A DNA stretch of 64,000 nucleotides, taken from NCBI RefSeq assembly GCF_964355755.1, contig NC_092671.1, positions 39,201,304 through 39,265,303 of the forward strand, written 5' to 3'. This stretch comes from Antedon mediterranea (Eukaryota > Echinodermata > Crinoidea > Comatulida > Antedonidae). Every line of letters starts with the position of its first letter. Position 1 is the first letter of the stretch. A program made the position numbers and the translations under genes. A model generated the notes under the pieces. That model worked only from the letters and a program-made list of their open reading frames with translations. It was not told where the DNA came from and did not search any database. Of the stretch, positions 1 through 64,000 are shown in pieces.

Positions 1-57
1 TATTATACCTGTATTTAATAATAACTATTTTAAAACTCTAGTCTAGGATAATATATT

Positions 58-829
58 CGCCGTGGTTAGGATTCCGGCACCGGAACTCAACTACCCACCG
101 TTAGGGAATCCGACACGATATTGCGCATGCCCAGAGCTCTGGGAAGTGAATTATAGCTTGCACAAATACTAGTGCCACACACCACACCACCACCGAGAGT
201 CGGAGTGTTATAGGGATTTACTGTAGCCTAGATAGTCGAGTCGTTGCGCGAGCGAGAGATGGATGAAACTTGGCCTATGCCATACATGAATTTAATAATT
301 AAAATACGACTACGCCACGCGTTAAAATAATTATAATGATATTAAAAAAAATCAGTATCTATCTAAGAATCGTAATGCTGTTTTTAACGTTGCGACCCCG
401 AATTCCCGAACAGTTTTTTCACATCCACGCGGTGGCTGCCGTCAACAAATCAACTTGTGATTGCATGTTATGTACAGTATATTATGCGTTATGAAAAATC
501 ATAAAACTAGTCATGTAATTATATAATTCATAATGATATGAAGTTTATATATGAATGTTCAAGCAACCACTTTTTAATTACAAAATAAATAGGCCCACTA
601 GTCACGTCTAACTGGTAGCCCTAGCCTAGATTAGTGGATCCCGTATTAGTAGGCATATAGGCTAGTTCGCCGTGTGGCGCAGCTATGAAATGATCCATCG
701 CTGTATTGTCAAAGAATTGGTATAGTATGGATGAGTCGCCGATTACCTCGCTCTGGGCATGCGCAATAGCGTGTCGGATTCCCTAACGCTGGGCAGTTGA
801 GTTCCGGTGCCGGAATCCTAACCACGGCG
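58..829. mobile_element. MULE-like non-autonomous DNA transposon, copy 1
   Basis: A 772-bp element with near-perfect terminal inverted repeats of about 79 bp (58-136 and 751-829). The outer ends read CGCCGTGG. It is flanked by a perfect 9-bp direct repeat, TAATATATT, at 49-57 and 830-838, which I read as a target-site duplication. Long inverted repeats plus a 9-bp duplication fit Mutator-like elements. No transposase ORF is visible inside. A second element with the same terminal CGCCGTGG is at 59107-59846. Superfamily assignment is inference. Confidence 0.75.
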
Positions 830-842
830 TAATATATTAGGC

Positions 843-1714
843 CTAGGGTAGATGTACCAGACCTCGGCAATGTGCCAAACCTCGTTTGTTGTATTTGTAT
901 TAGTTATAATTAATTAAATAATTGATATTTTTTGTTTATCTTAACGTATAATATACTTTATTTATAGGTGGTAAATATAAACCACCGATCGTTTACTAGA
1001 CACCAGCGAAACATGTCTGCCAGTAGCCATAAAAACTGAAACCTGAAAACCGGAAGTGACATTTCAGCAAAATAGACCAATGAGCTAACACGTGACTGTT
1101 CCATTTAAAGTTCCAGGGCATGAAAAATTACACACAAGGGACACGTCTGGGATTGAAATAGGCTCCTACTGTAGTGTATCAACATTCCAGAATATTCCAT
1201 TTTCAAACCAATGAAAAAATATAGGGTTTATGAGGGGTGTTAAGATGTTTGGTTGATAATTAATGATATGTGCAAGACTTCGGCACCTAACGGAAATAAC
1301 TAATTAAATTATTATTAAATTTTATTTAAAATATAATTGTTGGTAAAATAAATTTAATATTGCTGTTTTTTGACTCATTTATTTCACATCTGGCCATGGC
1401 TAGGCCTAGCCTAGCTAGGCCTGCTATTTCATCGACGATCGATTGCGCAATCGCTCGCGCGTAATTCCAGGGCTTGCTTGGGCAGCGTATGCCGAGGATT
1501 GGCAGACACATGCCGAGGTTTGGTAAATAAATAAAAAACACATTTTTTATTATTGTTTGTTAATTATAAATATTTATTTGATAATTCACACTGTATTTAC
1601 TACTTATATAAATACTAAAAACTTTACCAAAAAATATTTTGTGATGCTTTTAAAAAATACACTTAAATAACGAATTTCCCTGTAACCTGCCGAGGTCTGG
1701 TACATCTACCCTAG
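843..1714. mobile_element. DNA element with 27-bp perfect terminal inverted repeats
   Basis: The first 27 bases (843-869, beginning CTAGGGTAGATG) are the exact reverse complement of 1688-1714. The interior holds further diverged copies of a TGCCGAGGTTTGGTA-like motif (around 870-885, 1490-1530). No coding capacity is recognised. The inverted repeat ends in CTAG on both sides, so a TA or CTAG target site is possible but cannot be decided. It starts five bases after the target duplication of the neighbouring MULE-like element. Confidence 0.65.
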
Positions 1715-2659
1715 TTATTACTTGATTTACTTGATGTTGAGACTTATAAAGCCATAGAATATTAATTAATACTATTGCCTATCGAACCAGTTAGGTCTAA
1801 TGGGCTCTGGGTGCAACCAAAAAAGAATATAGTTCTAGTAATATCAAATAAATTCAGCAGTCTATTCTAGGCCTAGCTAGCATCAACCACGTCATCTATC
1901 CATGTCCATTGTCATGTCGTACAGCAGCAGCAGCAGTCGGTGAGCTAGCGTCGGTTTCAAGCTTAAACACAATCACGCAATAACAAGACTTAATTGCACT
2001 AATATAAGCCTTACTAGCTTTAGTATAATAACAAAACATATAGCAAGACTACTAAACATTCATATCGGAAGAAATTTACACTTAAAATAACTAATTTATC
2101 TAATAAATAAACGAAATGTTATGCTTACGTGTACAAGCTGATAGCCTACTTTTCGGAAAGACACAAATTACGTTGCTTAAATTACGCCCTCTGTTGTGTT
2201 TCATTATTATATTATTATTATGCAAAACTTATGTGACGTCATCCGAATTACGTAACCGAAGAAAACGTGTACGGCAAACACAGGCAAAAGAATAAAATAG
2301 GCCTATAACTGTATTTCTTTTGAGTTGAAGAGTACCACTGTTCTACTGTATTTAACGTTCAATAATAATAACTAATTCTCCCCATTCAACGAATACAAAA
2401 TATTCATTATACAAATTATACATAAATTGGGAGAATATTTTTTTATGTAAAATTAGGATTTCATTCGTTGAAAGAAAATCAAAAATATTCTTACCATCAA
2501 TGAAAACATTTTTAATACTCACTATAATTTGGAAAATTAATTCCATTTATAAAAATGCTGATCCTTAAAAAGATAGTAATTAATTTGCAAATAAAACAAA
2601 CAATATATCATGTAATATATTATACAATTTAATAATAAATTCTATATATATCTTTAACA
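1715..2659. other. Intergenic, no gene seen
   Basis: AT-rich DNA 3' of TE1. I see a short CAG run near 1921-1936 and several TAGGCCTA-type words, but no coding exon, RNA gene or clear transposon. Confidence 0.5.
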
Positions 2660-4380
2660 TCACAAGGAAGAACATAGCTTGGAATTAAAATGTAGTTGGC
2701 ATCTACAAACAACATTGCCACCACACTTAGCTTCAAAATGTAGTAAATGTTCATTTTGTGAACTCTGCCAAACTGTAAAAACAACTTCATCTCCTTCTAA
2801 TGTTTCACCAAGATACTGAATAATAAATTCCTTCAACTTTGACCTTACAACATCCAGGGTGATTACTGTAAAGGTTTTTGCCGCTACAGCCTCTCGTGCT
2901 AAGTGAACACAAAATTTTAAATACGCTGTGTTATTTGTATGTTTATTAAGATCCACATCCTCTTCACAAATGATAAACTTTTTACAATAGCTCTTCACTC
3001 CCGAGGAATTATTGTTAAATTGTAACATTGGTGGGATATCTGGTTTGTTTGCAGATGCATAGAAGTATATATTCTTTATTGTATCTGGGAATGGTGTAGA
3101 TTTGCGTGTAGCTCGATTCACACACACCATCTGAACATGGCACTTGCTAAAGCAATCGTCTGACACCATTATTTTGGACTCAAAAAGCATTGAAGACTTG
3201 CCGCAATACAACACAGAGAACAACCCATGTGTTGGTTGCACTGATAGAATGCTTTTACTGTTTAATTTGTCATCTACATCCACTTTCAAATGTCTTACAA
3301 AGAGAGTGTGATTATTGAAAAACAGAGGGTGTTGCTCCTTCATCGTTAGTCTTAAGCCAATAGCTCGTATACACTGATGAGTAAACGCAATTTTCCATGG
3401 TAGAATATATCCTATAAAACAAATAGTAAAACGAAAATGGTAATAATGCTATAGCAGGCTTCCCTAGAAAGTCTTACCTTGGAATCCTGATTAAAACTGG
3501 TAATGCTAAATATCTTTTGTTTTAAAATGTCTAACATTACACCCAATTCTCTAACTAATAAAATATATATATCAACATTTATGAGTGTTGTTATTATATC
3601 ATGTCTTGGGTGAGAAGAGATACATGTTAGACAGTGTATGAATTGCACTATGTTTTAAAGCCCCATTCCCTACGTTTTTTAGATTTAATTTAAGATCACA
3701 AACTATATTTAATGTAAAAATAATACTATATGGTCCTATTGCGATAACTTTTTTCGTCTTTAAACGGTTAAAAATGTGAAAAATAAGTCGATTCTAATAA
3801 TTATAGCGGCCCGCTATAAATCCCAAAATGCATTGCGCGCGGATTGATATTTTTGTTTTTCACCTGTAATTCGCCCACTTTTCGATCGATCGTGAGGCCA
3901 AAACAAATGGAAGACTCCTAACTTTTCAGCGAAAATACCGGGTTTTCCCCAATTTGTATCAACGGAGTCTGGCAAAAATAGAAAGACAATTAATGCAGCA
4001 ACTATACAATGTCAGGCTAGGTATATAGGTAGCGTACGATGTTCGTACGTTACCGATGTTTAACAGCTAGGCCTACAAAACTAAGCCTAGCTAGGCTAGG
4101 CCTAAGACCGTCCACGAGAGGTCGATCGCCGCGAGCTACTTAGGTAGTGCATTGTTTCTCACTTTTTATCATAATTTACCATAAAACGTACATTTAAGAC
4201 AAGGAATGACATGGTTTAATGTTTTTAAAGTGATATATATGTATTATTTTCCAAAAAACGTCCAAAATTGCAGGGAAGGGGTCTTTAATACTAACCATGT
4301 TCATCAAATTCTTCTGCTGTATGTGTTCCAATATCAATTACAAATGTCTTGTTAGCAGGAGCTGAAGCTGGTGATGCCAT
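2660..4380 (-). CDS. Double-hotdog acyl-ACP/acyl-CoA thioesterase-like protein TE1
   Basis: Two exons, complement(join(2660..3411,4296..4380)), 278 residues. Exon 1 starts at MASPASAPANK and ends in phase 1 at a GT donor. Exon 2 starts after TTTTATAG, so the split codon gives Gly in EEFDEH-GYILPW. The N-terminal half resembles one hotdog domain. The C-terminal half carries EDVDLNKHTN (D182, N184, H186) and YLGETLEGDE (E231), which align with the D-x-N-x-H and downstream Glu of plant-type acyl-ACP thioesterases. By family knowledge it would hydrolyse an acyl thioester; substrate is unknown. It has no leader peptide, unlike TE3-TE6. An in-frame TAG seven codons upstream fixes the ATG if the first exon is not extended by splicing. 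Family membership is inferred from motifs only. Confidence 0.78.
3412..4295 (-). other. Intron 1 of TE1
   Basis: 884-bp phase-1 intron with GT-AG ends on the minus strand. It contains several AGGCCTA/TAGCCTAG words near 4070-4110 and no recognised transposon. Short ORFs here are chance. Confidence 0.7.
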
Positions 4381-5085
4381 AACCAATGCAGGTTGATGAC
4401 CCTATTTGCAACAAAAACAAGCCTGTGCTGTAGATTTAGATAATATATGCATGTATAGATATTACTGTATTAATTATTATTATTAATTTCAAACTCACAA
4501 GGATTTAGATACAAAAGTAGAGAAATAAATTATGTAGGCTGCAGCAGCTTTAGTCAGCTCGCATCACTGCGGGTTAGGTCAGTCACTGTTCTGCCCAAGA
4601 AGATGAATGGTGCTGGTATGGTTGGTAGGCTACAAATAATACAGTACAGTACATTAAAACCATGGAGGTAATAATGTTTTACCTCCATAGCAAACTGAAT
4701 GAACTCAACACTCGGTTATCCATACTAGACCTAAAACAACATGCAAATATTATATAATTCTAGCTAAATAACAAACCCAATTGTCTATCTCTGGCCTAGG
4801 CCTAATTATTTGTGCAGTACTTACTTACCCGTTACCGTTCCGAAAGATATATGAATTTCAGCAACATGTGCAGTAAAGCGTGAAAACGAAAACAAGAGCA
4901 CGCGATGGGAATACATAACAGTTATGCATGGTTTAATGAATATTCATTATTCATGCATGATGTAACAGTAATTCTATACTTCAAATGAATTTCAATACTT
5001 TCTTTAATATCTTTTTTTTTAACAATAAGTTTCAACAAATTATGAGTACATATTATAACATACTGTACATTTATTGGAAAATTAT

Positions 5086-5252
5086 ATTATAAATGTATAG
5101 GCTTTACTGATTGAATGTGATGTATATTTATATATTTAAATTATATTATAAATGTATAGGCTTCACTAATTGAATGTGATGTATATTTATATATTTAAAT
5201 TATATTATAAATGTATAGGTTTTACTGATCGAATGTGATGTATATTTATTTT
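5086..5252. repeat. About 59-bp tandem repeat, three copies
   Basis: Three adjoining copies of a unit with TATAGGCTTTACTGATTGAA and GTGATGTATATTTATATATT, starting near 5086, 5145 and 5204. It lies in the interval between TE1 and TE2, which otherwise shows only a LINE/SINE-like tail near 5300-5370 (AAATTTATAAAGCGCTTCAA). Confidence 0.75.
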
Positions 5253-5569
5253 TCCACACAAACTGAAGTCAGTCGAATTCTGATCAAAATAATAAAATAA
5301 TAATAAATTAAATTTATAAAGCGCTTCAATATGACAGAAACAAACTCTAAGCGCTGAAATATACAATGTCATACATTTTCCTTTAAAAAATACATCACAA
5401 GTATTATAAGAAATGATATTAAAAAACAAGTATGCAAACAGACATCATCTTGGTTCAATCTCTCTTAAAATATTAATTTTATTAGTACCGTAATTGTAGG
5501 AATGGTGCTTCCACTGTTTAAAAAAAAGTGTACATTTTTTTAAAACTTTAACAATGAAGAATATATTTA

Positions 5570-6737
5570 TTACAATGAAGACATTAATTTATTATCTAAA
5601 TGAAATTGAGATCTGATAACGATGCTGTCACTTTTCTTTGCCTCAAAATGAATCAGATATTTGTTTTGTGAATCTTGCCACATATCAAAACATATTTCAT
5701 CTCCTTTCACACTCTCACCAAGATACTGTATAGTATAATCTCTCAGTGGACTCTCTAAAAATTCTTGACATAGAATTCCATCAGTAATTGCACTGCTAAA
5801 AACAGTATCACATAATTTCATATATGCAGCATTGTTGGTATGCCCATTCGAATCAACATGCTCCTCTCTGATTATTATTTTTTTGTTATAAATAACCTGT
5901 CCTGTAGATTGTGGAGTTTCTAATAACGGTGAAAGTACGGGTCGTTTCCCATTAACAGCGTACGCATAAATATTCCTCACGGTTTCATCGAACGCAGCAG
6001 GTTTTCGAGTTTGTTTGTCGACGCCTATGCATTGAGCAGTACATGTACTGTAGCACTGTTGTTCATTCTCTAAAATAAGACGCGTGTTACATAACAATGA
6101 AGAGCTACCTAAATAAGTTACTGTAAAATCTGCATGGATGGGTTGAGAGGATAAAGCACTCGTGAGATTTGTATTCACATGTGCAGTTTGGTGTCGTATG
6201 TAAAGGGTTGAGTTTTTGAAAAAAACATCATGATGATTTGCCAGTGATGCTCGAAGTCCAGCTAAACGGGCATATTGGTGAAGAAGAGCCAGTCTGGATG
6301 GATGAATGTAACCTGAAATAGATTGAAAAAAAAAAGAACAATATTTTGGTCTTGAACTTTTAAAGTCATCAAACTCATCAAGTTTGGTGGTAGGCCAAAG
6401 AGGCAATCTAAAATGAGGGGGTTCAAATCCCATTAGAGATCAACTTGGGATTTTTTTTTCACATACTTACTGTACAGAGTACGGTATCTGACATACTAAT
6501 ATATGGGGCCACATTATGTGTGTAATTAATTATTGAAGTCCCTTGTATTGTAATCTAGGTCAATTTACTTAAAAATCAAAGCTTATTTGACCAGGCTCTG
6601 AAATGCATTTTACATGAATAATTTAAAGGAAAAAGTTGACATTCACTACCTCTTTTGTTAAAGTCCTCCTGTAGTAGTTTTCCAGGACCAATATTAACTT
6701 TAAAATTCTTCAATATGCTCATTCTTGTCGACGTCAT
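5570..6737 (-). CDS. Double-hotdog thioesterase-like protein TE2
   Basis: Two exons, complement(join(5570..6312,6650..6737)), 276 residues. Exon 1 encodes MTSTRMSILKNFKVNIG...DFNKR and ends in phase 1. Exon 2 begins with Gly at GYIHPSRLALLHQ after a TTTCAG acceptor. The second hotdog half has EHVDSNGHTNN (D183, N185, H187) and YLGESVKGDE (E229), so all catalytic positions of the acyl-ACP thioesterase type are present. The reading frame extends upstream in exon 1 to a TTG but no other ATG, so the start at 6737 is preferred. It shares intron position and phase with all other copies. Substrate unknown. Confidence 0.78.
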
Positions 6738-8462
6738 TGTGTTTTTGTTGATCCTTGAAATAATAAAACCTATTTTTATTTTGCAAAAATTTGAATTAAA
6801 CAAGAAAATTAAATCTTCAAAGAATTTAATTTAGATTTTAGGCCTACCTAATTTTATTATGGATAATTAATAATAATATATGTCTGTCAACTCTCCAGTC
6901 AGTTGATAATTAATCTTAAATTTTCGCATAAACACTACCGGAAAGTAACGTTTTCCGCCCACCGACCTTCATCATAAGATTAGGCACGCTAACTAATATA
7001 GTACTACTGTAGCCTCTACTCTAGAGCCAAGATTAGGTTGGTAAGTCTCGCACCGCGAGGACGAGTAGGCCTATAGCCTAGGCCGCGCCTACGTACGCCC
7101 AGAGCTCTAATCTAGGCCTAGGCTAGGGCTAGCTAGAGAGTTAGTACTGCTGCCTAACTAGACATTTTACAACTTATACTTTGAAGTTTTTATTATATAT
7201 AATGTTACAAGATCCCTAAATAATGTGTAGGCCGCCGAAATAATAATTTAATATTGAAATAAAAATGCGAAATAAAAAGTTGTACTTTCACACAACTTAA
7301 CCATAGAAGAACACCGCCCTCAAATGCCTGCAAAAGTTTTGCCCAAACACTCTCGACTTGAAAAATACTGATTTCAGATATAAACTAATCAGTCAAATTC
7401 GGTTCAATTTATCTCGGTCAAATCATAAACATGAAACAGAAGTTAGTACAAAAAGTTGTATTGATAAATATATTATTCTTGTAATCCTGAGAATAATTCA
7501 TTTTTTTTTTTTACAAAACTATTAAAACGTGTTCGTCAGTATCACATTTACAATGTCATTGAAACTTGTTCAGCATCAAAATAAAAGAAATTACAGTTTT
7601 AATGATACATATACTACAGTTTCAGAAAGCTTATACAATCTCTTTTTGCTTTTATCTTTTATCAATCAATTAACCAGAAGATGATTGAGACCTACGTTTT
7701 CTTAATGCTTTTCATATTGTCGTACATTTCAGTTGGTGAAACAATAAAATACAAACGTATAGATCATTATACATCAAGGTATAAACATGATCGATGACAT
7801 ATATATCTCGACATAAAGGTATGCATAATCCAAAGATAATTTAGTTAAATTTATTTATTTATTTATCATACTACAAAGGCCATTTCTTTCTAAAGCCCGG
7901 CGGCGCACACTAGAGCTTCCGGCTGAGCCAACTGCCACGAGTAACACTTGCCTCATCACAGAAAATCGCGTACTGGAGGCGTTTAGTGTGCGTCCGATAG
8001 AACGCGATCACAGTTTGCGGCAAATTTTTTAGGCGATCTTGTCAAAGACCCTTTAGATTTACCTAAAAATGGTATTGAACAGAAAAATAGGGTAAAACAT
8101 TCACAATTACATCATACATAGAACAAATTTACAATTTAAAAACATTAATCAAAACATCCATCAACTGTAAAACGCTTAAAAGGTTCAAAGCTTAAAGCTT
8201 TAGGTTTTAAAAGATATCCAAGTATGTTATGTTTTAAAAAAGGTATCTCTTTTAACCATATTATAATTGTACGTACATACATGTTATAAACACAGTTTAA
8301 AATATGTAATCTTTGTATATCATAGTCAGGAATGGAATAATGAATAAAAGTGGGCTAAACCCACGAAAGAAAAAACAAGGCCATATAGATGGCTGCAGTC
8401 GCGTGCTCATTAGTGTTTACCGACCGACCGACCAACCTACCTACCAACTGAGCGAAATTTAG
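6738..8462. other. Intergenic, no gene seen
   Basis: AT-rich DNA upstream of TE2 with clustered TAGGCCTA/CTAGGC words at 7070-7140. From about 8375 a repeat contains GCTGCAGTCGCGTG and a GACC-type tetranucleotide run (ACCGACCGACCGACC), also seen near 9410-9442 and 17220-17280. No exon recognised. Confidence 0.5.
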
Positions 8463-8594
8463 CATTCCAGGTCTTAATGAAGAGGAAACCGCTGAATCAA
8501 TTAATCAGCACTTTGAGGATGTCTGTTGCCAATTACCTGCTCTGGAACAAAACAACTTGCCTGCATATCTTCCATCCTTGCAGCCGCGATTGAT
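8463..8594 (+). mobile_element. LINE fragment, region before the reverse transcriptase domain
   Basis: Plus-strand translation gives an uninterrupted stretch including GLNEEETAESINQHFEDVCC and LPALEQNNLPAYLPSLQPRL. This matches the linker that precedes the reverse transcriptase core in jockey/CR1-like LINEs of marine invertebrates. It starts after a stop and ends without continuing into an RT core, so it is a short relic. Confidence 0.7.
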
Positions 8595-9404
8595 AAATAT
8601 ATTTAAAATACGAGTGAACCTAAATTATACTTTGTACTGATAAAATGAATGAAGAAATGATCTATTTTTTTATGACATTGCATTTTTGCTCTATTGGATA
8701 AATTTTAATGATTAATGTACAGTATATTTATTTTTTTATGCATATTGTAAATTGTTTTGTATTTTTTATTCTGTAATGTAACTTTTTATTATATGTACTA
8801 CAATAATTTCAGACTTATTCTGCTTTTTGTAATGTTTTTATATACCGGAATAAAAAAAAATAAATAAAAAATAAAAATAAAAATTACTGAACATGTTTAA
8901 AAATGTTGAAATGTTTAAAAACATTTATATTTTTAAAATGTACACGTGCTCGTATAACGTAATTTCGAGTTGAAAAGTAAGTCAAGAAAACAGAAATCTG
9001 GCAAAAAGAATGCGCAACAACATTTAACGCGGAGCGCGTGCGCAAAAATCTGCGCACTCATGGCAATTTTGTAAACGCTTAAAATTGCCTGAAATTAATT
9101 TTGAAAATTTTAAGCGCACGTACGCATGCGTTACCTGCGCTACTCACGTAATTGTATTGCCATATGATTATTTATGCCCTGAAATTTATGAGTACAAAAT
9201 TTTATTCAATTGTGATTCATGGTTGTGAAGATATGATTACAAACGTGATTTCGTTAAATCTTGCGTAGACCACGTAATTTTTTATTGCGCACCGTGAAAA
9301 CATAACCACATTGATTCCTGGCCATAAGGAATATACTGTGAAAAATTGACCTAGCTAGATTAAACTGATAAGGTCAGAAAGCGATAAAACGCATAGTGAT
9401 ACCG

Positions 9405-9445
9405 GACCGACAGACCGACAGACCGACCGACCGACCGACATAGTG
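9405..9445. repeat. GACC/GACA simple repeat at the end of a dispersed repeat
   Basis: A run of GACCGACCGACC units followed by GACATAGTGAACTATAGAG. The same junction (CCGACATAGTGAGCTGTAGAG) recurs at 17260-17285, so this is the edge of a dispersed repeat family, not an isolated microsatellite. The stretch 8595-9650 otherwise shows no gene. Confidence 0.7.
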
Positions 9446-9650
9446 AACTATAGAGTCGCGTCCACGCGACTAAAAAACCTGTAAAACTTTAAAATATATA
9501 TTGCATATGCGCTATTATGATTTAACAATCTTTGAGCTAGTTAAAAATATGAGTTGAATTTGGTACAAAAGACAGACGTAGATGACATTGATTGGTCAAA
9601 TCACTTACGTTACGTTACGTCCTAAATAAATTGAACCTAGATTTAGTGAT

Positions 9651-11387
9651 CTATTTAGTTCTAAATGCTAAGTATAATTCACTGCACAGCAGGACTGAGT
9701 GGAAATGATACAATTCTGCCACTGGAAACAGAACACTTTCGATGATGTTCCAGTTACGTTCACCAAAAAACCAGACGTTTGTTGGTGAGTCCACAAGAAC
9801 AGCATGAAGAGCGATAAACGTGTCTGTAGCCAAAATAAACGCATTACAAACAGCAAGATACAAGAAACAATCACAAAGACGGTAGGATACAACCGATGAA
9901 CGCAATGACGGCACTCGGCGACGCGCGGAAACAAAGAAGCATGTCTGCATTATAATCTGAACATAGTTTACGATGGAGTACGAAAAACAGAGAGCAGAAT
10001 CAGTTACTGTGGCGTTAAAAACAGTTTTGTTATCATTATCAACAATCCTGATTTCCGGTGACGAAGAATTAAGGTGGTGCAATAATGTCGCAGATGTAAT
10101 AGTCGTAAAAGTGGTGACAAGAAATGTAGCTGTGACGGTACTGAAGAGAAGTTTTTCGCTTCCATCCAAGGCTTGTCTTCTGTCGTACCGAAAATGTGAC
10201 AAATATCGGACCCCAAACATAACAGGAATGATTAACAGTACCTGATACACCAGTCTAAACGTGTGATAAATGTAAATGACAACAACATCGGTACTCTGAA
10301 GCATAAGCATAGCAGCAGATGTGATCAAAAGCAAGGAAACGAAGACAGAAAATAGCATAGGAAATGAGCAATGTCTTTCTTGGTGATGATGATCAGTGCG
10401 GCCAGAGTCTAGTTCGTCATTATTATAATGTTCACCATTAGTCGCGGATTTATTTTCACTTGGAACGAGGCTGAACCAATGATGAAGAAATATTCCAATG
10501 GAGAGAATGTAGAACTCAATAGCAAACGGGTAGCATATGTCTTGTATGACATACACACTTTTGTCAAACGACCGGTTGCTGTTATAACATCCTACATCGT
10601 AATCTCCTGACGTGTTCTTCTTCCAACCATCACGATTTTGCCACGGTTGTGTAACAGCAAGTCGTACTAAACCGATATAGACCAAACCCTCTAGTAAAGC
10701 AATGACATTAGCACTTACGAATAGCAAGAAAGAATAACAGAACCACGGACTGCTTTTAAACTTAATGTTTTTGAAATAAACGAAAAATACAATCTGACAG
10801 CAGAAAAAAATGTTACAAACGCCTCGAAAGACAAGATATAGGGTGTCTTCTTTTACGTATTTGTTTGTGTCATATTCGTTGACAAAAAATGGAATGCATG
10901 TACCAACTTGAACCATATCAATTGAAAACATGAATAAAGTCATACCGCCAAATATGTAAATGCCAATCAAAGAAGGACTTGACTTCTGGTGACTTTTCTT
11001 AAGTGATTCATGAAGAATGTCTGATGCATCGTGTTGATCATTGATGCAGTTCACACCTTCTGTATTCAATGGCACGATATACGACATCTCAATCCATCTT
11101 TGTTTTGATTTCAGGAATTGTAACAGGATTATAATAACAAATATTACAAACATAATCGTGAAGATTAATCTTACAGTCCAAAAGGAACGAGGTGACATTA
11201 TGCTTGTAAAAATCACAACTGATGCAAATGAAGCGAACCAAATGGAAAGGAGAAGAGATGCATAAAATCCGTCCTCTTTATCATCTTTTCCTCTTCGTCC
11301 GGTTCGAAGTAATTGGACCAGTACTTGCCCGAAAGAAATACTTTTGTGATTTTGTAAGTTCATCATCAGTGGAGAGTTGCCAGACAT
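9651..11387 (-). CDS. Otopetrin-like proton channel, copy A
   Basis: Single-exon ORF of 578 residues. About twelve hydrophobic segments are visible (roughly 41-63, 72-92, 139-165, 182-206, 214-236, 283-305, 342-363, 370-392, 411-434, 465-486, 502-525, 547-573), as in otopetrins. Diagnostic stretches are CYPFAIEFYILSIGIF near 285-300 and the C-terminal NWNIIESVLFPV...YHFHSVLLC, matching the W-II...P...Y-FHS signature of the family. Length is close to vertebrate OTOP proteins (about 600). Otopetrins form proton-selective channels; here substrate and gating are inference. A loop near 330-340 is His-rich (TDHHHQERH). Possible N-glycosylation sites fall in loops (NTS, NRS, NKT, NAT). It is a tandem duplicate of copy B. 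Confidence 0.82.
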   Translation of the reverse strand: MSGNSPLMMNLQNHKSISFGQVLVQLLRTGRRGKDDKEDGFYASLLLSIWFASFASVVIFTSIMSPRSFWTVRLIFTIMFVIFVIIILLQFLKSKQRWIEMSYIVPLNTEGVNCINDQHDASDILHESLKKSHQKSSPSLIGIYIFGGMTLFMFSIDMVQVGTCIPFFVNEYDTNKYVKEDTLYLVFRGVCNIFFCCQIVFFVYFKNIKFKSSPWFCYSFLLFVSANVIALLEGLVYIGLVRLAVTQPWQNRDGWKKNTSGDYDVGCYNSNRSFDKSVYVIQDICYPFAIEFYILSIGIFLHHWFSLVPSENKSATNGEHYNNDELDSGRTDHHHQERHCSFPMLFSVFVSLLLITSAAMLMLQSTDVVVIYIYHTFRLVYQVLLIIPVMFGVRYLSHFRYDRRQALDGSEKLLFSTVTATFLVTTFTTITSATLLHHLNSSSPEIRIVDNDNKTVFNATVTDSALCFSYSIVNYVQIIMQTCFFVSARRRVPSLRSSVVSYRLCDCFLYLAVCNAFILATDTFIALHAVLVDSPTNVWFFGERNWNIIESVLFPVAELYHFHSVLLCSELYLAFRTK

Positions 11388-12711
11388 GTTGTAGATAGTT
11401 TTTAACTAATCTTTAAATCTTTAGATTGTGATACAATATTCCTCTGTCTGATTAGTTAGGATAGTGACATATTTAGCTCAGTCTGAGTTATATTATGTTT
11501 ATTATTTATAATCGAAAGCAATAACATAATTATATAGCTTTCGTTTTCACAAATTAAATGATAATTTAAATAAATAATTAGGCCTTTAATAATATAATAA
11601 TTCATAATAAAGTTTCATAAACAACATAATTATTCGCTTCAAAGTGAGTTAGCATTTTTGTTTCTTCTTTCACTTATCCTTTGATACTTCTTCAAGGTTA
11701 AAGGTCACACACAAGTGGAGTTTGATAATTTGTGACATGCGCGGGAAGAAGACGAAGAATGTTTGTCATAAATGATAAAACCAAGAAAGAATATGCAAGT
11801 TAATTTTATTATTAATAGTCTAAAATGTTTTTATATTAATTTGTCATGAAGATCAATAAAACACAATCGGCATAGTTGAAAGGATCTGCAGGAAATACTC
11901 CACTAATTTAGAAACTAAAAACAAGCCACCTGCGGGGAGCTGTGGTTTCTATGCAAATTAGAGACATTTCTTTAAAAATAAATGATAAAGTTGTACGAAG
12001 CAATTCAAAATATTATTATCCTCGTGATCTTGACAAATAGTTCATTTTCTTTTTTGGAAAAACTATTAAAACGTATGTACACTTTACACGCCATTTCCAG
12101 GAGTAATTGAAACTTGAATTTATCATTCGAAACTCATTCATCATCAAATTAAACGAAATTACAGATTTAATCACAAACTTACTGCAGTTTCAGATATCTA
12201 ATAATTGAATCTACTTTTGCAAGAATCTTTTATTCGAATCTTTTATTCGAATCAACCAGGCGCGCAAGATAATTAGCATAATAATAACTTCTCTTGTATA
12301 ACATTAATATTATTTAACATATTTTCGTATGTTATGACCGTAAATATGAACTCTCTCTACTAAATCCTTTATTTGACATGGTGAATATTTATTATTCAAT
12401 AAATAATTTATTTATAATCATAGTTTCCGCTACATATATATATATACATTTCGCAAGCTTGTCCACCTACACGGAATAAGAAGTAAATTTCTTCATGTTG
12501 GGAAATTTAAAATTAAAAATTAAAATAAAGATTATCTTTGAGTGCACATGCATGATACATATCAGAAGTTACTTAACGCTACCTTATCTACTTATAACAA
12601 CTTAAGTGTATTAATGTGAAAGAATTGTACTTCTATAGAGTTGAAAATTATCATTTCTTTACAAACGCAGGCATAGCAATACTTATCCATAACACATTTG
12701 GTAGAAGTGAT
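11388..12711. other. Spacer between the otopetrin copies
   Basis: AT-rich spacer without recognised exon. It has a short direct duplication (CTTTTATTCGAAT twice near 12225-12252) and a TA-rich run near 12435. The stretch 12010-12190 resembles 7440-7610, downstream of copy A's 3' side (shared words such as TTCATTTTTTTTT...ACAAAACTATTAAAACGT), which suggests that the duplicated otopetrin unit includes flanking DNA. Confidence 0.45.
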
Positions 12712-14448
12712 CTATTTAGTTCTAAACGCTAAGTATAATTCACTGCACAGCAGGACTGAGTGGAAATGATACAATTCTGCAACTGGAAACAGAATACTTT
12801 CGATGATGTTCCAGTTAAGTTCACCAAAAAACCAGACGTTTGTTGGTGAGTCCACAAGAACAGCATGAAGAGCGATAAACGTATCTGTAGCCAAAATAAA
12901 CGCGTTACAAACAGCAAGATACAAGAAACAATCACAAAGACGGTAGGATACACCCGATGAACGCAATGACGGCACTCGGCGACGCGCGGAAACAAAGAAG
13001 CATGTCTGCATTATAATCTGAACATAGTTTACGATGGAGTACGAAAAACAGAGAGCAGAATCAGTTACTGTGGCGTTAAAAACAGTTTTGTTATCATTAT
13101 CAACAATCTTGATTTCCGGTGAGGTAGAATTAAATTTGTGCAATAATGTCGCAGATGTAATAGTCGTAAAAGTGGTGACAAGAAATGTAGCTGTGACGGT
13201 ACTGAAGAGAAGTTTCTCGCTTCCATCCAAGGCTTGTTTTCTGTCGTACCGAAAATGTGACAAATATCGGACCCCAAACATAACAGGAATGATTAACAGT
13301 ACCTGATACACCAGTCTAAACGTGTGATAAATGTAAATGACAGCAACCTCGGTACTCTGAAGCAGAAGCATAGCAGCAGATGTGATCAAAAGCAAGGAAA
13401 CGAAGACAGAAAATAGCATAGGAAATGAGCAATGTCTTTCTTGGTGATGATGATCAGTGCGGCCAGAGTCTAGTTCGTCATTATAATAATGTTCACCATT
13501 AGTCGTGGATTTACTTTCACTTGGAACGAGGCTGAACCAATGATGAAGAAATATTCCAATCGACAGAATGTAGAACTCAATAGCAAACGGGTAGCATATG
13601 TCTTGTATGACATACACACTTTCGTCAAACGACCGGTTGCTGTGATAGCATCCTTCATCGTAATCTCCTGATGTGTTCTTCTTCCAACCCTCACGATTTT
13701 GCCATGGTCGTGTAACAGCAAGTCGAACAGCACCAATATAGACCAAACCCTCTAGTAAAGCAATAAAATTAACACTTACGAATAGCAAGAAAGAATAACA
13801 GAACCACGGACTGCTTGTAAACTTAGTGTTTTTGAAATAAACGAAAAATACAATCTGACTGCAGAAAAAAATGTTATAAACGCCACGAAGGAGAAGGTAC
13901 AAGATGTCGTCAGTTACGTATGTTCTTGTGTTAAATTCGTAGAAAAAAAATGGAATGCATGTTCCAACTTCAACCATATCAATCGTAAACATGAATAGAG
14001 TAATACTGCCAAATATGTAAATGCCAATCAAAGAGAGACTCGACTTCTGGTTCTTCGTTTCAGATGACCCATTCATTTCTGAAGCATCTTCGCGTTGATT
14101 GTTGGAGCTGTTACTTTGTGGACAATCCGATATAGTGAAAGGCACGGTCTCAATCCATCTTCGTTTTGATTTCAGAAACTTTAACAAGACCATAATAACA
14201 AATATTATATAAATTATCGTGAAGATTAACCGAATAGAATAAGATAGATGATGATGTTTCGTCATGCTTGTAAAAATCACGACAGCTGCAAAAGAAGACA
14301 ACCAAATGAAAAAAAGAAGCGATGCATAAAATCCGTCTTCTTTATCATCTTTGCCTCTTCGTCCGGTTCGAAGTAATTGGACCAGAACTTGCCCGAAAGA
14401 AATACTTTTCGAATTTTTGGAGCTAACAATCAAAGGAGAATCAGACAT
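12712..14448 (-). CDS. Otopetrin-like proton channel, copy B
   Basis: Single-exon ORF of 578 residues, same length and topology as copy A. From about residue 205 to the end the two proteins are nearly identical, including the His-rich loop and the NWNIIES...YHFHS C-terminus. The N-terminal third differs more, especially the hydrophilic loop at about 95-138 and residues 165-185. The start ATG at 14448 gives MSDSPLIVSSKNSKSISFG, matching copy A from SISFG onward. Predicted role is proton conduction across a membrane; this is family knowledge. The absence of introns in both copies could reflect retroposition before the tandem duplication, or intron loss. Confidence 0.82.
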   Translation of the reverse strand: MSDSPLIVSSKNSKSISFGQVLVQLLRTGRRGKDDKEDGFYASLLFFIWLSSFAAVVIFTSMTKHHHLSYSIRLIFTIIYIIFVIMVLLKFLKSKRRWIETVPFTISDCPQSNSSNNQREDASEMNGSSETKNQKSSLSLIGIYIFGSITLFMFTIDMVEVGTCIPFFFYEFNTRTYVTDDILYLLLRGVYNIFFCSQIVFFVYFKNTKFTSSPWFCYSFLLFVSVNFIALLEGLVYIGAVRLAVTRPWQNREGWKKNTSGDYDEGCYHSNRSFDESVYVIQDICYPFAIEFYILSIGIFLHHWFSLVPSESKSTTNGEHYYNDELDSGRTDHHHQERHCSFPMLFSVFVSLLLITSAAMLLLQSTEVAVIYIYHTFRLVYQVLLIIPVMFGVRYLSHFRYDRKQALDGSEKLLFSTVTATFLVTTFTTITSATLLHKFNSTSPEIKIVDNDNKTVFNATVTDSALCFSYSIVNYVQIIMQTCFFVSARRRVPSLRSSGVSYRLCDCFLYLAVCNAFILATDTFIALHAVLVDSPTNVWFFGELNWNIIESILFPVAELYHFHSVLLCSELYLAFRTK

Positions 14449-15739
14449 AGTTATAGTTACAGGCAGAACAATCTTAAACTTACTCCTTTATTTGATTTAC
14501 TATATGCTATTGTGTGAGTCACGAAGAAAGTGGTATCATTAGTTAGATCGTCTTAAGTTATGTATTAATAATTTAATAATCGAAAGTAAATAAAAATAGA
14601 TTGTTTGTCTGCTTTCACAACTTAATAACTTATAATTTCGATTCGATAATTTATTTTAAAAAAAGTTGTTAACGTCCCTTAAAGGCTAGGTACGGGCAAA
14701 AAATTTCTATTGATCATACATTGCAATAATTGTCGATCTATAGTTTCCCCTATGTTTCATAATTTTTGGAATTTTATTTATGTTACACGTCACAAGCTTG
14801 TTGAAAATAAGCACTTTTTTTATCAGTGGGGGGATAGTTATTACACAGTAAAATCTTTATTCTTTTGTACACAAATTTTGTAAATAGAGAGGAATTTTAA
14901 AAAGCTATAAAAAATAAACGGTGTGGTAAAAAATGTTATCAGATGACTAAACTTGAATATTACATTTCTGATATCTTTATTCAACTTTAGATTTTAATTT
15001 TCATGCTATAGCAAAAATTATCCACCGTATATCCACCATCTTTTTTCACCTTCTAGGGAGTCACCAGACATGTTATTACATTAGGTTAACTACCTAACTA
15101 CTGAAAAAAAGTCTTCTTGGTTTTTATAGAAGAATTTTGCCAAATTTTGTATTTGACCATATTAAGGGAAATTCATATACAAATATTTTATTTATGTACA
15201 ATTAACCAAATATTATATTTAAATTCATGCCTGTACCTGAGCTTTAAATAAAGTGTTTATAAAAAAAGAAAAAAAAGTGTTGTTTAATCAGTGTTTTCAT
15301 AGTAGACGTGACCCAAAAAGATAACAAACTTATAATATATATGCTTTGGTCATACTATAGGCTTTTTATATGGAGAATTGAAATTATTAGATTATTTTGA
15401 AAGTTGAATATCGTCAACAACTTTAGGTTACTAATCAACCTTATATAATAACATCTTTTGCCAAGTTTGATAACCTGCTATCAACAACACTGTCCACTAG
15501 AGGCTGTGATTGGTCAATACTCGCAGTAGTAACCTGGTAGGCGCGGCGCGCTGAACATCCGGTGATTCGGACCGAAGAAGACGAATTAATATTTATTCGG
15601 CCTAACTGTGTAAATAACTTATCATTGCGAACCAAGAGAACACCTTTGAAAACCATACCCAGTTAAACATTACTTTTTCAGATATAGGCCTACATGCAGC
15701 AACATCGTAATAGAGGAGACTAAACAATAGGCCTATTAT

Positions 15740-16740
15740 TCAAATTGCTTTAGGATTTGAATTGAAATCTAGTTGACATCTAAAAACAACATTTTCCTGT
15801 TTCTTTGCCTCAAAATTAAGAAGATGATCCTGTTTTAAATCTTGCCACATTGTATAATGTAATTCATCTCCTTTCAATGTTTCGCCAAAGAATTGAGCAA
15901 TATAACCTCGTAACTGACCCTTTAGAATATCTGGTGTAACATATGTGAGTTTTTTATCAGTGCTGCTCCTAAAATATGATTGAGCAACGTCGATACAAAA
16001 CTTGATATATGATGATTCATTCGTGTGCTTTTCACTATCCACATCTTCATTGCCAACGATTACTTTGTTGTTGTAGATCTCATCTGAAAATCCTGGAGTT
16101 CCAGAAAGAGCAGTGAAATGAGGTTTTTGCGCATGTGCAGCATATGAATATCTATCTGTCAACACCTTTGGTATTGGGCACGGTCGTCTGCTTTCAACAT
16201 TAACACATATAATTTGTGTATTAGATGTACTAATACACTTTTGCTGTTTTTCCAATATCAGCTCACTACGGCAAACAATCGAAGATGTCCCAATATACGT
16301 AATGCTATACGTACCGTGTATAGGTTCTGATATCATATCGCTGGTGATATTATCGTCGACAAATCCTTGTTGATAACGCACAAAGTAGGATTCTTTCTTC
16401 CTTGACAAATAGAACTTTCTATTTGAATTTTTGAGAACTTCTTCGTGAAGTTTTGCATGTCTTGACGGACGGACATAACCTGCAATACGAAATTATAAAT
16501 ATAATTTGTATATTCGGAAAGTATTTAAAGTAGAACTACTTCCCTTAATCCATTTGATCATGAGATAGGATTCCAGAATTAGACACCGACAAAGAACAAC
16601 AACTAAACGTTCCTACCTGCTTCATTGAAGTCCTCCTTTCTCAGGTTTTTACCGCCAATATCAACTCTAGTGTTGTTTGTCGATGCCATTCTTGTTAACA
16701 TATCTAAGCCAACTCGTTTCAGCTGTACCCTTTGGAGCAT
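15740..16740 (-). CDS. Double-hotdog thioesterase-like protein TE3, catalytic Asn replaced
   Basis: Two exons, complement(join(15740..16479,16617..16740)), 287 residues. Exon 1 encodes MLQRVQLKRVGLDMLTRMAS...DFNEA; exon 2 opens with Gly at GYVRPSRHAKLHEE after TATTGCAG. The leader is basic, lacks acidic residues up to D13 and looks like a mitochondrial presequence. A second in-frame start (MASTNN) would give a leaderless form. The second hotdog reads EDVDSEKHTN: D189 and H193 are kept, but the usual Asn is E191. The downstream Glu is present (FFGETLKGDE, E241). The change may alter or abolish hydrolysis; this is inference. TE5 is its counterpart in the duplicated block. Confidence 0.77.
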
Positions 16741-16866
16741 TGCTGTTATTGTAAGAATTTTGGATGATGAAAGATGAAGTTCAGTGTTGGTTCAAAGAGT
16801 TTCGTCTATAAACTTGGAAGTATAGATCGTTTGTTTGTTTTGCTTTATTTTCAAACTATGTGTGTT

Positions 16867-17679
16867 GTTTGAAAACTACAATCAAATAAAATACAAAAAG
16901 ACACTTTCACTAGATTAGTTCGTATAAATGAGTAAATGTGATTCGCCTTCCAATATGGTCACCGTCCGGCAAGCAGTATTGTCTGGCAAGCAGTGGCGTC
17001 TGGCAAGCAGTGGCGTCTGGCCTACGTGTATAATCTGCTCATTATTGTCACCATTATGATAAATCTCAGTCCTCTAAACAGATATTACCTAAATAGGCTA
17101 AACAACAAATTATAGTACTGTACTATAAATCATAAACATCTTATCTTTAGTTTAAATAGTTTATTTTATTAACTATGTGCAGGTCTTCATTAAACTAGGC
17201 CATTTTTTTCACATGGCTGCAGTCGCGTGCGCAAATCTGGGTTAGTGTTTACCGACCAACCGACCGACATAGTGAGCTGTAGAGACTAAACAGAACTGAT
17301 ATTAAGGAGTCCTCTGTCAATTGAAATACATGAAACAGTGAGAAAACTAACAATATATAAAGCGTTCCAATGCTTAGCAAAACGTATATGATAAAATCAT
17401 TATTTAAAATAGCATCTCTGAATTTAAGTAAGTCAATGGAACTACAACTTCGGAGATTTGATTTATGAGGAAAACCAATAAGTGGGAGTATAAAATGTTT
17501 TGTAAATAAGAAGTGCAGTTTTGGAATGAATGGCCTCGTCCGCAAGAAGAAAAAGTCGTCAGTAAGTTTAGAGCAAAGCTTACTAATATGTGTATGATAG
17601 GTATAGCTTATTTTCGCTATAGGAACTCCAAATTGTGCATGCGTGGTGACTTGTTTGAAAACTACAATCAAATAAAATA
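16867..17679 (-). mobile_element. LINE reverse transcriptase remnant between 27-bp direct repeats
   Basis: Minus-strand translation at about 17400-17595 includes HISKLCSKLTDDFFFLRTRP, FTKHFILPLIGF and SCSSIDLLKFRDAIL. These match the C-terminal part of LINE reverse transcriptases (HINK.C.K....LR..RPF...YK..ILP). Near-identical 27-bp direct repeats (starting GTTTGAAAACTACAATC) sit at 16867-16893 and 17653-17679. They may be a target-site duplication or an older duplication. Part of the interval 17225-17285 is the GACC-type dispersed repeat. Confidence 0.55.
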
Positions 17680-18188
17680 TAAAATAAATTATTACTAAAT
17701 TAATTAAAAACCAGAAAATTGTCTATTCTCAAGAACATCCTCTACAATCACAATCTATCCAAAATATTAGTAAGTTCACTCAGACTGAGAGAAACAAACT
17801 CACAAAAATACATCGTGTACTGACCTATGAATACCAGACCAAATTACTAGATTGAAAAATCTAGTAAGAAGTTATAACATCACGTCTCTTAATCTTCTTC
17901 GCATAATCAGTAAAGTTATGACAAAGTGATTCGTCTTTTTATTATTATCACAAATATGGTCGCCGTATTTTACTTATTGGTATTTATTCAAATTCAACAT
18001 ATTAAACTAAAAAATAGCAGCAAAAATGCCGAATTGAGATCTAATTTACATGAGGTAAAAACATCAAAAGGTAAAAAATAAATAAACAAAAGACATATAT
18101 ATCTGGTCTGATGAGGTTTACTATAGGAGGATATAATAGTTCACATACAACACAATTATAGAAATATAATTCAAATTGTTTCAGGATT

Positions 18189-19774
18189 TTAATTGAAATC
18201 TAGTTGACCTCTAAAAACAACATTGTTCTGTTTCTTTGCCTCGAAATTAAGAAGATGATCTTGTTTTAAATCTTGCCACATTGTATAATGTAATTCATCT
18301 CCTCTCTGTGTTTCGCCAAAATATTGAGCAATATAACCTCGTAACTGACCATTTAAAATATATGGTGTAACATATGTGAGTATTTTATCAGTGTTAGGCC
18401 TACTCCTAAAATATGATTGGGCAACGTCGATGCAAAACTTGAAATATGACGCTTGATTCATGTGTTTGTTCACGTCCACATCGTCATCGCCAACGATTAC
18501 CTTTTTGCTGTAGATCTCATCTGAAGATTTTAGAGTTTCAGATAGATCCGGGAAATTAGGCTTTTGTGCATGCGCAGCATATGAATGCGCATCTGTGAAC
18601 AATTTTGGTACTGGGCACGGTCGTCTGCTCTCAAGATTAACACATATAACTTGCACAATACATGTACTAATACACTTTTGCTGTTTTTCCAATATCAGCT
18701 TACTATGGCAAACAATCGAAGATGTCCCAATATACGTAATGCTATACGTACCGTATATAGGTTCTGATATCATATCACTGGTGATATTCTCGTCGACGAA
18801 TCCTTGCTGGTGACGCACAAAGTAAGATTCTTTCTTCGTAGACGAATAGTAGTCCTCTGGCAATGCTGATTGCGAACCGCAAATACGAACCTTTTCGTGA
18901 AGTAGTGCATGCCTTGACGGACGGATAAAACCTACAGATAAATAACTTAATAATGAACGACTTAATTCTGAAAGTGTTCATTAGGTAAAAGTATAATTTA
19001 AAGGTTGACTTAAAGCTCTTTCTACACTACCAAACTAGTTTAACAAAAAAAGTGTGATGTGCCCAAATATGGGGGTGATATGCCCAAATATGGTGGAGAT
19101 ATGACATTATCATGTATATATGGGCAGATCACATTTGTTTGTCAAATACAGTTTAATAGTGTAGGCAGAGCTCAACAAACCATATGAAAAAAATAATTTT
19201 GGCTATCATTCTAAATAATAATAATATATGAATAACTACGGTACCGATCGCAAAGTCATGGGTTCAAATCCTCCCATTGTTTTTTCTTGTTAGAACAACT
19301 CCATCCAAAATAATTGTAATAAAACTTTGTTTATAGCATAATGAGCATGATGTTTGTCTTTGACCCCATACGCAAACCAGCAGTAGACAATAATACAGCC
19401 ATTGCTTTTGAATTGAGCAATTTATGAATACACTCTATTGCTATTTAATACAATGAAAAATACATATGAACAATATCATAATGCGGGTAGGGTATTCTTT
19501 ATTATTAAAATATGCCTTCTCTTTTAAACGATATTTTAAATCACAACTCAGAAGACACTGAATTTAATGAATATAAATGAAGCAACTTAAAAAAGGGGCG
19601 GGGAAAAGAAAACAACGAAACGTTCCTACCTGCTTCATTGAAGTCCTCCTTTCCCAGTTTTTTACCGCCAATATCAACTTTAGTGCTGTTTGTCGATGCC
19701 ATTCTTGTTAACATATCTATTAAGCCAACTCGCTTCAGCTGTACCCTTTGAAGCATTGCTGTTATTTTAAACAT
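18189..19774 (-). CDS. Double-hotdog thioesterase-like protein TE4
   Basis: Two exons, complement(join(18189..18931,19630..19774)), 295 residues. Exon 1 starts MFKITAMLQRVQLKRVGLID, a basic leader likely to be mitochondrial; inner ATGs (MLQRV, MLTR, MASTNS) are possible alternative starts. Exon 2 opens with Gly at GFIRPSRHALLHEK after TCTGTAG. The active-site motif DDVDVNKHMN (D201, N203, H205) and YFGETQRGDE are intact. The C-terminus stops at LDFN through a TAA where TE3, TE5 and TE6 read SNPKAI or SIPKTI, so a few residues are lost. It pairs with TE6 in the duplicated block. Confidence 0.77.
19012..19173. mobile_element. Palindromic MITE copy (CTCTGTCTACACTATCAAAC family)
   Basis: Ends are AAGCTCTTTCTACACTACC and AATAGTGTAGGCAGAGCT, inverted relative to each other. 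The inside contains TGTGATGTGCCCAAATATGG and its rough complement ATATATGGGCAGATCACA, so the whole element can fold. It lies in the TE4 intron. Confidence 0.75.
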
Positions 19775-20568
19775 TTTGTTTTGAGCATGCGTAGTAGTGG
19801 CTGTTTTGGTTCACAATGGTCAAGTGTACTACCTATTGAAAATGAATACAATAATTATGTGTAATCATAGATAATGGTTTATGCATAGTTTTTATCGATC
19901 AATCATTTTCCAAGATGTTGTTAATATATAGCATACCCTGTAACAGTAGGCCCCTAATATTAAATATAATATATAGAACGTGGCGTTTCACCAGTTTTTC
20001 AACCGACCGCCTAAAGAATTACTATATTCTCGCTTTTGGCCATATCCAATTAGTTCCCGATTTCGTCCTCCCGCCTATCGAAACGTGGCAGGCTATATGG
20101 CGCTTGACCTTTGACCCGATTTCTTCCTCCCGCCTATCGAGTAATTAATTCCAAAAATATATTAATATGTTCTCTTTATTCATACAATTTTTGTGTATAA
20201 AGGAAGGTGAAAATCTCTGGCATAAAATTCGAAAAGTGCAGGATGATTTAAAGATTTTCTTCTTGTACATTATGATATATAGATTGGTTAATTGGTTGGT
20301 GTTTTAGCTTTGACAATACACGAGGTGATTGAATATACGTACATGACAGCGTACATACTTTTTTTTATTAAATTTATTGCGGAACAAAACAACAAAACAT
20401 ATATTATAGTTACACCTGTGCACCAAACAACTTCTGTAAAAAATAGTTAAGTAAATGTATTATAACAACAATTATGTGAGTAACGCTACTGATTCGTTGA
20501 GATACGAAATATTATATACCGTGCATAGATATGATCCCAAGCTTTAGTTTAGGACTACAGTGAATATA

Positions 20569-20915
20569 TCATAGGTTAGAGGTTAGATAATGTAGTTTGA
20601 ACCGACATCTGAAAACATGAACCCCATCTTTCTTTGCTTCAAAGTGGAAAAGATGTTTATTTAGAAAATCTTGCAACATTGTATAACTGATCTCATCACC
20701 TTCGAGAGTTTCACCAATATACTCGCACGTAAACTTTGTTTGTGTTGCCAAATGCCGCATCATTAACGCTACTTTTAGCAACTACAGAACTTAACATAAA
20801 CAGTTGCATTCATATGTCCAATCATATCAACATGTTCTTTACCAACAACCATTGTTTTCTCGTACATTTTCTGATCTTTAGATTTCATAATTTCTAACTA
20901 TTCGATCTTTGGTTT
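20569..20915 (-). pseudogene. Decayed thioesterase-like gene, 3' part of exon 2
   Basis: This is the copy-A counterpart of TE7. The last 50 or so codons (CEYIGETLEGDEISYTM...HYLTSNL) are nearly identical to TE7, and the 3' flank from about 20161 matches 32821 onward. Upstream a deletion in the VYVKFC region shifts the frame, and the active-site motif reads EHVDMIGHMN, with the Asn changed to Ile. Homology stops near 20915, inside the first hotdog half. The rest of exon 2 is missing. A relic of exon 1 lies 5 kb further upstream at 25997-26071. Confidence 0.85.
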
Positions 20916-21590
20916 GTAAAAATGAAATTTAATTAGATATTTTTTATAACAAAGTTTTACCAATATTTTGCCTATAATATAGTCATTTAACATTACAATA
21001 TCAAAAGAGAAACGCAATTTGGTACGGAATTACATAAATTTAAAAAGAAACACTCAACATTTGAGGTAAAATGTTACACTGGTCCAACCCAGGACAAAAC
21101 TGCAATTTTTTCCTGTCAAAGTTTTCTCAATAATATTTTCCACTCGGAATTTATATCAAAAATACCATAGTCTTTTGAGCCACGCTTCTTTTTTTACAAA
21201 TCCAAGATGGCATCCAAAAAAAAAATGTTCTTTCCCAACTTTTTAAAGTGGATATGTCATCTTCAGCAACAATGTATCTTTTAATTTAGAATGTAAGTTC
21301 AAATCCAAGATGTCCTTCAAAATCCAAGATGACCTTCCAAATCCAAGATGGCCACTAACATTATAAATGGCTGTTAAATTGACTTTTAACATTTAATTTT
21401 GCCTATTAAATAGCCTTTCTAAACAATTTAGATGGTTATGTCATCCTTAGGCATGTATCTTAAAATTAGCATGAGACTCAAAAATCCAAAATGGCTACCA
21501 AATTTCAAATGGCCACCATATTCATGAATTGTATGGGGTAAGAAGCAACTAACATTCTTAATAAAGGTATCTATTTCTAGTTTTATCGAA
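20916..21590. other. Non-coding DNA with AATCCAAGATGGCC-type short repeats
   Basis: Repeated variants of AATCCAAGATGGC occur near 21200, 21305, 21325, 21343 and 21484. The same word class recurs near 26520 and 26695. No exon is recognised. It marks the start of the material that replaced the middle of the decayed thioesterase gene. Confidence 0.5.
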
Positions 21591-24500
21591 AACCGAGACC
21601 ACCCTATAGAACATAAATATTGAGTAATGTTGGTGAGGTCTCTACTCTATAGAACAAACATATTGAGAATTTGTATTGAGTCAGTCTAGTATTTTCAAGA
21701 AACCAACCTAATATAAAACTAAATATTGATAAGTTTGAGTGAGGCCACGTAGTTGGAGGTCCCCATTTCAATTCAAGATTTATTTAAAAAACAGAGACCA
21801 CCATCTAGAACACAATATTGTGTAGGGATTTTACAATTCATTGCAAGCAGAGACGAGACCTCTTCCTCTAGAACACACTTAGAACAATGTTAATGGCGTC
21901 TTTGCTTTCAATACATCTTGATAACAGAGACTTATCCTACAGTACTGTTCTAGGCTGAAACCAGCCTGCTCCCCCTACTGTACTGTATAAATGACATAAT
22001 ATTGACAGTTTAGTGGGGTCAATGTTTTAAAGTAATATTGAAAACAAAAGGCTCCACCTAAAACACAATATTGAGAATTGTTAGTAGGAATCTCTGTTTT
22101 CATAACTTCACAGAAACAAACACCATCCTCTTGAACATAATATTGTAAACTTTTTGTGGGGGAGGGGTCTCTATTAAAAAAAAAAAAACGAAAACAGAGA
22201 CCCGGTACTGCATACAATATTGAGAAGAATTTTTAGTAGAGATCTCTGTTCACAGTAAAAGTTTTCAATGATTGTGTTAGGTTGGTCCCCATGTTTTCAA
22301 GGTCTCTCAAAACCCCTACTGTGTTTTACGACAAAACAACAAAAATCGTAAAACTTAATATTGTAGACTTTTAATGGCAGTCTCTGTTTTCGAAAACCAC
22401 ACAACAGAGACCCACTATGAATACAATATTGAAAATATTTTTAGTGGGGATCTTCGTTTTCAAGAAGTCCTGACAATAGCGACCCCCGCTATTAGACTGC
22501 ACAAAGATAGGTCATTAGGTCTGTTGTATTTTATATTGCTTGATCAGTTGTTGTTGTTGTTAGTTCCATGTTGATAACAAATGTAAATATTATGTGTGTA
22601 TTGTTTTGCTTTGTGTTTTTCTGCCAAGAAAACAATTATCATTATACTATGTATGAAATGACTTAATAAATCGAATCTGTATCTGAAGGTGTGTCTACAC
22701 TATCAAACTTTATGTGAGGAAAAAATGTGATGTACCTAAATATGGACATGATGATGTCACACCACTACCCTAATTAAATATATCACTACAATATTTGGGC
22801 ACATCACATTTTTTTGTCACATAAAGTTTGATAGTATAGGCAGAGCTTAACGCAATATTGAGAATGTCTAGTATTGCCTCACAGAAACAGAAACACCACC
22901 CTCATGAACATAATATTGTGAAATTTTTGTTGGGGAGGGGTCTCTATTTTCAAAATCCCGAAAACAGAGACCCGGTACAGAATACAATATTGAGAAGATT
23001 TTTGAGTAGAGATCTCTGTTCACGGTAAAAGTTTTCAATGATTGTGTTAGGTTGGTTTCCAAGGTCTCTCAAAACCCCTACTGTGTTTTACGACAAAACA
23101 ACAAAAAATCGTAAAACTTAATATTGTAGACTTTTAATGGCAGTCTCTGTTTTCGAAAACCACACAACAGAGACCCACTATGAATACAATATTGAAAATA
23201 TTTTTAGTGGGGATCTTCGTTTTCAAGAAGTCCTGACAATAGCGACCCCCGCTATTAGACTGCACAAAGATAGGTCATTAGGTCTGTTGTATTTTATATT
23301 GCTTGATCAGTTGTTGTTGTTGTTAGTTCCATGTTGATAACAAATGTAAATATTATGTGTGTATTGTTTTGCTTTGTGTTTTTCTGCCAAGAAAACAATT
23401 ATCATTATACTATGTATGAAATGACTTAATAAATCGAATCTGTATCTGAAGGTGTGTCTACACTATCAAACTTTATGTGAGGAAAAAATGTGATGTACCT
23501 AAATATGGACATGATGATGTCACACCACTACCCTAATTAAATATATCACTACAATATTTGGGCACATCACATTTTTTTGTCACATAAAGTTTGATAGTAT
23601 AGGCAGAGCTTAACGCAATATTGAGAATGTCTAGTATTGCCTCACAGAAACAGAAACACCACCCTCATGAACATAATATTGTGAAATTTTTGTTGGGGAG
23701 GGGTCTCTATTTTCAAAATCCCGAAAACAGAGACCCGGTACAGAATACAATATTGAGAAGATTTTTGAGTAGAGATCTCTGTTCACGGTAAAAGTTTTCA
23801 ATGATTGTGTTAGGTTGGTTTCCAAGGTCTCTCAAAACCCCTACTGTGTTTTACGACAAAACAACAAAAAATCGTAAAACTTAATATTGTAGACTTTTAA
23901 TGGCAGTCTCTGTTTTCGAAAACCACACAACAGAGACCCACTATGAATACAATATTGAAAATATTTTTAGTGGGGATCTTCAAGAAGCCTGACAATAGCG
24001 ACCCCCGCTATTAGACTGCACAAAGATAGGTCATTAGGTCTGTTGTATTTTATATTGCTTGATCAGTTGTTGTTGTTGTTGTTAGTTCCAAGTTGATAAC
24101 AAATGTAAATATTATGTGTGTATTGTTTTGCTTGTGTTTTTCTGCCAAGAAAACAATTATCATTATACTATGTATGAATGACTTAATAAATCGAATCTGT
24201 ATCTGAAGCTGTGTCTACACTATCAAACTTTATGTGAGGAAAAAATGTGATGTACCTATATATGGACATGATGATGTCACACCACTACCCTAATTAAATA
24301 TATCACTACCATATTTGGGCACATCACATTTTTTGTCACATAAAGTTTGATAATATAGACAGAGCTTAACCCAATATTGAGAATTTCTAGTATTGCCTCT
24401 GTAGTTTTAAAGATTTCTCGAAAATAGAGACCAGTTTTAGAGGGGGTCTTTGTTTTCGAGATTTCTTGAAAACAGAGACAATCTTACTAATATACCCATA

Positions 24501-24960
24501 CAAAATATTTCAATGTTTTATTCTATAAGGTTTCAGGATTTCTTAAAACCAGAAACCTTTGCTAAAGAACATGATATCGAAATGTTTATTGGTGATCTCT
24601 TATGTTACAAAAATCTCTGGGACGGACCCTAGAACATAAGATTGAGAAGTCTCAGTTAGGTTTCATGAAATCTCAAAAACAGAGACCACCCTATAGAACA
24701 CAATATTGAGAAGTTTTAGTGGGGTCTGTGTTTCGAAATGTCTTTTGGTATCTGTTTTTGAAATTTATTTTAAAAAACAAAGACCTTCCTAAAGAACACA
24801 ATATTGAAAAGTTTAGTTGCGATCTCTATTTTCGAGAAATATCGATAATCACACGTACACATTAATATTGGGACATTTGAAAAGATTTTCTGTTTTCAAG
24901 ATTTCTATAAAAAAAACACAGATCTTCATTACAACAGTTCTTCCAAACACTCTAATTATT
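21590..24960. repeat. Degenerate satellite with CAATATTGAGAA and GTCTCTGTTTTC motifs
   Basis: Across about 3.4 kb the words ACAATATTGAGAA, AGTGGGGTCTCTGTTTTC and GAAAACAGAGACC recur every roughly 70-100 bp with drift. Many blocks contain both GTCTCTGTTTTC and its complement, so single units can fold back. No coding potential is convincing: the identical 64- and 66-residue ORFs here are products of the 763-bp duplication. Confidence 0.7.
22210..24370. repeat. 763-bp unit repeated about 2.8 times
   Basis: Sequence at 22374 onward recurs at 23137 and again at about 23900, and 22868 onward recurs at 23631, both with a spacing of 763 bp. Copies 1 and 2 are almost identical; the third is slightly diverged and shorter. 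Each unit carries one palindromic MITE (22687-22850, 23450-23613, 24212-24366) plus several satellite motifs. The MITE was therefore in place before the local amplification. Confidence 0.9.
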
Positions 24961-25996
24961 TAATATTTTATAAATAATTTAATTTAATAAAAAATTATGT
25001 GTAATTAAATTATGCACATTTTTAATAGCTTTCTTATTAAACATTTTCAATTTTGTGTTGTCTATTTTCGAGAAATCTTTAAAAATACAGAGGCCTCACT
25101 AGAAATTCTGACTTCTCAATATAGTGTTATAATTTGTCAATAGTAATACTAGTATGTTCTATGTTTTTTTCAGTAGATAGCATATTTTATGAGCTTTAAT
25201 TTGATACGATACAGTTTTTCCATTTACATTTTAAAGAATTTTTTTATATTTTAAAACATTCTTTGGGGTCAAAGGTCAGTAAAAGAATGTCCGGTCATTT
25301 TATGGCTAAAAGTTGTGTTAGAGCAAATGTAAATATGTATATTCTGAACAATTGAACACCAAAAACAAATCTCTATGACAAGTGGTTGTCAATATATTAT
25401 AACCACACATCTTTAACATTTGACCCCGATTTTAGCCATTTTCTTCAAATTAACCTATAACAGTTGAGATATTCTCTTCTAAATTAATTGCATACATATC
25501 TTATTCAGGTCCTTGACTAAGAAGAAAATTATATTTTGTTTCACAAAAAAAGTGTTAAAAATACAGTTTTTACTGCAAAAAATACTTTAATCACATGTAA
25601 ATGTGATATATTTGATATCATTGGGTAGATAATTGAAGTAGCTACCATGTGGTACCAAACATGATAGTACTAATAGTAGATAATATATACATCTTAGTTT
25701 ATATCGTTAAATATTGATTATTTCCAATTTTAGACATATTTGATCTCAAATGACCTCCAAAATATAAGTTCCACTAAACCGATTTTAGTAGATTTTGAAA
25801 ATAAAACACTCCAATAACTACAGAATCAGAAAAAAAAGTTTTGAAACTATTGCATTTTGTTTTGGGTCAATTCACAGATTGCCTGAACTATAAGTAGGCT
25901 ATCAGTAGTGAGAACTCGGTATCAGCACACCTTAAATTGGCTAGGTGTGGTTTATTACCTATAGTTTCACAATTAAAAATACCAAAAGAAACTTAC
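24961..25996. other. AT-rich DNA without recognised features
   Basis: No coding exon, known repeat boundary or RNA gene is seen. It continues the block that separates the two pieces of the decayed thioesterase gene. Confidence 0.45.
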
Positions 25997-26071
25997 CACT
26001 TTAATTGAAATCCTGCGAAGAAAGTTGTCCGTTATATTGTATTGAAAACTGTCTTTTTTTTGTCAAAATGC
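25997..26071 (-). pseudogene. Relic of thioesterase exon 1
   Basis: The reverse complement ends in CTTTCTTCGCAGGATTTCAA followed by TTAAAGTG and a GTAAGT donor. TE7 exon 1 has CTTTCATCGCAGGATTTCAA at the same place. Here the frame contains a stop (AAT TAA) and the ATG is lost. Together with 20569-20915 it shows that one TE7-like gene was split by deletion of the first half of exon 2 and insertion of repeats. Confidence 0.8.
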
Positions 26072-26627
26072 CTGGATATATTGTTGAATGATTTTATCAA
26101 TGTTATCAATGTATTTACTGTCGTCGCCCTCTGTTTATACTTTCATAAAAGTTTACTTTCTCACCTACTTTTTACGTTGAATCGCGCGTATCCCTAAAAC
26201 CAGACCAGAAACCAGATAAATTGGTCTTGATCTAGTATTCCTTCATCGCAGCAAGGCAAACTAACAACAGGGTGCTGTCGAGCGCCGGCAATCAACGGGG
26301 TTTATCTGTGGCTGCGACACAATCAGTTCCACGCCCGTCACTGCGCGTCGCGGAGAATTATGTACACACAGTACCTGTTTTGTCGCAGCCAGACAAGATC
26401 AAATAGTGGGGAACCTAATGTAATTCCGTGAGATTTTAATTCTCGAGTTCTTGGCAGTTTTGGAATCCTTAGGACTAGTAGAATTCATTGCAAGTGGGGA
26501 CCAATTTTTCCCGACCCTATTTTGGCTGCCATCTTGGATTTCAAAATGGCCCCCATTTTTTACTCGAAACTGATAGTAGCTCCTATTTTAAACCACGTAC
26601 GAACGTAATTTGTGTGATAAATCTTAC

Positions 26628-26810
26628 AATATTATGATAAATCAGTCCAATGGTACAATTTATAAAAATAGCATATGGCAACCATATTGGATTCCAAGGT
26701 GGCCGCCATTAAAAACGTATATAATGTATGCATTTATATATTTAATCATCAAATTATGACTGTCATATGCTATTATTATAAATTGTACCATTACTGATTT
26801 ATCATAATAT
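26628..26810. mobile_element. Hairpin MITE-like element
   Basis: Left arm about 26628-26677 (AATATTATGATAAATCAGT...GCATATG) is the near reverse complement of about 26764-26810. The arms are close to 48 bp with small indels. A TCCAAGGTGGCCGCCATTAA word lies in the loop. The interval 26811-27320 shows no gene. Confidence 0.65.
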
Positions 26811-27329
26811 TTTTTTGTTGTCTTATGTAGGTTCGACCTACTTTATTTCTTCATCAATAAAATGTTTATTTACAATGCATTTCACTTGATTAATGTAATA
26901 TTATAATACAACTGACATTGAATAAATTTCAATACATCTTATATCTCACTCCTATCATTGCATTTTTATATATAATAGTAAGAATAATTATTTTCCTCTA
27001 TTTTATACACTTTTACATTACTGTTAGTGCACCAAATAAGTAAACCGGATGCACTATAATGCCCAGTGTTCAATCCTTGACAATGTACGTATATTGGCAT
27101 ATGGCAGCCATAATTTGATGTGATTGAAAAACCCTGGGTTACTTCCAAATATAAGAATCTTAACCGTAATATAAGAATCTTAACCGTAAACGTTCCGCTC
27201 ACTGAGAAACAAAGTTAACCGGATGTCAAAATCCCTACGTAAATCTTTTTACCAAAAAAATGTAGCTAAGCTCTTGAATTCGCCGATTTCCGATCCTGGT
27301 AGAAGCACACCAAAAGGTTTCTCAATCTA

Positions 27330-27764
27330 GGATGCAAAGATAATTCTTTTCTTGTAGGAATGTCAAATTTGCTGTGTAACGGCGACAATACCTTGCTTTC
27401 CAATAAAATTTATCAATTTTTTACCTCATTGACCTCGGAATTTAACCACCTCCCTTCTCTAGATCCACTATTAAATATTGATGAAACCCCTAGTAACTCG
27501 GCCCTTGCATGGACTCGGCTTAACCATTATGACCCTCAATGCTAAAAAAAAACATGCGAATTAATTGTGAGCTGTAAGAAAAATAAGTCGGTATTTAATC
27601 GTCCAATTATTAATAAATGTATTGTTAACCAGGTATGCCGTACTAAGCTCCTAGGAATAATTATATGTGACTATTCATGGCAACCCCATATTGATTCTTG
27701 GATAGCTAAATCAAACTCAGGGTTATATTTACTTTTAAAAACTGTCGTTTTGAGCAATTTTTGA
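27330..27764 (+). mobile_element. Internally deleted LINE fragment
   Basis: Plus-strand translation first gives a region with IYQFFTSLTSEFNHLPSLDP, which is typical of the segment ahead of the LINE reverse transcriptase. A second frame segment follows with CRTKLLGIIICDYSWQPHID and KSNSGLYLLLKT, matching the distal RT motif KLLG..I...W..HID...K....LYLL. The RT core between them is missing and a stop separates the parts, so this is a dead, internally deleted copy. Confidence 0.75.
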
Positions 27765-28410
27765 AATAAGGCAACAGAAGAGCAGTGTTTAATTTGCGGG
27801 GGGAGTGAATTCCAGAGTGTGGGTGCTGCAAAAGAAAACGATCTATGACCAAAGGTTTAGCTATGCGTGGAACAGAGAATAAGAAATCATCAGATGATCT
27901 AAGAGTCCGTCCAGGAACATAAAAGGTGATTTTATTGACGGATGTAAGCAGGTTGGTTAAAAAGTGCTTTAAAAGTAAGGAGCAAGATTTTAAATTTGAT
28001 TCGATTGTCAATGGGGAGCCAGCGAAGAACAGGTGAAACGTGAATAATAATAATAATAATAATAAGATTTTTATAGCGCACATACCACTCCAGAGTGCTC
28101 AAGGCGCATTTAAAAATAAAAAAGAAATAAATCATACAAATTCCTGACAAATAAAATGCAATTTTAAAAAGCGACGGTTAGTTAACGTAATGATACGAGC
28201 AGCCGAGTTCTGTATTCGTTGAAGACGATTAATTTGAAAATTCGAAAGGGCATAGAACAGAAAATTGCAATAATCAAGACGAGAGAAGATAAAACCATGA
28301 ATGATAGATGATGTGGAGCGTATAGAAAGAAAGCGTCCAACAATTGCGCATACTGCCAAATATTTAAATGCCACATTATTACACAGTAAAATCTTTATTC
28401 TTTTGTACAC
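27706..28410 (-). mobile_element. LINE reverse transcriptase 3' fragment with an insertion
   Basis: From 28410 downward the minus strand encodes IIHGFIFSRLDYCNFLFYAL and LQRIQNSAARIITL, then WLPIDNRIKFKILLLTFKAL near 28010, then VPGRTLRSSDDFLFSVPRIA near 27900. These are consecutive C-terminal parts of a jockey/CR1-like LINE RT. The frame is broken, and about 28043-28160 is an inserted AATAATAAT...TTTTATAGCGCAC repeat tail. It faces the plus-strand fragment tail to tail. Confidence 0.85.
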
Positions 28411-29294
28411 AAATTTTGTAAATAGAGAGGAATTTTAAAAAGCTATAAAAAATAAACGGTGTGGTAAAAAATGTTATCAGATGACTAAATATAGGTAATA
28501 TAACTTGAATATTACATTTCTGATATTTTTATTCAACTTTAGATTTTTATTTTCATGCTATAGCAAAAATTATCCACCGTATATCCACCATCTTTTTTCA
28601 ACTTCTAGGGAGTCACCAGACATGTTATTGCATTAGGTTAACTACCTAACTACTGAAAAAAAGTCTTCTTGGTTTTTATAGAAGAATTTTGCCAAATTTT
28701 GTATTTGACCATATTAAGGGAAATTCATATACAAATATTTTATTTATGTACAATTAACCAAATATTATATTTAAATTCATGCCTGTACCTAAGCTTTAAA
28801 TAAAGTGTTTATAAAAAAGGAAAAAAAAGTGTTGTTTAATCAGTGTTTTCATAGTAGACGTGACCCAAAAAGATAACAAACTTATAATATATATATGCGT
28901 TGGTCATACTATAGGCTTTTTATATGGAGAATTGAAATTATTAGGTTATTTTGGAAGTTCAATATCGTCAACAACTTTAGGTTACTAATCAACCTTATAT
29001 AATAACATCTTTTGCCAAGTTTGATAACCTGCTATCAACAACACTGTCCCCTAGAGGCTGTGATTGGTCAATACTCGCAGTAGTAACCTGGTAGGCGCGG
29101 CGCGCTGAACATCCGGTGATTCGGACCGAAGAAGACGAATTAATATTTATTCGGCCTAACTGTGTAAATAACTTATCATTGCGAACCAAGAGAACACCTT
29201 TGAAAACCATACCCAGTTAAACATTACTTTTTCAGATAATAGGCCTACATGCAGCAACATCGTAATAGAGGAGACTAAACAATAGGCCTATTAT

Positions 29295-30356
29295 TCAAAT
29301 TGCTTTAGGATTTGAATTGAAATCTAGTTGACCTCTAAAAACAACATTTTCCTGTTTCTTTGCCTCGAAATTAAGAAGATGATCCTGTTTTAAATCTTGC
29401 CACATTGTATAATGTAATTCATCTCCTTTCAGTGTTTCGTCAAAGTATTGAGCAATATAACCTCGTAACTGACCATTTAAAATATCTGGTGTAACATATG
29501 TGAGTATTTTATCAGTGTTGCTCGTAAAATGTGATTGGGCAACGTCGATACAAAACTTGATATATGATGATTCATTCGTGTGTTTATCTCCATCCACATA
29601 TTCTTCACCAACGATTACTTTGTTGTTGTAGATCTCATCTGAAGATCCTGGAGTTTTAGAAAGAGCAGTGAAATGAGGTTTTTGCGCATGTGCAGCATAT
29701 GGATATCTATCTGTCAATTCTTTTGGTATTGGGCACGGTCGTCTGTTTTCAACATTAACACATATAATTTGTGTATTAGATGTACTAATACACTTTTGCT
29801 GTTTTTCCAATATGAGATTACTACGGAAAAACATTGAAGATGTCCCAATATACGTAACGCTATACGTACCGTATATAGGTTCTGATATCATATCGCTGGT
29901 GATATTATCGTCGACAAATCCTTGCTGGTGACGTACAAAGTAGCATTCTTTCTTCCTAGACAAATAGAAGTTTCTATTTGAATTTTTAAGAACTTCTTCG
30001 TGAAGTTGTGCATGTCTTGACGGACGGACATAACCTGCAATATACAATTATAAATATTATTTGTTAGTCTAATTAAGAGAGTATTATTTAATTATTTTAG
30101 TACTAATCGATATGATAATGAACACAAGTTTAGGATTTTTTAAAAATCTATTCGTTCATGGGATAGAAAACATTAATTATACGTTTACAAAATACAACAA
30201 CTAAACGTTCCTACCTGCTTCATTGAAGTCCACCTTTCTCAGTTTTTTACCGGAAATATCAACTTTAGTACTGTTTGTCGATGCCATTCTTGTTAACATA
30301 TTTATGCCAACTCGTTTCAGCTGTACCCTTTGAAGTATTGGTGTTATGGTAAACAT
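29295..30356 (-). CDS. Double-hotdog thioesterase-like protein TE5, catalytic Asn replaced
   Basis: Two exons, complement(join(29295..30034,30215..30356)), 293 residues. Exon 1 starts MFTITPILQRVQLKRVG; the ATG used by TE3 (MLQRV) is ATA here, but the upstream in-frame ATG shared with TE4 and TE6 is present. Exon 2 opens with Gly at GYVRPSRHAQLHEE. The active-site motif reads EYVDGDKHTN: D195 and H199 are kept, and the usual Asn is D197. The Glu motif is YFDETLKGDE. It corresponds to TE3 in copy A. The coding exon differs clearly more between TE3 and TE5 than their 3' flanks do. The leader is basic and probably mitochondrial (inference). Confidence 0.77.
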
Positions 30357-30972
30357 TTCGGATGATGAAAGATGAAGAGCAGTGTTGGTTCTTAGGTTGA
30401 TTGAAGACTGACTGACGGTAAAGGATTTTTTTAAAACTTTTAATTAAGTCAGTGAAAAGGACAAACTCTTAAATATTTACTACTTATAATTATCTTTATT
30501 ACTTATGTTCAACCCGCGTTTATACAGTACCACATTGTAAAGTTGTTATATTATACTGGTTAGCTTCTTTAACCATCTGAAGAATACCTTAGATTTAGTT
30601 TAAAAGCTTTTCTTAACGTATGTATTAAAATCAAACAAATTACTGATTTGTCTGCTGCTTTTACAGCTTGTGTTTAGATATTTAAATGAAAACTTCTACG
30701 TGTTATTTTCTGATTTCATTAACGTAAGTGATATGACCAATCACAAGCGATAAAATATTCAAACTGTCGCTTGTCATTGGTCAACTTACTTGCGTTGAGT
30801 CTATGTTCTTGCGTTGCGTCTCTAGTGTGAACCGAGCATTAAGGAATGATATCCATTCTACGTTCAGAGTGAGGTACATAACTTATCACGACATCCTTTC
30901 TAAGTCTAATGACGTTTACATATAGCGATAAATAATAGTTCTATTGTTGATAATTATATATAATGGAAATAT
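30357..30972. other. Spacer between TE5 and TE6
   Basis: No gene. At about 30730-30842 there is a stretch rich in ACTTGCGTTG-type words ending GTGTGAACCGAGCATTAA. It resembles the ends of a DNA-transposon MITE, similar in style to 46356-46565. Confidence 0.4.
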
Positions 30973-32537
30973 TCAAATTGTTTTAGGAATTGAATTGAAA
31001 TCTAGTTGACATCTAAAAACAACATTTTCCTGTTTCTTTGCCTCGAAATTAAGAAGATAATCTTGTTTAAAATCTTGCCACATTGTATAATGTAATTCAT
31101 CTCCTTTCAGTGTTTCGCTAAAGTATTGAGCAATATATCCTCGGAACTGACCATTTAAAATATCTGATGTAACATATGTGAGTATTTTATCAGTGTTACT
31201 CGTAAAATATGATTGGGCAACGTCGATGCAAAACTTGATATATGCTGCTTCATTCATGTGTTTGTTCACGTCCACATCGTCATTGCCAACGATTATCTTT
31301 TTGCTGTAGATCTCATCTGAAGATTTTGGAGTTTCAGATAGATCCGGGAAATTAGGCTTTTGCGCATGCGCAGCATATGAATGCGCATCTGTGAATAATG
31401 TTGGTATTGGGCAAGGTCGTCTGCTCTCAAGATTAACACATATAACTTGCGCAATACATGTACTAATACACTGTTTTTCTAATATTAGCTTACTACGGCA
31501 AACAATCGACGATGTCCCAATATACGAAACGCTATACGTACCGTGTATAGGTTCTGATATCATAGCGCTGGTGACATTCTCGTCAACGAATCCTTGCTGG
31601 TGACGCACAAAGTAGGATTCTTTCTTTGTAGACGAATAGTAGTCCTCTGGCAATGCTGATTGCAAACCGCAAATACGAACTTTTTCGTGAAGTAGTGCAT
31701 GTCTTGAAGGACGGATAAAACCTACAGATAAATAACTTAATAATGAACGACTTAATTCGGAAAGTGTTCATTAAGTAAGTATAATGTAAGGTCAACTTAA
31801 CAAACCATGCTGATATGAAAACAATAATTTTGGCTGTCATTTTGAATATTAATATATAAATAACTAGCGATCGCAAGGTCATGAGTTCAAATACTCTTAT
31901 TAGTTTTTTTTTTCTCATATCAGAAACATGCAGCGCGAAGGCTGAAAATGTTTATTTACAAAAATATATATATGGAAATACAAATATTTAAAAAATACAA
32001 AATGTATACAAAACATTAAACCAACCACAACACTACAATACAGCCATTCTTATTTTGAATTGAGCAATTTATGAGTAAATTATATTGCTTAATACAATGA
32101 AACTCATAATATTACAAGGATAGGTTCTGTGTGCTACAGTATATTAACAATACTGGTAGGATATTCATTATTGTCAAAATATTCCTTATTTTTTAAGGAT
32201 AGGACTCAGAAGACACTTAAAGTGAATTTAATGAATATAAATGAAGCAACTTAAAAGGGGCGGGGAAAGAAGAATATAATTATCTCTCACACTATAGTAC
32301 AATGTGTATACATAGAAACTGATCTGAATCCGTTTGATCACGGTATAGATCACGGTATAGAAAGTTCGGATTACAACACAACTATAGGTTCCTACCTGCT
32401 TCATTGAAGTCCTCCTTTCTCAGGTTTTTACAGCCGATATCAACTTTAGTGCTGTTTGTCGATGCCATTCTTGTTAACATACCTAAGCCAGCTCGTTTCA
32501 GCTGTACCCTTTGAAGCATTGCTGTTATGGTAAACAT
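30973..32537 (-). CDS. Double-hotdog thioesterase-like protein TE6
   Basis: Two exons, complement(join(30973..31721,32396..32537)), 296 residues. Exon 1 starts MFTITAMLQRVQLKRAGLGM, a basic leader; the frame runs further upstream only to a TTG, so the ATG at 32537 is used. Exon 2 opens with Gly at the GFIRPSRHALLHEK-like sequence after TCTGTAG. The active-site motif is DDVDVNKHMN (D198, N200, H202), and the Glu motif is YFSETLKGDE. Compared with TE4 it lacks two residues in the EKQ-CIS stretch and keeps the SIPKTI C-terminus that TE4 has lost. It is expected to be catalytically competent. Confidence 0.78.
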
Positions 32538-33228
32538 TTTGTTTTGAGCATGCGTAGTAGTGGCTGTTCTGGTTCTCAATAGTCAAGAGTACTAGGCCTA
32601 CCTATTGAAAATGAATACAACAATTAAGTGTTTTTAAGATAATGGTTTAATATTTATAAAAAGTTATAATCGCTCAATCATTTTTCAGGATGTTGTTGAA
32701 TAGCAATATTAAATATAAAAGTGACGTTTCACCAGCTTTCGTCAAACCGCCTACCGCATTAGTCCCCGAATTCATCCTCTCGTCTATCGGCGAGTCATTT
32801 TTCAAAGCAAATTCCAAAAATATATTAATATTTTCTCTTTATTCAAGCAATTTTTGTTTATAAAGGAAGGTGAAAATCTCTGGCATAAAATTCGAAAAGT
32901 GCAGGATAATTTAAAGACTTTTCTTCTTGTACATTATGACATGGTATAATGGTAATGGTTAATTGTTTGGTGTTTTAGCTTTGACAATACACGTGGTGAC
33001 TGAATATACGTACATGACAAACAAACAAACCTACTTTGTATTAAATTTAATATAAACAAAAGAACAAAACATATATTATAATTACATATGTGCATTAAAC
33101 GACTTGTAAAAAATAGTTAAATAAATTTATCATAACAAATATGTGGGTAACGCTACTGGATCGTCGAAATATTATATACCGTGCATAGATATGATCCCAA
33201 GCTTTAGTTTAGGACTACAGTGAATATA

Positions 33229-34759
33229 TCATAGGTTAGAGGTTAGATAATGTAGTTTGAACCGACATCTGAAAACAGGAACTCCATCTTTCTTTGCTTC
33301 AAAGTGGAAAAGATATTTATTTAGAAAATCTTGCCACATTGTATAACTGATCTCATCACCTTCGAGAGTTTCACCAATATACTCGCACGTAAGCTTTGTT
33401 AATTTACATTCTAACAGCTCGTGAGTAATGTTGCCAAATATTTTATCATTAATGCTGTTTTTAGCAACTAAAACACAAAACTGCATGTAAACAGCTGCAT
33501 TCATATGTCCGTTCAAGTCAACATCTTCTTTACCAACAACCATTGTTTTCTCGTAGATTCTTTTATCTTTAGATTGCAAAGTTTCTAACTGTTCGATCTT
33601 GGGTTTGATTCTTAGAACAGACTCGTACATTTGTACCAGTTTTTCTGGCAATGGGGTGGGTCTTCTCGTTTCAAGATTAACACAAACCCCTTGTTGGATC
33701 ATGGTACTAATACACTTTTTCTGGTTTTTCAAAATCACTTCAGACTTGCACAAAATTGAGGTTCTACCGACATGTGTCACAGTAAACACACCACATACTG
33801 GTTCAGATACCATGTCTGTTGTGATGTTGACATCTATAGATAATTGTCCATGGCGTAAAAAGAATCTGTTCAACTTGGCAATAGAGTCGGCATCTTCCTC
33901 TAACGATAACTCGAGACCAGTATTTCTGATCTGTTCATGGAAGACCAGGTGACGAGATGGATGAACGAAACCTAAACCAAGAATATGAAAATAATTTTAC
34001 AGTTTACTGTACTGTTAGGCCTACATCTTTACCATAACTTGAAAGAAAAATGAACTGTTCGAAGTAAGGAAACCTAGCCTGGTGGACACAGGTGTTATCC
34101 ACATCCGTATTGTTTCCTGATACTTCTTCCGTTCAGCTTGGAATTTACTATTTTATTCAATACTTTTAAAAATTACTGAACTTTGACGATGCATTTCTCT
34201 TGGTTGCCTTTCTCGTTTTGATTTGTTTGTATACACTTTATTTCCACAATTCCTATTTTTTTTACAAATTACAGTACTCAGTTGGTTTTTTTTGTCTGAG
34301 ATTCTTTTTTTTTTTTTCAATATTTAAAAAAAGAAATTACACTACATACGTGTTTGGCACTAACCCAGATACAGTATATTACGGTAATTATTATATTATA
34401 TGAACAACTGATTGATACGAAGGCATGCGACAAATCAATACGCATGGTGTCATTTCGTAATATTATTCATCGTAACACAATTTCTACCGCGACAGATGTT
34501 ATGGTAGGCGGCCGGTTCGACAATATACTTAGACTAGTCTTAGTAGACCTCTACTACTGCAAGCTAACTAGCAAGTATAGAGTGGTAACGTAACGCGTTT
34601 CGTACGGATGCATGTTTCCTATGTTATTAACTTAGAGTAGGCCTACAATAGGCGTACAGGTACTATGATTAGACAAAGCTTACCACTTTTATTGAAATCC
34701 TGCGATGAAAGACGTCCACAATCCTCAATGTTTAAAATGAAAACGTTTTTGGACGCCAT
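33229..34759 (-). CDS. Double-hotdog thioesterase-like protein TE7
   Basis: Two exons, complement(join(33229..33971,34684..34759)), 272 residues. Exon 1 encodes MASKNVFILNIEDCGRLSSQ-DFNKS and ends in phase 1 before GTAAGC. Exon 2 opens with Gly at GFVHPSRHLVFHEQ after TTGGTTTAG. It has no presequence; it begins at the position of the inner MAS of TE3-TE6. Active-site residues are D177, N179, H181 (EDVDLNGHMN) and E226 (CEYIGETLEGDE), all as expected for acyl-ACP-thioesterase-like hotdogs. TE7 and TE8 are close tandem duplicates with shared flanks. Confidence 0.8.
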
Positions 34760-35824
34760 GATTCGATTAATACAACCCGTATGTGAGGACGGACATGGTC
34801 ATTCGCTGAGACGTGAGATTTGTGATGGTCGAATGATTTAAGTTATCAACTTATCAAAATGATCAACAAAATAAAATAAGCTCCACCCACCCCACTTTTC
34901 ATGTTGAAGCAAAATGCAAGTGGCTAAACAAATTAGCATACTCACTGTATAGAATGCCGTGATGTAACATACTAAATTGGGTTTTTTTTTCACGTTGTTT
35001 TTTTCAGTCAGTTATAGTACTAGAGGCTGACGTTTTTGGTTTTTTTTGCACGTCATGCTAAAATTACAAATTCCAAAGCATTTCTGGTATTTATGAGTCC
35101 TATTTGACTGTCAATCTAGACCGATATTAATTCGCTGTCAGGTAATCATTGAATTATTATAAAAACAGTCCAATAAAGTTTTTGTTTGTAATATGATACT
35201 TCACACTTGAAGTATCTAGGCGTGATGAATTGACCGCCAGACTTGTCCTTATAATAGCAATAAAATAAACTAAAGTGACAGAAATTGAGTCTGTGTTTCA
35301 TATCAAAGTTATTCACTTCTGTAACAAAAAAATAATATTTATTCACGTATAAAAAGAGAAAAGAAATATATATATATATATATATAAACTTTATTTAGAT
35401 ACTTTATTTATTTACTGACAGTACAACTCGTTCAATCAATTCAAGTATTTTTTGGCTTTAAATTACATTGTTTTAGGTAAAATAACTATTAGGCCTATGT
35501 GATAAATAAAATGACACATTCAAAAACAAATTTTAAATAAAAATTTTTTCTAGAGGGAAAATATATCTTTAAAACTGTTACTTCAATAAGCGAGCAGCGT
35601 TTTTTGTAAGAAATATTTCTTGTTTTAGGCAAAAAAAAATTATTTAGTCATCCTTCCCAAAATCATTTTTTACAATTTTATTTTCAGTTTTTTTTTCACG
35701 GAAGTTGATATTAATTGTTAAGTTATTGTGTTTATCTTATTTTACTGAATCGTTGAGATACGAAATATTATATACCGTGCATAGATATGATCCCTAGCTT
35801 TAGTTTAGGACTACAGTAAATATA
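34760..35824. other. Spacer between TE7 and TE8
   Basis: No gene. There is a TA dinucleotide run near 35370-35387. The stretch about 35632-35745 (CTTATTTAGTCATCCTTCC-like) recurs at about 37498-37612, as expected for a tandem unit repeated beyond TE8. Confidence 0.55.
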
Positions 35825-37310
35825 TCATAGGTTAGAGGTTAGATAATGTAGTTTGAACCGACATCTGAAAACAGGAACCCCATCTTTCTTTGCTTCAAAG
35901 TGGAAAAGATATTTATTTTGTGAATCTTGGCACATTGTATAACTGACGTCATCACCTTCAAGGGTTTCACCAATATACTCGCACGTAAGCTTTGTTAATT
36001 TACATTCTAACAGCTCGTGAGTAATGTTGCCAAATATTTTATCATTAATGCTGTTTTTAGCAACTAAAACACAAAACTTAACGTAAACAGCTGCATTGAT
36101 ATGTCCGTTCAAGTCAACATCTTCTTTACCAACAACCATGGTTTTCTCGTAGATTTTTTGATCTTTAGATTGCAAAGTTTCTAACTCTTCGATCTTTGGT
36201 TTGGTTCCTAGGGCATCTACAGGAGGTGCATACATTTTTACGAGTTTGTCTGGTAATGGAGTAGGCCTTCTCGTTTCAAGACTCACACAAACCCCTTTTG
36301 CAATCATCGTACTAAAACACTTTCGCTGGTTTTTCAAAATCAGTTGAGACATGCATACAAATGAGGTTCTACCGACATATGTAACAGTAAACACACCACA
36401 TAATTGTTGTGATGGTGATACCATGTCTGTTGTGATATTGACATCTATAGATAATTGTCCATGGCGTAAAAAGAATCTGTTCAACTTGATAACAGAGTCG
36501 GCATCTTTCTCTAATGATAAAACCAGACCAGAATGTCTGATCTGCTCATGGAAGACCAGGTGACGAGATGGATGAACGAAACCTAAATCAAGAATATGAA
36601 ATTTACAGTTTGGTACATCTTTAACATAACTTGATTCTCAGAAAATACGAACTTTTTTCATCTAGCCTGGTGAACACATAGGCCTATGCGTATTGACTAT
36701 TGTTTCCCGACTTGCATAAATTCTTCTTCTAAATACTTAAAAAAATTACTGAACTTTGACGATGCATTTCTCTTGGTACTTTCTTGTTTTGATTTTTGTT
36801 TGTATACCGGGCCTACAGTAGGCTACACTAATTCCACAATAAGTTATTTTTTTTTACAAATCACAGATTAGGCCTAGGAGGCCTACTACATTATTTTCCC
36901 TTTTCTACTAATAATAGTATTATTAACAAAGGCATATGTGCCAGTAATTAAAGGCAAGCGACAAATCAATACGTATGCCATGGTGTCATTTTGTAATATT
37001 AATATTCATCGCAAACAAACTTTCGACCGCGACCGATTCTATGATAGGCGGTCGATTCGACAATAGGATCACTATATATCTACTTAGACTAGTCTTTTTA
37101 GTAGGCCTCTACTGCAAGCTACTAGCAGGTATAGAGTGTAAACGTGTTTCGTACGGAAGCAAGCATGTTACATGTTTCCTTACGTTAGTAACTCATAGTA
37201 GGCCTACAGGTACTTATGATTAGACCAAGCTTACCACTTTTATTGAAATCCTGTGATGAAAGTCGTCCACAATCCGCAATGTTTAAAATGAAAACGTTTT
37301 TCGACGCCAT
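35825..37310 (-). CDS. Double-hotdog thioesterase-like protein TE8
   Basis: Two exons, complement(join(35825..36582,37235..37310)), 277 residues. Exon 1 encodes MASKNVFILNIADCGRLSSQ-DFNKS. Exon 2 opens with the same GFVHPSRHLVFHEQ stretch as TE7. The active-site motif EDVDLNGHIN (D182, N184, H186) and YIGETLEGDD are intact. Two short insertions relative to TE7 (MVSPSQQLCG and APPVDALGTKP) account for the extra five residues. Upstream DNA around 36960-37230 is similar to 34440-34680 upstream of TE7, so promoter regions were copied with the gene. Confidence 0.8.
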
Positions 37311-38057
37311 GATTCGATTAATATGACCCGTGGGGTCATGGTCATTCGTTGAAACGTGAGAATTGTAATGGTCGAATGATTTATTTTACCAATTATCAAA
37401 CTTTTCACGTTGTACCGCACCCCTTTTAAACAAAATTCAAGCGATAGAATACCATGATGTAACATTCTTTCAGTATTAAATCTCTCTCTCTCAAACTTAT
37501 TTAGTCATCCTTCCAAAAAAATCATTTTTAACAATTTTATTTTCATTTTTTTTGTCACGGAAGTTGATATTAATTGTTATGTTATTTGTGTTTATCTTTT
37601 TTAGAAGCGTAACAGTTAAGTTAATTTACAAATTAATGATCATAGATTGTACTTAATTTTTATGAAATAAAATTCATTGATTGTAGAAATTGAGTCCCAC
37701 AAATCGGCAACTTTTTACATGCAATAATAAACAAACTTTTACACAGATTGCGTTCTGACGACCGATAATAATCTTTCTATATATGCACCATGTGCAACTC
37801 AACAAATGTTTTGTTAAATGAAGTTAATCAAAATAAATGTATGTAAAAAGAAAATATTATTAGTATATCCTCTCCCCTGGTAGGCCTATACACACGTGAG
37901 ACAAATTGTTACTGTAAAGATCATTCAAATTTTTAATAAGCAAATGAAAATTAATAAGACGGTAAAAACTGAATCCCAAATAAGATGTAGGCCTAATATT
38001 ACATTAAGAACAAGCCGTTGTACTCTAGGTACATTTATTTAAGAATTGTAGTTTATA

Positions 38058-38136
38058 GGCAAGAGACGGAATGGAAATTGAGCCGACATCTGAAAACAAG
38101 AACGCCATTTTTCCTTGCTTAAAAGTGGAACTTTTG
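38058..38136 (-). pseudogene. Short relic of a third TE7/TE8-type gene
   Basis: GAGCCGACATCTGAAAACA at about 38080 aligns with the 3' coding end of TE7 and TE8 (GAACCGACATCTGAAAACA), and the match runs on to about 38136. An in-frame stop falls in it (CTTGCTTAAAAGTGGAA versus TTTGCTTCAAAGTGGAA). The 3' flank of the unit is also present at 37498-37612. The rest of the gene is gone. Confidence 0.7.
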
Positions 38137-39000
38137 GTATTTTTCGTAGCCAAACATAAGATCAAAAGCCTGTTACGAGTTCCTGCCTTGGCAATGTGAG
38201 TTCAGTGTCCTGTTGTTGCCTTATTTATTGTAGCGATGCAATCCAATTATCATCTTGATAACAGTGATTCTGAATATTATAATTGTTGAGTAAGCGCCCG
38301 CATTATTTATTTCCTATTAGGTTAAGGCAAAATAAGGAATAATGCAAGATACAAATTGTTTTCAATGATAAATAATTACAAGATAGATGACCTACTTCCT
38401 AATTATAACTGGACCTAACCCTTTTATAAAATTTTTTTAAATCTCATGAATTATAATGATTTTTACCTTCTCGGGAGAATACTGAAAACAGCCTATGGTC
38501 TCTAGCCAGCCACATACCTCAATTCATAGTGAAAGCAATTACAGTGATATCACATATTTATATATGTAACAAAACATAGGTAGAACAGAAAATACTAAGT
38601 CACAAACAACACAGCTTTCTTTTAATATTTATTTAAATCTTTCAAAAAACATTCAATCCATCCATTCAATAAATAACACGGTGTGTCCACACATACAATC
38701 CGTCAATATCCATTTCAACACACTCTCTCTGCATGTAAACTCTGTCTATATATCTTTCTATACACGTAAAAAGTTTAAATCAACCGATGGATAAATGATA
38801 ATGATGTCTCACACAATATCATGAAAATAATTGTTCTTATCCATGATATTGATGGAGAAAAAAAAATCTATTATCAGAAAAATCGTTCAACCCAATATAA
38901 TATTGAACATAGCTTTTAGGTCTAAATTTCTAAAAATGAACAAAATAATTTGGCTAAACATTAACATTTGTTGCTATTATAATACAATTATAAATCAGGT
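38137..39000. other. Intergenic, no gene seen
   Basis: AT-rich DNA without exon or recognisable transposon. It leads into the 30-bp minisatellite. Confidence 0.45.
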
Positions 39001-39090
39001 GATTCAAGCCGGTTTCGCAGGTCACGTCGTGATTCAAGCCGGTTTCGCAGGTCACGTCGTGATTCAAGCCGGTTTCGCAGGTCACGTCCT
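39001..39090. repeat. 30-bp minisatellite, three copies
   Basis: GATTCAAGCCGGTTTCGCAG followed by GTCACGTCGT, three times without change except the last two bases of copy 3. The unit is a multiple of three, so a chance plus-strand ORF shows a ten-residue repeat (VIQAGFAGHV). Confidence 0.95.
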
Positions 39091-39411
39091 GCTCATATCA
39101 AATTTATGTTTATTTCGATTTCTATTTTGACATGCAACTTTTCTTCACATTGAAACAATTTTAGCATTATTGTATATAGATAGGTCATGAGTTAAAACAT
39201 TTTCATAAAGGCCTATTAGCTTATGTTTAATCTGAGAATATATATATATGACAATCTGATTTGAGAAGGAAATGCATGTTATAAATACAGTTAGAACATA
39301 TACCACCATTGTATTGAGTATTTTATACTGATAATATCTAACTGATTTGCTTCAACCTTTAATGTTTAGCAAAAAGGGACGATTACTCAAATTTATACAA
39401 TTTTTTTTAAG

Positions 39412-39548
39412 GCTTAAGCTCTGTCTACACTATCAAACTAGTTTGACAAAAAAAAGTGTCAAATATTGTAGTGATATGACATCATCGTGTCCATATATGG
39501 GCACATCACATTTTGTTGTCACATACAGTTTGATAGTGTAGACAGCTT
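39412..39548. mobile_element. Palindromic MITE copy
   Basis: Left end TTAAGCTCTGTCTACACTA, right end TAGTGTAGACAGCTTAA. The inside holds TATGGGCACATCACA but lacks one of the usual internal arms. Confidence 0.8.
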
Positions 39549-40337
39549 AAATCAATTAAATGAAATGTCACTTGCTCAAACTTAAAGTTTCTACAATTAA
39601 TTTGATAGCTATAAATCATGTACATAATCATATTGATAATTAGTATGTTAAACATGATGGGACCAACAGACAAACCGGCACACTTAATAATAGCATGTGC
39701 AAAGATAAACTGAAATAAACAAATGCAACATTTTGTACTTTTAGTTTTGTACTGTTTTTTAAATTAATTTCTGTAAATGTAAAACATTGAAAATGTAATT
39801 GATAATACAATTCAATTTAATATATTATGCTAAATTCAATGAAACAGTGTGTCAACATTTACAAACTCTAATCAGATTTGTGGGAAAACCCACTAATATT
39901 ATATATATATACTTTAATTTTATTAATATCCTTACTCTAAAGTTTTATTATGATTTTTCTGTGACTATATTTCTATAACAATGTCTTTTAAGCAACAACT
40001 CAGTAAGTCAACTTAAATAATGTTTTATATTGAGTGACATAATATTATGCATGAATCGTAATAACATGAAGAAAAACATTATTTTTATGAACTAAAACTT
40101 TCTTATTTATGTACAGCTATGTTTGTTTTTAACATAATTCAGGGCGTGGTTATTATCGGAACCACCAGTGCCAAGAAATAAATCATCCGCTTGGTTAGGA
40201 CCTATGTTTTAAGTATAAACATAATCTTTTAAGATGTTTATTATTAGTAGTAAAACTATAGTAAAAGATGTTTGTAAAATTAAGTGATTCTAAAATATAG
40301 TGTTTGTTACCTCACGACAAGTAGGTGGAAAATATGG

Positions 40338-40478
40338 GTAAAAGCAGGGGAGAGGGTTTCACTCTTCCCTCGTAAAAGCAGGGGAGAGGGTTTCACTCTT
40401 CCCTCGTAAAAGCAGGGGAGAGGGTTTCACTCTTCCCTCGTAAAAGCAGGGAAGATGGTTTCACTCTTCCCTCGTAAA
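40338..40478. repeat. 34-bp minisatellite, four copies
   Basis: Unit GTAAAAGCAGGGGAGAGGGT plus TTCACTCTTCCCTC. Copies 1-3 are identical; copy 4 has two substitutions. It lies just 3' of the TAX1BP1-like gene. Confidence 0.95.
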
Positions 40479-40659
40479 AGTTAATAAAAAGAAACAAGTA
40501 AAAAATAATCATTAAAATCAATGAAAGCATGTTCAACTGATTATGTACAAAGCAATGGTTTATTACATTATATTATTACGGGAATAATATCTAGATAAAT
40601 CTTTCAGCTAATCTAGATAATATCTAATATATAGATAAAATCTAGATAAAAGCTTTCAG

Positions 40660-43600
40660 TTAATCCCTGAAGTGCTGTTGTACATGCGCCTCAAATTCTT
40701 CCTGACTGTTCTCTGGCGTGCAGGTAAATTCACACATAGGACACTGCTTTCCAGAGTGCGACGTGACATGGTCGATAAAATATTGGTGTGGAATCGATGG
40801 AGGGAACACCAATTGACACTCGGGACATCTTATTTGAGTCTCGACTGGAAACTCAGGAGCATCATGGAACTCTACAGCCACATCTTCCCTAAAAAAATAT
40901 TTAATGAAACATTAATTCTTATTTTTTTTTTATATTTCTCTTTTGAGAATTATTTTGTGCATTATTTTTATAAATTCTATTAATTTAAATTTAATTGTTA
41001 TATGTTTATGTCTGTATGTCATGTTGTATTTTTGTGAGGGTCCTTAATGATCAGCTTCAACTGGATGGACCACTTTCGTAAAATATTGTTGAAATAAATA
41101 AATTGAAAGGAAGGTCTATCAGTCTTTTCTAGACGTCACATATCTATCAGATATAAAGGTTTGTGAAATATTACAGATTAGGATTTTCAAAGGCGCCTTG
41201 AGCAGTTGGGTGGATATGTGCGCTTAATAAATCTTATTACAGTGTTATTATTATAAAACCTACAATATCCAAATTCAATTTTTTTTTTTATGTTTCACAA
41301 ATAAAAAAGTCGGTAAATTGTAATTTTTAAAATCTTTTGTAATTTAATAAGAAAAAAGAAAATCATACTTGTCATCATCTTGGGTAGAGCTGTTAGGAGC
41401 AACAGCAGCAGCAGCAGGGGGTGGAGTTGCATTAGGTAGATTAACTTGCACAGGATCCAGCTCATCAATAGTAACAGTGGTTTTCTGTATGACATTTTTC
41501 ATTGCAGCAATCTTTGCTCCTTGAGTCATCACAGGCTCCAATGGTTCTGGTAGGTTCATCGTTACTGGTGGATTCCGTGGCGGTAAAAGAGATACTTCCT
41601 CGGATCCATTGACATTTAATTTGTTGGCTTCTCTTTTGGGTTGAAAGACAACAACGTGTTTTGGGCGTGGGGTATAAGGGTTGTCATACACTTGGTCCGT
41701 TGTATCTTTAGCGTATGGATTCACGTAGATACTTGGTTTTCTTCTTATTGGATCTTCTTGTGTTGCTGCTGAGTTACTGCAATGGTTTGCAGCTTGGTTT
41801 GCAGCCTTCAAAGCCTCAACTTCTACCTTCAGTTGTTGGATCATAAACTGAAAAAAAAAAAAACATTTTTATTTATTATGTATTTATTTTATGTTTTTAG
41901 GCACAAAACCAAGGATTACCAATAGTAAATTGATTTACTATCCTATCAGATAGGACCCGATTCCCAGTGCAGTATTTTACTATCCTATCAGATAGCACCC
42001 GATTCCCAGTGCAGTATTTTACTATCCTATCAGATAGCACCCGATTCCCAGGGCAGTATCTCCACATCTATCTATTTCCGAAGTATCAAAGGAATGTTTA
42101 GTAATACAGCATCTTATTTATATCAAATATGGTGCCTGTATCATGTAAGGTTAGGTTGAGGGTTAGGTTACTACTAGATACATGTGAAACACATGTGATG
42201 CTATATTACCAAATATTCCTATGATACTTCGGAAATAGATACAGTACAGAAAACCAACTACAGATAGGTGGTAATCCCCCTGACACAGAGGCTATCAGAT
42301 AGGTGATAATCCCCCTGACACAGAGGCTATCAAATAGGTGATAATCCCCCTGAAACAGGGGGCTATCAGATAGGTGGTAATCCCCCTAACACAGAGGCTA
42401 TCAGATAGGTGGTAATCCCCCTGACACAGAGGCTATCAAATAGGTGATAATCCCCCTGAAACAGGGGGCTATCAGATAGGTGGTAATCCCCCTCAACACA
42501 GAGGCTATCAAATAGGTGGTAATCCCTCTGACACAGAGGCTATCAGATAGGTGGTAATCCCCCTGACACAGAGGCTATCAGATAGGTGATAATACCCCTG
42601 ACACAGGGGCTATCAGATAGGTGATAATACCCCTGACACAGGGGCTATCAGATAGGTGGTAATACCCCTGACACAGGGGCTATCAGATAGGTGGTAATCC
42701 CCCTGACACAGTGGCTATCAGATAGGTGGTAATCCCCCTGACCCAGGGCTATCATATAGGTGGTAATACCCCTGACACAGGGGCTATCAGATAGGTGGTA
42801 ATAATTTCCAACGGCTATCATATAGGTGGTAATACCCCTGACACAGGGGCTATCAGATAGGTGGTAATAATTTTCAACAGAAGACACAATGATGGATTTT
42901 TTTCTTTGTTGCCTCATTTAATTTAATAATAAAATTCAGGCGAGTATAATTGTGATCCAAACCGAATATACGATCATTCTTATCCTCACATTATTAATAT
43001 CAATTTTTTTGTCATCTTCAAATGAACATCACATAATTCATATTGTTATTATTATGTTCTATTGGTTAAATAATACCAATTCAAAATAATTCCAGCGTTC
43101 TTACCTCTTTCTCTTGGTAAAGCCTGTCAAAATCTTTTTTCATTGCCTCTTTTACTTGTGTTTCGTCCATCAATCGATTGTGAAGATCTTTCATCTGGTT
43201 ACTAAACATTGAGCACTGCTCTTCATTTCTTATCTTCTCTTCCTGTGAATCAATCAAATAAGAAACATTTCATGATAACAGCTTTTCAGGGTTAATTGCA
43301 TTCAAGAAGATGGTTTATATAACTGTTATTCAACATTCAAGAAATGTTGTTGGTTCACTTTAAGATGGAAATTTGTTTTGCTTGGCATAATTAAGACAAT
43401 AAAACTACAAAGAAAAATACATCACAATGTAATGTTAAAATACTATTTATAGGCTTATGGTAAAATAATGTTAAAAAAACTATTAAAAATGCAGATTGTA
43501 AAAACGCTAAAGGCAACGTAAAATTGTTAAAAACAATTAAATGATGGCACTAGGTTATTTAAATTATAGACTAATAGGCTGGGTAATCATCAGGAATAGT

Positions 43601-46600
43601 CCTGAACAGGGAGATGAGCGCCCCTGCCCACCGATGAGTTTTGGGATCTCCCTGACCCGGAGGGAGAGTACCCGTTAGGGTTACAGTCTCAGGTTTTCAG
43701 TTTTTTTTAATTAATTAGTGTTCCATGACCTTCTCATCAAAATTTAAAACTCTCATTGTTGTGCTATGTCAACATAATGTCAATGACGGCGAAATGTCCC
43801 CAACAATGGGGATAGCTATGCAAACAAGTAAAAAGTAAGTAAGTAATTGTAATCAGCAAGTGTGTTTCGATGTTAATTTATTTTTTTATGTACATGTAAT
43901 TCTAAAACTAGAGTTAACTATCCCAAAAGGTTGAACGTGTAAAATAATGTAGTGTAAAATAATCAAGCTGTATCATTTAGTACAAATTCTGAGTGATTGG
44001 TTTTGCATTTGGAGGTACTTTCCCGAATAACCGTAATCAAAACGGTATTGGGTTTGGTTTAGGTTACGCACCTGATATAATTTTTTGTACTTTTTGATTT
44101 TATTATCACGTTTGGTGAGTTCCTCTTCCATTGTGTGTAGTTGTTGTTTAACTTCATTAATATCAAATGTATTATCTCTGTCTTGCTGTTTATCTGGGAG
44201 GTCTTTCAGTGCAACAGCAGGTATACCAGATTGAGTGCCTTTGTCTACTGCTCCTTCACAAGCCTGTTGAAGCATTGTGCTTGCTTCTTCTGAAATATCA
44301 ATATGGAATTGTAAGAGGAAGTAAGTAAGAGAAAATAAACATTTGCCATTCAACACATACAGAGAACTGTTCACGTATATAATATTGGCAATCACCACCA
44401 TCATGTTGGCAATCGCCACCATTTGGACATGATATCACTACCATATTTGGGCATATCATCACTACCATATTTGGGCATATCACTACCATATTCAAACATA
44501 TCACAAGTTTGATAGTGTAGACAGAGCTTAAGATAGCTTACTTCTGACAGCCTCGTCTGTCTCCTCCTCCTTCGGTTGCCTCTTGTCAACTTTGTTCAGT
44601 TTTCTCTGAAGTTGATGACATTCTAAAAACTTGGTTTTGTACTCCTCTGCTGCCATTCCAAGACGCGTTTTGTAGTCATTTCTTTCTTGAACTAAATCCG
44701 TTTTCTCTTGCTCAATGGCAATCTAACAAAAATAATGTTTTTTCACAAAACTGTACATTAACGTTTTAAAATATTATTTATGTTATGTTGAGAATGACTA
44801 TATTAGGCAAAACTGGATGTTATGTTTGTTGCTGTTTATTGGTTTTCCCCAAATAATACATATATATTCTTAATAAATTATTAATTATTTATAAATGTGA
44901 ATGATGGTCAAAATAAGTCTAGAAATAGACTTTAAGCAGCGACAACAAAATAGAAAAAAATACTACAATGAAAATACTGTACAATAAATATAAATAAATA
45001 AATATAGGAAAAAAAAAGGAAGAGTGGTCAGTAATAATGATGATTGTTATGATAAAGATGATTAAAATATATCATACCAATTTCTTCTCTAGTTCAACTT
45101 TTTCTTTAAACAGCTGATCATATAAAATTTGTCTCCTCTTTAGTTTAGCTGTGATATCGTCTAGAGCCACCCTCAATGCTTCAGACGGCCCTCCTATCAC
45201 CGTGTCTTTCACATTCTTCTGTAGTTTTTCATGATCCTAAATAGAATCCATACATTATCTATTATTATATAACACCTAAGTAAATTCCTGTCATTTGATT
45301 GGACGATTGTGGGTCACATGGCGTGCAATATAGTTATTATTTGTATACTAATAATCAATTGATACATTCTCTTTTGCTATGGATATATGTCATTATGGTG
45401 TTCCAAAAAAAAGATGAATTAATGGATGTACTGACAAAACTAATAAATTAAAATCAATATATTTTTTCGGGAGATTAACAGAAACACTCTAGCCATCTTG
45501 GTGCGCCCTCTATGTTGTATATCTCAAGTCATGAAAGTGTATATCTCAAGTCATGAAAGTGTATATTAGTATTATTACCAGAATGCAATGTTTCTTTCTC
45601 TGTTGAAATTCAATTTTAATAAGTATAAAGTTCTGTTTACATTAGCAAACATTATGACAAAAAAATGTGGTGTGCCCATATATGGACATAATGATGTCAT
45701 ATCACTACTTATTTGGTACATCACACTTTCTTGTCAAACTAGTTTGATATTGTAGACAGACCTATAATCATTTGAGAAAATGTGAATATGCAAGAAAAAT
45801 AAAACTTATTGAAACTTTTTTTTATAGATAAGAATGAGGGTAAGAACATTTATATATTTAATTATGTAAAAAGTAAATATAAAATGAGAGACGTTTTAAG
45901 GAAATAAAAGAGAAAGGTTAAATGTTTGTTACCTTGGCTAATTTATTCATACTCTGCCGCATGACCTCTAGCTGTTCCTGTAGGAGGCCCTCTTTCTCCC
46001 TAAAAGCGTGTTCTTGTCGAATAATCTTTTGTTGCAGTGTGGCTTCTTTCTTTCTGAACTGTTCTCTTGTTTTCAATAGTTTGTCGTTCACATGGTCCTT
46101 CTCAATTGATGCATTCTAGCAAAATGTATCAAATAGCAAAACACATTAGTTCTTAATTCCTATTATTAATCTTATTATTTATAATATTTAGTCATTTCAT
46201 TTTCATTTCAAATATTTATTTGGGCATAAGTAACCCAGGGTCAGGAAGTTTGTGGAGTAACACTAGTGTCTGCTGCAGCTCTGTTGTTGCTAAAGCTGCA
46301 GCCCTGTTGTTTCTAAGCTGCAGCCCTGTTGGAACTATAGAATAAATATTAATTTAAGCGTGGTTCCCACTAGAACTCAACGCAGCGACGTATCGACGCA
46401 AAGTGATGCATTGCATAATCGCAAGTGGGAACCGACGACACACCATTGCTGTAAAAATCGCAGGTTTGTTTTCACGCAGGTGGGGGCAAACACAATGATT
46501 GGAAGGGCATTTTCTTACGATGCGTAGATTGCGTACTTTGCGTCGCAAGTGAGAAACAAGCTTTAAAGTAAAACTGTTAAGCATTATTATCTGCTTATTT

Positions 46601-49600
46601 AGTCTTTAAAGGTATGACAAATTCTATTTTATATTCTGTGGACGTTCTTGTAAATATCATTTACAATTTATAATATTCTAAATATTCATTTGGTTACCTC
46701 CAGATCTTTAGATAATTTGTGTTGAACTGTTTTCAATGTGCTAATCTCTTCTGTTAGCATAGACTTTGTCTGTTGTGTAGCTGCTAGTTGACTTTCTACT
46801 TGTTCCAAACGATTTTCATTGCTTCTCAAATAGTCCTAAAATTATTGATACAATATGGATAAACTGTAATATAGTTTTTTTTTGTCAAACTTGTTTGATA
46901 GTGTAGACAGAGCTTTAAGGTCCAAAAGGACAAAGATTTGTTACTATTGAAAACACATTCGGAATAATATAATGTTTGGAAAACCAGACTAATCAGGTCA
47001 GCTTGTAGGTTTCCGATATACAATATTATTATAAACATAAAAACAATAATAATTGTGATAAAACACACAACACTGATATCACTATGATCATGGAGGATAC
47101 CTCCATGCTATGATAGATAAATTAGATAAATTATTTAATACAAATATAATCCTGTTATTATGACAGGAAATAAAGATTAAAACTACGCAGGGTCATTTTC
47201 AAGGTCAATACCTGCCTTCACTAACAGCTTTCATTTGTTGATGGTTGAAGTAAAGCTCTGTTTACACTATCAAACTAGTTTGATAAAAAAGGTGTGATGT
47301 GCCCATATATGGTAGTGATATGCTTAAATATGGTAGTGATATGACATCATCATGTCCATATATGGGCACATTGTCACATAAAGTTTGATAGTGTAAACAC
47401 AGCTTAGTACTCTTTTGCATTTAACTGACCAATCACAGTACATTATGCTAATAATAGTTCTCCCAACTATACAACAACAATACTTTAATCCACAATTTTG
47501 CTGGGTTTGAGAATAAGTGTATCAAAATGTGAAATAAAATGGGAGATCAAAATATGTTGTAAGTCAAATGTTAACAAGTAGTATAAATTTATGAAGTGAG
47601 AACAGGGCATAAGTGAAATAAAAGTAATCAACATACTCTATCAGCTCTGGCAACCAGGAGTTCTTTTTCAATCTTTTTCTTCTCGTCCTCATGCTCACGT
47701 TTTAATTCACATGATTTTTCTGAACGCCTACGCATATCTTGAAGCAGCACTTCAAGAGCTTTTACTTCCTGTTCAGATGAGAGAAACTGTTCCTGAAATA
47801 TTACAAGGAAATAGAAATAATGCAAACACTAGAAATAAATGCTTAAGCTTTGTTTTTGTTTGTGGATACTGTTGCGTCAGGGGGATTCAAGAGGGGGGAC
47901 CATCAGACCCCAGCCTATAAATGTTATGTTAAGTTCAGTATTTTTAGACCCTGACTTTTTATAACAAAAGTGGAGCTGTATCTTGGTGGTTAACATGCTT
48001 GCTCTCCAATCCCAAGGTCCAGGGTTCAATTCTGTCCTAGTGCCATGGTTGTAACTCACAACTCTTTCAACTCCACTACCTAAGCCTCAAATGAGACTTA
48101 GTTTAAAAAGCACGATACATTATTAAGTAGTTTATCCATCCTGTAATTGGCTGTTGGATGCGTATGAAAAAAAAAAAAATGATTGTGCCTACCTTATATT
48201 GGTCCTTCTCTTTCTTAACATCCATAAGTTCAGCTGTTAGTTGATCTCTGATTGAACTCAATGTATTGTTGTTTGCAACCACTTCTTGTAAGTCAGCTTC
48301 TGTAGATTCCAGCATCGTCTTGTAGCGTGCATTCTCCTCTTCTAGTTTCTTGATTTTGTCAGACGCCAAACCCACGTTTGTCTCCAATAGGCTCCTTTGA
48401 TTTTCCAGATTGTTTAACTCTAATGACAATTCCTGTGAGAGATGAGAACATTTAAGGTGGAGTCTACTTAAGACAAAAAAATTCCACACAAAATGACAAT
48501 AGCATAAATTGATACTTTATAAGGCACTAAAACAGTGTGTGCATTTCTTGAAAGAGGCCAGGAATTATTCTTGATTAAGCTAATAAATGTCAAACTAACC
48601 TGTTTAAGTGAAGTTAGCTCAGCAATACTAGCATTACTCTCTGTAAGATCCTTCGATGTCTCTGCCAGCTGTTTTTCCAGTTCATCTTTAGCATTCTCCA
48701 GCTCTTTCTGCTTCTCTACCATCTTCTCTTTTTCATCAATGGCGCGTTTTAGCTTCTCTTCCTGGATGATGGTCTTAGACTGGATCATCAACATGTCTTC
48801 ATACTCATCATCAATCTCAACGAACTCAACATCAGTGAGGTGAAGGAACTGGAAAGGTGTACTCGCACCTCTCATCTTGCCTAGTCTGTCGATGTAACAG
48901 AACTGGTAGAATTCGCCATCATCTTTAGGTAGATAGTACGCTGTCAATAGAATAAAGATTAAATTAAGATTATATTCTTCAATTGCAATACAGACCTTGT
49001 AAATATACCTTACAGTTGAGTAAAACCGCTACTGGTTTATGATCTATATATTGTATCATGTTGTTGTAATCTTTGTGTTGTTTTGGGGCCATGTGGTGTA
49101 GTGGTTAAGTTGGACTCGCAATCCAAAGGTAGTGGGTTCAAGCTTTGGTCACTGCAGTCCTTGAGCAAGATTTTTTTTAATTTACCTTCCCACCTAGAGG
49201 TAAAAAATGGGTACCGGTATTGAAAATACTTGGAAGGTAATTCACAAACCTGCAGAATACAGTGGGGTCTAAATGAAATAGAGATGGGCACCACAATCAT
49301 TAGCAAATAAGCTTTAGTTTCAACTTTACTGTACTTTAGCTACCTTGTGTTGTTTTGATATTAAAATATATATATTATGCATAAAGCTGTAATATAATAT
49401 ATGCAAATACAGTAATTTTGTCAATAATGTACTTACAATTAAAAAGAATGTTCAGTTTGTACTCTTGGCCTGTCTGCCAATCATTTGGCATGGGAGCCCA
49501 GTCATAGGTGATCTTCTCTCTGGTAGTACTCCAACCTATCTTAAACAGACCTACCCAATCATTCTTATTTGGCTCAATAGACTTAGTTAAAGTATAGCTA

Positions 49601-50358
49601 CATTGAATGTGAGCATCTGAAACAAAATTCACAATACAGCTGAGTGGTAATTTATCAATTAATATTACTTGTATTGAGTATACACTATTTGTAAATACAT
49701 TGATTACAATACAATTATTTTCATTACAAATTAAACTATTATTCAGATAAAAAATTGATTGTTTTGTAGGCAAGAAAACAAAGGTAAAGGCTGTAAAAAA
49801 AGGGAATAAAACCGCAAGAACACAAACAAAGAAACATGGGTCATTGAAGAGCTGGATAAACAAAAGAAGTTTTCTTTTTTAATTCTGTCTATTTTGTAGA
49901 AAAATCTTATTTCAAATAAAGTTATTTAGTACATTTTCAAGTTTCAAAATACCATTCAATCTAGTTATATTAATATTCATATTAATTATGATTTTTCCAC
50001 TGTGACTAGGCCTATCTGATTTTTAAAATGCAGACAGTAAACTATCTCAATACCGAACACCTTTGGGCCGGCCAAATAAGTCTGGTTTTCCGGAAAGTCT
50101 AATATTCTAAATGAGTTTTTAATGTTAAAAAGACATTTGGGACATTTGGGACATTTTAGTTCTGAAGAAAAGTCTGGTATTGGGAGAGTTTCTGGTTTTC
50201 AGAGAGTGCGGTATTGGGAGAGTTGACTGTACTACAGTATTAAAACATGGTTACCAACCTGGTGGATAATTCTCAGCGACATTGTGAAATATAACTTGCG
50301 CATAGTCCATGGTTTGGTTCAAATCCTTTTCAGTACAGTATTCCGCTGACCGTTCCAT
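40660..50358 (-). CDS. TAX1BP1/CALCOCO-type autophagy receptor
   Basis: Thirteen exons, complement(join(40660..40888,41369..41847,43105..43242,44072..44289,44542..44722,45078..45236,45933..46115,46698..46835,47637..47792,48193..48432,48600..48940,49437..49616,50259..50358)), 913 residues; all junctions are GT-AG and in frame. Residues about 18-125 form a SKICH domain (AQVIFHNVAENYPP, DWVGLFKIGWSTTRE, YYLPKDDGEFYQFCY, RGASTPFQF). DMLMI at 142-146 sits where TAX1BP1 has DMLVV, the non-canonical LC3-binding motif. A long coiled coil follows (about 150-690), then a Pro-rich linker. Two C-terminal zinc fingers are C859/C862/H878/H882 and C887/C890/H906/H910, like the ubiquitin-binding fingers of TAX1BP1. 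Family role: bridging ubiquitinated cargo to ATG8. It is longer than human TAX1BP1. Function here is inferred. Confidence 0.92.
41030..41250. mobile_element. LINE/SINE 3' tail remnants in intron
   Basis: AGGGTCCTTAATGATCAGCT followed by AATAAATAAATTGA (41037-41106) looks like a LINE 3' tail. GGCGCCTTGAGCAGTTGGG with GCGCTTAATAAATCTTATTA (41190-41241) looks like the tail of a second element. Both lie in the intron before the last exon. Confidence 0.45.
41937..42060. repeat. 42-bp minisatellite, three copies
   Basis: Unit ACTATCCTATCAGATAGCAC plus CCGATTCCCAGTGCAGTATTTT. It shares the core CTATCAGATAG with the larger array at 42261-42872 in the same intron. Confidence 0.9.
42069..42241. mobile_element. 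173-bp MITE with about 44-bp inverted repeats
   Basis: Left end TATCTATTTCCGAAGTATCA, right end TGATACTTCGGAAATAGATA. The arms continue imperfectly to about 42112 and 42197. The element sits between the two minisatellites. Confidence 0.8.
42261..42872. repeat. 35-bp minisatellite, about 17 copies
   Basis: Unit GATAGGTGGTAATCCCCCTG plus ACACAGAGGCTATCA, with variants GGTGATAAT, ATACCCCTG and CAGGGGG. Patterns of variants recur in pairs, which suggests block duplications. It lies in an intron of the TAX1BP1-like gene; reading frames across it are coincidental. Confidence 0.93.
43575..43850. repeat. Possible unclassified SINE-like repeat
   Basis: A relatively GC-rich stretch (CCTGACCCGGAGGGAGAGTA near 43650) in an AT-rich intron. 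It ends in AGTAAAAAGTAAGTAAGTAA, a short tandem tail such as SINEs and LINEs carry. No promoter boxes are convincing. Confidence 0.35.
44411..44532. mobile_element. Truncated palindromic MITE copy
   Basis: Repeated CACTACCATATTTGGGCATA blocks end in AGTTTGATAGTGTAGACAGA GCTTAAG. The left end is missing. It lies immediately downstream of the exon 9 donor, in the intron. Confidence 0.75.
45628..45764. mobile_element. Palindromic MITE copy
   Basis: AAGTTCTGTTTACATTAGC at the left and TTTGATATTGTAGACAGACC at the right, with TGTGGTGTGCCCATATATGG and a complementary segment inside. Diverged copy. Confidence 0.75.
46356..46565. mobile_element. DNA-transposon-like element with imperfect inverted ends
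   Basis: Left AAGCGTGGTTCCCACTAG, right CAAGTGAGAAACAAGCTTT, with CGACGCAAAG / TTTGCGTCG words inside. CpG-rich against an AT-rich intron. No coding capacity. Confidence 0.45.
46871..46918. mobile_element. Solo end of the palindromic MITE
   Basis: TTGTCAAACTTGTTTGATAG TGTAGACAGAGCTTTA, only the right terminal part. Confidence 0.65.
47251..47406. mobile_element. Palindromic MITE copy
   Basis: Well-preserved copy: TAAAGCTCTGTTTACACTATC at the left and GATAGTGTAAACACAGCTTA at the right. TGTGATGTGCCCATATATGG and CCATATATGGGCACA form inner arms. Confidence 0.85.
47965..48095 (+). mobile_element. tRNA-derived SINE head
   Basis: TCTTGGTGGTTAACATGCTT resembles a pol III A box and GGGTTCAATTC a B box, spaced as in a tRNA. 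The tRNA-like part does not fold fully. It lies antisense in an intron of the TAX1BP1-like gene. Confidence 0.6.
49085..49235 (+). mobile_element. tRNA-derived SINE
   Basis: A box TGGTGTAGTGGTTAAGTTGG, B box GGGTTCAAGC, then a tRNA-unrelated body with AATTTACCTTCCCACCTAGA and AAAAATGGGTACCGGTATTG. Antisense within the intron before exon 3 of the TAX1BP1-like gene. Confidence 0.75.
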
Positions 50359-51714
50359 GGCTTTAAATTATTACCAAGTTCTAGCGGTAATAATAAGCAA
50401 AACACAAAGGGTCACTACACAGACAATATTAACTTATTCATAAATTTATAAAAATAGAGCTTCACTTTTTAAATTTATACTAAAATAATGCAATTCATTA
50501 AAAAAAGATATCCTATTTTAGGCCTAGACGTAATTGCTATTAAAAATAAATGTATACATATCACTGTATATAATAGTAACGCCAACTGTATTACATTAAA
50601 CGTACAGTACTGTACAGTAGGACTAGCTAGCCAATTTCCCTGACTTAAGTCAAGTGTCAGTAGGCCTAGAGGCCTGTCTTGTACGCAACTGGCTGGCTGT
50701 GGACATTTTTGTTTGGCCACCCACCACAATCAAGTTTACTCGATTGTTTTTCCATCCCGAAATACTCAAATTTACAGTCTATTTTATCAAAAAATACATT
50801 TTATAATTGTACCAAGTATATAAAGCAAGTTTGTAAGATAATTAGACTATTAAATATCTACCACAAACCTATATTTCAGTTATTTTACGTGCGACGAATG
50901 TGAAATTATCCTTATCTTCCTCCTGTGTATTGCGACTGCGACAGAAAATAAACATGACGACATCATTGTTTTTTTTCATGGCTGATTATAACTACGAAAT
51001 TATGCGGTCTGCCACGATCTTATATGATTGTGTTTCAATTTGAATCTGCATGATTTTACATGGTACATGGTAGGGGTTACCAAATTGGTTTTGTAGATGA
51101 GTTATTTTTAGTCGTATGACCACACAGTAGGCCTGTTGATTTAAAGTAAAAATTAATTATTTTGTGGAGATCGATCGATTAAAAAATATTGTATATACCA
51201 TTTTCATTGGTTAAACCTAATGTTGCAAGAAAAAAAAGTCGACTCAATTATGAAACGCAAACAGACCAAACAGAAAGAATAAAGCGTGTATAGAATTATT
51301 GGGTTTTTATCAGTAATTTTTAGCGTACGTTCATAAAGAGCTACAAAATTAATTTGTTCTTTAATTGTTTCATCTAGGCCTAGGTTTTAAAAAGAATACC
51401 CTGTTTTTCATTATCAAAACCACTTTTGTGAACTAAACTAAAATTGTATTTATAATGTATCAATGTTCATGTTACTGTGTAGTATTCATACAGTATATTG
51501 TTTGGAATATAATATTTATAAATTTATATATATATTTTTTTTAAAGCAAACACAAAATACAAAACTATTTACTTTTATTAAAAATAATTCATCCAAGAAT
51601 AGTTACAAGCATATTAGGCATATATACAAATTAATACATAATTAGTATTTTATTAAGTAAGTTATTGCACTCTTTTCCTCTCTGATCTTTGATCTGTGAT
51701 GTATGGAATCAATC
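50359..51714. other. Upstream region of the TAX1BP1-like gene
   Basis: No coding exon. A promoter or untranslated first exon is likely here but no element can be fixed. The part about 51440-51710 matches about 55545-55855 and is the 3' flank of the duplicated TRIM unit. Confidence 0.5.
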
Positions 51715-52020
51715 AATCAATCGTTCGATTTATATAGCGCCATTCCAACATTCATTGCTCATGGCGCTGTAGAAAAAATCAGAAAAGGTGAGTTTGAGTA
51801 GTGACTTAAAGTGACTCAATAATGATGTGTGTTTAATGTTCAAGGGTAGGTGGTTCCAGAGCCTAGGTCCAGCAACACTGAAAGTCCGATCTCGCCAACT
51901 ATGTTTGCTCCTCGGAATGTCCAGTAGCACCTGATGACTAGATCTTAGTTCTCGCTTTCCCTTCTTGACTGTCAACAATTCTGAGAGAGATTTTTGAATG
52001 GTTAACAGTTCTGTTATAAT
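51715..52020 (-). mobile_element. LINE 3' end fragment
   Basis: Minus-strand translation contains LLDIPRSKHSWRDRTFSVAG and RLWNHLPLNIKHTSLLSHFK, the C-terminus of a jockey/CR1-like LINE RT. The 3' tail reads ATTTATATAGCGCCATTCCA with a CAATCAATCAATC end at 51705-51720. It is absent at the equivalent place of the second TRIM unit (about 55855), so it inserted after the duplication. Confidence 0.82.
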
Positions 52021-52288
52021 ATATATGATATAAGGAAGAAAAGCAAAGAGATCATGGAGCGGCTGTATGGCAGAATATACAACACTAAGTAGGCCTATTG
52101 TAAAGTTAAAAAACTAAAAAATTTAGACAATCTTCTTTATTTGTTTCAGGTCTATAAATCGTGAAGGTATAGTTTATACCTCCCATGGCCTAATATAACA
52201 GATATTATAAATAAATAATTTTATAAATCCAATTTCAAAGATGATGAGCAAATTTTCATGATTTCATCTTAATTGATTCTATTAGAAT

Positions 52289-54814
52289 TCATTTTTCGTC
52301 GGTATTTAGAGATAATTTGAGGTGCATTTTTATTACAAAAGACGCATTTGAAACGTATATGTGCTCATCTTTTGAGCAAACTATTTTGTTGTTTGATCCG
52401 CTTAGTTCACATGGCAACGTAATTTTACCGATCAACTGTCCATCCTCAATGTTGACAACCAGTATGTTGTGTTTTTCCAATACAATTAAATGTTCTGAAT
52501 TGCTGACTGCTATACTAAGTGGGTTTGTAATTCCACTTTCAAATGTTTTAACAAATTCAAAGTCAGAATTTAACATATGAACACAATGACTTGCAGAATC
52601 ACAAATAAAGACATTGTCTTTGAAATCAACTGACATATTTGACGGCTTCTTTATTTGATCTTGGGTAAGTGTCTTTTGAAGAGAACCATCCGAAAGAAAT
52701 ACTTTGATATTTGACGAAGTGCAAACAAGAATGTTTCCAGTTGAAGTCATAGCTATTGCTTCTGGTATGATATGTTCTTTCAAATCAACTGTATGTTCTT
52801 TTAGTATAGAAAGTGAATGTTGTGTGAAAAAGGTGAGTGATGTGATGGTTCTAGAAAGTGAACTGGAACAAACACATCCTTTATGGTCAGTCGAGCTGAC
52901 AGCAAATTTCAGAAGGTCATTGGTGTTGAAATAACCAATGGCTAGTCGAGTTGTAGATGCAGATAGACCAACATAGCAGATGCTGGATTGAAAGTCGTGA
53001 ATCTGTGAAGATAATCTCCTAAGGCTTTCGGCAGAAGTGGTAAGAAACATAAGATTATTCGATGGAAGCACAGCCAGATCAACAATTTCAAAGCCATGGC
53101 CACTTTTCATGACCAAGTGTTTCACAACCACAGATCTACCTTCTACAAATATGTCATGGGACACTACTCGTATCACATGTTTACCAAAATGTTTCAGATA
53201 GAATTTAGAATACAATGCATTTTTATAGTGCTTTTCCTCTGGCTTAATATATTGGTTTACGGGATCAATACATTCAACAGCAATACCACTTTTTTCAAAA
53301 ACCATTTGCTTATTTTCATCAAGCACTGCAACACTCGTAGAAAGAGTATTGCATGCAATGGTATAGTTTACATCCACTCGATATACCACGATCGAAGGTG
53401 AAGGAACAGACTCTCCCATAACTTTTACCAAAACATTATAGGTACCAACAACTGGAGGAACAAAACTTGCTGCATGTTCTCCACGCTTATTTTCAATTCT
53501 TTGTACTTTGCAATCAAAGCGGGACGTACTGTCAGTTTTGAGGCACACATATGCTTCTATTTTAATGTGTTTAGAATGATGAGAGCTAGGCTGATTCTTC
53601 CTGTCTCGCAAACTAATGAAGAATCGACACAGAGTTCCAACAAATCCATACTTGCATATTACCTCAGTATGAGCTGGGACAATGTTGTATGCTTGTATTG
53701 AAGTGTTGTTAACAATACAAGTTGTAAAACGATCACAAACAGGATGTGTGAATGACAATAAGCTATACGCCAACTTTGGTCCCGGTTCTGTTTCTGTTCC
53801 TGTCAAAGATTTAGATCGATCTAAAAGTTCTTGTAATGAGCTTCTGTGAGTATGGAATGTGTGAGACTCTTCAACCGGACACTGGCGATCCAAAATTGGC
53901 TGTATCGTTTCAAAAGTACTTCCGATGTGTGAAAGAAATATTTCTGCTTCTTCAGTTTCCTTTTTGTATTGATCTATTGAAGATAACTTGAAAGCATCTA
54001 CTTCTGCTTTCAGCGTTTTCTTATGATGAGCAATAGTATCATTCAGTTGTGATTGGAGGTTTGTAAAAAATAGGTCCATATCATCAATGCATTCTTGATA
54101 GTTTTTATCCAGCATGTCTGACTTCCTGTTGGCTCGACATGACTTCAAAATTGCACTCTCCTGAATCGACACAATATCTTCAACTAACTTATTAAGCTTG
54201 GTGTGAATTTCTTCCTTTACAGAATCTAAATCAACAACTTTATGATGTTGGTGATTAGCAACAGTGCACACACAACACATAACTGCTTCGCAATTCTTAC
54301 AATATTTTTGCGATTTTTCGGTTTTGTGAAGTTCACAATAATATGTTTTCTTTGCCTCGCTTAAATCGATAGAATTTAATGGTTCTACAAGGTGACCAGC
54401 AAAAGACATCATCGTTGAATGGCATTCCTCACATCTTTTACAAATCTGCCGTCGACAGTGATAGCACCAACTGGCAGTTTTGAGACCACGAGAGCATTCT
54501 TCACACGTTGCTGTTCCGTCATCTGTTCTTTCTGATACTGGCGCTTTAAAAAAGCTCATCAGTTTCTTAATAGTTAAGTTATCTTGAAGACTTACTGCAT
54601 CATCATCTGTCAGGTCAAATACTTGACGGCACGTAGGACAGTGGCGTGGATTAACAGTAGCGATACAACTCATGCAATATGTGTGACCACATGGTAATTC
54701 TTTTGGTCGTCGTTCTTGCATTGTATATTGGCCAGTACATACCTTACAGAATAAAAATTCTTCTTTAAGATCGTAGATTTCGGACAATCCGAGTGACGTT
54801 CCATACGTAGCCAT
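52289..54814 (-). CDS. TRIM-family RING E3 ligase with filamin and beta-propeller regions, copy A
   Basis: Single-exon ORF, 841 residues from MATYGTSLGLSE; the frame continues three codons upstream only to a GTG. RING: C23, C26, C42, H44, C47, C50, C59, C62. B-box 1 about 104-141 and B-box 2 about 158-191 (C160, H163, C172, C175, C180, C183, H188, H191). A coiled coil follows to about 300. A filamin-type Ig region (HAASFVPPVVGTYNVLVKVM) precedes a C-terminal NHL-like propeller (PEAIAMTSTGNILVC, KKPSNMSVDFKDNVFICD). This order matches TRIM2/TRIM3/TRIM71-type proteins. Expected activity is ubiquitin ligation with substrate recognition by the propeller; targets are unknown. A 5' untranslated intron is possible (TTGCCTTATAG before the ATG). 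Confidence 0.92.
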   Translation of the reverse strand: MATYGTSLGLSEIYDLKEEFLFCKVCTGQYTMQERRPKELPCGHTYCMSCIATVNPRHCPTCRQVFDLTDDDAVSLQDNLTIKKLMSFFKAPVSERTDDGTATCEECSRGLKTASWCYHCRRQICKRCEECHSTMMSFAGHLVEPLNSIDLSEAKKTYYCELHKTEKSQKYCKNCEAVMCCVCTVANHQHHKVVDLDSVKEEIHTKLNKLVEDIVSIQESAILKSCRANRKSDMLDKNYQECIDDMDLFFTNLQSQLNDTIAHHKKTLKAEVDAFKLSSIDQYKKETEEAEIFLSHIGSTFETIQPILDRQCPVEESHTFHTHRSSLQELLDRSKSLTGTETEPGPKLAYSLLSFTHPVCDRFTTCIVNNTSIQAYNIVPAHTEVICKYGFVGTLCRFFISLRDRKNQPSSHHSKHIKIEAYVCLKTDSTSRFDCKVQRIENKRGEHAASFVPPVVGTYNVLVKVMGESVPSPSIVVYRVDVNYTIACNTLSTSVAVLDENKQMVFEKSGIAVECIDPVNQYIKPEEKHYKNALYSKFYLKHFGKHVIRVVSHDIFVEGRSVVVKHLVMKSGHGFEIVDLAVLPSNNLMFLTTSAESLRRLSSQIHDFQSSICYVGLSASTTRLAIGYFNTNDLLKFAVSSTDHKGCVCSSSLSRTITSLTFFTQHSLSILKEHTVDLKEHIIPEAIAMTSTGNILVCTSSNIKVFLSDGSLQKTLTQDQIKKPSNMSVDFKDNVFICDSASHCVHMLNSDFEFVKTFESGITNPLSIAVSNSEHLIVLEKHNILVVNIEDGQLIGKITLPCELSGSNNKIVCSKDEHIYVSNASFVIKMHLKLSLNTDEK

Positions 54815-56267
54815 GATATACACTTATCTATAAGGCAAGTAATATAAGAAATTCATCTACTACGATCACATACCGATCTTCGCAGAATAGACCAAATACA
54901 ATAATGTTTGATTGCATTAAAATTACTCCTCAGCAATGTACAAAGGCCTATGTATTATATTATATAATTAACTAGAGGGTACTCCGCCTACTGTAAAATT
55001 TCCCTATATAAAATGTCCCCGGAAAATATATATACTGTATATACCTTCTCATTAACTCCGGCCCAAACTATTCCTCTGGTCAATAATTAAATGACACTCC
55101 CATTCTGGAAAAACCCACTAAACAAGAAAAGCAATTCATCGCGGGTTTCGTCGAGTGACGTAATTAACAAAATATCAAGCAATTTACCACTCTATTGGTC
55201 GCCCAGAGAGTTTATTCATCAGAAAGCCACAAAAGGTTTGATGGCCTGATTATTATGTAGAGTCAATTCAATAATCAATATTGCAGTGTCGGGTCGTATA
55301 CTGTAAATTTAACCTGGGAAAACCAAATGGGTAAAAATGGATTTAATCTGTGAAAAATGATGTTAATCATGTCAAGAGCCACATGACTAATTCCTATATT
55401 GGGCATACAAAAATAATTCATTTGTTCCTTTGTTTTATCTGGGATCAAAAAAATATACCGTTTTACCATTATCACCTATTATATAGGCAAACCACTTTGA
55501 ACTCCCGGCGCTTGTATCTCCGAGTTTCCTTAATACCTGTACTTAATAATAACTGTGTTTTTACAATTACAATGTCACTGTTCATCTTACTGTAGTATTC
55601 ATACAGTATATTGTATGGAATATATATACAGTATATATAATATTTTAAAATGTATATATTTTTTTATAATAGTTTTTTTTCTTTTAAAAAAAGCAAACAC
55701 AATATACAAAATAATTTACTTTTATTAAAAAATAATTCATCCAAGACTACTGTAATTAAAAGCATAATGCAGTATATATAATTCAATACATAATTAGTAT
55801 TTTATTAAAATGAGTTATTGCACAACCCCACCCTCTTTGATCATGTATGGAATGGTTTTAACTATTCTCACGTTAGCATTTAATTAAAGAATTAATTAAC
55901 CTAAAAAATATATTTTCTCTTAATTTAAATTCAAATAAATAAATATTAATTTTGATATATTTTGTCTGGCTGTACTGAAGGAAGCAAGAATTTTAAGGAC
56001 GTCACCAGAAATCAGATCAATATGTGTCATCTAAAACTCTTATCATGAATGGTACAGTTATAATTCTTCTTCTAAGCTCTATCTACACTATCAAACTAGT
56101 TAGACAAAAAAATGTGATGTGCCCAAATATAGACATGATGATGATTATACTTTTGATGTAGTATAATCTGAATCTCAATTTCTAACCATCAAGTGTTAAA
56201 AATAAATAATTTTACAAATCCATGGTCAAAGATTATTAGCAACAATCGTCATGATTTATCAATCTTA
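54815..56267. other. Spacer between TRIM copies
   Basis: No gene. About 55545-55855 matches 51440-51710. A palindromic MITE end is present at 56073-56141. The boundary of the tandem unit is therefore near 55545. Confidence 0.6.
56073..56141. mobile_element. Truncated palindromic MITE
   Basis: TAAGCTCTATCTACACTATC AAACTAG start, TGTGATGTGCCCAAATATAG inside, right half missing. Confidence 0.7.
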
Positions 56268-56330
56268 ATTGATTCACATAGAATTCTTTTTTCGTTGGTA
56301 TTTAGAGATAATTTGAGGCAGATTTTTACA
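56262..56330 (-). repeat. Extra partial copy of the TRIM 3' end
   Basis: GAATTCTTTTTTCGTTGGTA TTTAGAGATAATTTGAGG repeats the sequence at 56383-56420 and 52285-52322, which is the stop-codon region of the TRIM genes. It points to a small secondary duplication at the 3' end of copy B. Confidence 0.7.
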
Positions 56331-56387
56331 AAGTGTCACATCACTCTCGTACGGTAAACTAACAAGCATTCAGTGCCCAAATATAAT

Positions 56388-58940
56388 TCATTTTTCGTGA
56401 TCGGTATTTAGAGATAATTTGAGGTGCATTTTTATTACAAAAGACGCATTTGAAACATATATGTGCTCATCTTTTGAGCAAACTATTTTGTTGTTTGATC
56501 CGATTCGTAAACATGGCAACGCAATTTTACCGATCAACCGTCCATCCTCAATGTTGACAACCAGCATGTTGTGTTCTTCCAATACAATTGTTCTGAATTG
56601 CTGACTGCTATACTAAGTGTTCGTAATTCCACTTCCAAATATTTTAACAAATTCAAAGTCAGAATTTAACATGTGAACACAATGACTTGCAGAATCACAA
56701 ATAAAGACATTGTCTTTGAAATCAACTGACATATTTGACGGCTTCATTATTTGATCTTGGGTAAGTGTCTTTTGAAGAGAACCATCCGAAAGAAATACTT
56801 TGATATTTGACGAAGTGCAAACAAGAATGTTTCCAGTTGAAGTCATAGCTATTGCTTCTGGTATGATATGTTCTTTCAAATCAACTGTATGTTCTTTTAG
56901 TATAGAAAGTGAATGTTGTGTGAAAAAGGTGAGTGATGGCTTCATGAAGTTAAGTGACCAAACACACCCTTTATGTTCAATTGAACTGACAGCAAATCTT
57001 GGAGTTCCTTGGATGGAGTACCCTATCGATAGTTGATTTGATGCAGGTAGACCTACATAGCAACAGAGACTTTTATTTTTTTTTGGTAACAATTCAGCAC
57101 GATATTTCAAAGGCCTACCTAGTTCGCGAATTCCGACAACAGAAGTGGTAAGAAACAAAATTTCGTTTGATGGAAGCACAGCCAGATCAATAATTTCAAA
57201 ACCTTTCTCAGCTTTCATGACCACATGTTTTACTAACACACATCTACTTTCTATAAGTATGTCATGATACATGACTCGTATTAAATGCTTACCTAAATGT
57301 TTTACATCAAATTTAAATTTCAATACACCTCCATGGTGCATTTCCGTTGGCTTAATAGACTCTTCTATGGGATCAATACAATCAACAACAATACCAAATT
57401 CCTCAGAAACCATTTGGTTATTTTCATCAAACAATGTAACACCTGTACAAAGCGCATTGTTCACATAGGTACATTGGACATCTAGTTTATATACCATGAT
57501 TAAAGGTGATGGAACAGACTCTCCCATAACTTTTACTACAACATCGTAGGTACCAACAACTGGAGGAACAAAACTTGCTTCATGCTCTCCTGGCTTCTTT
57601 GCAATTTGTTGTATCGGTATGTGCGGGATGTAACGGGATGTACTTTCAGTTTTGAAGCACACAGATGCCTCAAGTTCCATGTGTTTAGAATAATGAGAAC
57701 AAGGCTCGTTCTTCCTGTCTCGCAATCTAATGATGATGCGACATGGGTGTCCAACCAGTCCATTATTGCATATTACCTCAGTGTTAGCTGGGACAATGTT
57801 ATATGTTTGAATTGAGGTACTGTTAATAAAAGCAGAAAAATTATAAAAAATGGGAGGTGTAAATGTCAATAAGCTATATGCCAACTTCGGTCCCAGTTCT
57901 GTTTCTGCCATCGATTTAGATCGATCTAAAAGTTCTTGTAATGAGGTTCTACGAGTATGAAGTGCTTGTGACACCTCAAAAGGACACTTACGATCCAAAA
58001 TTGGCTGTATCGTTTCATAAATACTTCCGATGTGTGAAAGAAATATCTCTGCCTCTTCAGTTTCCCTTTTGTACTGATCAATTGAAGATAACTTGAAAGC
58101 TACTTCTGCTTTCAGCTTTGTCTTATGATGTGCTATAGTATCAATCAGTTTTGATTGAAGATTTGTACAAAATAAGTCAATATCATCAATGCATTCTTGA
58201 TAGTTTTTATCCAGCATGTCTGTTTTTCTGCTGGCTTGAGATGACTTCAAAATTGCCCTCTTCTGAATCGACACAATATCATCAACTAACTTATTAAGTT
58301 TTGTGTAATTTTCTTCATTTACAGAATCTACATCAACAACTTTATGATGTTGGTGATTGACAGCACACACACAGCGTATCACTGCTTCACAATCTTTACA
58401 GTATTTTTGTAATTTCTTAGTTTTGTGAACTTCACAATAATATGTTTTCTTTGCCTTTGCCTCGCTTAAATCGATAGAATTCAACGATTCTACAATGTGA
58501 TCCACAAAAGACCTCATTGTTGAATGGCATTCCTCACACTTCTTACAAATCTGGCGTCGGCAGTGATAACACATGGAGTATTCTTTACTCCATGGATAAC
58601 ACAAACTAGCAGTTTTGAGACCTTGTGGGCATTTTTCACACGTTGACTCACCATCTATTTTTTCCGGCACTTTCAAATAACTCATCAGTTCCTGGATAGT
58701 TAAGTTGTCCGGAAGGTTTGCTGCATCATCGTCTGTCAGGTCAAATACTTGACAGCACGTAGGACAGTGGCGTGGATTAACACTAGCAATACAACTCATA
58801 CAATATGTGTGAGTACAAGGTAATAATTTTGGTCTTCGTTCTTGCATTGTATATTGGTTCGTGCATACTTTACAGAACAAAAATTGTTCTTTCAGATCAT
58901 CCATTTCGGAATTACTAGGTGAAGTTCCACCAAAAGCCAT
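56388..58940 (-). CDS. TRIM-family protein, copy B, interrupted by one in-frame TAG
   Basis: Tandem duplicate of copy A. The ORF from MAFGGTSPSNSEMD runs 775 residues to a TAG at 56613-56615. The same frame then stays open to 56388 for 74 more residues that match the end of copy A. Relative to copy A there is a 2-bp deletion just before the TAG and a 4-bp deletion about 30 bases after it, so the frame is restored. Without readthrough the last part of the propeller is lost. The RING is intact (C23 to C62). B-box 1 carries an extra ten residues (LCYPWSKEYSM in place of W). In B-box 2 a zinc-binding Cys is Arg (EAVIRCVC) and the His spacing is shorter. It may be a truncated protein or an early pseudogene. 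Confidence 0.88.
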
Positions 58941-59106
58941 TGCACTGTTGTTTGTCTACGAAGAAAAATTATAAATGAGGTGAAACCGTACAATACAAGG
59001 AGAAATAAGGCGTTTTAACCGACCCGAGAGTGGCCATATGGGCCTACATTTAGATTGAAAGGGTCGTAATTACTATGTCTTGTAGGGCTCTTTATGATAA
59101 AATAAA

Positions 59107-59846
59107 CGCCGTGGCTAAAGATACGGTACCGTATTCTAACTTCTCTTTACTAAAGGTACGGTAAAATTGCATTACGTCATAACCAGCCAATGGGGTGCTG
59201 GTACGTGTGTGACGTCATCGTATAAGGACTTTGGATTTTTTTCATATCGCGAAAACAGTGATCAACCGCATTGTCTTTATGCTTCATTTATCGCTATTAT
59301 CGCCGTCGTGTGTGACAAAAACTAAATGTAGCCTACGTCTGTTATTATTATTGAAAAGCCAAAACATGTTGATTTTAATTTAGAATACAGAAAACCGTTT
59401 CAAAAGAGGCCTAGGCCTACTTACTACGTACTATAACCTCATTATATGAGTTTGTTTGTGTAGGGAAAGCGATGCCAGGCTGGGGCCAGCTGCATGTGTG
59501 CGCTGATTTACTGTGACTCAGCCCTGGGGCTACTGTCTAAAAATCATAGTATTTGAGGGCCCCTTTATTGTCCGCATTTGCTTTTTGTTTATGGTCAACA
59601 TTATAAACAAAGTTTAGTAAAAAATATAGGCCTAAAGGCCATTTGGAATAAAAATAAAACCCTCATCAGCGCACACACATCCAACGGAATTCTCAACAGA
59701 CGCGATATGAAAAAAAATCCAAAGTCCTTATACGATGACGTCACACACGTACCAGAACCCCATTGGCTGATTAAGACGTAATGCAATATTACCGTACCTT
59801 TAGTAAACAGAAGTTAGAATACGGTACCGTATCTTTAGCCACAGCG
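59107..59846. mobile_element. MULE-like non-autonomous DNA transposon, copy 2
   Basis: 740-bp element. Inverted repeats of about 145 bp run 59107-59251 and 59701-59846; outer ends are CGCCGTGGCTAAAG and CTTTAGCCACAGCG. It is flanked by the 9-bp direct repeat TAAAATAAA at 59098-59106 and 59847-59855. The interior has no transposase. The terminal CGCCGTGG equals that of the element at 58-829. Confidence 0.82.
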
Positions 59847-59855
59847 TAAAATAAA

Positions 59856-61361
59856 ATCAGTTGACTTTTCTTCGTCGCAACGTGTTACACACCACAGTTG
59901 ACGTTAAATTGATTCCTCTGGCAGCATGCCTTGTGGATCGCGCAATGATTTTGGAAAAAACCTAATATTAATAACTAGGTAGGTATATTCGGCAGGAATT
60001 TCATAAAATAAACAATTAAGATATTCAAATAACATTAAACATGATGTTAAAAGTGACATGCACACCATCCTACACATCACTGGGCGAATTAAGTACTAGT
60101 ATGATGGGATTGAACGGCCAATCTACCGTATTAGTAATTATTAGTTACTATATTTATCAGATTCAGGATGATGAAAAAAAGTGCAAAAATGATTTGTGTT
60201 GCCATACAGCAGCCTCTCTATTGGATGCCAGTCAGAAAATATGATGTTAGAGGAAATGACGATGCCAGGATCACCCACACGTACCAACCTAACAACCATC
60301 CATTCAGTGTCAGAGTGTGATGGTACATGATGGTATAAATGTTACTACAGTACTACTACTAGCTAGGCCTTTCTAGCGGCACAGTATGAAATTAACAATT
60401 CCATTGACCAAAACTTACTGATTGCAAATTAGAATTGCTCACTACTAACTGATCGTTTGTTGAAAATATAATAATACGATAACTACGATTATAAATATGC
60501 GCCACTCCTTTTTTGGAAATTCCCACCAATTAAAAAAAAAAATCTCTCTATGGAACGCCGTTGCTGCCTTCGATGTACAAACTAGTGCCAAGTGCATGCT
60601 AGAAATTCAATTTTAAAACTCCCTGTTTTAACAGCTGTAAAATAATTTTGCCGTAGGCCGTGAAGGCTAAAATGATTTAAAGATAAATCGAGAGTGTATT
60701 TTTTTGCGATACATGCACAATCAATATTAATACTGTACAAAATTAGCAAAATTCACATACATAAAGAAAACAAATTTAATATTATGTTAATATAAACAAG
60801 TTTAATTCAACTCATCACAATTCTAGGCTTTAACAGAACCAAATTGTTCTAATATGTCACATGAATATTTAAATTGACTATGTTTACATTTTTACAGCTG
60901 AAACACATTTTGAATTTTTTTATGGCTGACTTTCAATCTCAATTAGTCTTTCATTCACCTGAATGATGAATGAAATCAGGACTGTTTCAAGTACTTTGGT
61001 CCTATCATTGACCAAGTGAGATTTTCTCGTCCAGTGCCCAGCTTAATCCGGAGGAGAGGCATAAGCCACGTTTGAGGCAGATACTAGATGCAGGGGATGC
61101 CATCAGAGTCAGCAGTGCTGATTTCAAATGCCTAATTTGAATAAATTTTAATAATAGTCTAGTAATCATGTATAATATGCATAATAAACGCATTAAAATA
61201 TGAGTCTCCACCCACATAAAATAAGATGTTCTGTATGTAGGCACACCAAGTTACATGATTACCATATGTTGCAGGTGGATGTAATACCATCTGAGATACC
61301 TTTTCACACTTTCTAGTATAAAAAAACATGTCTTATATCAAGGCTATGTCATTTGATAGGC
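59856..61361. other. Intergenic, no gene recognised
   Basis: No exon or RNA gene found. A stretch at about 60960-61140 is less AT-rich and holds a 79-codon minus-strand ORF without recognisable similarity; I do not call it a gene. Confidence 0.45.
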
Positions 61362-61452
61362 CTGGTCTACACTATCAAACTTTGTGTGTCAAAAAAATGA
61401 GATGACATGATGTCATATCACTACCATATTTAAGCATAGCACTACCATACTG
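61362..61452. mobile_element. Truncated palindromic MITE
   Basis: GGTCTACACTATCAAACTTT at the left and CACTACCATATTTAAGCATA inside; the right end is missing. Confidence 0.65.
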
Positions 61453-61935
61453 TTTTAACTTGCATTATTTCCTATTATATTCCTGATACCTTAAACAATT
61501 CTATTTATAGCTCATTACTGTTAAGTGCTATAAAATTAAAAAACAATTGTTTTTTTACCCTTACATGTTATGCAATAATGATATTTACAAATAGTGCATA
61601 GTGCTTAGTATGCACTATTGAATTATTATACTATACTAAGTCCTTAATAATATCTATCCCTGATAAAAAAAAATATGCACTATTTAATTATTATACTAAG
61701 TCCTTAATAATATCCATCCCTGATAAAAAAAATAATAACAGCTATTTTAAATTATTGTGTATTGAAACATTTTTTATTACATAAACATCAATTGTACGTG
61801 GAATTATGGAATGGACGTTTAAAAGACAACAAAAGAATGGAAAGTTGTAATTAAATCATGGAATTTGATTTAGTAATATTTACATTGGAAATAAATATAT
61901 GTATCATGTGTATTTACACTATTGACAATTCAGTA

Positions 61936-62105
61936 TAAAGCTCTGTCTACACTATCAAACTTTATGCGACAAAACATGTGATGTACCCATATTTTGACAT
62001 GATGTCATATCACTACTATATTTGGGCATATCACTACAATATTTGGGTAGATCACTACCATATTTGGGTAGATCACACTAGTTTGATAGTGTAGATGGAG
62101 CTTTA
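61936..62105. mobile_element. Palindromic MITE, full-length copy
   Basis: AAAGCTCTGTCTACACTATC at the left, GATAGTGTAGATGGAGCTTT at the right. Several TACTATATTTGGGCATATCA-type units lie between. Confidence 0.85.
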
Positions 62106-62691
62106 GAGCTAATCTTGAATAAACTTTGAATGAATACTGTGCTCTTTCCTACATTGGAGTTAAATAAAGTAAATCTTGCAGTTCAGCATTCAAACGCAGA
62201 AATACTCATATTTATATAAATACTCTATCGCCCTCATAGACAGCGTTATATCGTAGTTAACGACATGGAGGTATAAGACTCTAGTGTGTGAACACAGCTC
62301 TTATTTATTAATTTATTTGGAAATTTGAATTGACCAAATAAAAATATTTCAATTTATTTTAGTTATTTGAACGAGCTTGATCTTTTTAAAGGTTATTTTA
62401 TTTGTTCATGAGCATTTGTGGGAAAAAAATTGAAAAATAAAACTTGGAAGACTAAATTTTGTCTAGAATAGAAAATCAGGAGAAACTTGGTGGCAAAGAA
62501 AACATCTTTATGCAATAGAAAATTTTGGTTTACTAGATGTTTGAAAATACTGTTCCCATCATTTCAATTTGAAATAAAAGTACAAAAAGAAAGAAATTGG
62601 GCCGACAGTACCTGAAACTGCCAAGTTGTAGTAGATTGGTTTAAGTATGATTTTATAACATTTACAGTAGTACCTAGGAAAAACACTTCCC
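62106..62691. other. Intergenic, no gene seen
   Basis: AT-rich sequence between two MITE copies with no recognisable feature. Confidence 0.45.
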
Positions 62692-62812
62692 TTAAGCTCT
62701 GTCTATCAAATTTTATGGGACAAACAATATGATGTGCCCATATATAGACATGATGATGTCATATAACTACCATATTTGGGAATATCACTACCATATTTGG
62801 GCATTCACTACC
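62692..62812. mobile_element. Palindromic MITE, diverged copy
   Basis: CTTAAGCTCTGTCTATCAAA at the left, TGATGTGCCCATATATAGAC and two CTACCATATTTGGG units follow; the right end is eroded. Confidence 0.7.
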
Positions 62813-64000
62813 CTATAATTGGTCATTTTGAGTCATGGAGGTGTGTAATATATAGCAAACACTTGTATAACTAACAAATGTAACAACTCTCTCTTACAGT
62901 ATAGATATAACATTCACATATTTCCTTATATATTTATTAACTCATAAACTATAGATTCAAAAAATGAAATATAGTTTAATAGCAAGTATGCTGAATATAT
63001 TGTGTGTTTGACTGGGTTAATTTCAAACTATAAACCATTACACAGCGACAAAAACAATGGCCGATTAATGCCCTCTATGACGATTAAATGCATACAAAAA
63101 TAGCTGATGTAATTAATAGCAAGACAAGTGATGCAGTTTCAATCAAATGTTATCCTCTCAAGAGACAAAAACATTGATTAATATCTGAAGAAATAAACTG
63201 CAAGAAACAAAATAGTCTATTTACTTGATATTATTCTTATTTCTCTAGCTTCTCTAAATCTACTTGATATAGTCCAATGTAATGGATGAAGGATTGATAG
63301 CATACACTATTCACTAAAATAATTATCTTTAAAATAATACTAGTACATTTTATTTTTAGCTCATTTTAATTTGCAATTAAATAAATTTCAATAAATGTAT
63401 CTGAATTGTACACTGTAGAAATATTTACAGTATTCAACAATCACAAAATATAGAAACCTAAAAATGATTTTATTTCAGTTTATTCAATCAAAAAGCTCAC
63501 GAAGGTAAATTTAAAAATGTTTGTCAAACATAATTTGCTGCAAGAACCAAGCCGTTTAAAATTAATCGTGTTTATTAATGATTTAAAACATTATTTGACT
63601 ATGATGCTTATTAGCGTAGTGTAAGCAATACTCAGCTGAAGTTCTAGTTAATTGGCATGACGGACTGAAATGTAAATGAGCGTTCACATACCGTAAACAA
63701 GTTTGTGCTTAACGTTACCATCATCATGGAAGTTGCCCACACACTACAGGTCACAAAAAGTGTGTTAGTCTTTATTTCTCGCTTGTTTAAACAGGTTTTT
63801 TTTTTCTTACACAGTAGCATGTGACAAACTAAGGCCGTGTTCGGAAGTAAAATCTGTTTACATGTGTAACTGTGGAATACACTAAAGAGCTAAACCAGTG
63901 ATCGTTCAGACGATGACAAATTTCCACATGTAAACTAAAAAATTTACCCAGCAAGGTCATATTTCATCTCTTTTCACTAGCAAAGTCAAATCCTCTTTAT
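62813..64000. other. Intergenic, no gene seen
   Basis: AT-rich DNA to the end of the window without recognisable exon, repeat boundary or RNA gene. Confidence 0.45.

Follow-up and report, generated by a model that had tools for sequence, protein, structure and literature searches.

Tandem array of candidate double-hotdog thioesterases of the acyl-ACP thioesterase type in the crinoid Antedon mediterranea

In plants and bacteria, acyl-ACP thioesterases with a double-hotdog fold determine how long the chains made by fatty acid synthesis become. The catalytic residues of HaFatA are D270, N272, H274 and E308 (PMC6232763), and in FatB 17 of 22 specificity residues are located in the N-terminal hotdog (PMC11043601). 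A survey of the hotdog superfamily from 2004 had no metazoan entry for the Fat subfamily (PMC516016), and our literature searches on acyl-ACP thioesterases of animals and on crinoid thioesterases brought up none from an animal, in agreement with the claim of an earlier note on this DNA that animals are not known for proteins of this type. Here we describe eight genes, T1 to T8, in a 64,000-nucleotide stretch of the Antedon mediterranea genome (the window). Sequence and predicted structure make it fairly probable that they encode soluble thioester hydrolases with a double hotdog, a crinoid family of the acyl-ACP thioesterase type (FatA/FatB and the bacterial enzymes) that expanded in tandem.

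The bacterial acyl-ACP thioesterases (ThYme TE14; 2own from Lactobacillus plantarum, 2ess from Bacteroides thetaiotaomicron, 4gak from Spirosoma) resemble the array proteins in length and in the predicted double hotdog over about 240 residues (Z 21.6–25.9). The array proteins are 12–18% identical to the bacterial enzymes and differ from them in showing no match to the Pfam N-terminal Fat domain; their genes are eukaryotic, share a conserved intron and form a set of eight paralogues. Plant FatA and FatB share the fold (Z 20–23) and the D-N-H-E tetrad, but the spacing between His and Glu is 45 residues in T7 compared to 34 in HaFatA, and the array lies in an animal host without plastid targeting context.

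Gene models and layout of the array

T1 to T8 are intact two-exon genes on the minus strand between positions 2660 and 37310 of the window. In all eight, exon 1 ends in D/E-F-N/D-x-x-G, the exon-2 frame is open, and splicing is of the GT-AG type in phase 1 inside one Gly codon, resulting in proteins of 272–278 aa with pairwise identities of 34–89%, well above chance. The gene design described in the earlier note (eight intact genes on one strand, a short exon 1 and a phase-1 intron in the Gly codon) was thus verified for all eight spliced models, whereas the intact array ends at 37310 and not at the 38136 given there. Alternative downstream acceptors in T3–T6 were rejected because the resulting proteins of 232–236 aa lack the first helix, judged against T1, T2, T7 and T8. 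The genes and gene pieces are:

T1, 2660–4380, minus strand: exon 1 4296–4380, exon 2 2660–3411; 278 aa; tetrad D-N-H-E complete; most divergent copy
T2, 5570–6737, minus strand: exon 1 6650–6737, exon 2 5570–6312; 276 aa; tetrad complete
T3, 15740–16701, minus strand: exon 1 16617–16701, exon 2 15740–16479; 274 aa; DSEKH, catalytic Asn replaced by Glu
T4, 18189–19714, minus strand: exon 1 19630–19714, exon 2 18189–18931; 275 aa; tetrad complete; C-terminus shorter than in its sisters
Pseudogene piece, 20572–20918, minus strand: T7-like C-terminal part of exon 2 (T7 residues 147–272) with a frameshift and a TAG
Relic, 25989–26030, minus strand: T7/T8-like exon 1 with TAA in frame; 88% identity over 42 bases
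T5, 29295–30299, minus strand: exon 1 30215–30299, exon 2 29295–30034; 274 aa; DGDKH, catalytic Asn replaced by Asp
T6, 30973–32480, minus strand: exon 1 32396–32480, exon 2 30973–31721; 277 aa; tetrad complete
T7, 33229–34759, minus strand: exon 1 34684–34759, exon 2 33229–33971; 272 aa; tetrad D177, N179, H181, E226
T8, 35825–37310, minus strand: exon 1 37235–37310, exon 2 35825–36582; 277 aa; tetrad complete
Block of T3, T4 and the pseudogene, 14838–20916, minus strand: counterpart of T5, T6 and T7 (about 28376–33607); main matching stretches 84–92% identical

Two intronless otopetrin genes (9651–14487) are situated inside the array between T2 and T3. With T7 and T1 as queries, no copies outside the window were found in the 354-Mb genome. 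A split copy and a relic had been counted earlier as two items; both are present, but both are T7/T8-like and fit a single broken gene with its middle missing. The relic near 26012 probably represents the 5' end of the pseudogene at 20572–20918. Regarding the host lineage, the L-type SALMFamide GLRFHKGAPF had one exact match in the 354 Mb, followed by G-KR, and GLRFHKGAPF-NH2 is an L-type SALMFamide common to three crinoids (PMC9793003). Together with the crinoid-type GLMD ketosynthase motif described below, this identifies the host as a crinoid and narrows the echinoderm guess of the earlier note. A COX1 search of the genome, intended for reading the mitochondrial code, gave no match, so that the genome sequence seems to include no mitochondrial contig.

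Predicted fold, family profiles and catalytic residues

The previous description of the proteins as thioesterase-like double hotdogs was supported by a Pfam family, a PDB profile match and two AlphaFold models. Pfam 4HBT_2 (PF13279) scored above the gathering score in six of the eight proteins (T1, T2, T4, T6, T7 and T8), with T3 and T5 below it. The best match in the PDB profile search was the acyl-ACP thioesterase 2ess, with an alignment running through D-x-N-x-H and the later Glu. Folds were compared with two AlphaFold (AF2) models, led by the divergent members T7 (pLDDT 76) and T1 (pLDDT 84), both of which were predicted to have the Fat arrangement of two hotdogs per chain. For both models, the top ranks were taken exclusively by acyl-ACP thioesterases, aligned along the full length, over about 240 residues, with best Z scores of 23.0 and 25.9, at an identity to the solved enzymes of about 10–18%. 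The T1 model matched 2own with Z 25.9 (rmsd 2.4, 247 aligned residues) and FatB 5x04 with Z 23.0. LnmK from leinamycin biosynthesis, a double-hotdog acyltransferase/decarboxylase, also matched over the full length (Z about 19–21, 21.0 for the T1 model), but it is about 10% identical, catalyzes another reaction and ranked below the acyl-ACP thioesterases listed here. A search of a viral structure library gave no hit with an E of 0.001 or better.

Acyl-ACP_TE_C (PF20791) was above the cut-off in T4, T6, T7, T8 and spliced T1, but the cut-off is also exceeded by a gene of this genome that encodes a single hotdog, indicating that family scores discriminate weakly. The Pfam N-terminal Fat domain PF01643 was above the cut-off in none of the eight copies (best E 0.16, for T5) and had no match genome-wide, so that T1–T8 are, in the strict sense, candidate members of Fat/TE14. 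These profile results bear on the question whether T1–T8 could instead be acyl-CoA thioesterases with a double hotdog that was built independently from a 4HBT_2/THEM6-like single-hotdog gene. The 4HBT_2 profile matches both protein halves and scores over the Fat models, and a single-hotdog 4HBT_2 gene is present on the same chromosome (C2:35.34 Mb). Single-hotdog 4HBT_2 proteins (YbgC/FadM, THEM6-like) have one hotdog, in contrast to two in the array chain. ACOT7 and ACOT12 do carry two hotdogs per chain and have the same overall fold, but their structural match is weaker (Z 16–20 compared to 20–26): for the T1 model, the solved animal double hotdogs reached Z 20.1 (mouse ACOT7) and 18.0 (human ACOT12), whereas the best acyl-ACP thioesterases reached 23.0–25.9. 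Additionally, the array proteins and the acyl-ACP thioesterase 2ess align at the second-site Glu. We consider an acyl-CoA thioesterase origin of this kind possible, albeit rather unlikely.

The residues D177, N179, H181 and E226 of T7 correspond to D270, N272, H274 and E308 of HaFatA. A D-x-N-x-H...E motif had been ascribed to all genes; the complete tetrad was found in six of eight (T1, T2, T4, T6, T7 and T8), whereas Asn is lost from T3 and T5 and the Asp, the His and the later Glu are kept in all eight. In enzymes of the acyl-ACP thioesterase type, the acyl chain would sit in the N-terminal hotdog, and the C-terminal hotdog with Asp-x-Asn-x-His...Glu would hydrolyse the thioester to the phosphopantetheine arm of acyl carrier protein or CoA. 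We infer this catalysis, as well as the carrier, the substrate (acyl-ACP, polyketide or acyl-CoA) and a division of labour between the copies. The loss of the Asn probably leaves T3 and T5 with altered or weak activity.

Duplication and selection

Tandem and block duplication probably generated copies with divergent N-terminal halves. T3/T4 and T5/T6 diverge most near the beginning of the N-terminal hotdog, at about 0.46 of sites compared to 0.18 in the C-terminal hotdog. We read the divergence of the N-terminal halves as a sign that the copies may differ in chain specificity. The recent copies are under purifying selection, as their pairs show fewer nonsynonymous changes than expected (p 0.033, 0.013 and 0.0004). 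Omega values of 0.46–0.60 among T3–T6, the loss of Asn in T3 and T5 and the pseudogene within the array could also point to a partly decaying family, with T3, T5 and perhaps more copies reduced to pseudoenzymes in a drifting array. However, eight open frames, the splice sites and D/H/E are kept and amino-acid changes are deficient in each recent pair, so that we regard such decay as unlikely.

T3–T6 have an in-frame, basic N-terminal extension from a putative start (MLQRVQLKR...MLTRMAST), with a net charge of +4 in the first 25 residues and a 3-base in-frame indel between copies. At least these four might accordingly serve as acyl-ACP hydrolases in mitochondria, where they would act on type II fatty acid synthesis. 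We judge this improbable, as the helical moment of the extension is moderate (0.33–0.39) and T1, T7 and T8 are devoid of such an extension.

Possible polyketide release and biological significance

Echinoderm polyketide synthases (PKSs) lack a thioesterase (TE) domain (PMC11414698), and the genome contains two such PKS genes, separated by about 45 kb on C4. Both have the order KS-AT-DH-MT-ER-KR and the crinoid-type GLMD ketosynthase motif. In one of them, the ACP exon comes next and no TE was seen in the 1.9 kb beyond; for the other, the 2 kb past its end showed no ACP exon. T1–T8 might act in trans with these enzymes, releasing or editing ACP-bound polyketides in pigment or defence chemistry, and some bacterial members of the acyl-ACP thioesterase family do hydrolyse 3-ketoacyl-ACP (PMC3176148). 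However, the array, on C2, is not linked to the PKS genes, which are on C4, the crinoid CrPKS was reported to yield an aromatic product in vitro without added thioesterase (PMC11414698), and other KS loci in the genome are near TE domains of their own, all of which makes a role in polyketide release doubtful. Linkage of the array to PKS or FAS genes was rejected, as the KS and TE domains are on C1, C4, C5, C8 and C11 and none is near the array, which leaves the release of acyl or polyketide chains suggested in the earlier note a conjecture. Bacterial transfer found no support: 84,980 prokaryote genomes scanned twice with degenerate patterns, viral contigs scanned once in this way and plasmids searched by tblastn yielded no usefully significant relative. 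The reach of these methods is fairly close relatives, and an old transfer could have escaped them.

For most of the TE-less mollusc enzymes, product release is stated to be unknown (PMC10764717). Very tentatively, and with a still lower likelihood than the preceding alternatives, crinoids may have evolved stand-alone, paralogous acyl-ACP-type thioesterases that offload their own TE-less PKSs, an animal counterpart of the chain-length logic of FatA/FatB. With a crinoid that has candidate stand-alone thioesterases in a tandem family, TE-less product release becomes testable by ordinary expression and assay.

Array structure and duplication

Six-frame translation of the window yielded eight long minus-strand open frames (T1–T8, numbered by rising coordinate) at the positions proposed in the earlier note. 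A short exon ending in D/E-F-N/D-x-x-G lies 137–884 bases upstream of each, and GT-AG splicing in phase 1 within the Gly codon gives eight proteins of 272–278 amino acids with a single terminal stop, which align end to end with 34–89% identity. Because long frames, phase-1 splicing and end-to-end alignment all agree, the array pattern is beyond chance. Judged from the sequences, homology alone, with copying of a single ancestral two-exon gene, accounts for the common exon design.

Whole-genome searches with T7 and T1 (354 Mb, 99.7% in 11 large contigs) returned no matches beyond the window, with the limit that weak copies may escape such searches. Pairwise DNA comparison revealed a block duplication, in which 14838–20916 (T3, T4 and a broken T7-like copy) corresponds to approximately 28376–33607 (T5, T6 and T7). 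The surroundings of T3 and T5 are 92% identical across 2 kb, those of T4 and T6 are 90% identical, and the pseudogene is 84% identical to T7. T1 and T2, with 34–42% identity to each other and to the other copies and with saturated synonymous changes, are single copies of old origin. Two gene fragments were found:

20572–20918, minus strand: broken copy, C-terminal part only, with a frameshift and a TAG
near 26012, minus strand: exon-1 remnant carrying a TAA

Both pieces may derive from one gene that lost its middle, and a tandem repeat between them (unit roughly 750 bases, 22400–24400, minus strand) may have caused the breakage. Two highly similar, intronless otopetrin-like genes (9651–11405 and 12712–14487, minus strand; 584 and 591 amino acids) lie between T2 and T3. 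The window also contains a 35-base tandem repeat of about 17 copies (42261–42868), exons of a TAX1BP1/CALCOCO-like coiled-coil gene with a SKICH domain (~48103–49878, minus strand) and two related long minus-strand frames (52289–54823 and 56613–58955), the first matching RING, B-box, filamin and NHL domains (TRIM type) and the second resembling it by eye.

Fold, active site and family

The double-hotdog thioesterase fold proposed earlier is supported by profile searches and structure prediction. Pfam 4HBT_2 exceeded the cut-off in six of the eight proteins and Acyl-ACP_TE_C in several. Against the PDB, the T1–T8 profile matched the bacterial acyl-ACP thioesterase 2ess first (E 5e-4), and a search restricted to the C-terminal halves of three of the copies retrieved 2ess at E 1.7e-5. 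AlphaFold models led by T7 (pLDDT 76) and T1 (pLDDT 84), which share most alignment rows and are thus not fully independent, were both double hotdogs, with bacterial and plant acyl-ACP thioesterases as top structural matches over ~240 residues. Z-scores against bacterial 2own were 23.0 for T7 and 25.9 for T1 (rmsd 2.4, 247 aligned); T1 reached 23.0 with FatB (5x04), and for the T1 model LnmK (21.0), mouse ACOT7 (20.1) and human ACOT12 (18.0) ranked below these acyl-ACP thioesterases. The catalytic residues of sunflower FatA and FatB, D-x-N-x-H plus a later E (PMC6232763), are all present in T1, T2, T4, T6, T7 and T8. The Asn is replaced by Glu in T3 and by Asp in T5, so that, contrary to the earlier note, the motif is not general to the array.

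We withhold a claim of membership in TE14, the ThYme family of FatA/FatB-type (Fat) enzymes, because Pfam detected no N-terminal Fat domain (PF01643) in T1–T8 and the C-terminal Fat model also passes on a single-hotdog gene of the same genome. Short of proven membership, the proteins resemble acyl-ACP thioesterases and probably work like them. A single-hotdog 4HBT_2 gene is located on the array's own chromosome, 3.9 Mb distant (C2:35337407–35337823). The hotdog survey of Dillon and Bateman listed the Fat subfamily from plants, Firmicutes and Bacteroidetes only (PMC516016), and TE14 members were described from plants, algae and bacteria (PMC3176148). Our literature searches found no animal member; the distribution is judged here from one animal genome, that of Antedon mediterranea.

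Possible origin of the acyl chain

In the proposed mechanism, the N-terminal hotdog would hold an acyl or ketoacyl chain, and the C-terminal hotdog would supply the Asp, Asn, His and Glu that activate water or a nucleophile and cut the thioester to phosphopantetheine. Candidate chain sources are cytosolic FAS or PKS, mitochondrial ACP, or CoA. Upstream of the first modelled Met, T3–T6 have in-frame basic extensions, differing by an in-frame 3-base indel, that from their sequence are possible mitochondrial presequences:

16702–16790, minus strand: T3
19715–19810, minus strand: T4
30300–30440, minus strand: T5
32481–32580, minus strand: T6

Release of chains from a PKS is an attractive idea, since a TE is reported absent from echinoderm PKSs and the genome has two PKS genes of this TE-less kind:

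C4:27.561–27.568 Mb: crinoid-type PKS gene, KS-AT-DH-MT-ER-KR
C4:27.606–27.613 Mb: crinoid-type PKS gene, KS-AT-DH-MT-ER-KR

However, both are on a different chromosome from the array, and the crinoid enzyme CrPKS gives its product in vitro without added TE (PMC11414698). The two genes, one with an ACP exon, are 62% identical, and each has a 6.9-kb uninterrupted frame with GIGLMD in the ketosynthase; a GLMD-type motif is reported for 17 of 18 crinoid genomes and GMMD for other echinoderms (PMC11414698). Another crinoid marker, the peptide GLRFHKGAPF-NH2, was reported in three crinoid species as part of their L-type SALMFamide precursors (PMC9793003) and has exactly one genome match, followed by Gly-Lys-Arg. 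Together the two markers assign the host to the crinoids with high confidence. Several further KS loci that lie close to a thioesterase domain (C1:4.19–4.21 and 30.46–30.66 Mb; C5:29.77 Mb; C11:9.52 Mb) suggest an expanded set of FAS or FAS-like PKS; AFPKs were reported from molluscs and arthropods only (PMC10764717).

Divergence among the copies

In three recent pairs, amino-acid changes were below neutral expectation (binomial p 0.033, 0.013 and 0.0004), with omega 0.39–0.60 among close copies. Divergence in T3/T4 and T5/T6 peaks early in the N-terminal hotdog (0.45–0.48 of sites), compared with 0.18 in the C-terminal hotdog. T3/T5 and T4/T6 carry different sequence blocks of unequal, in-frame length at residues ~44–60 of the N-terminal hotdog, which may reflect a pocket change or gene conversion. 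Since the N-terminal hotdog diverges most in these pairs and in FatB contains the majority of specificity residues (PMC11043601), and since chain specificity can differ between close Fat paralogues (PMC3176148), it is plausible by analogy that the copies have diverged in their substrate ranges.
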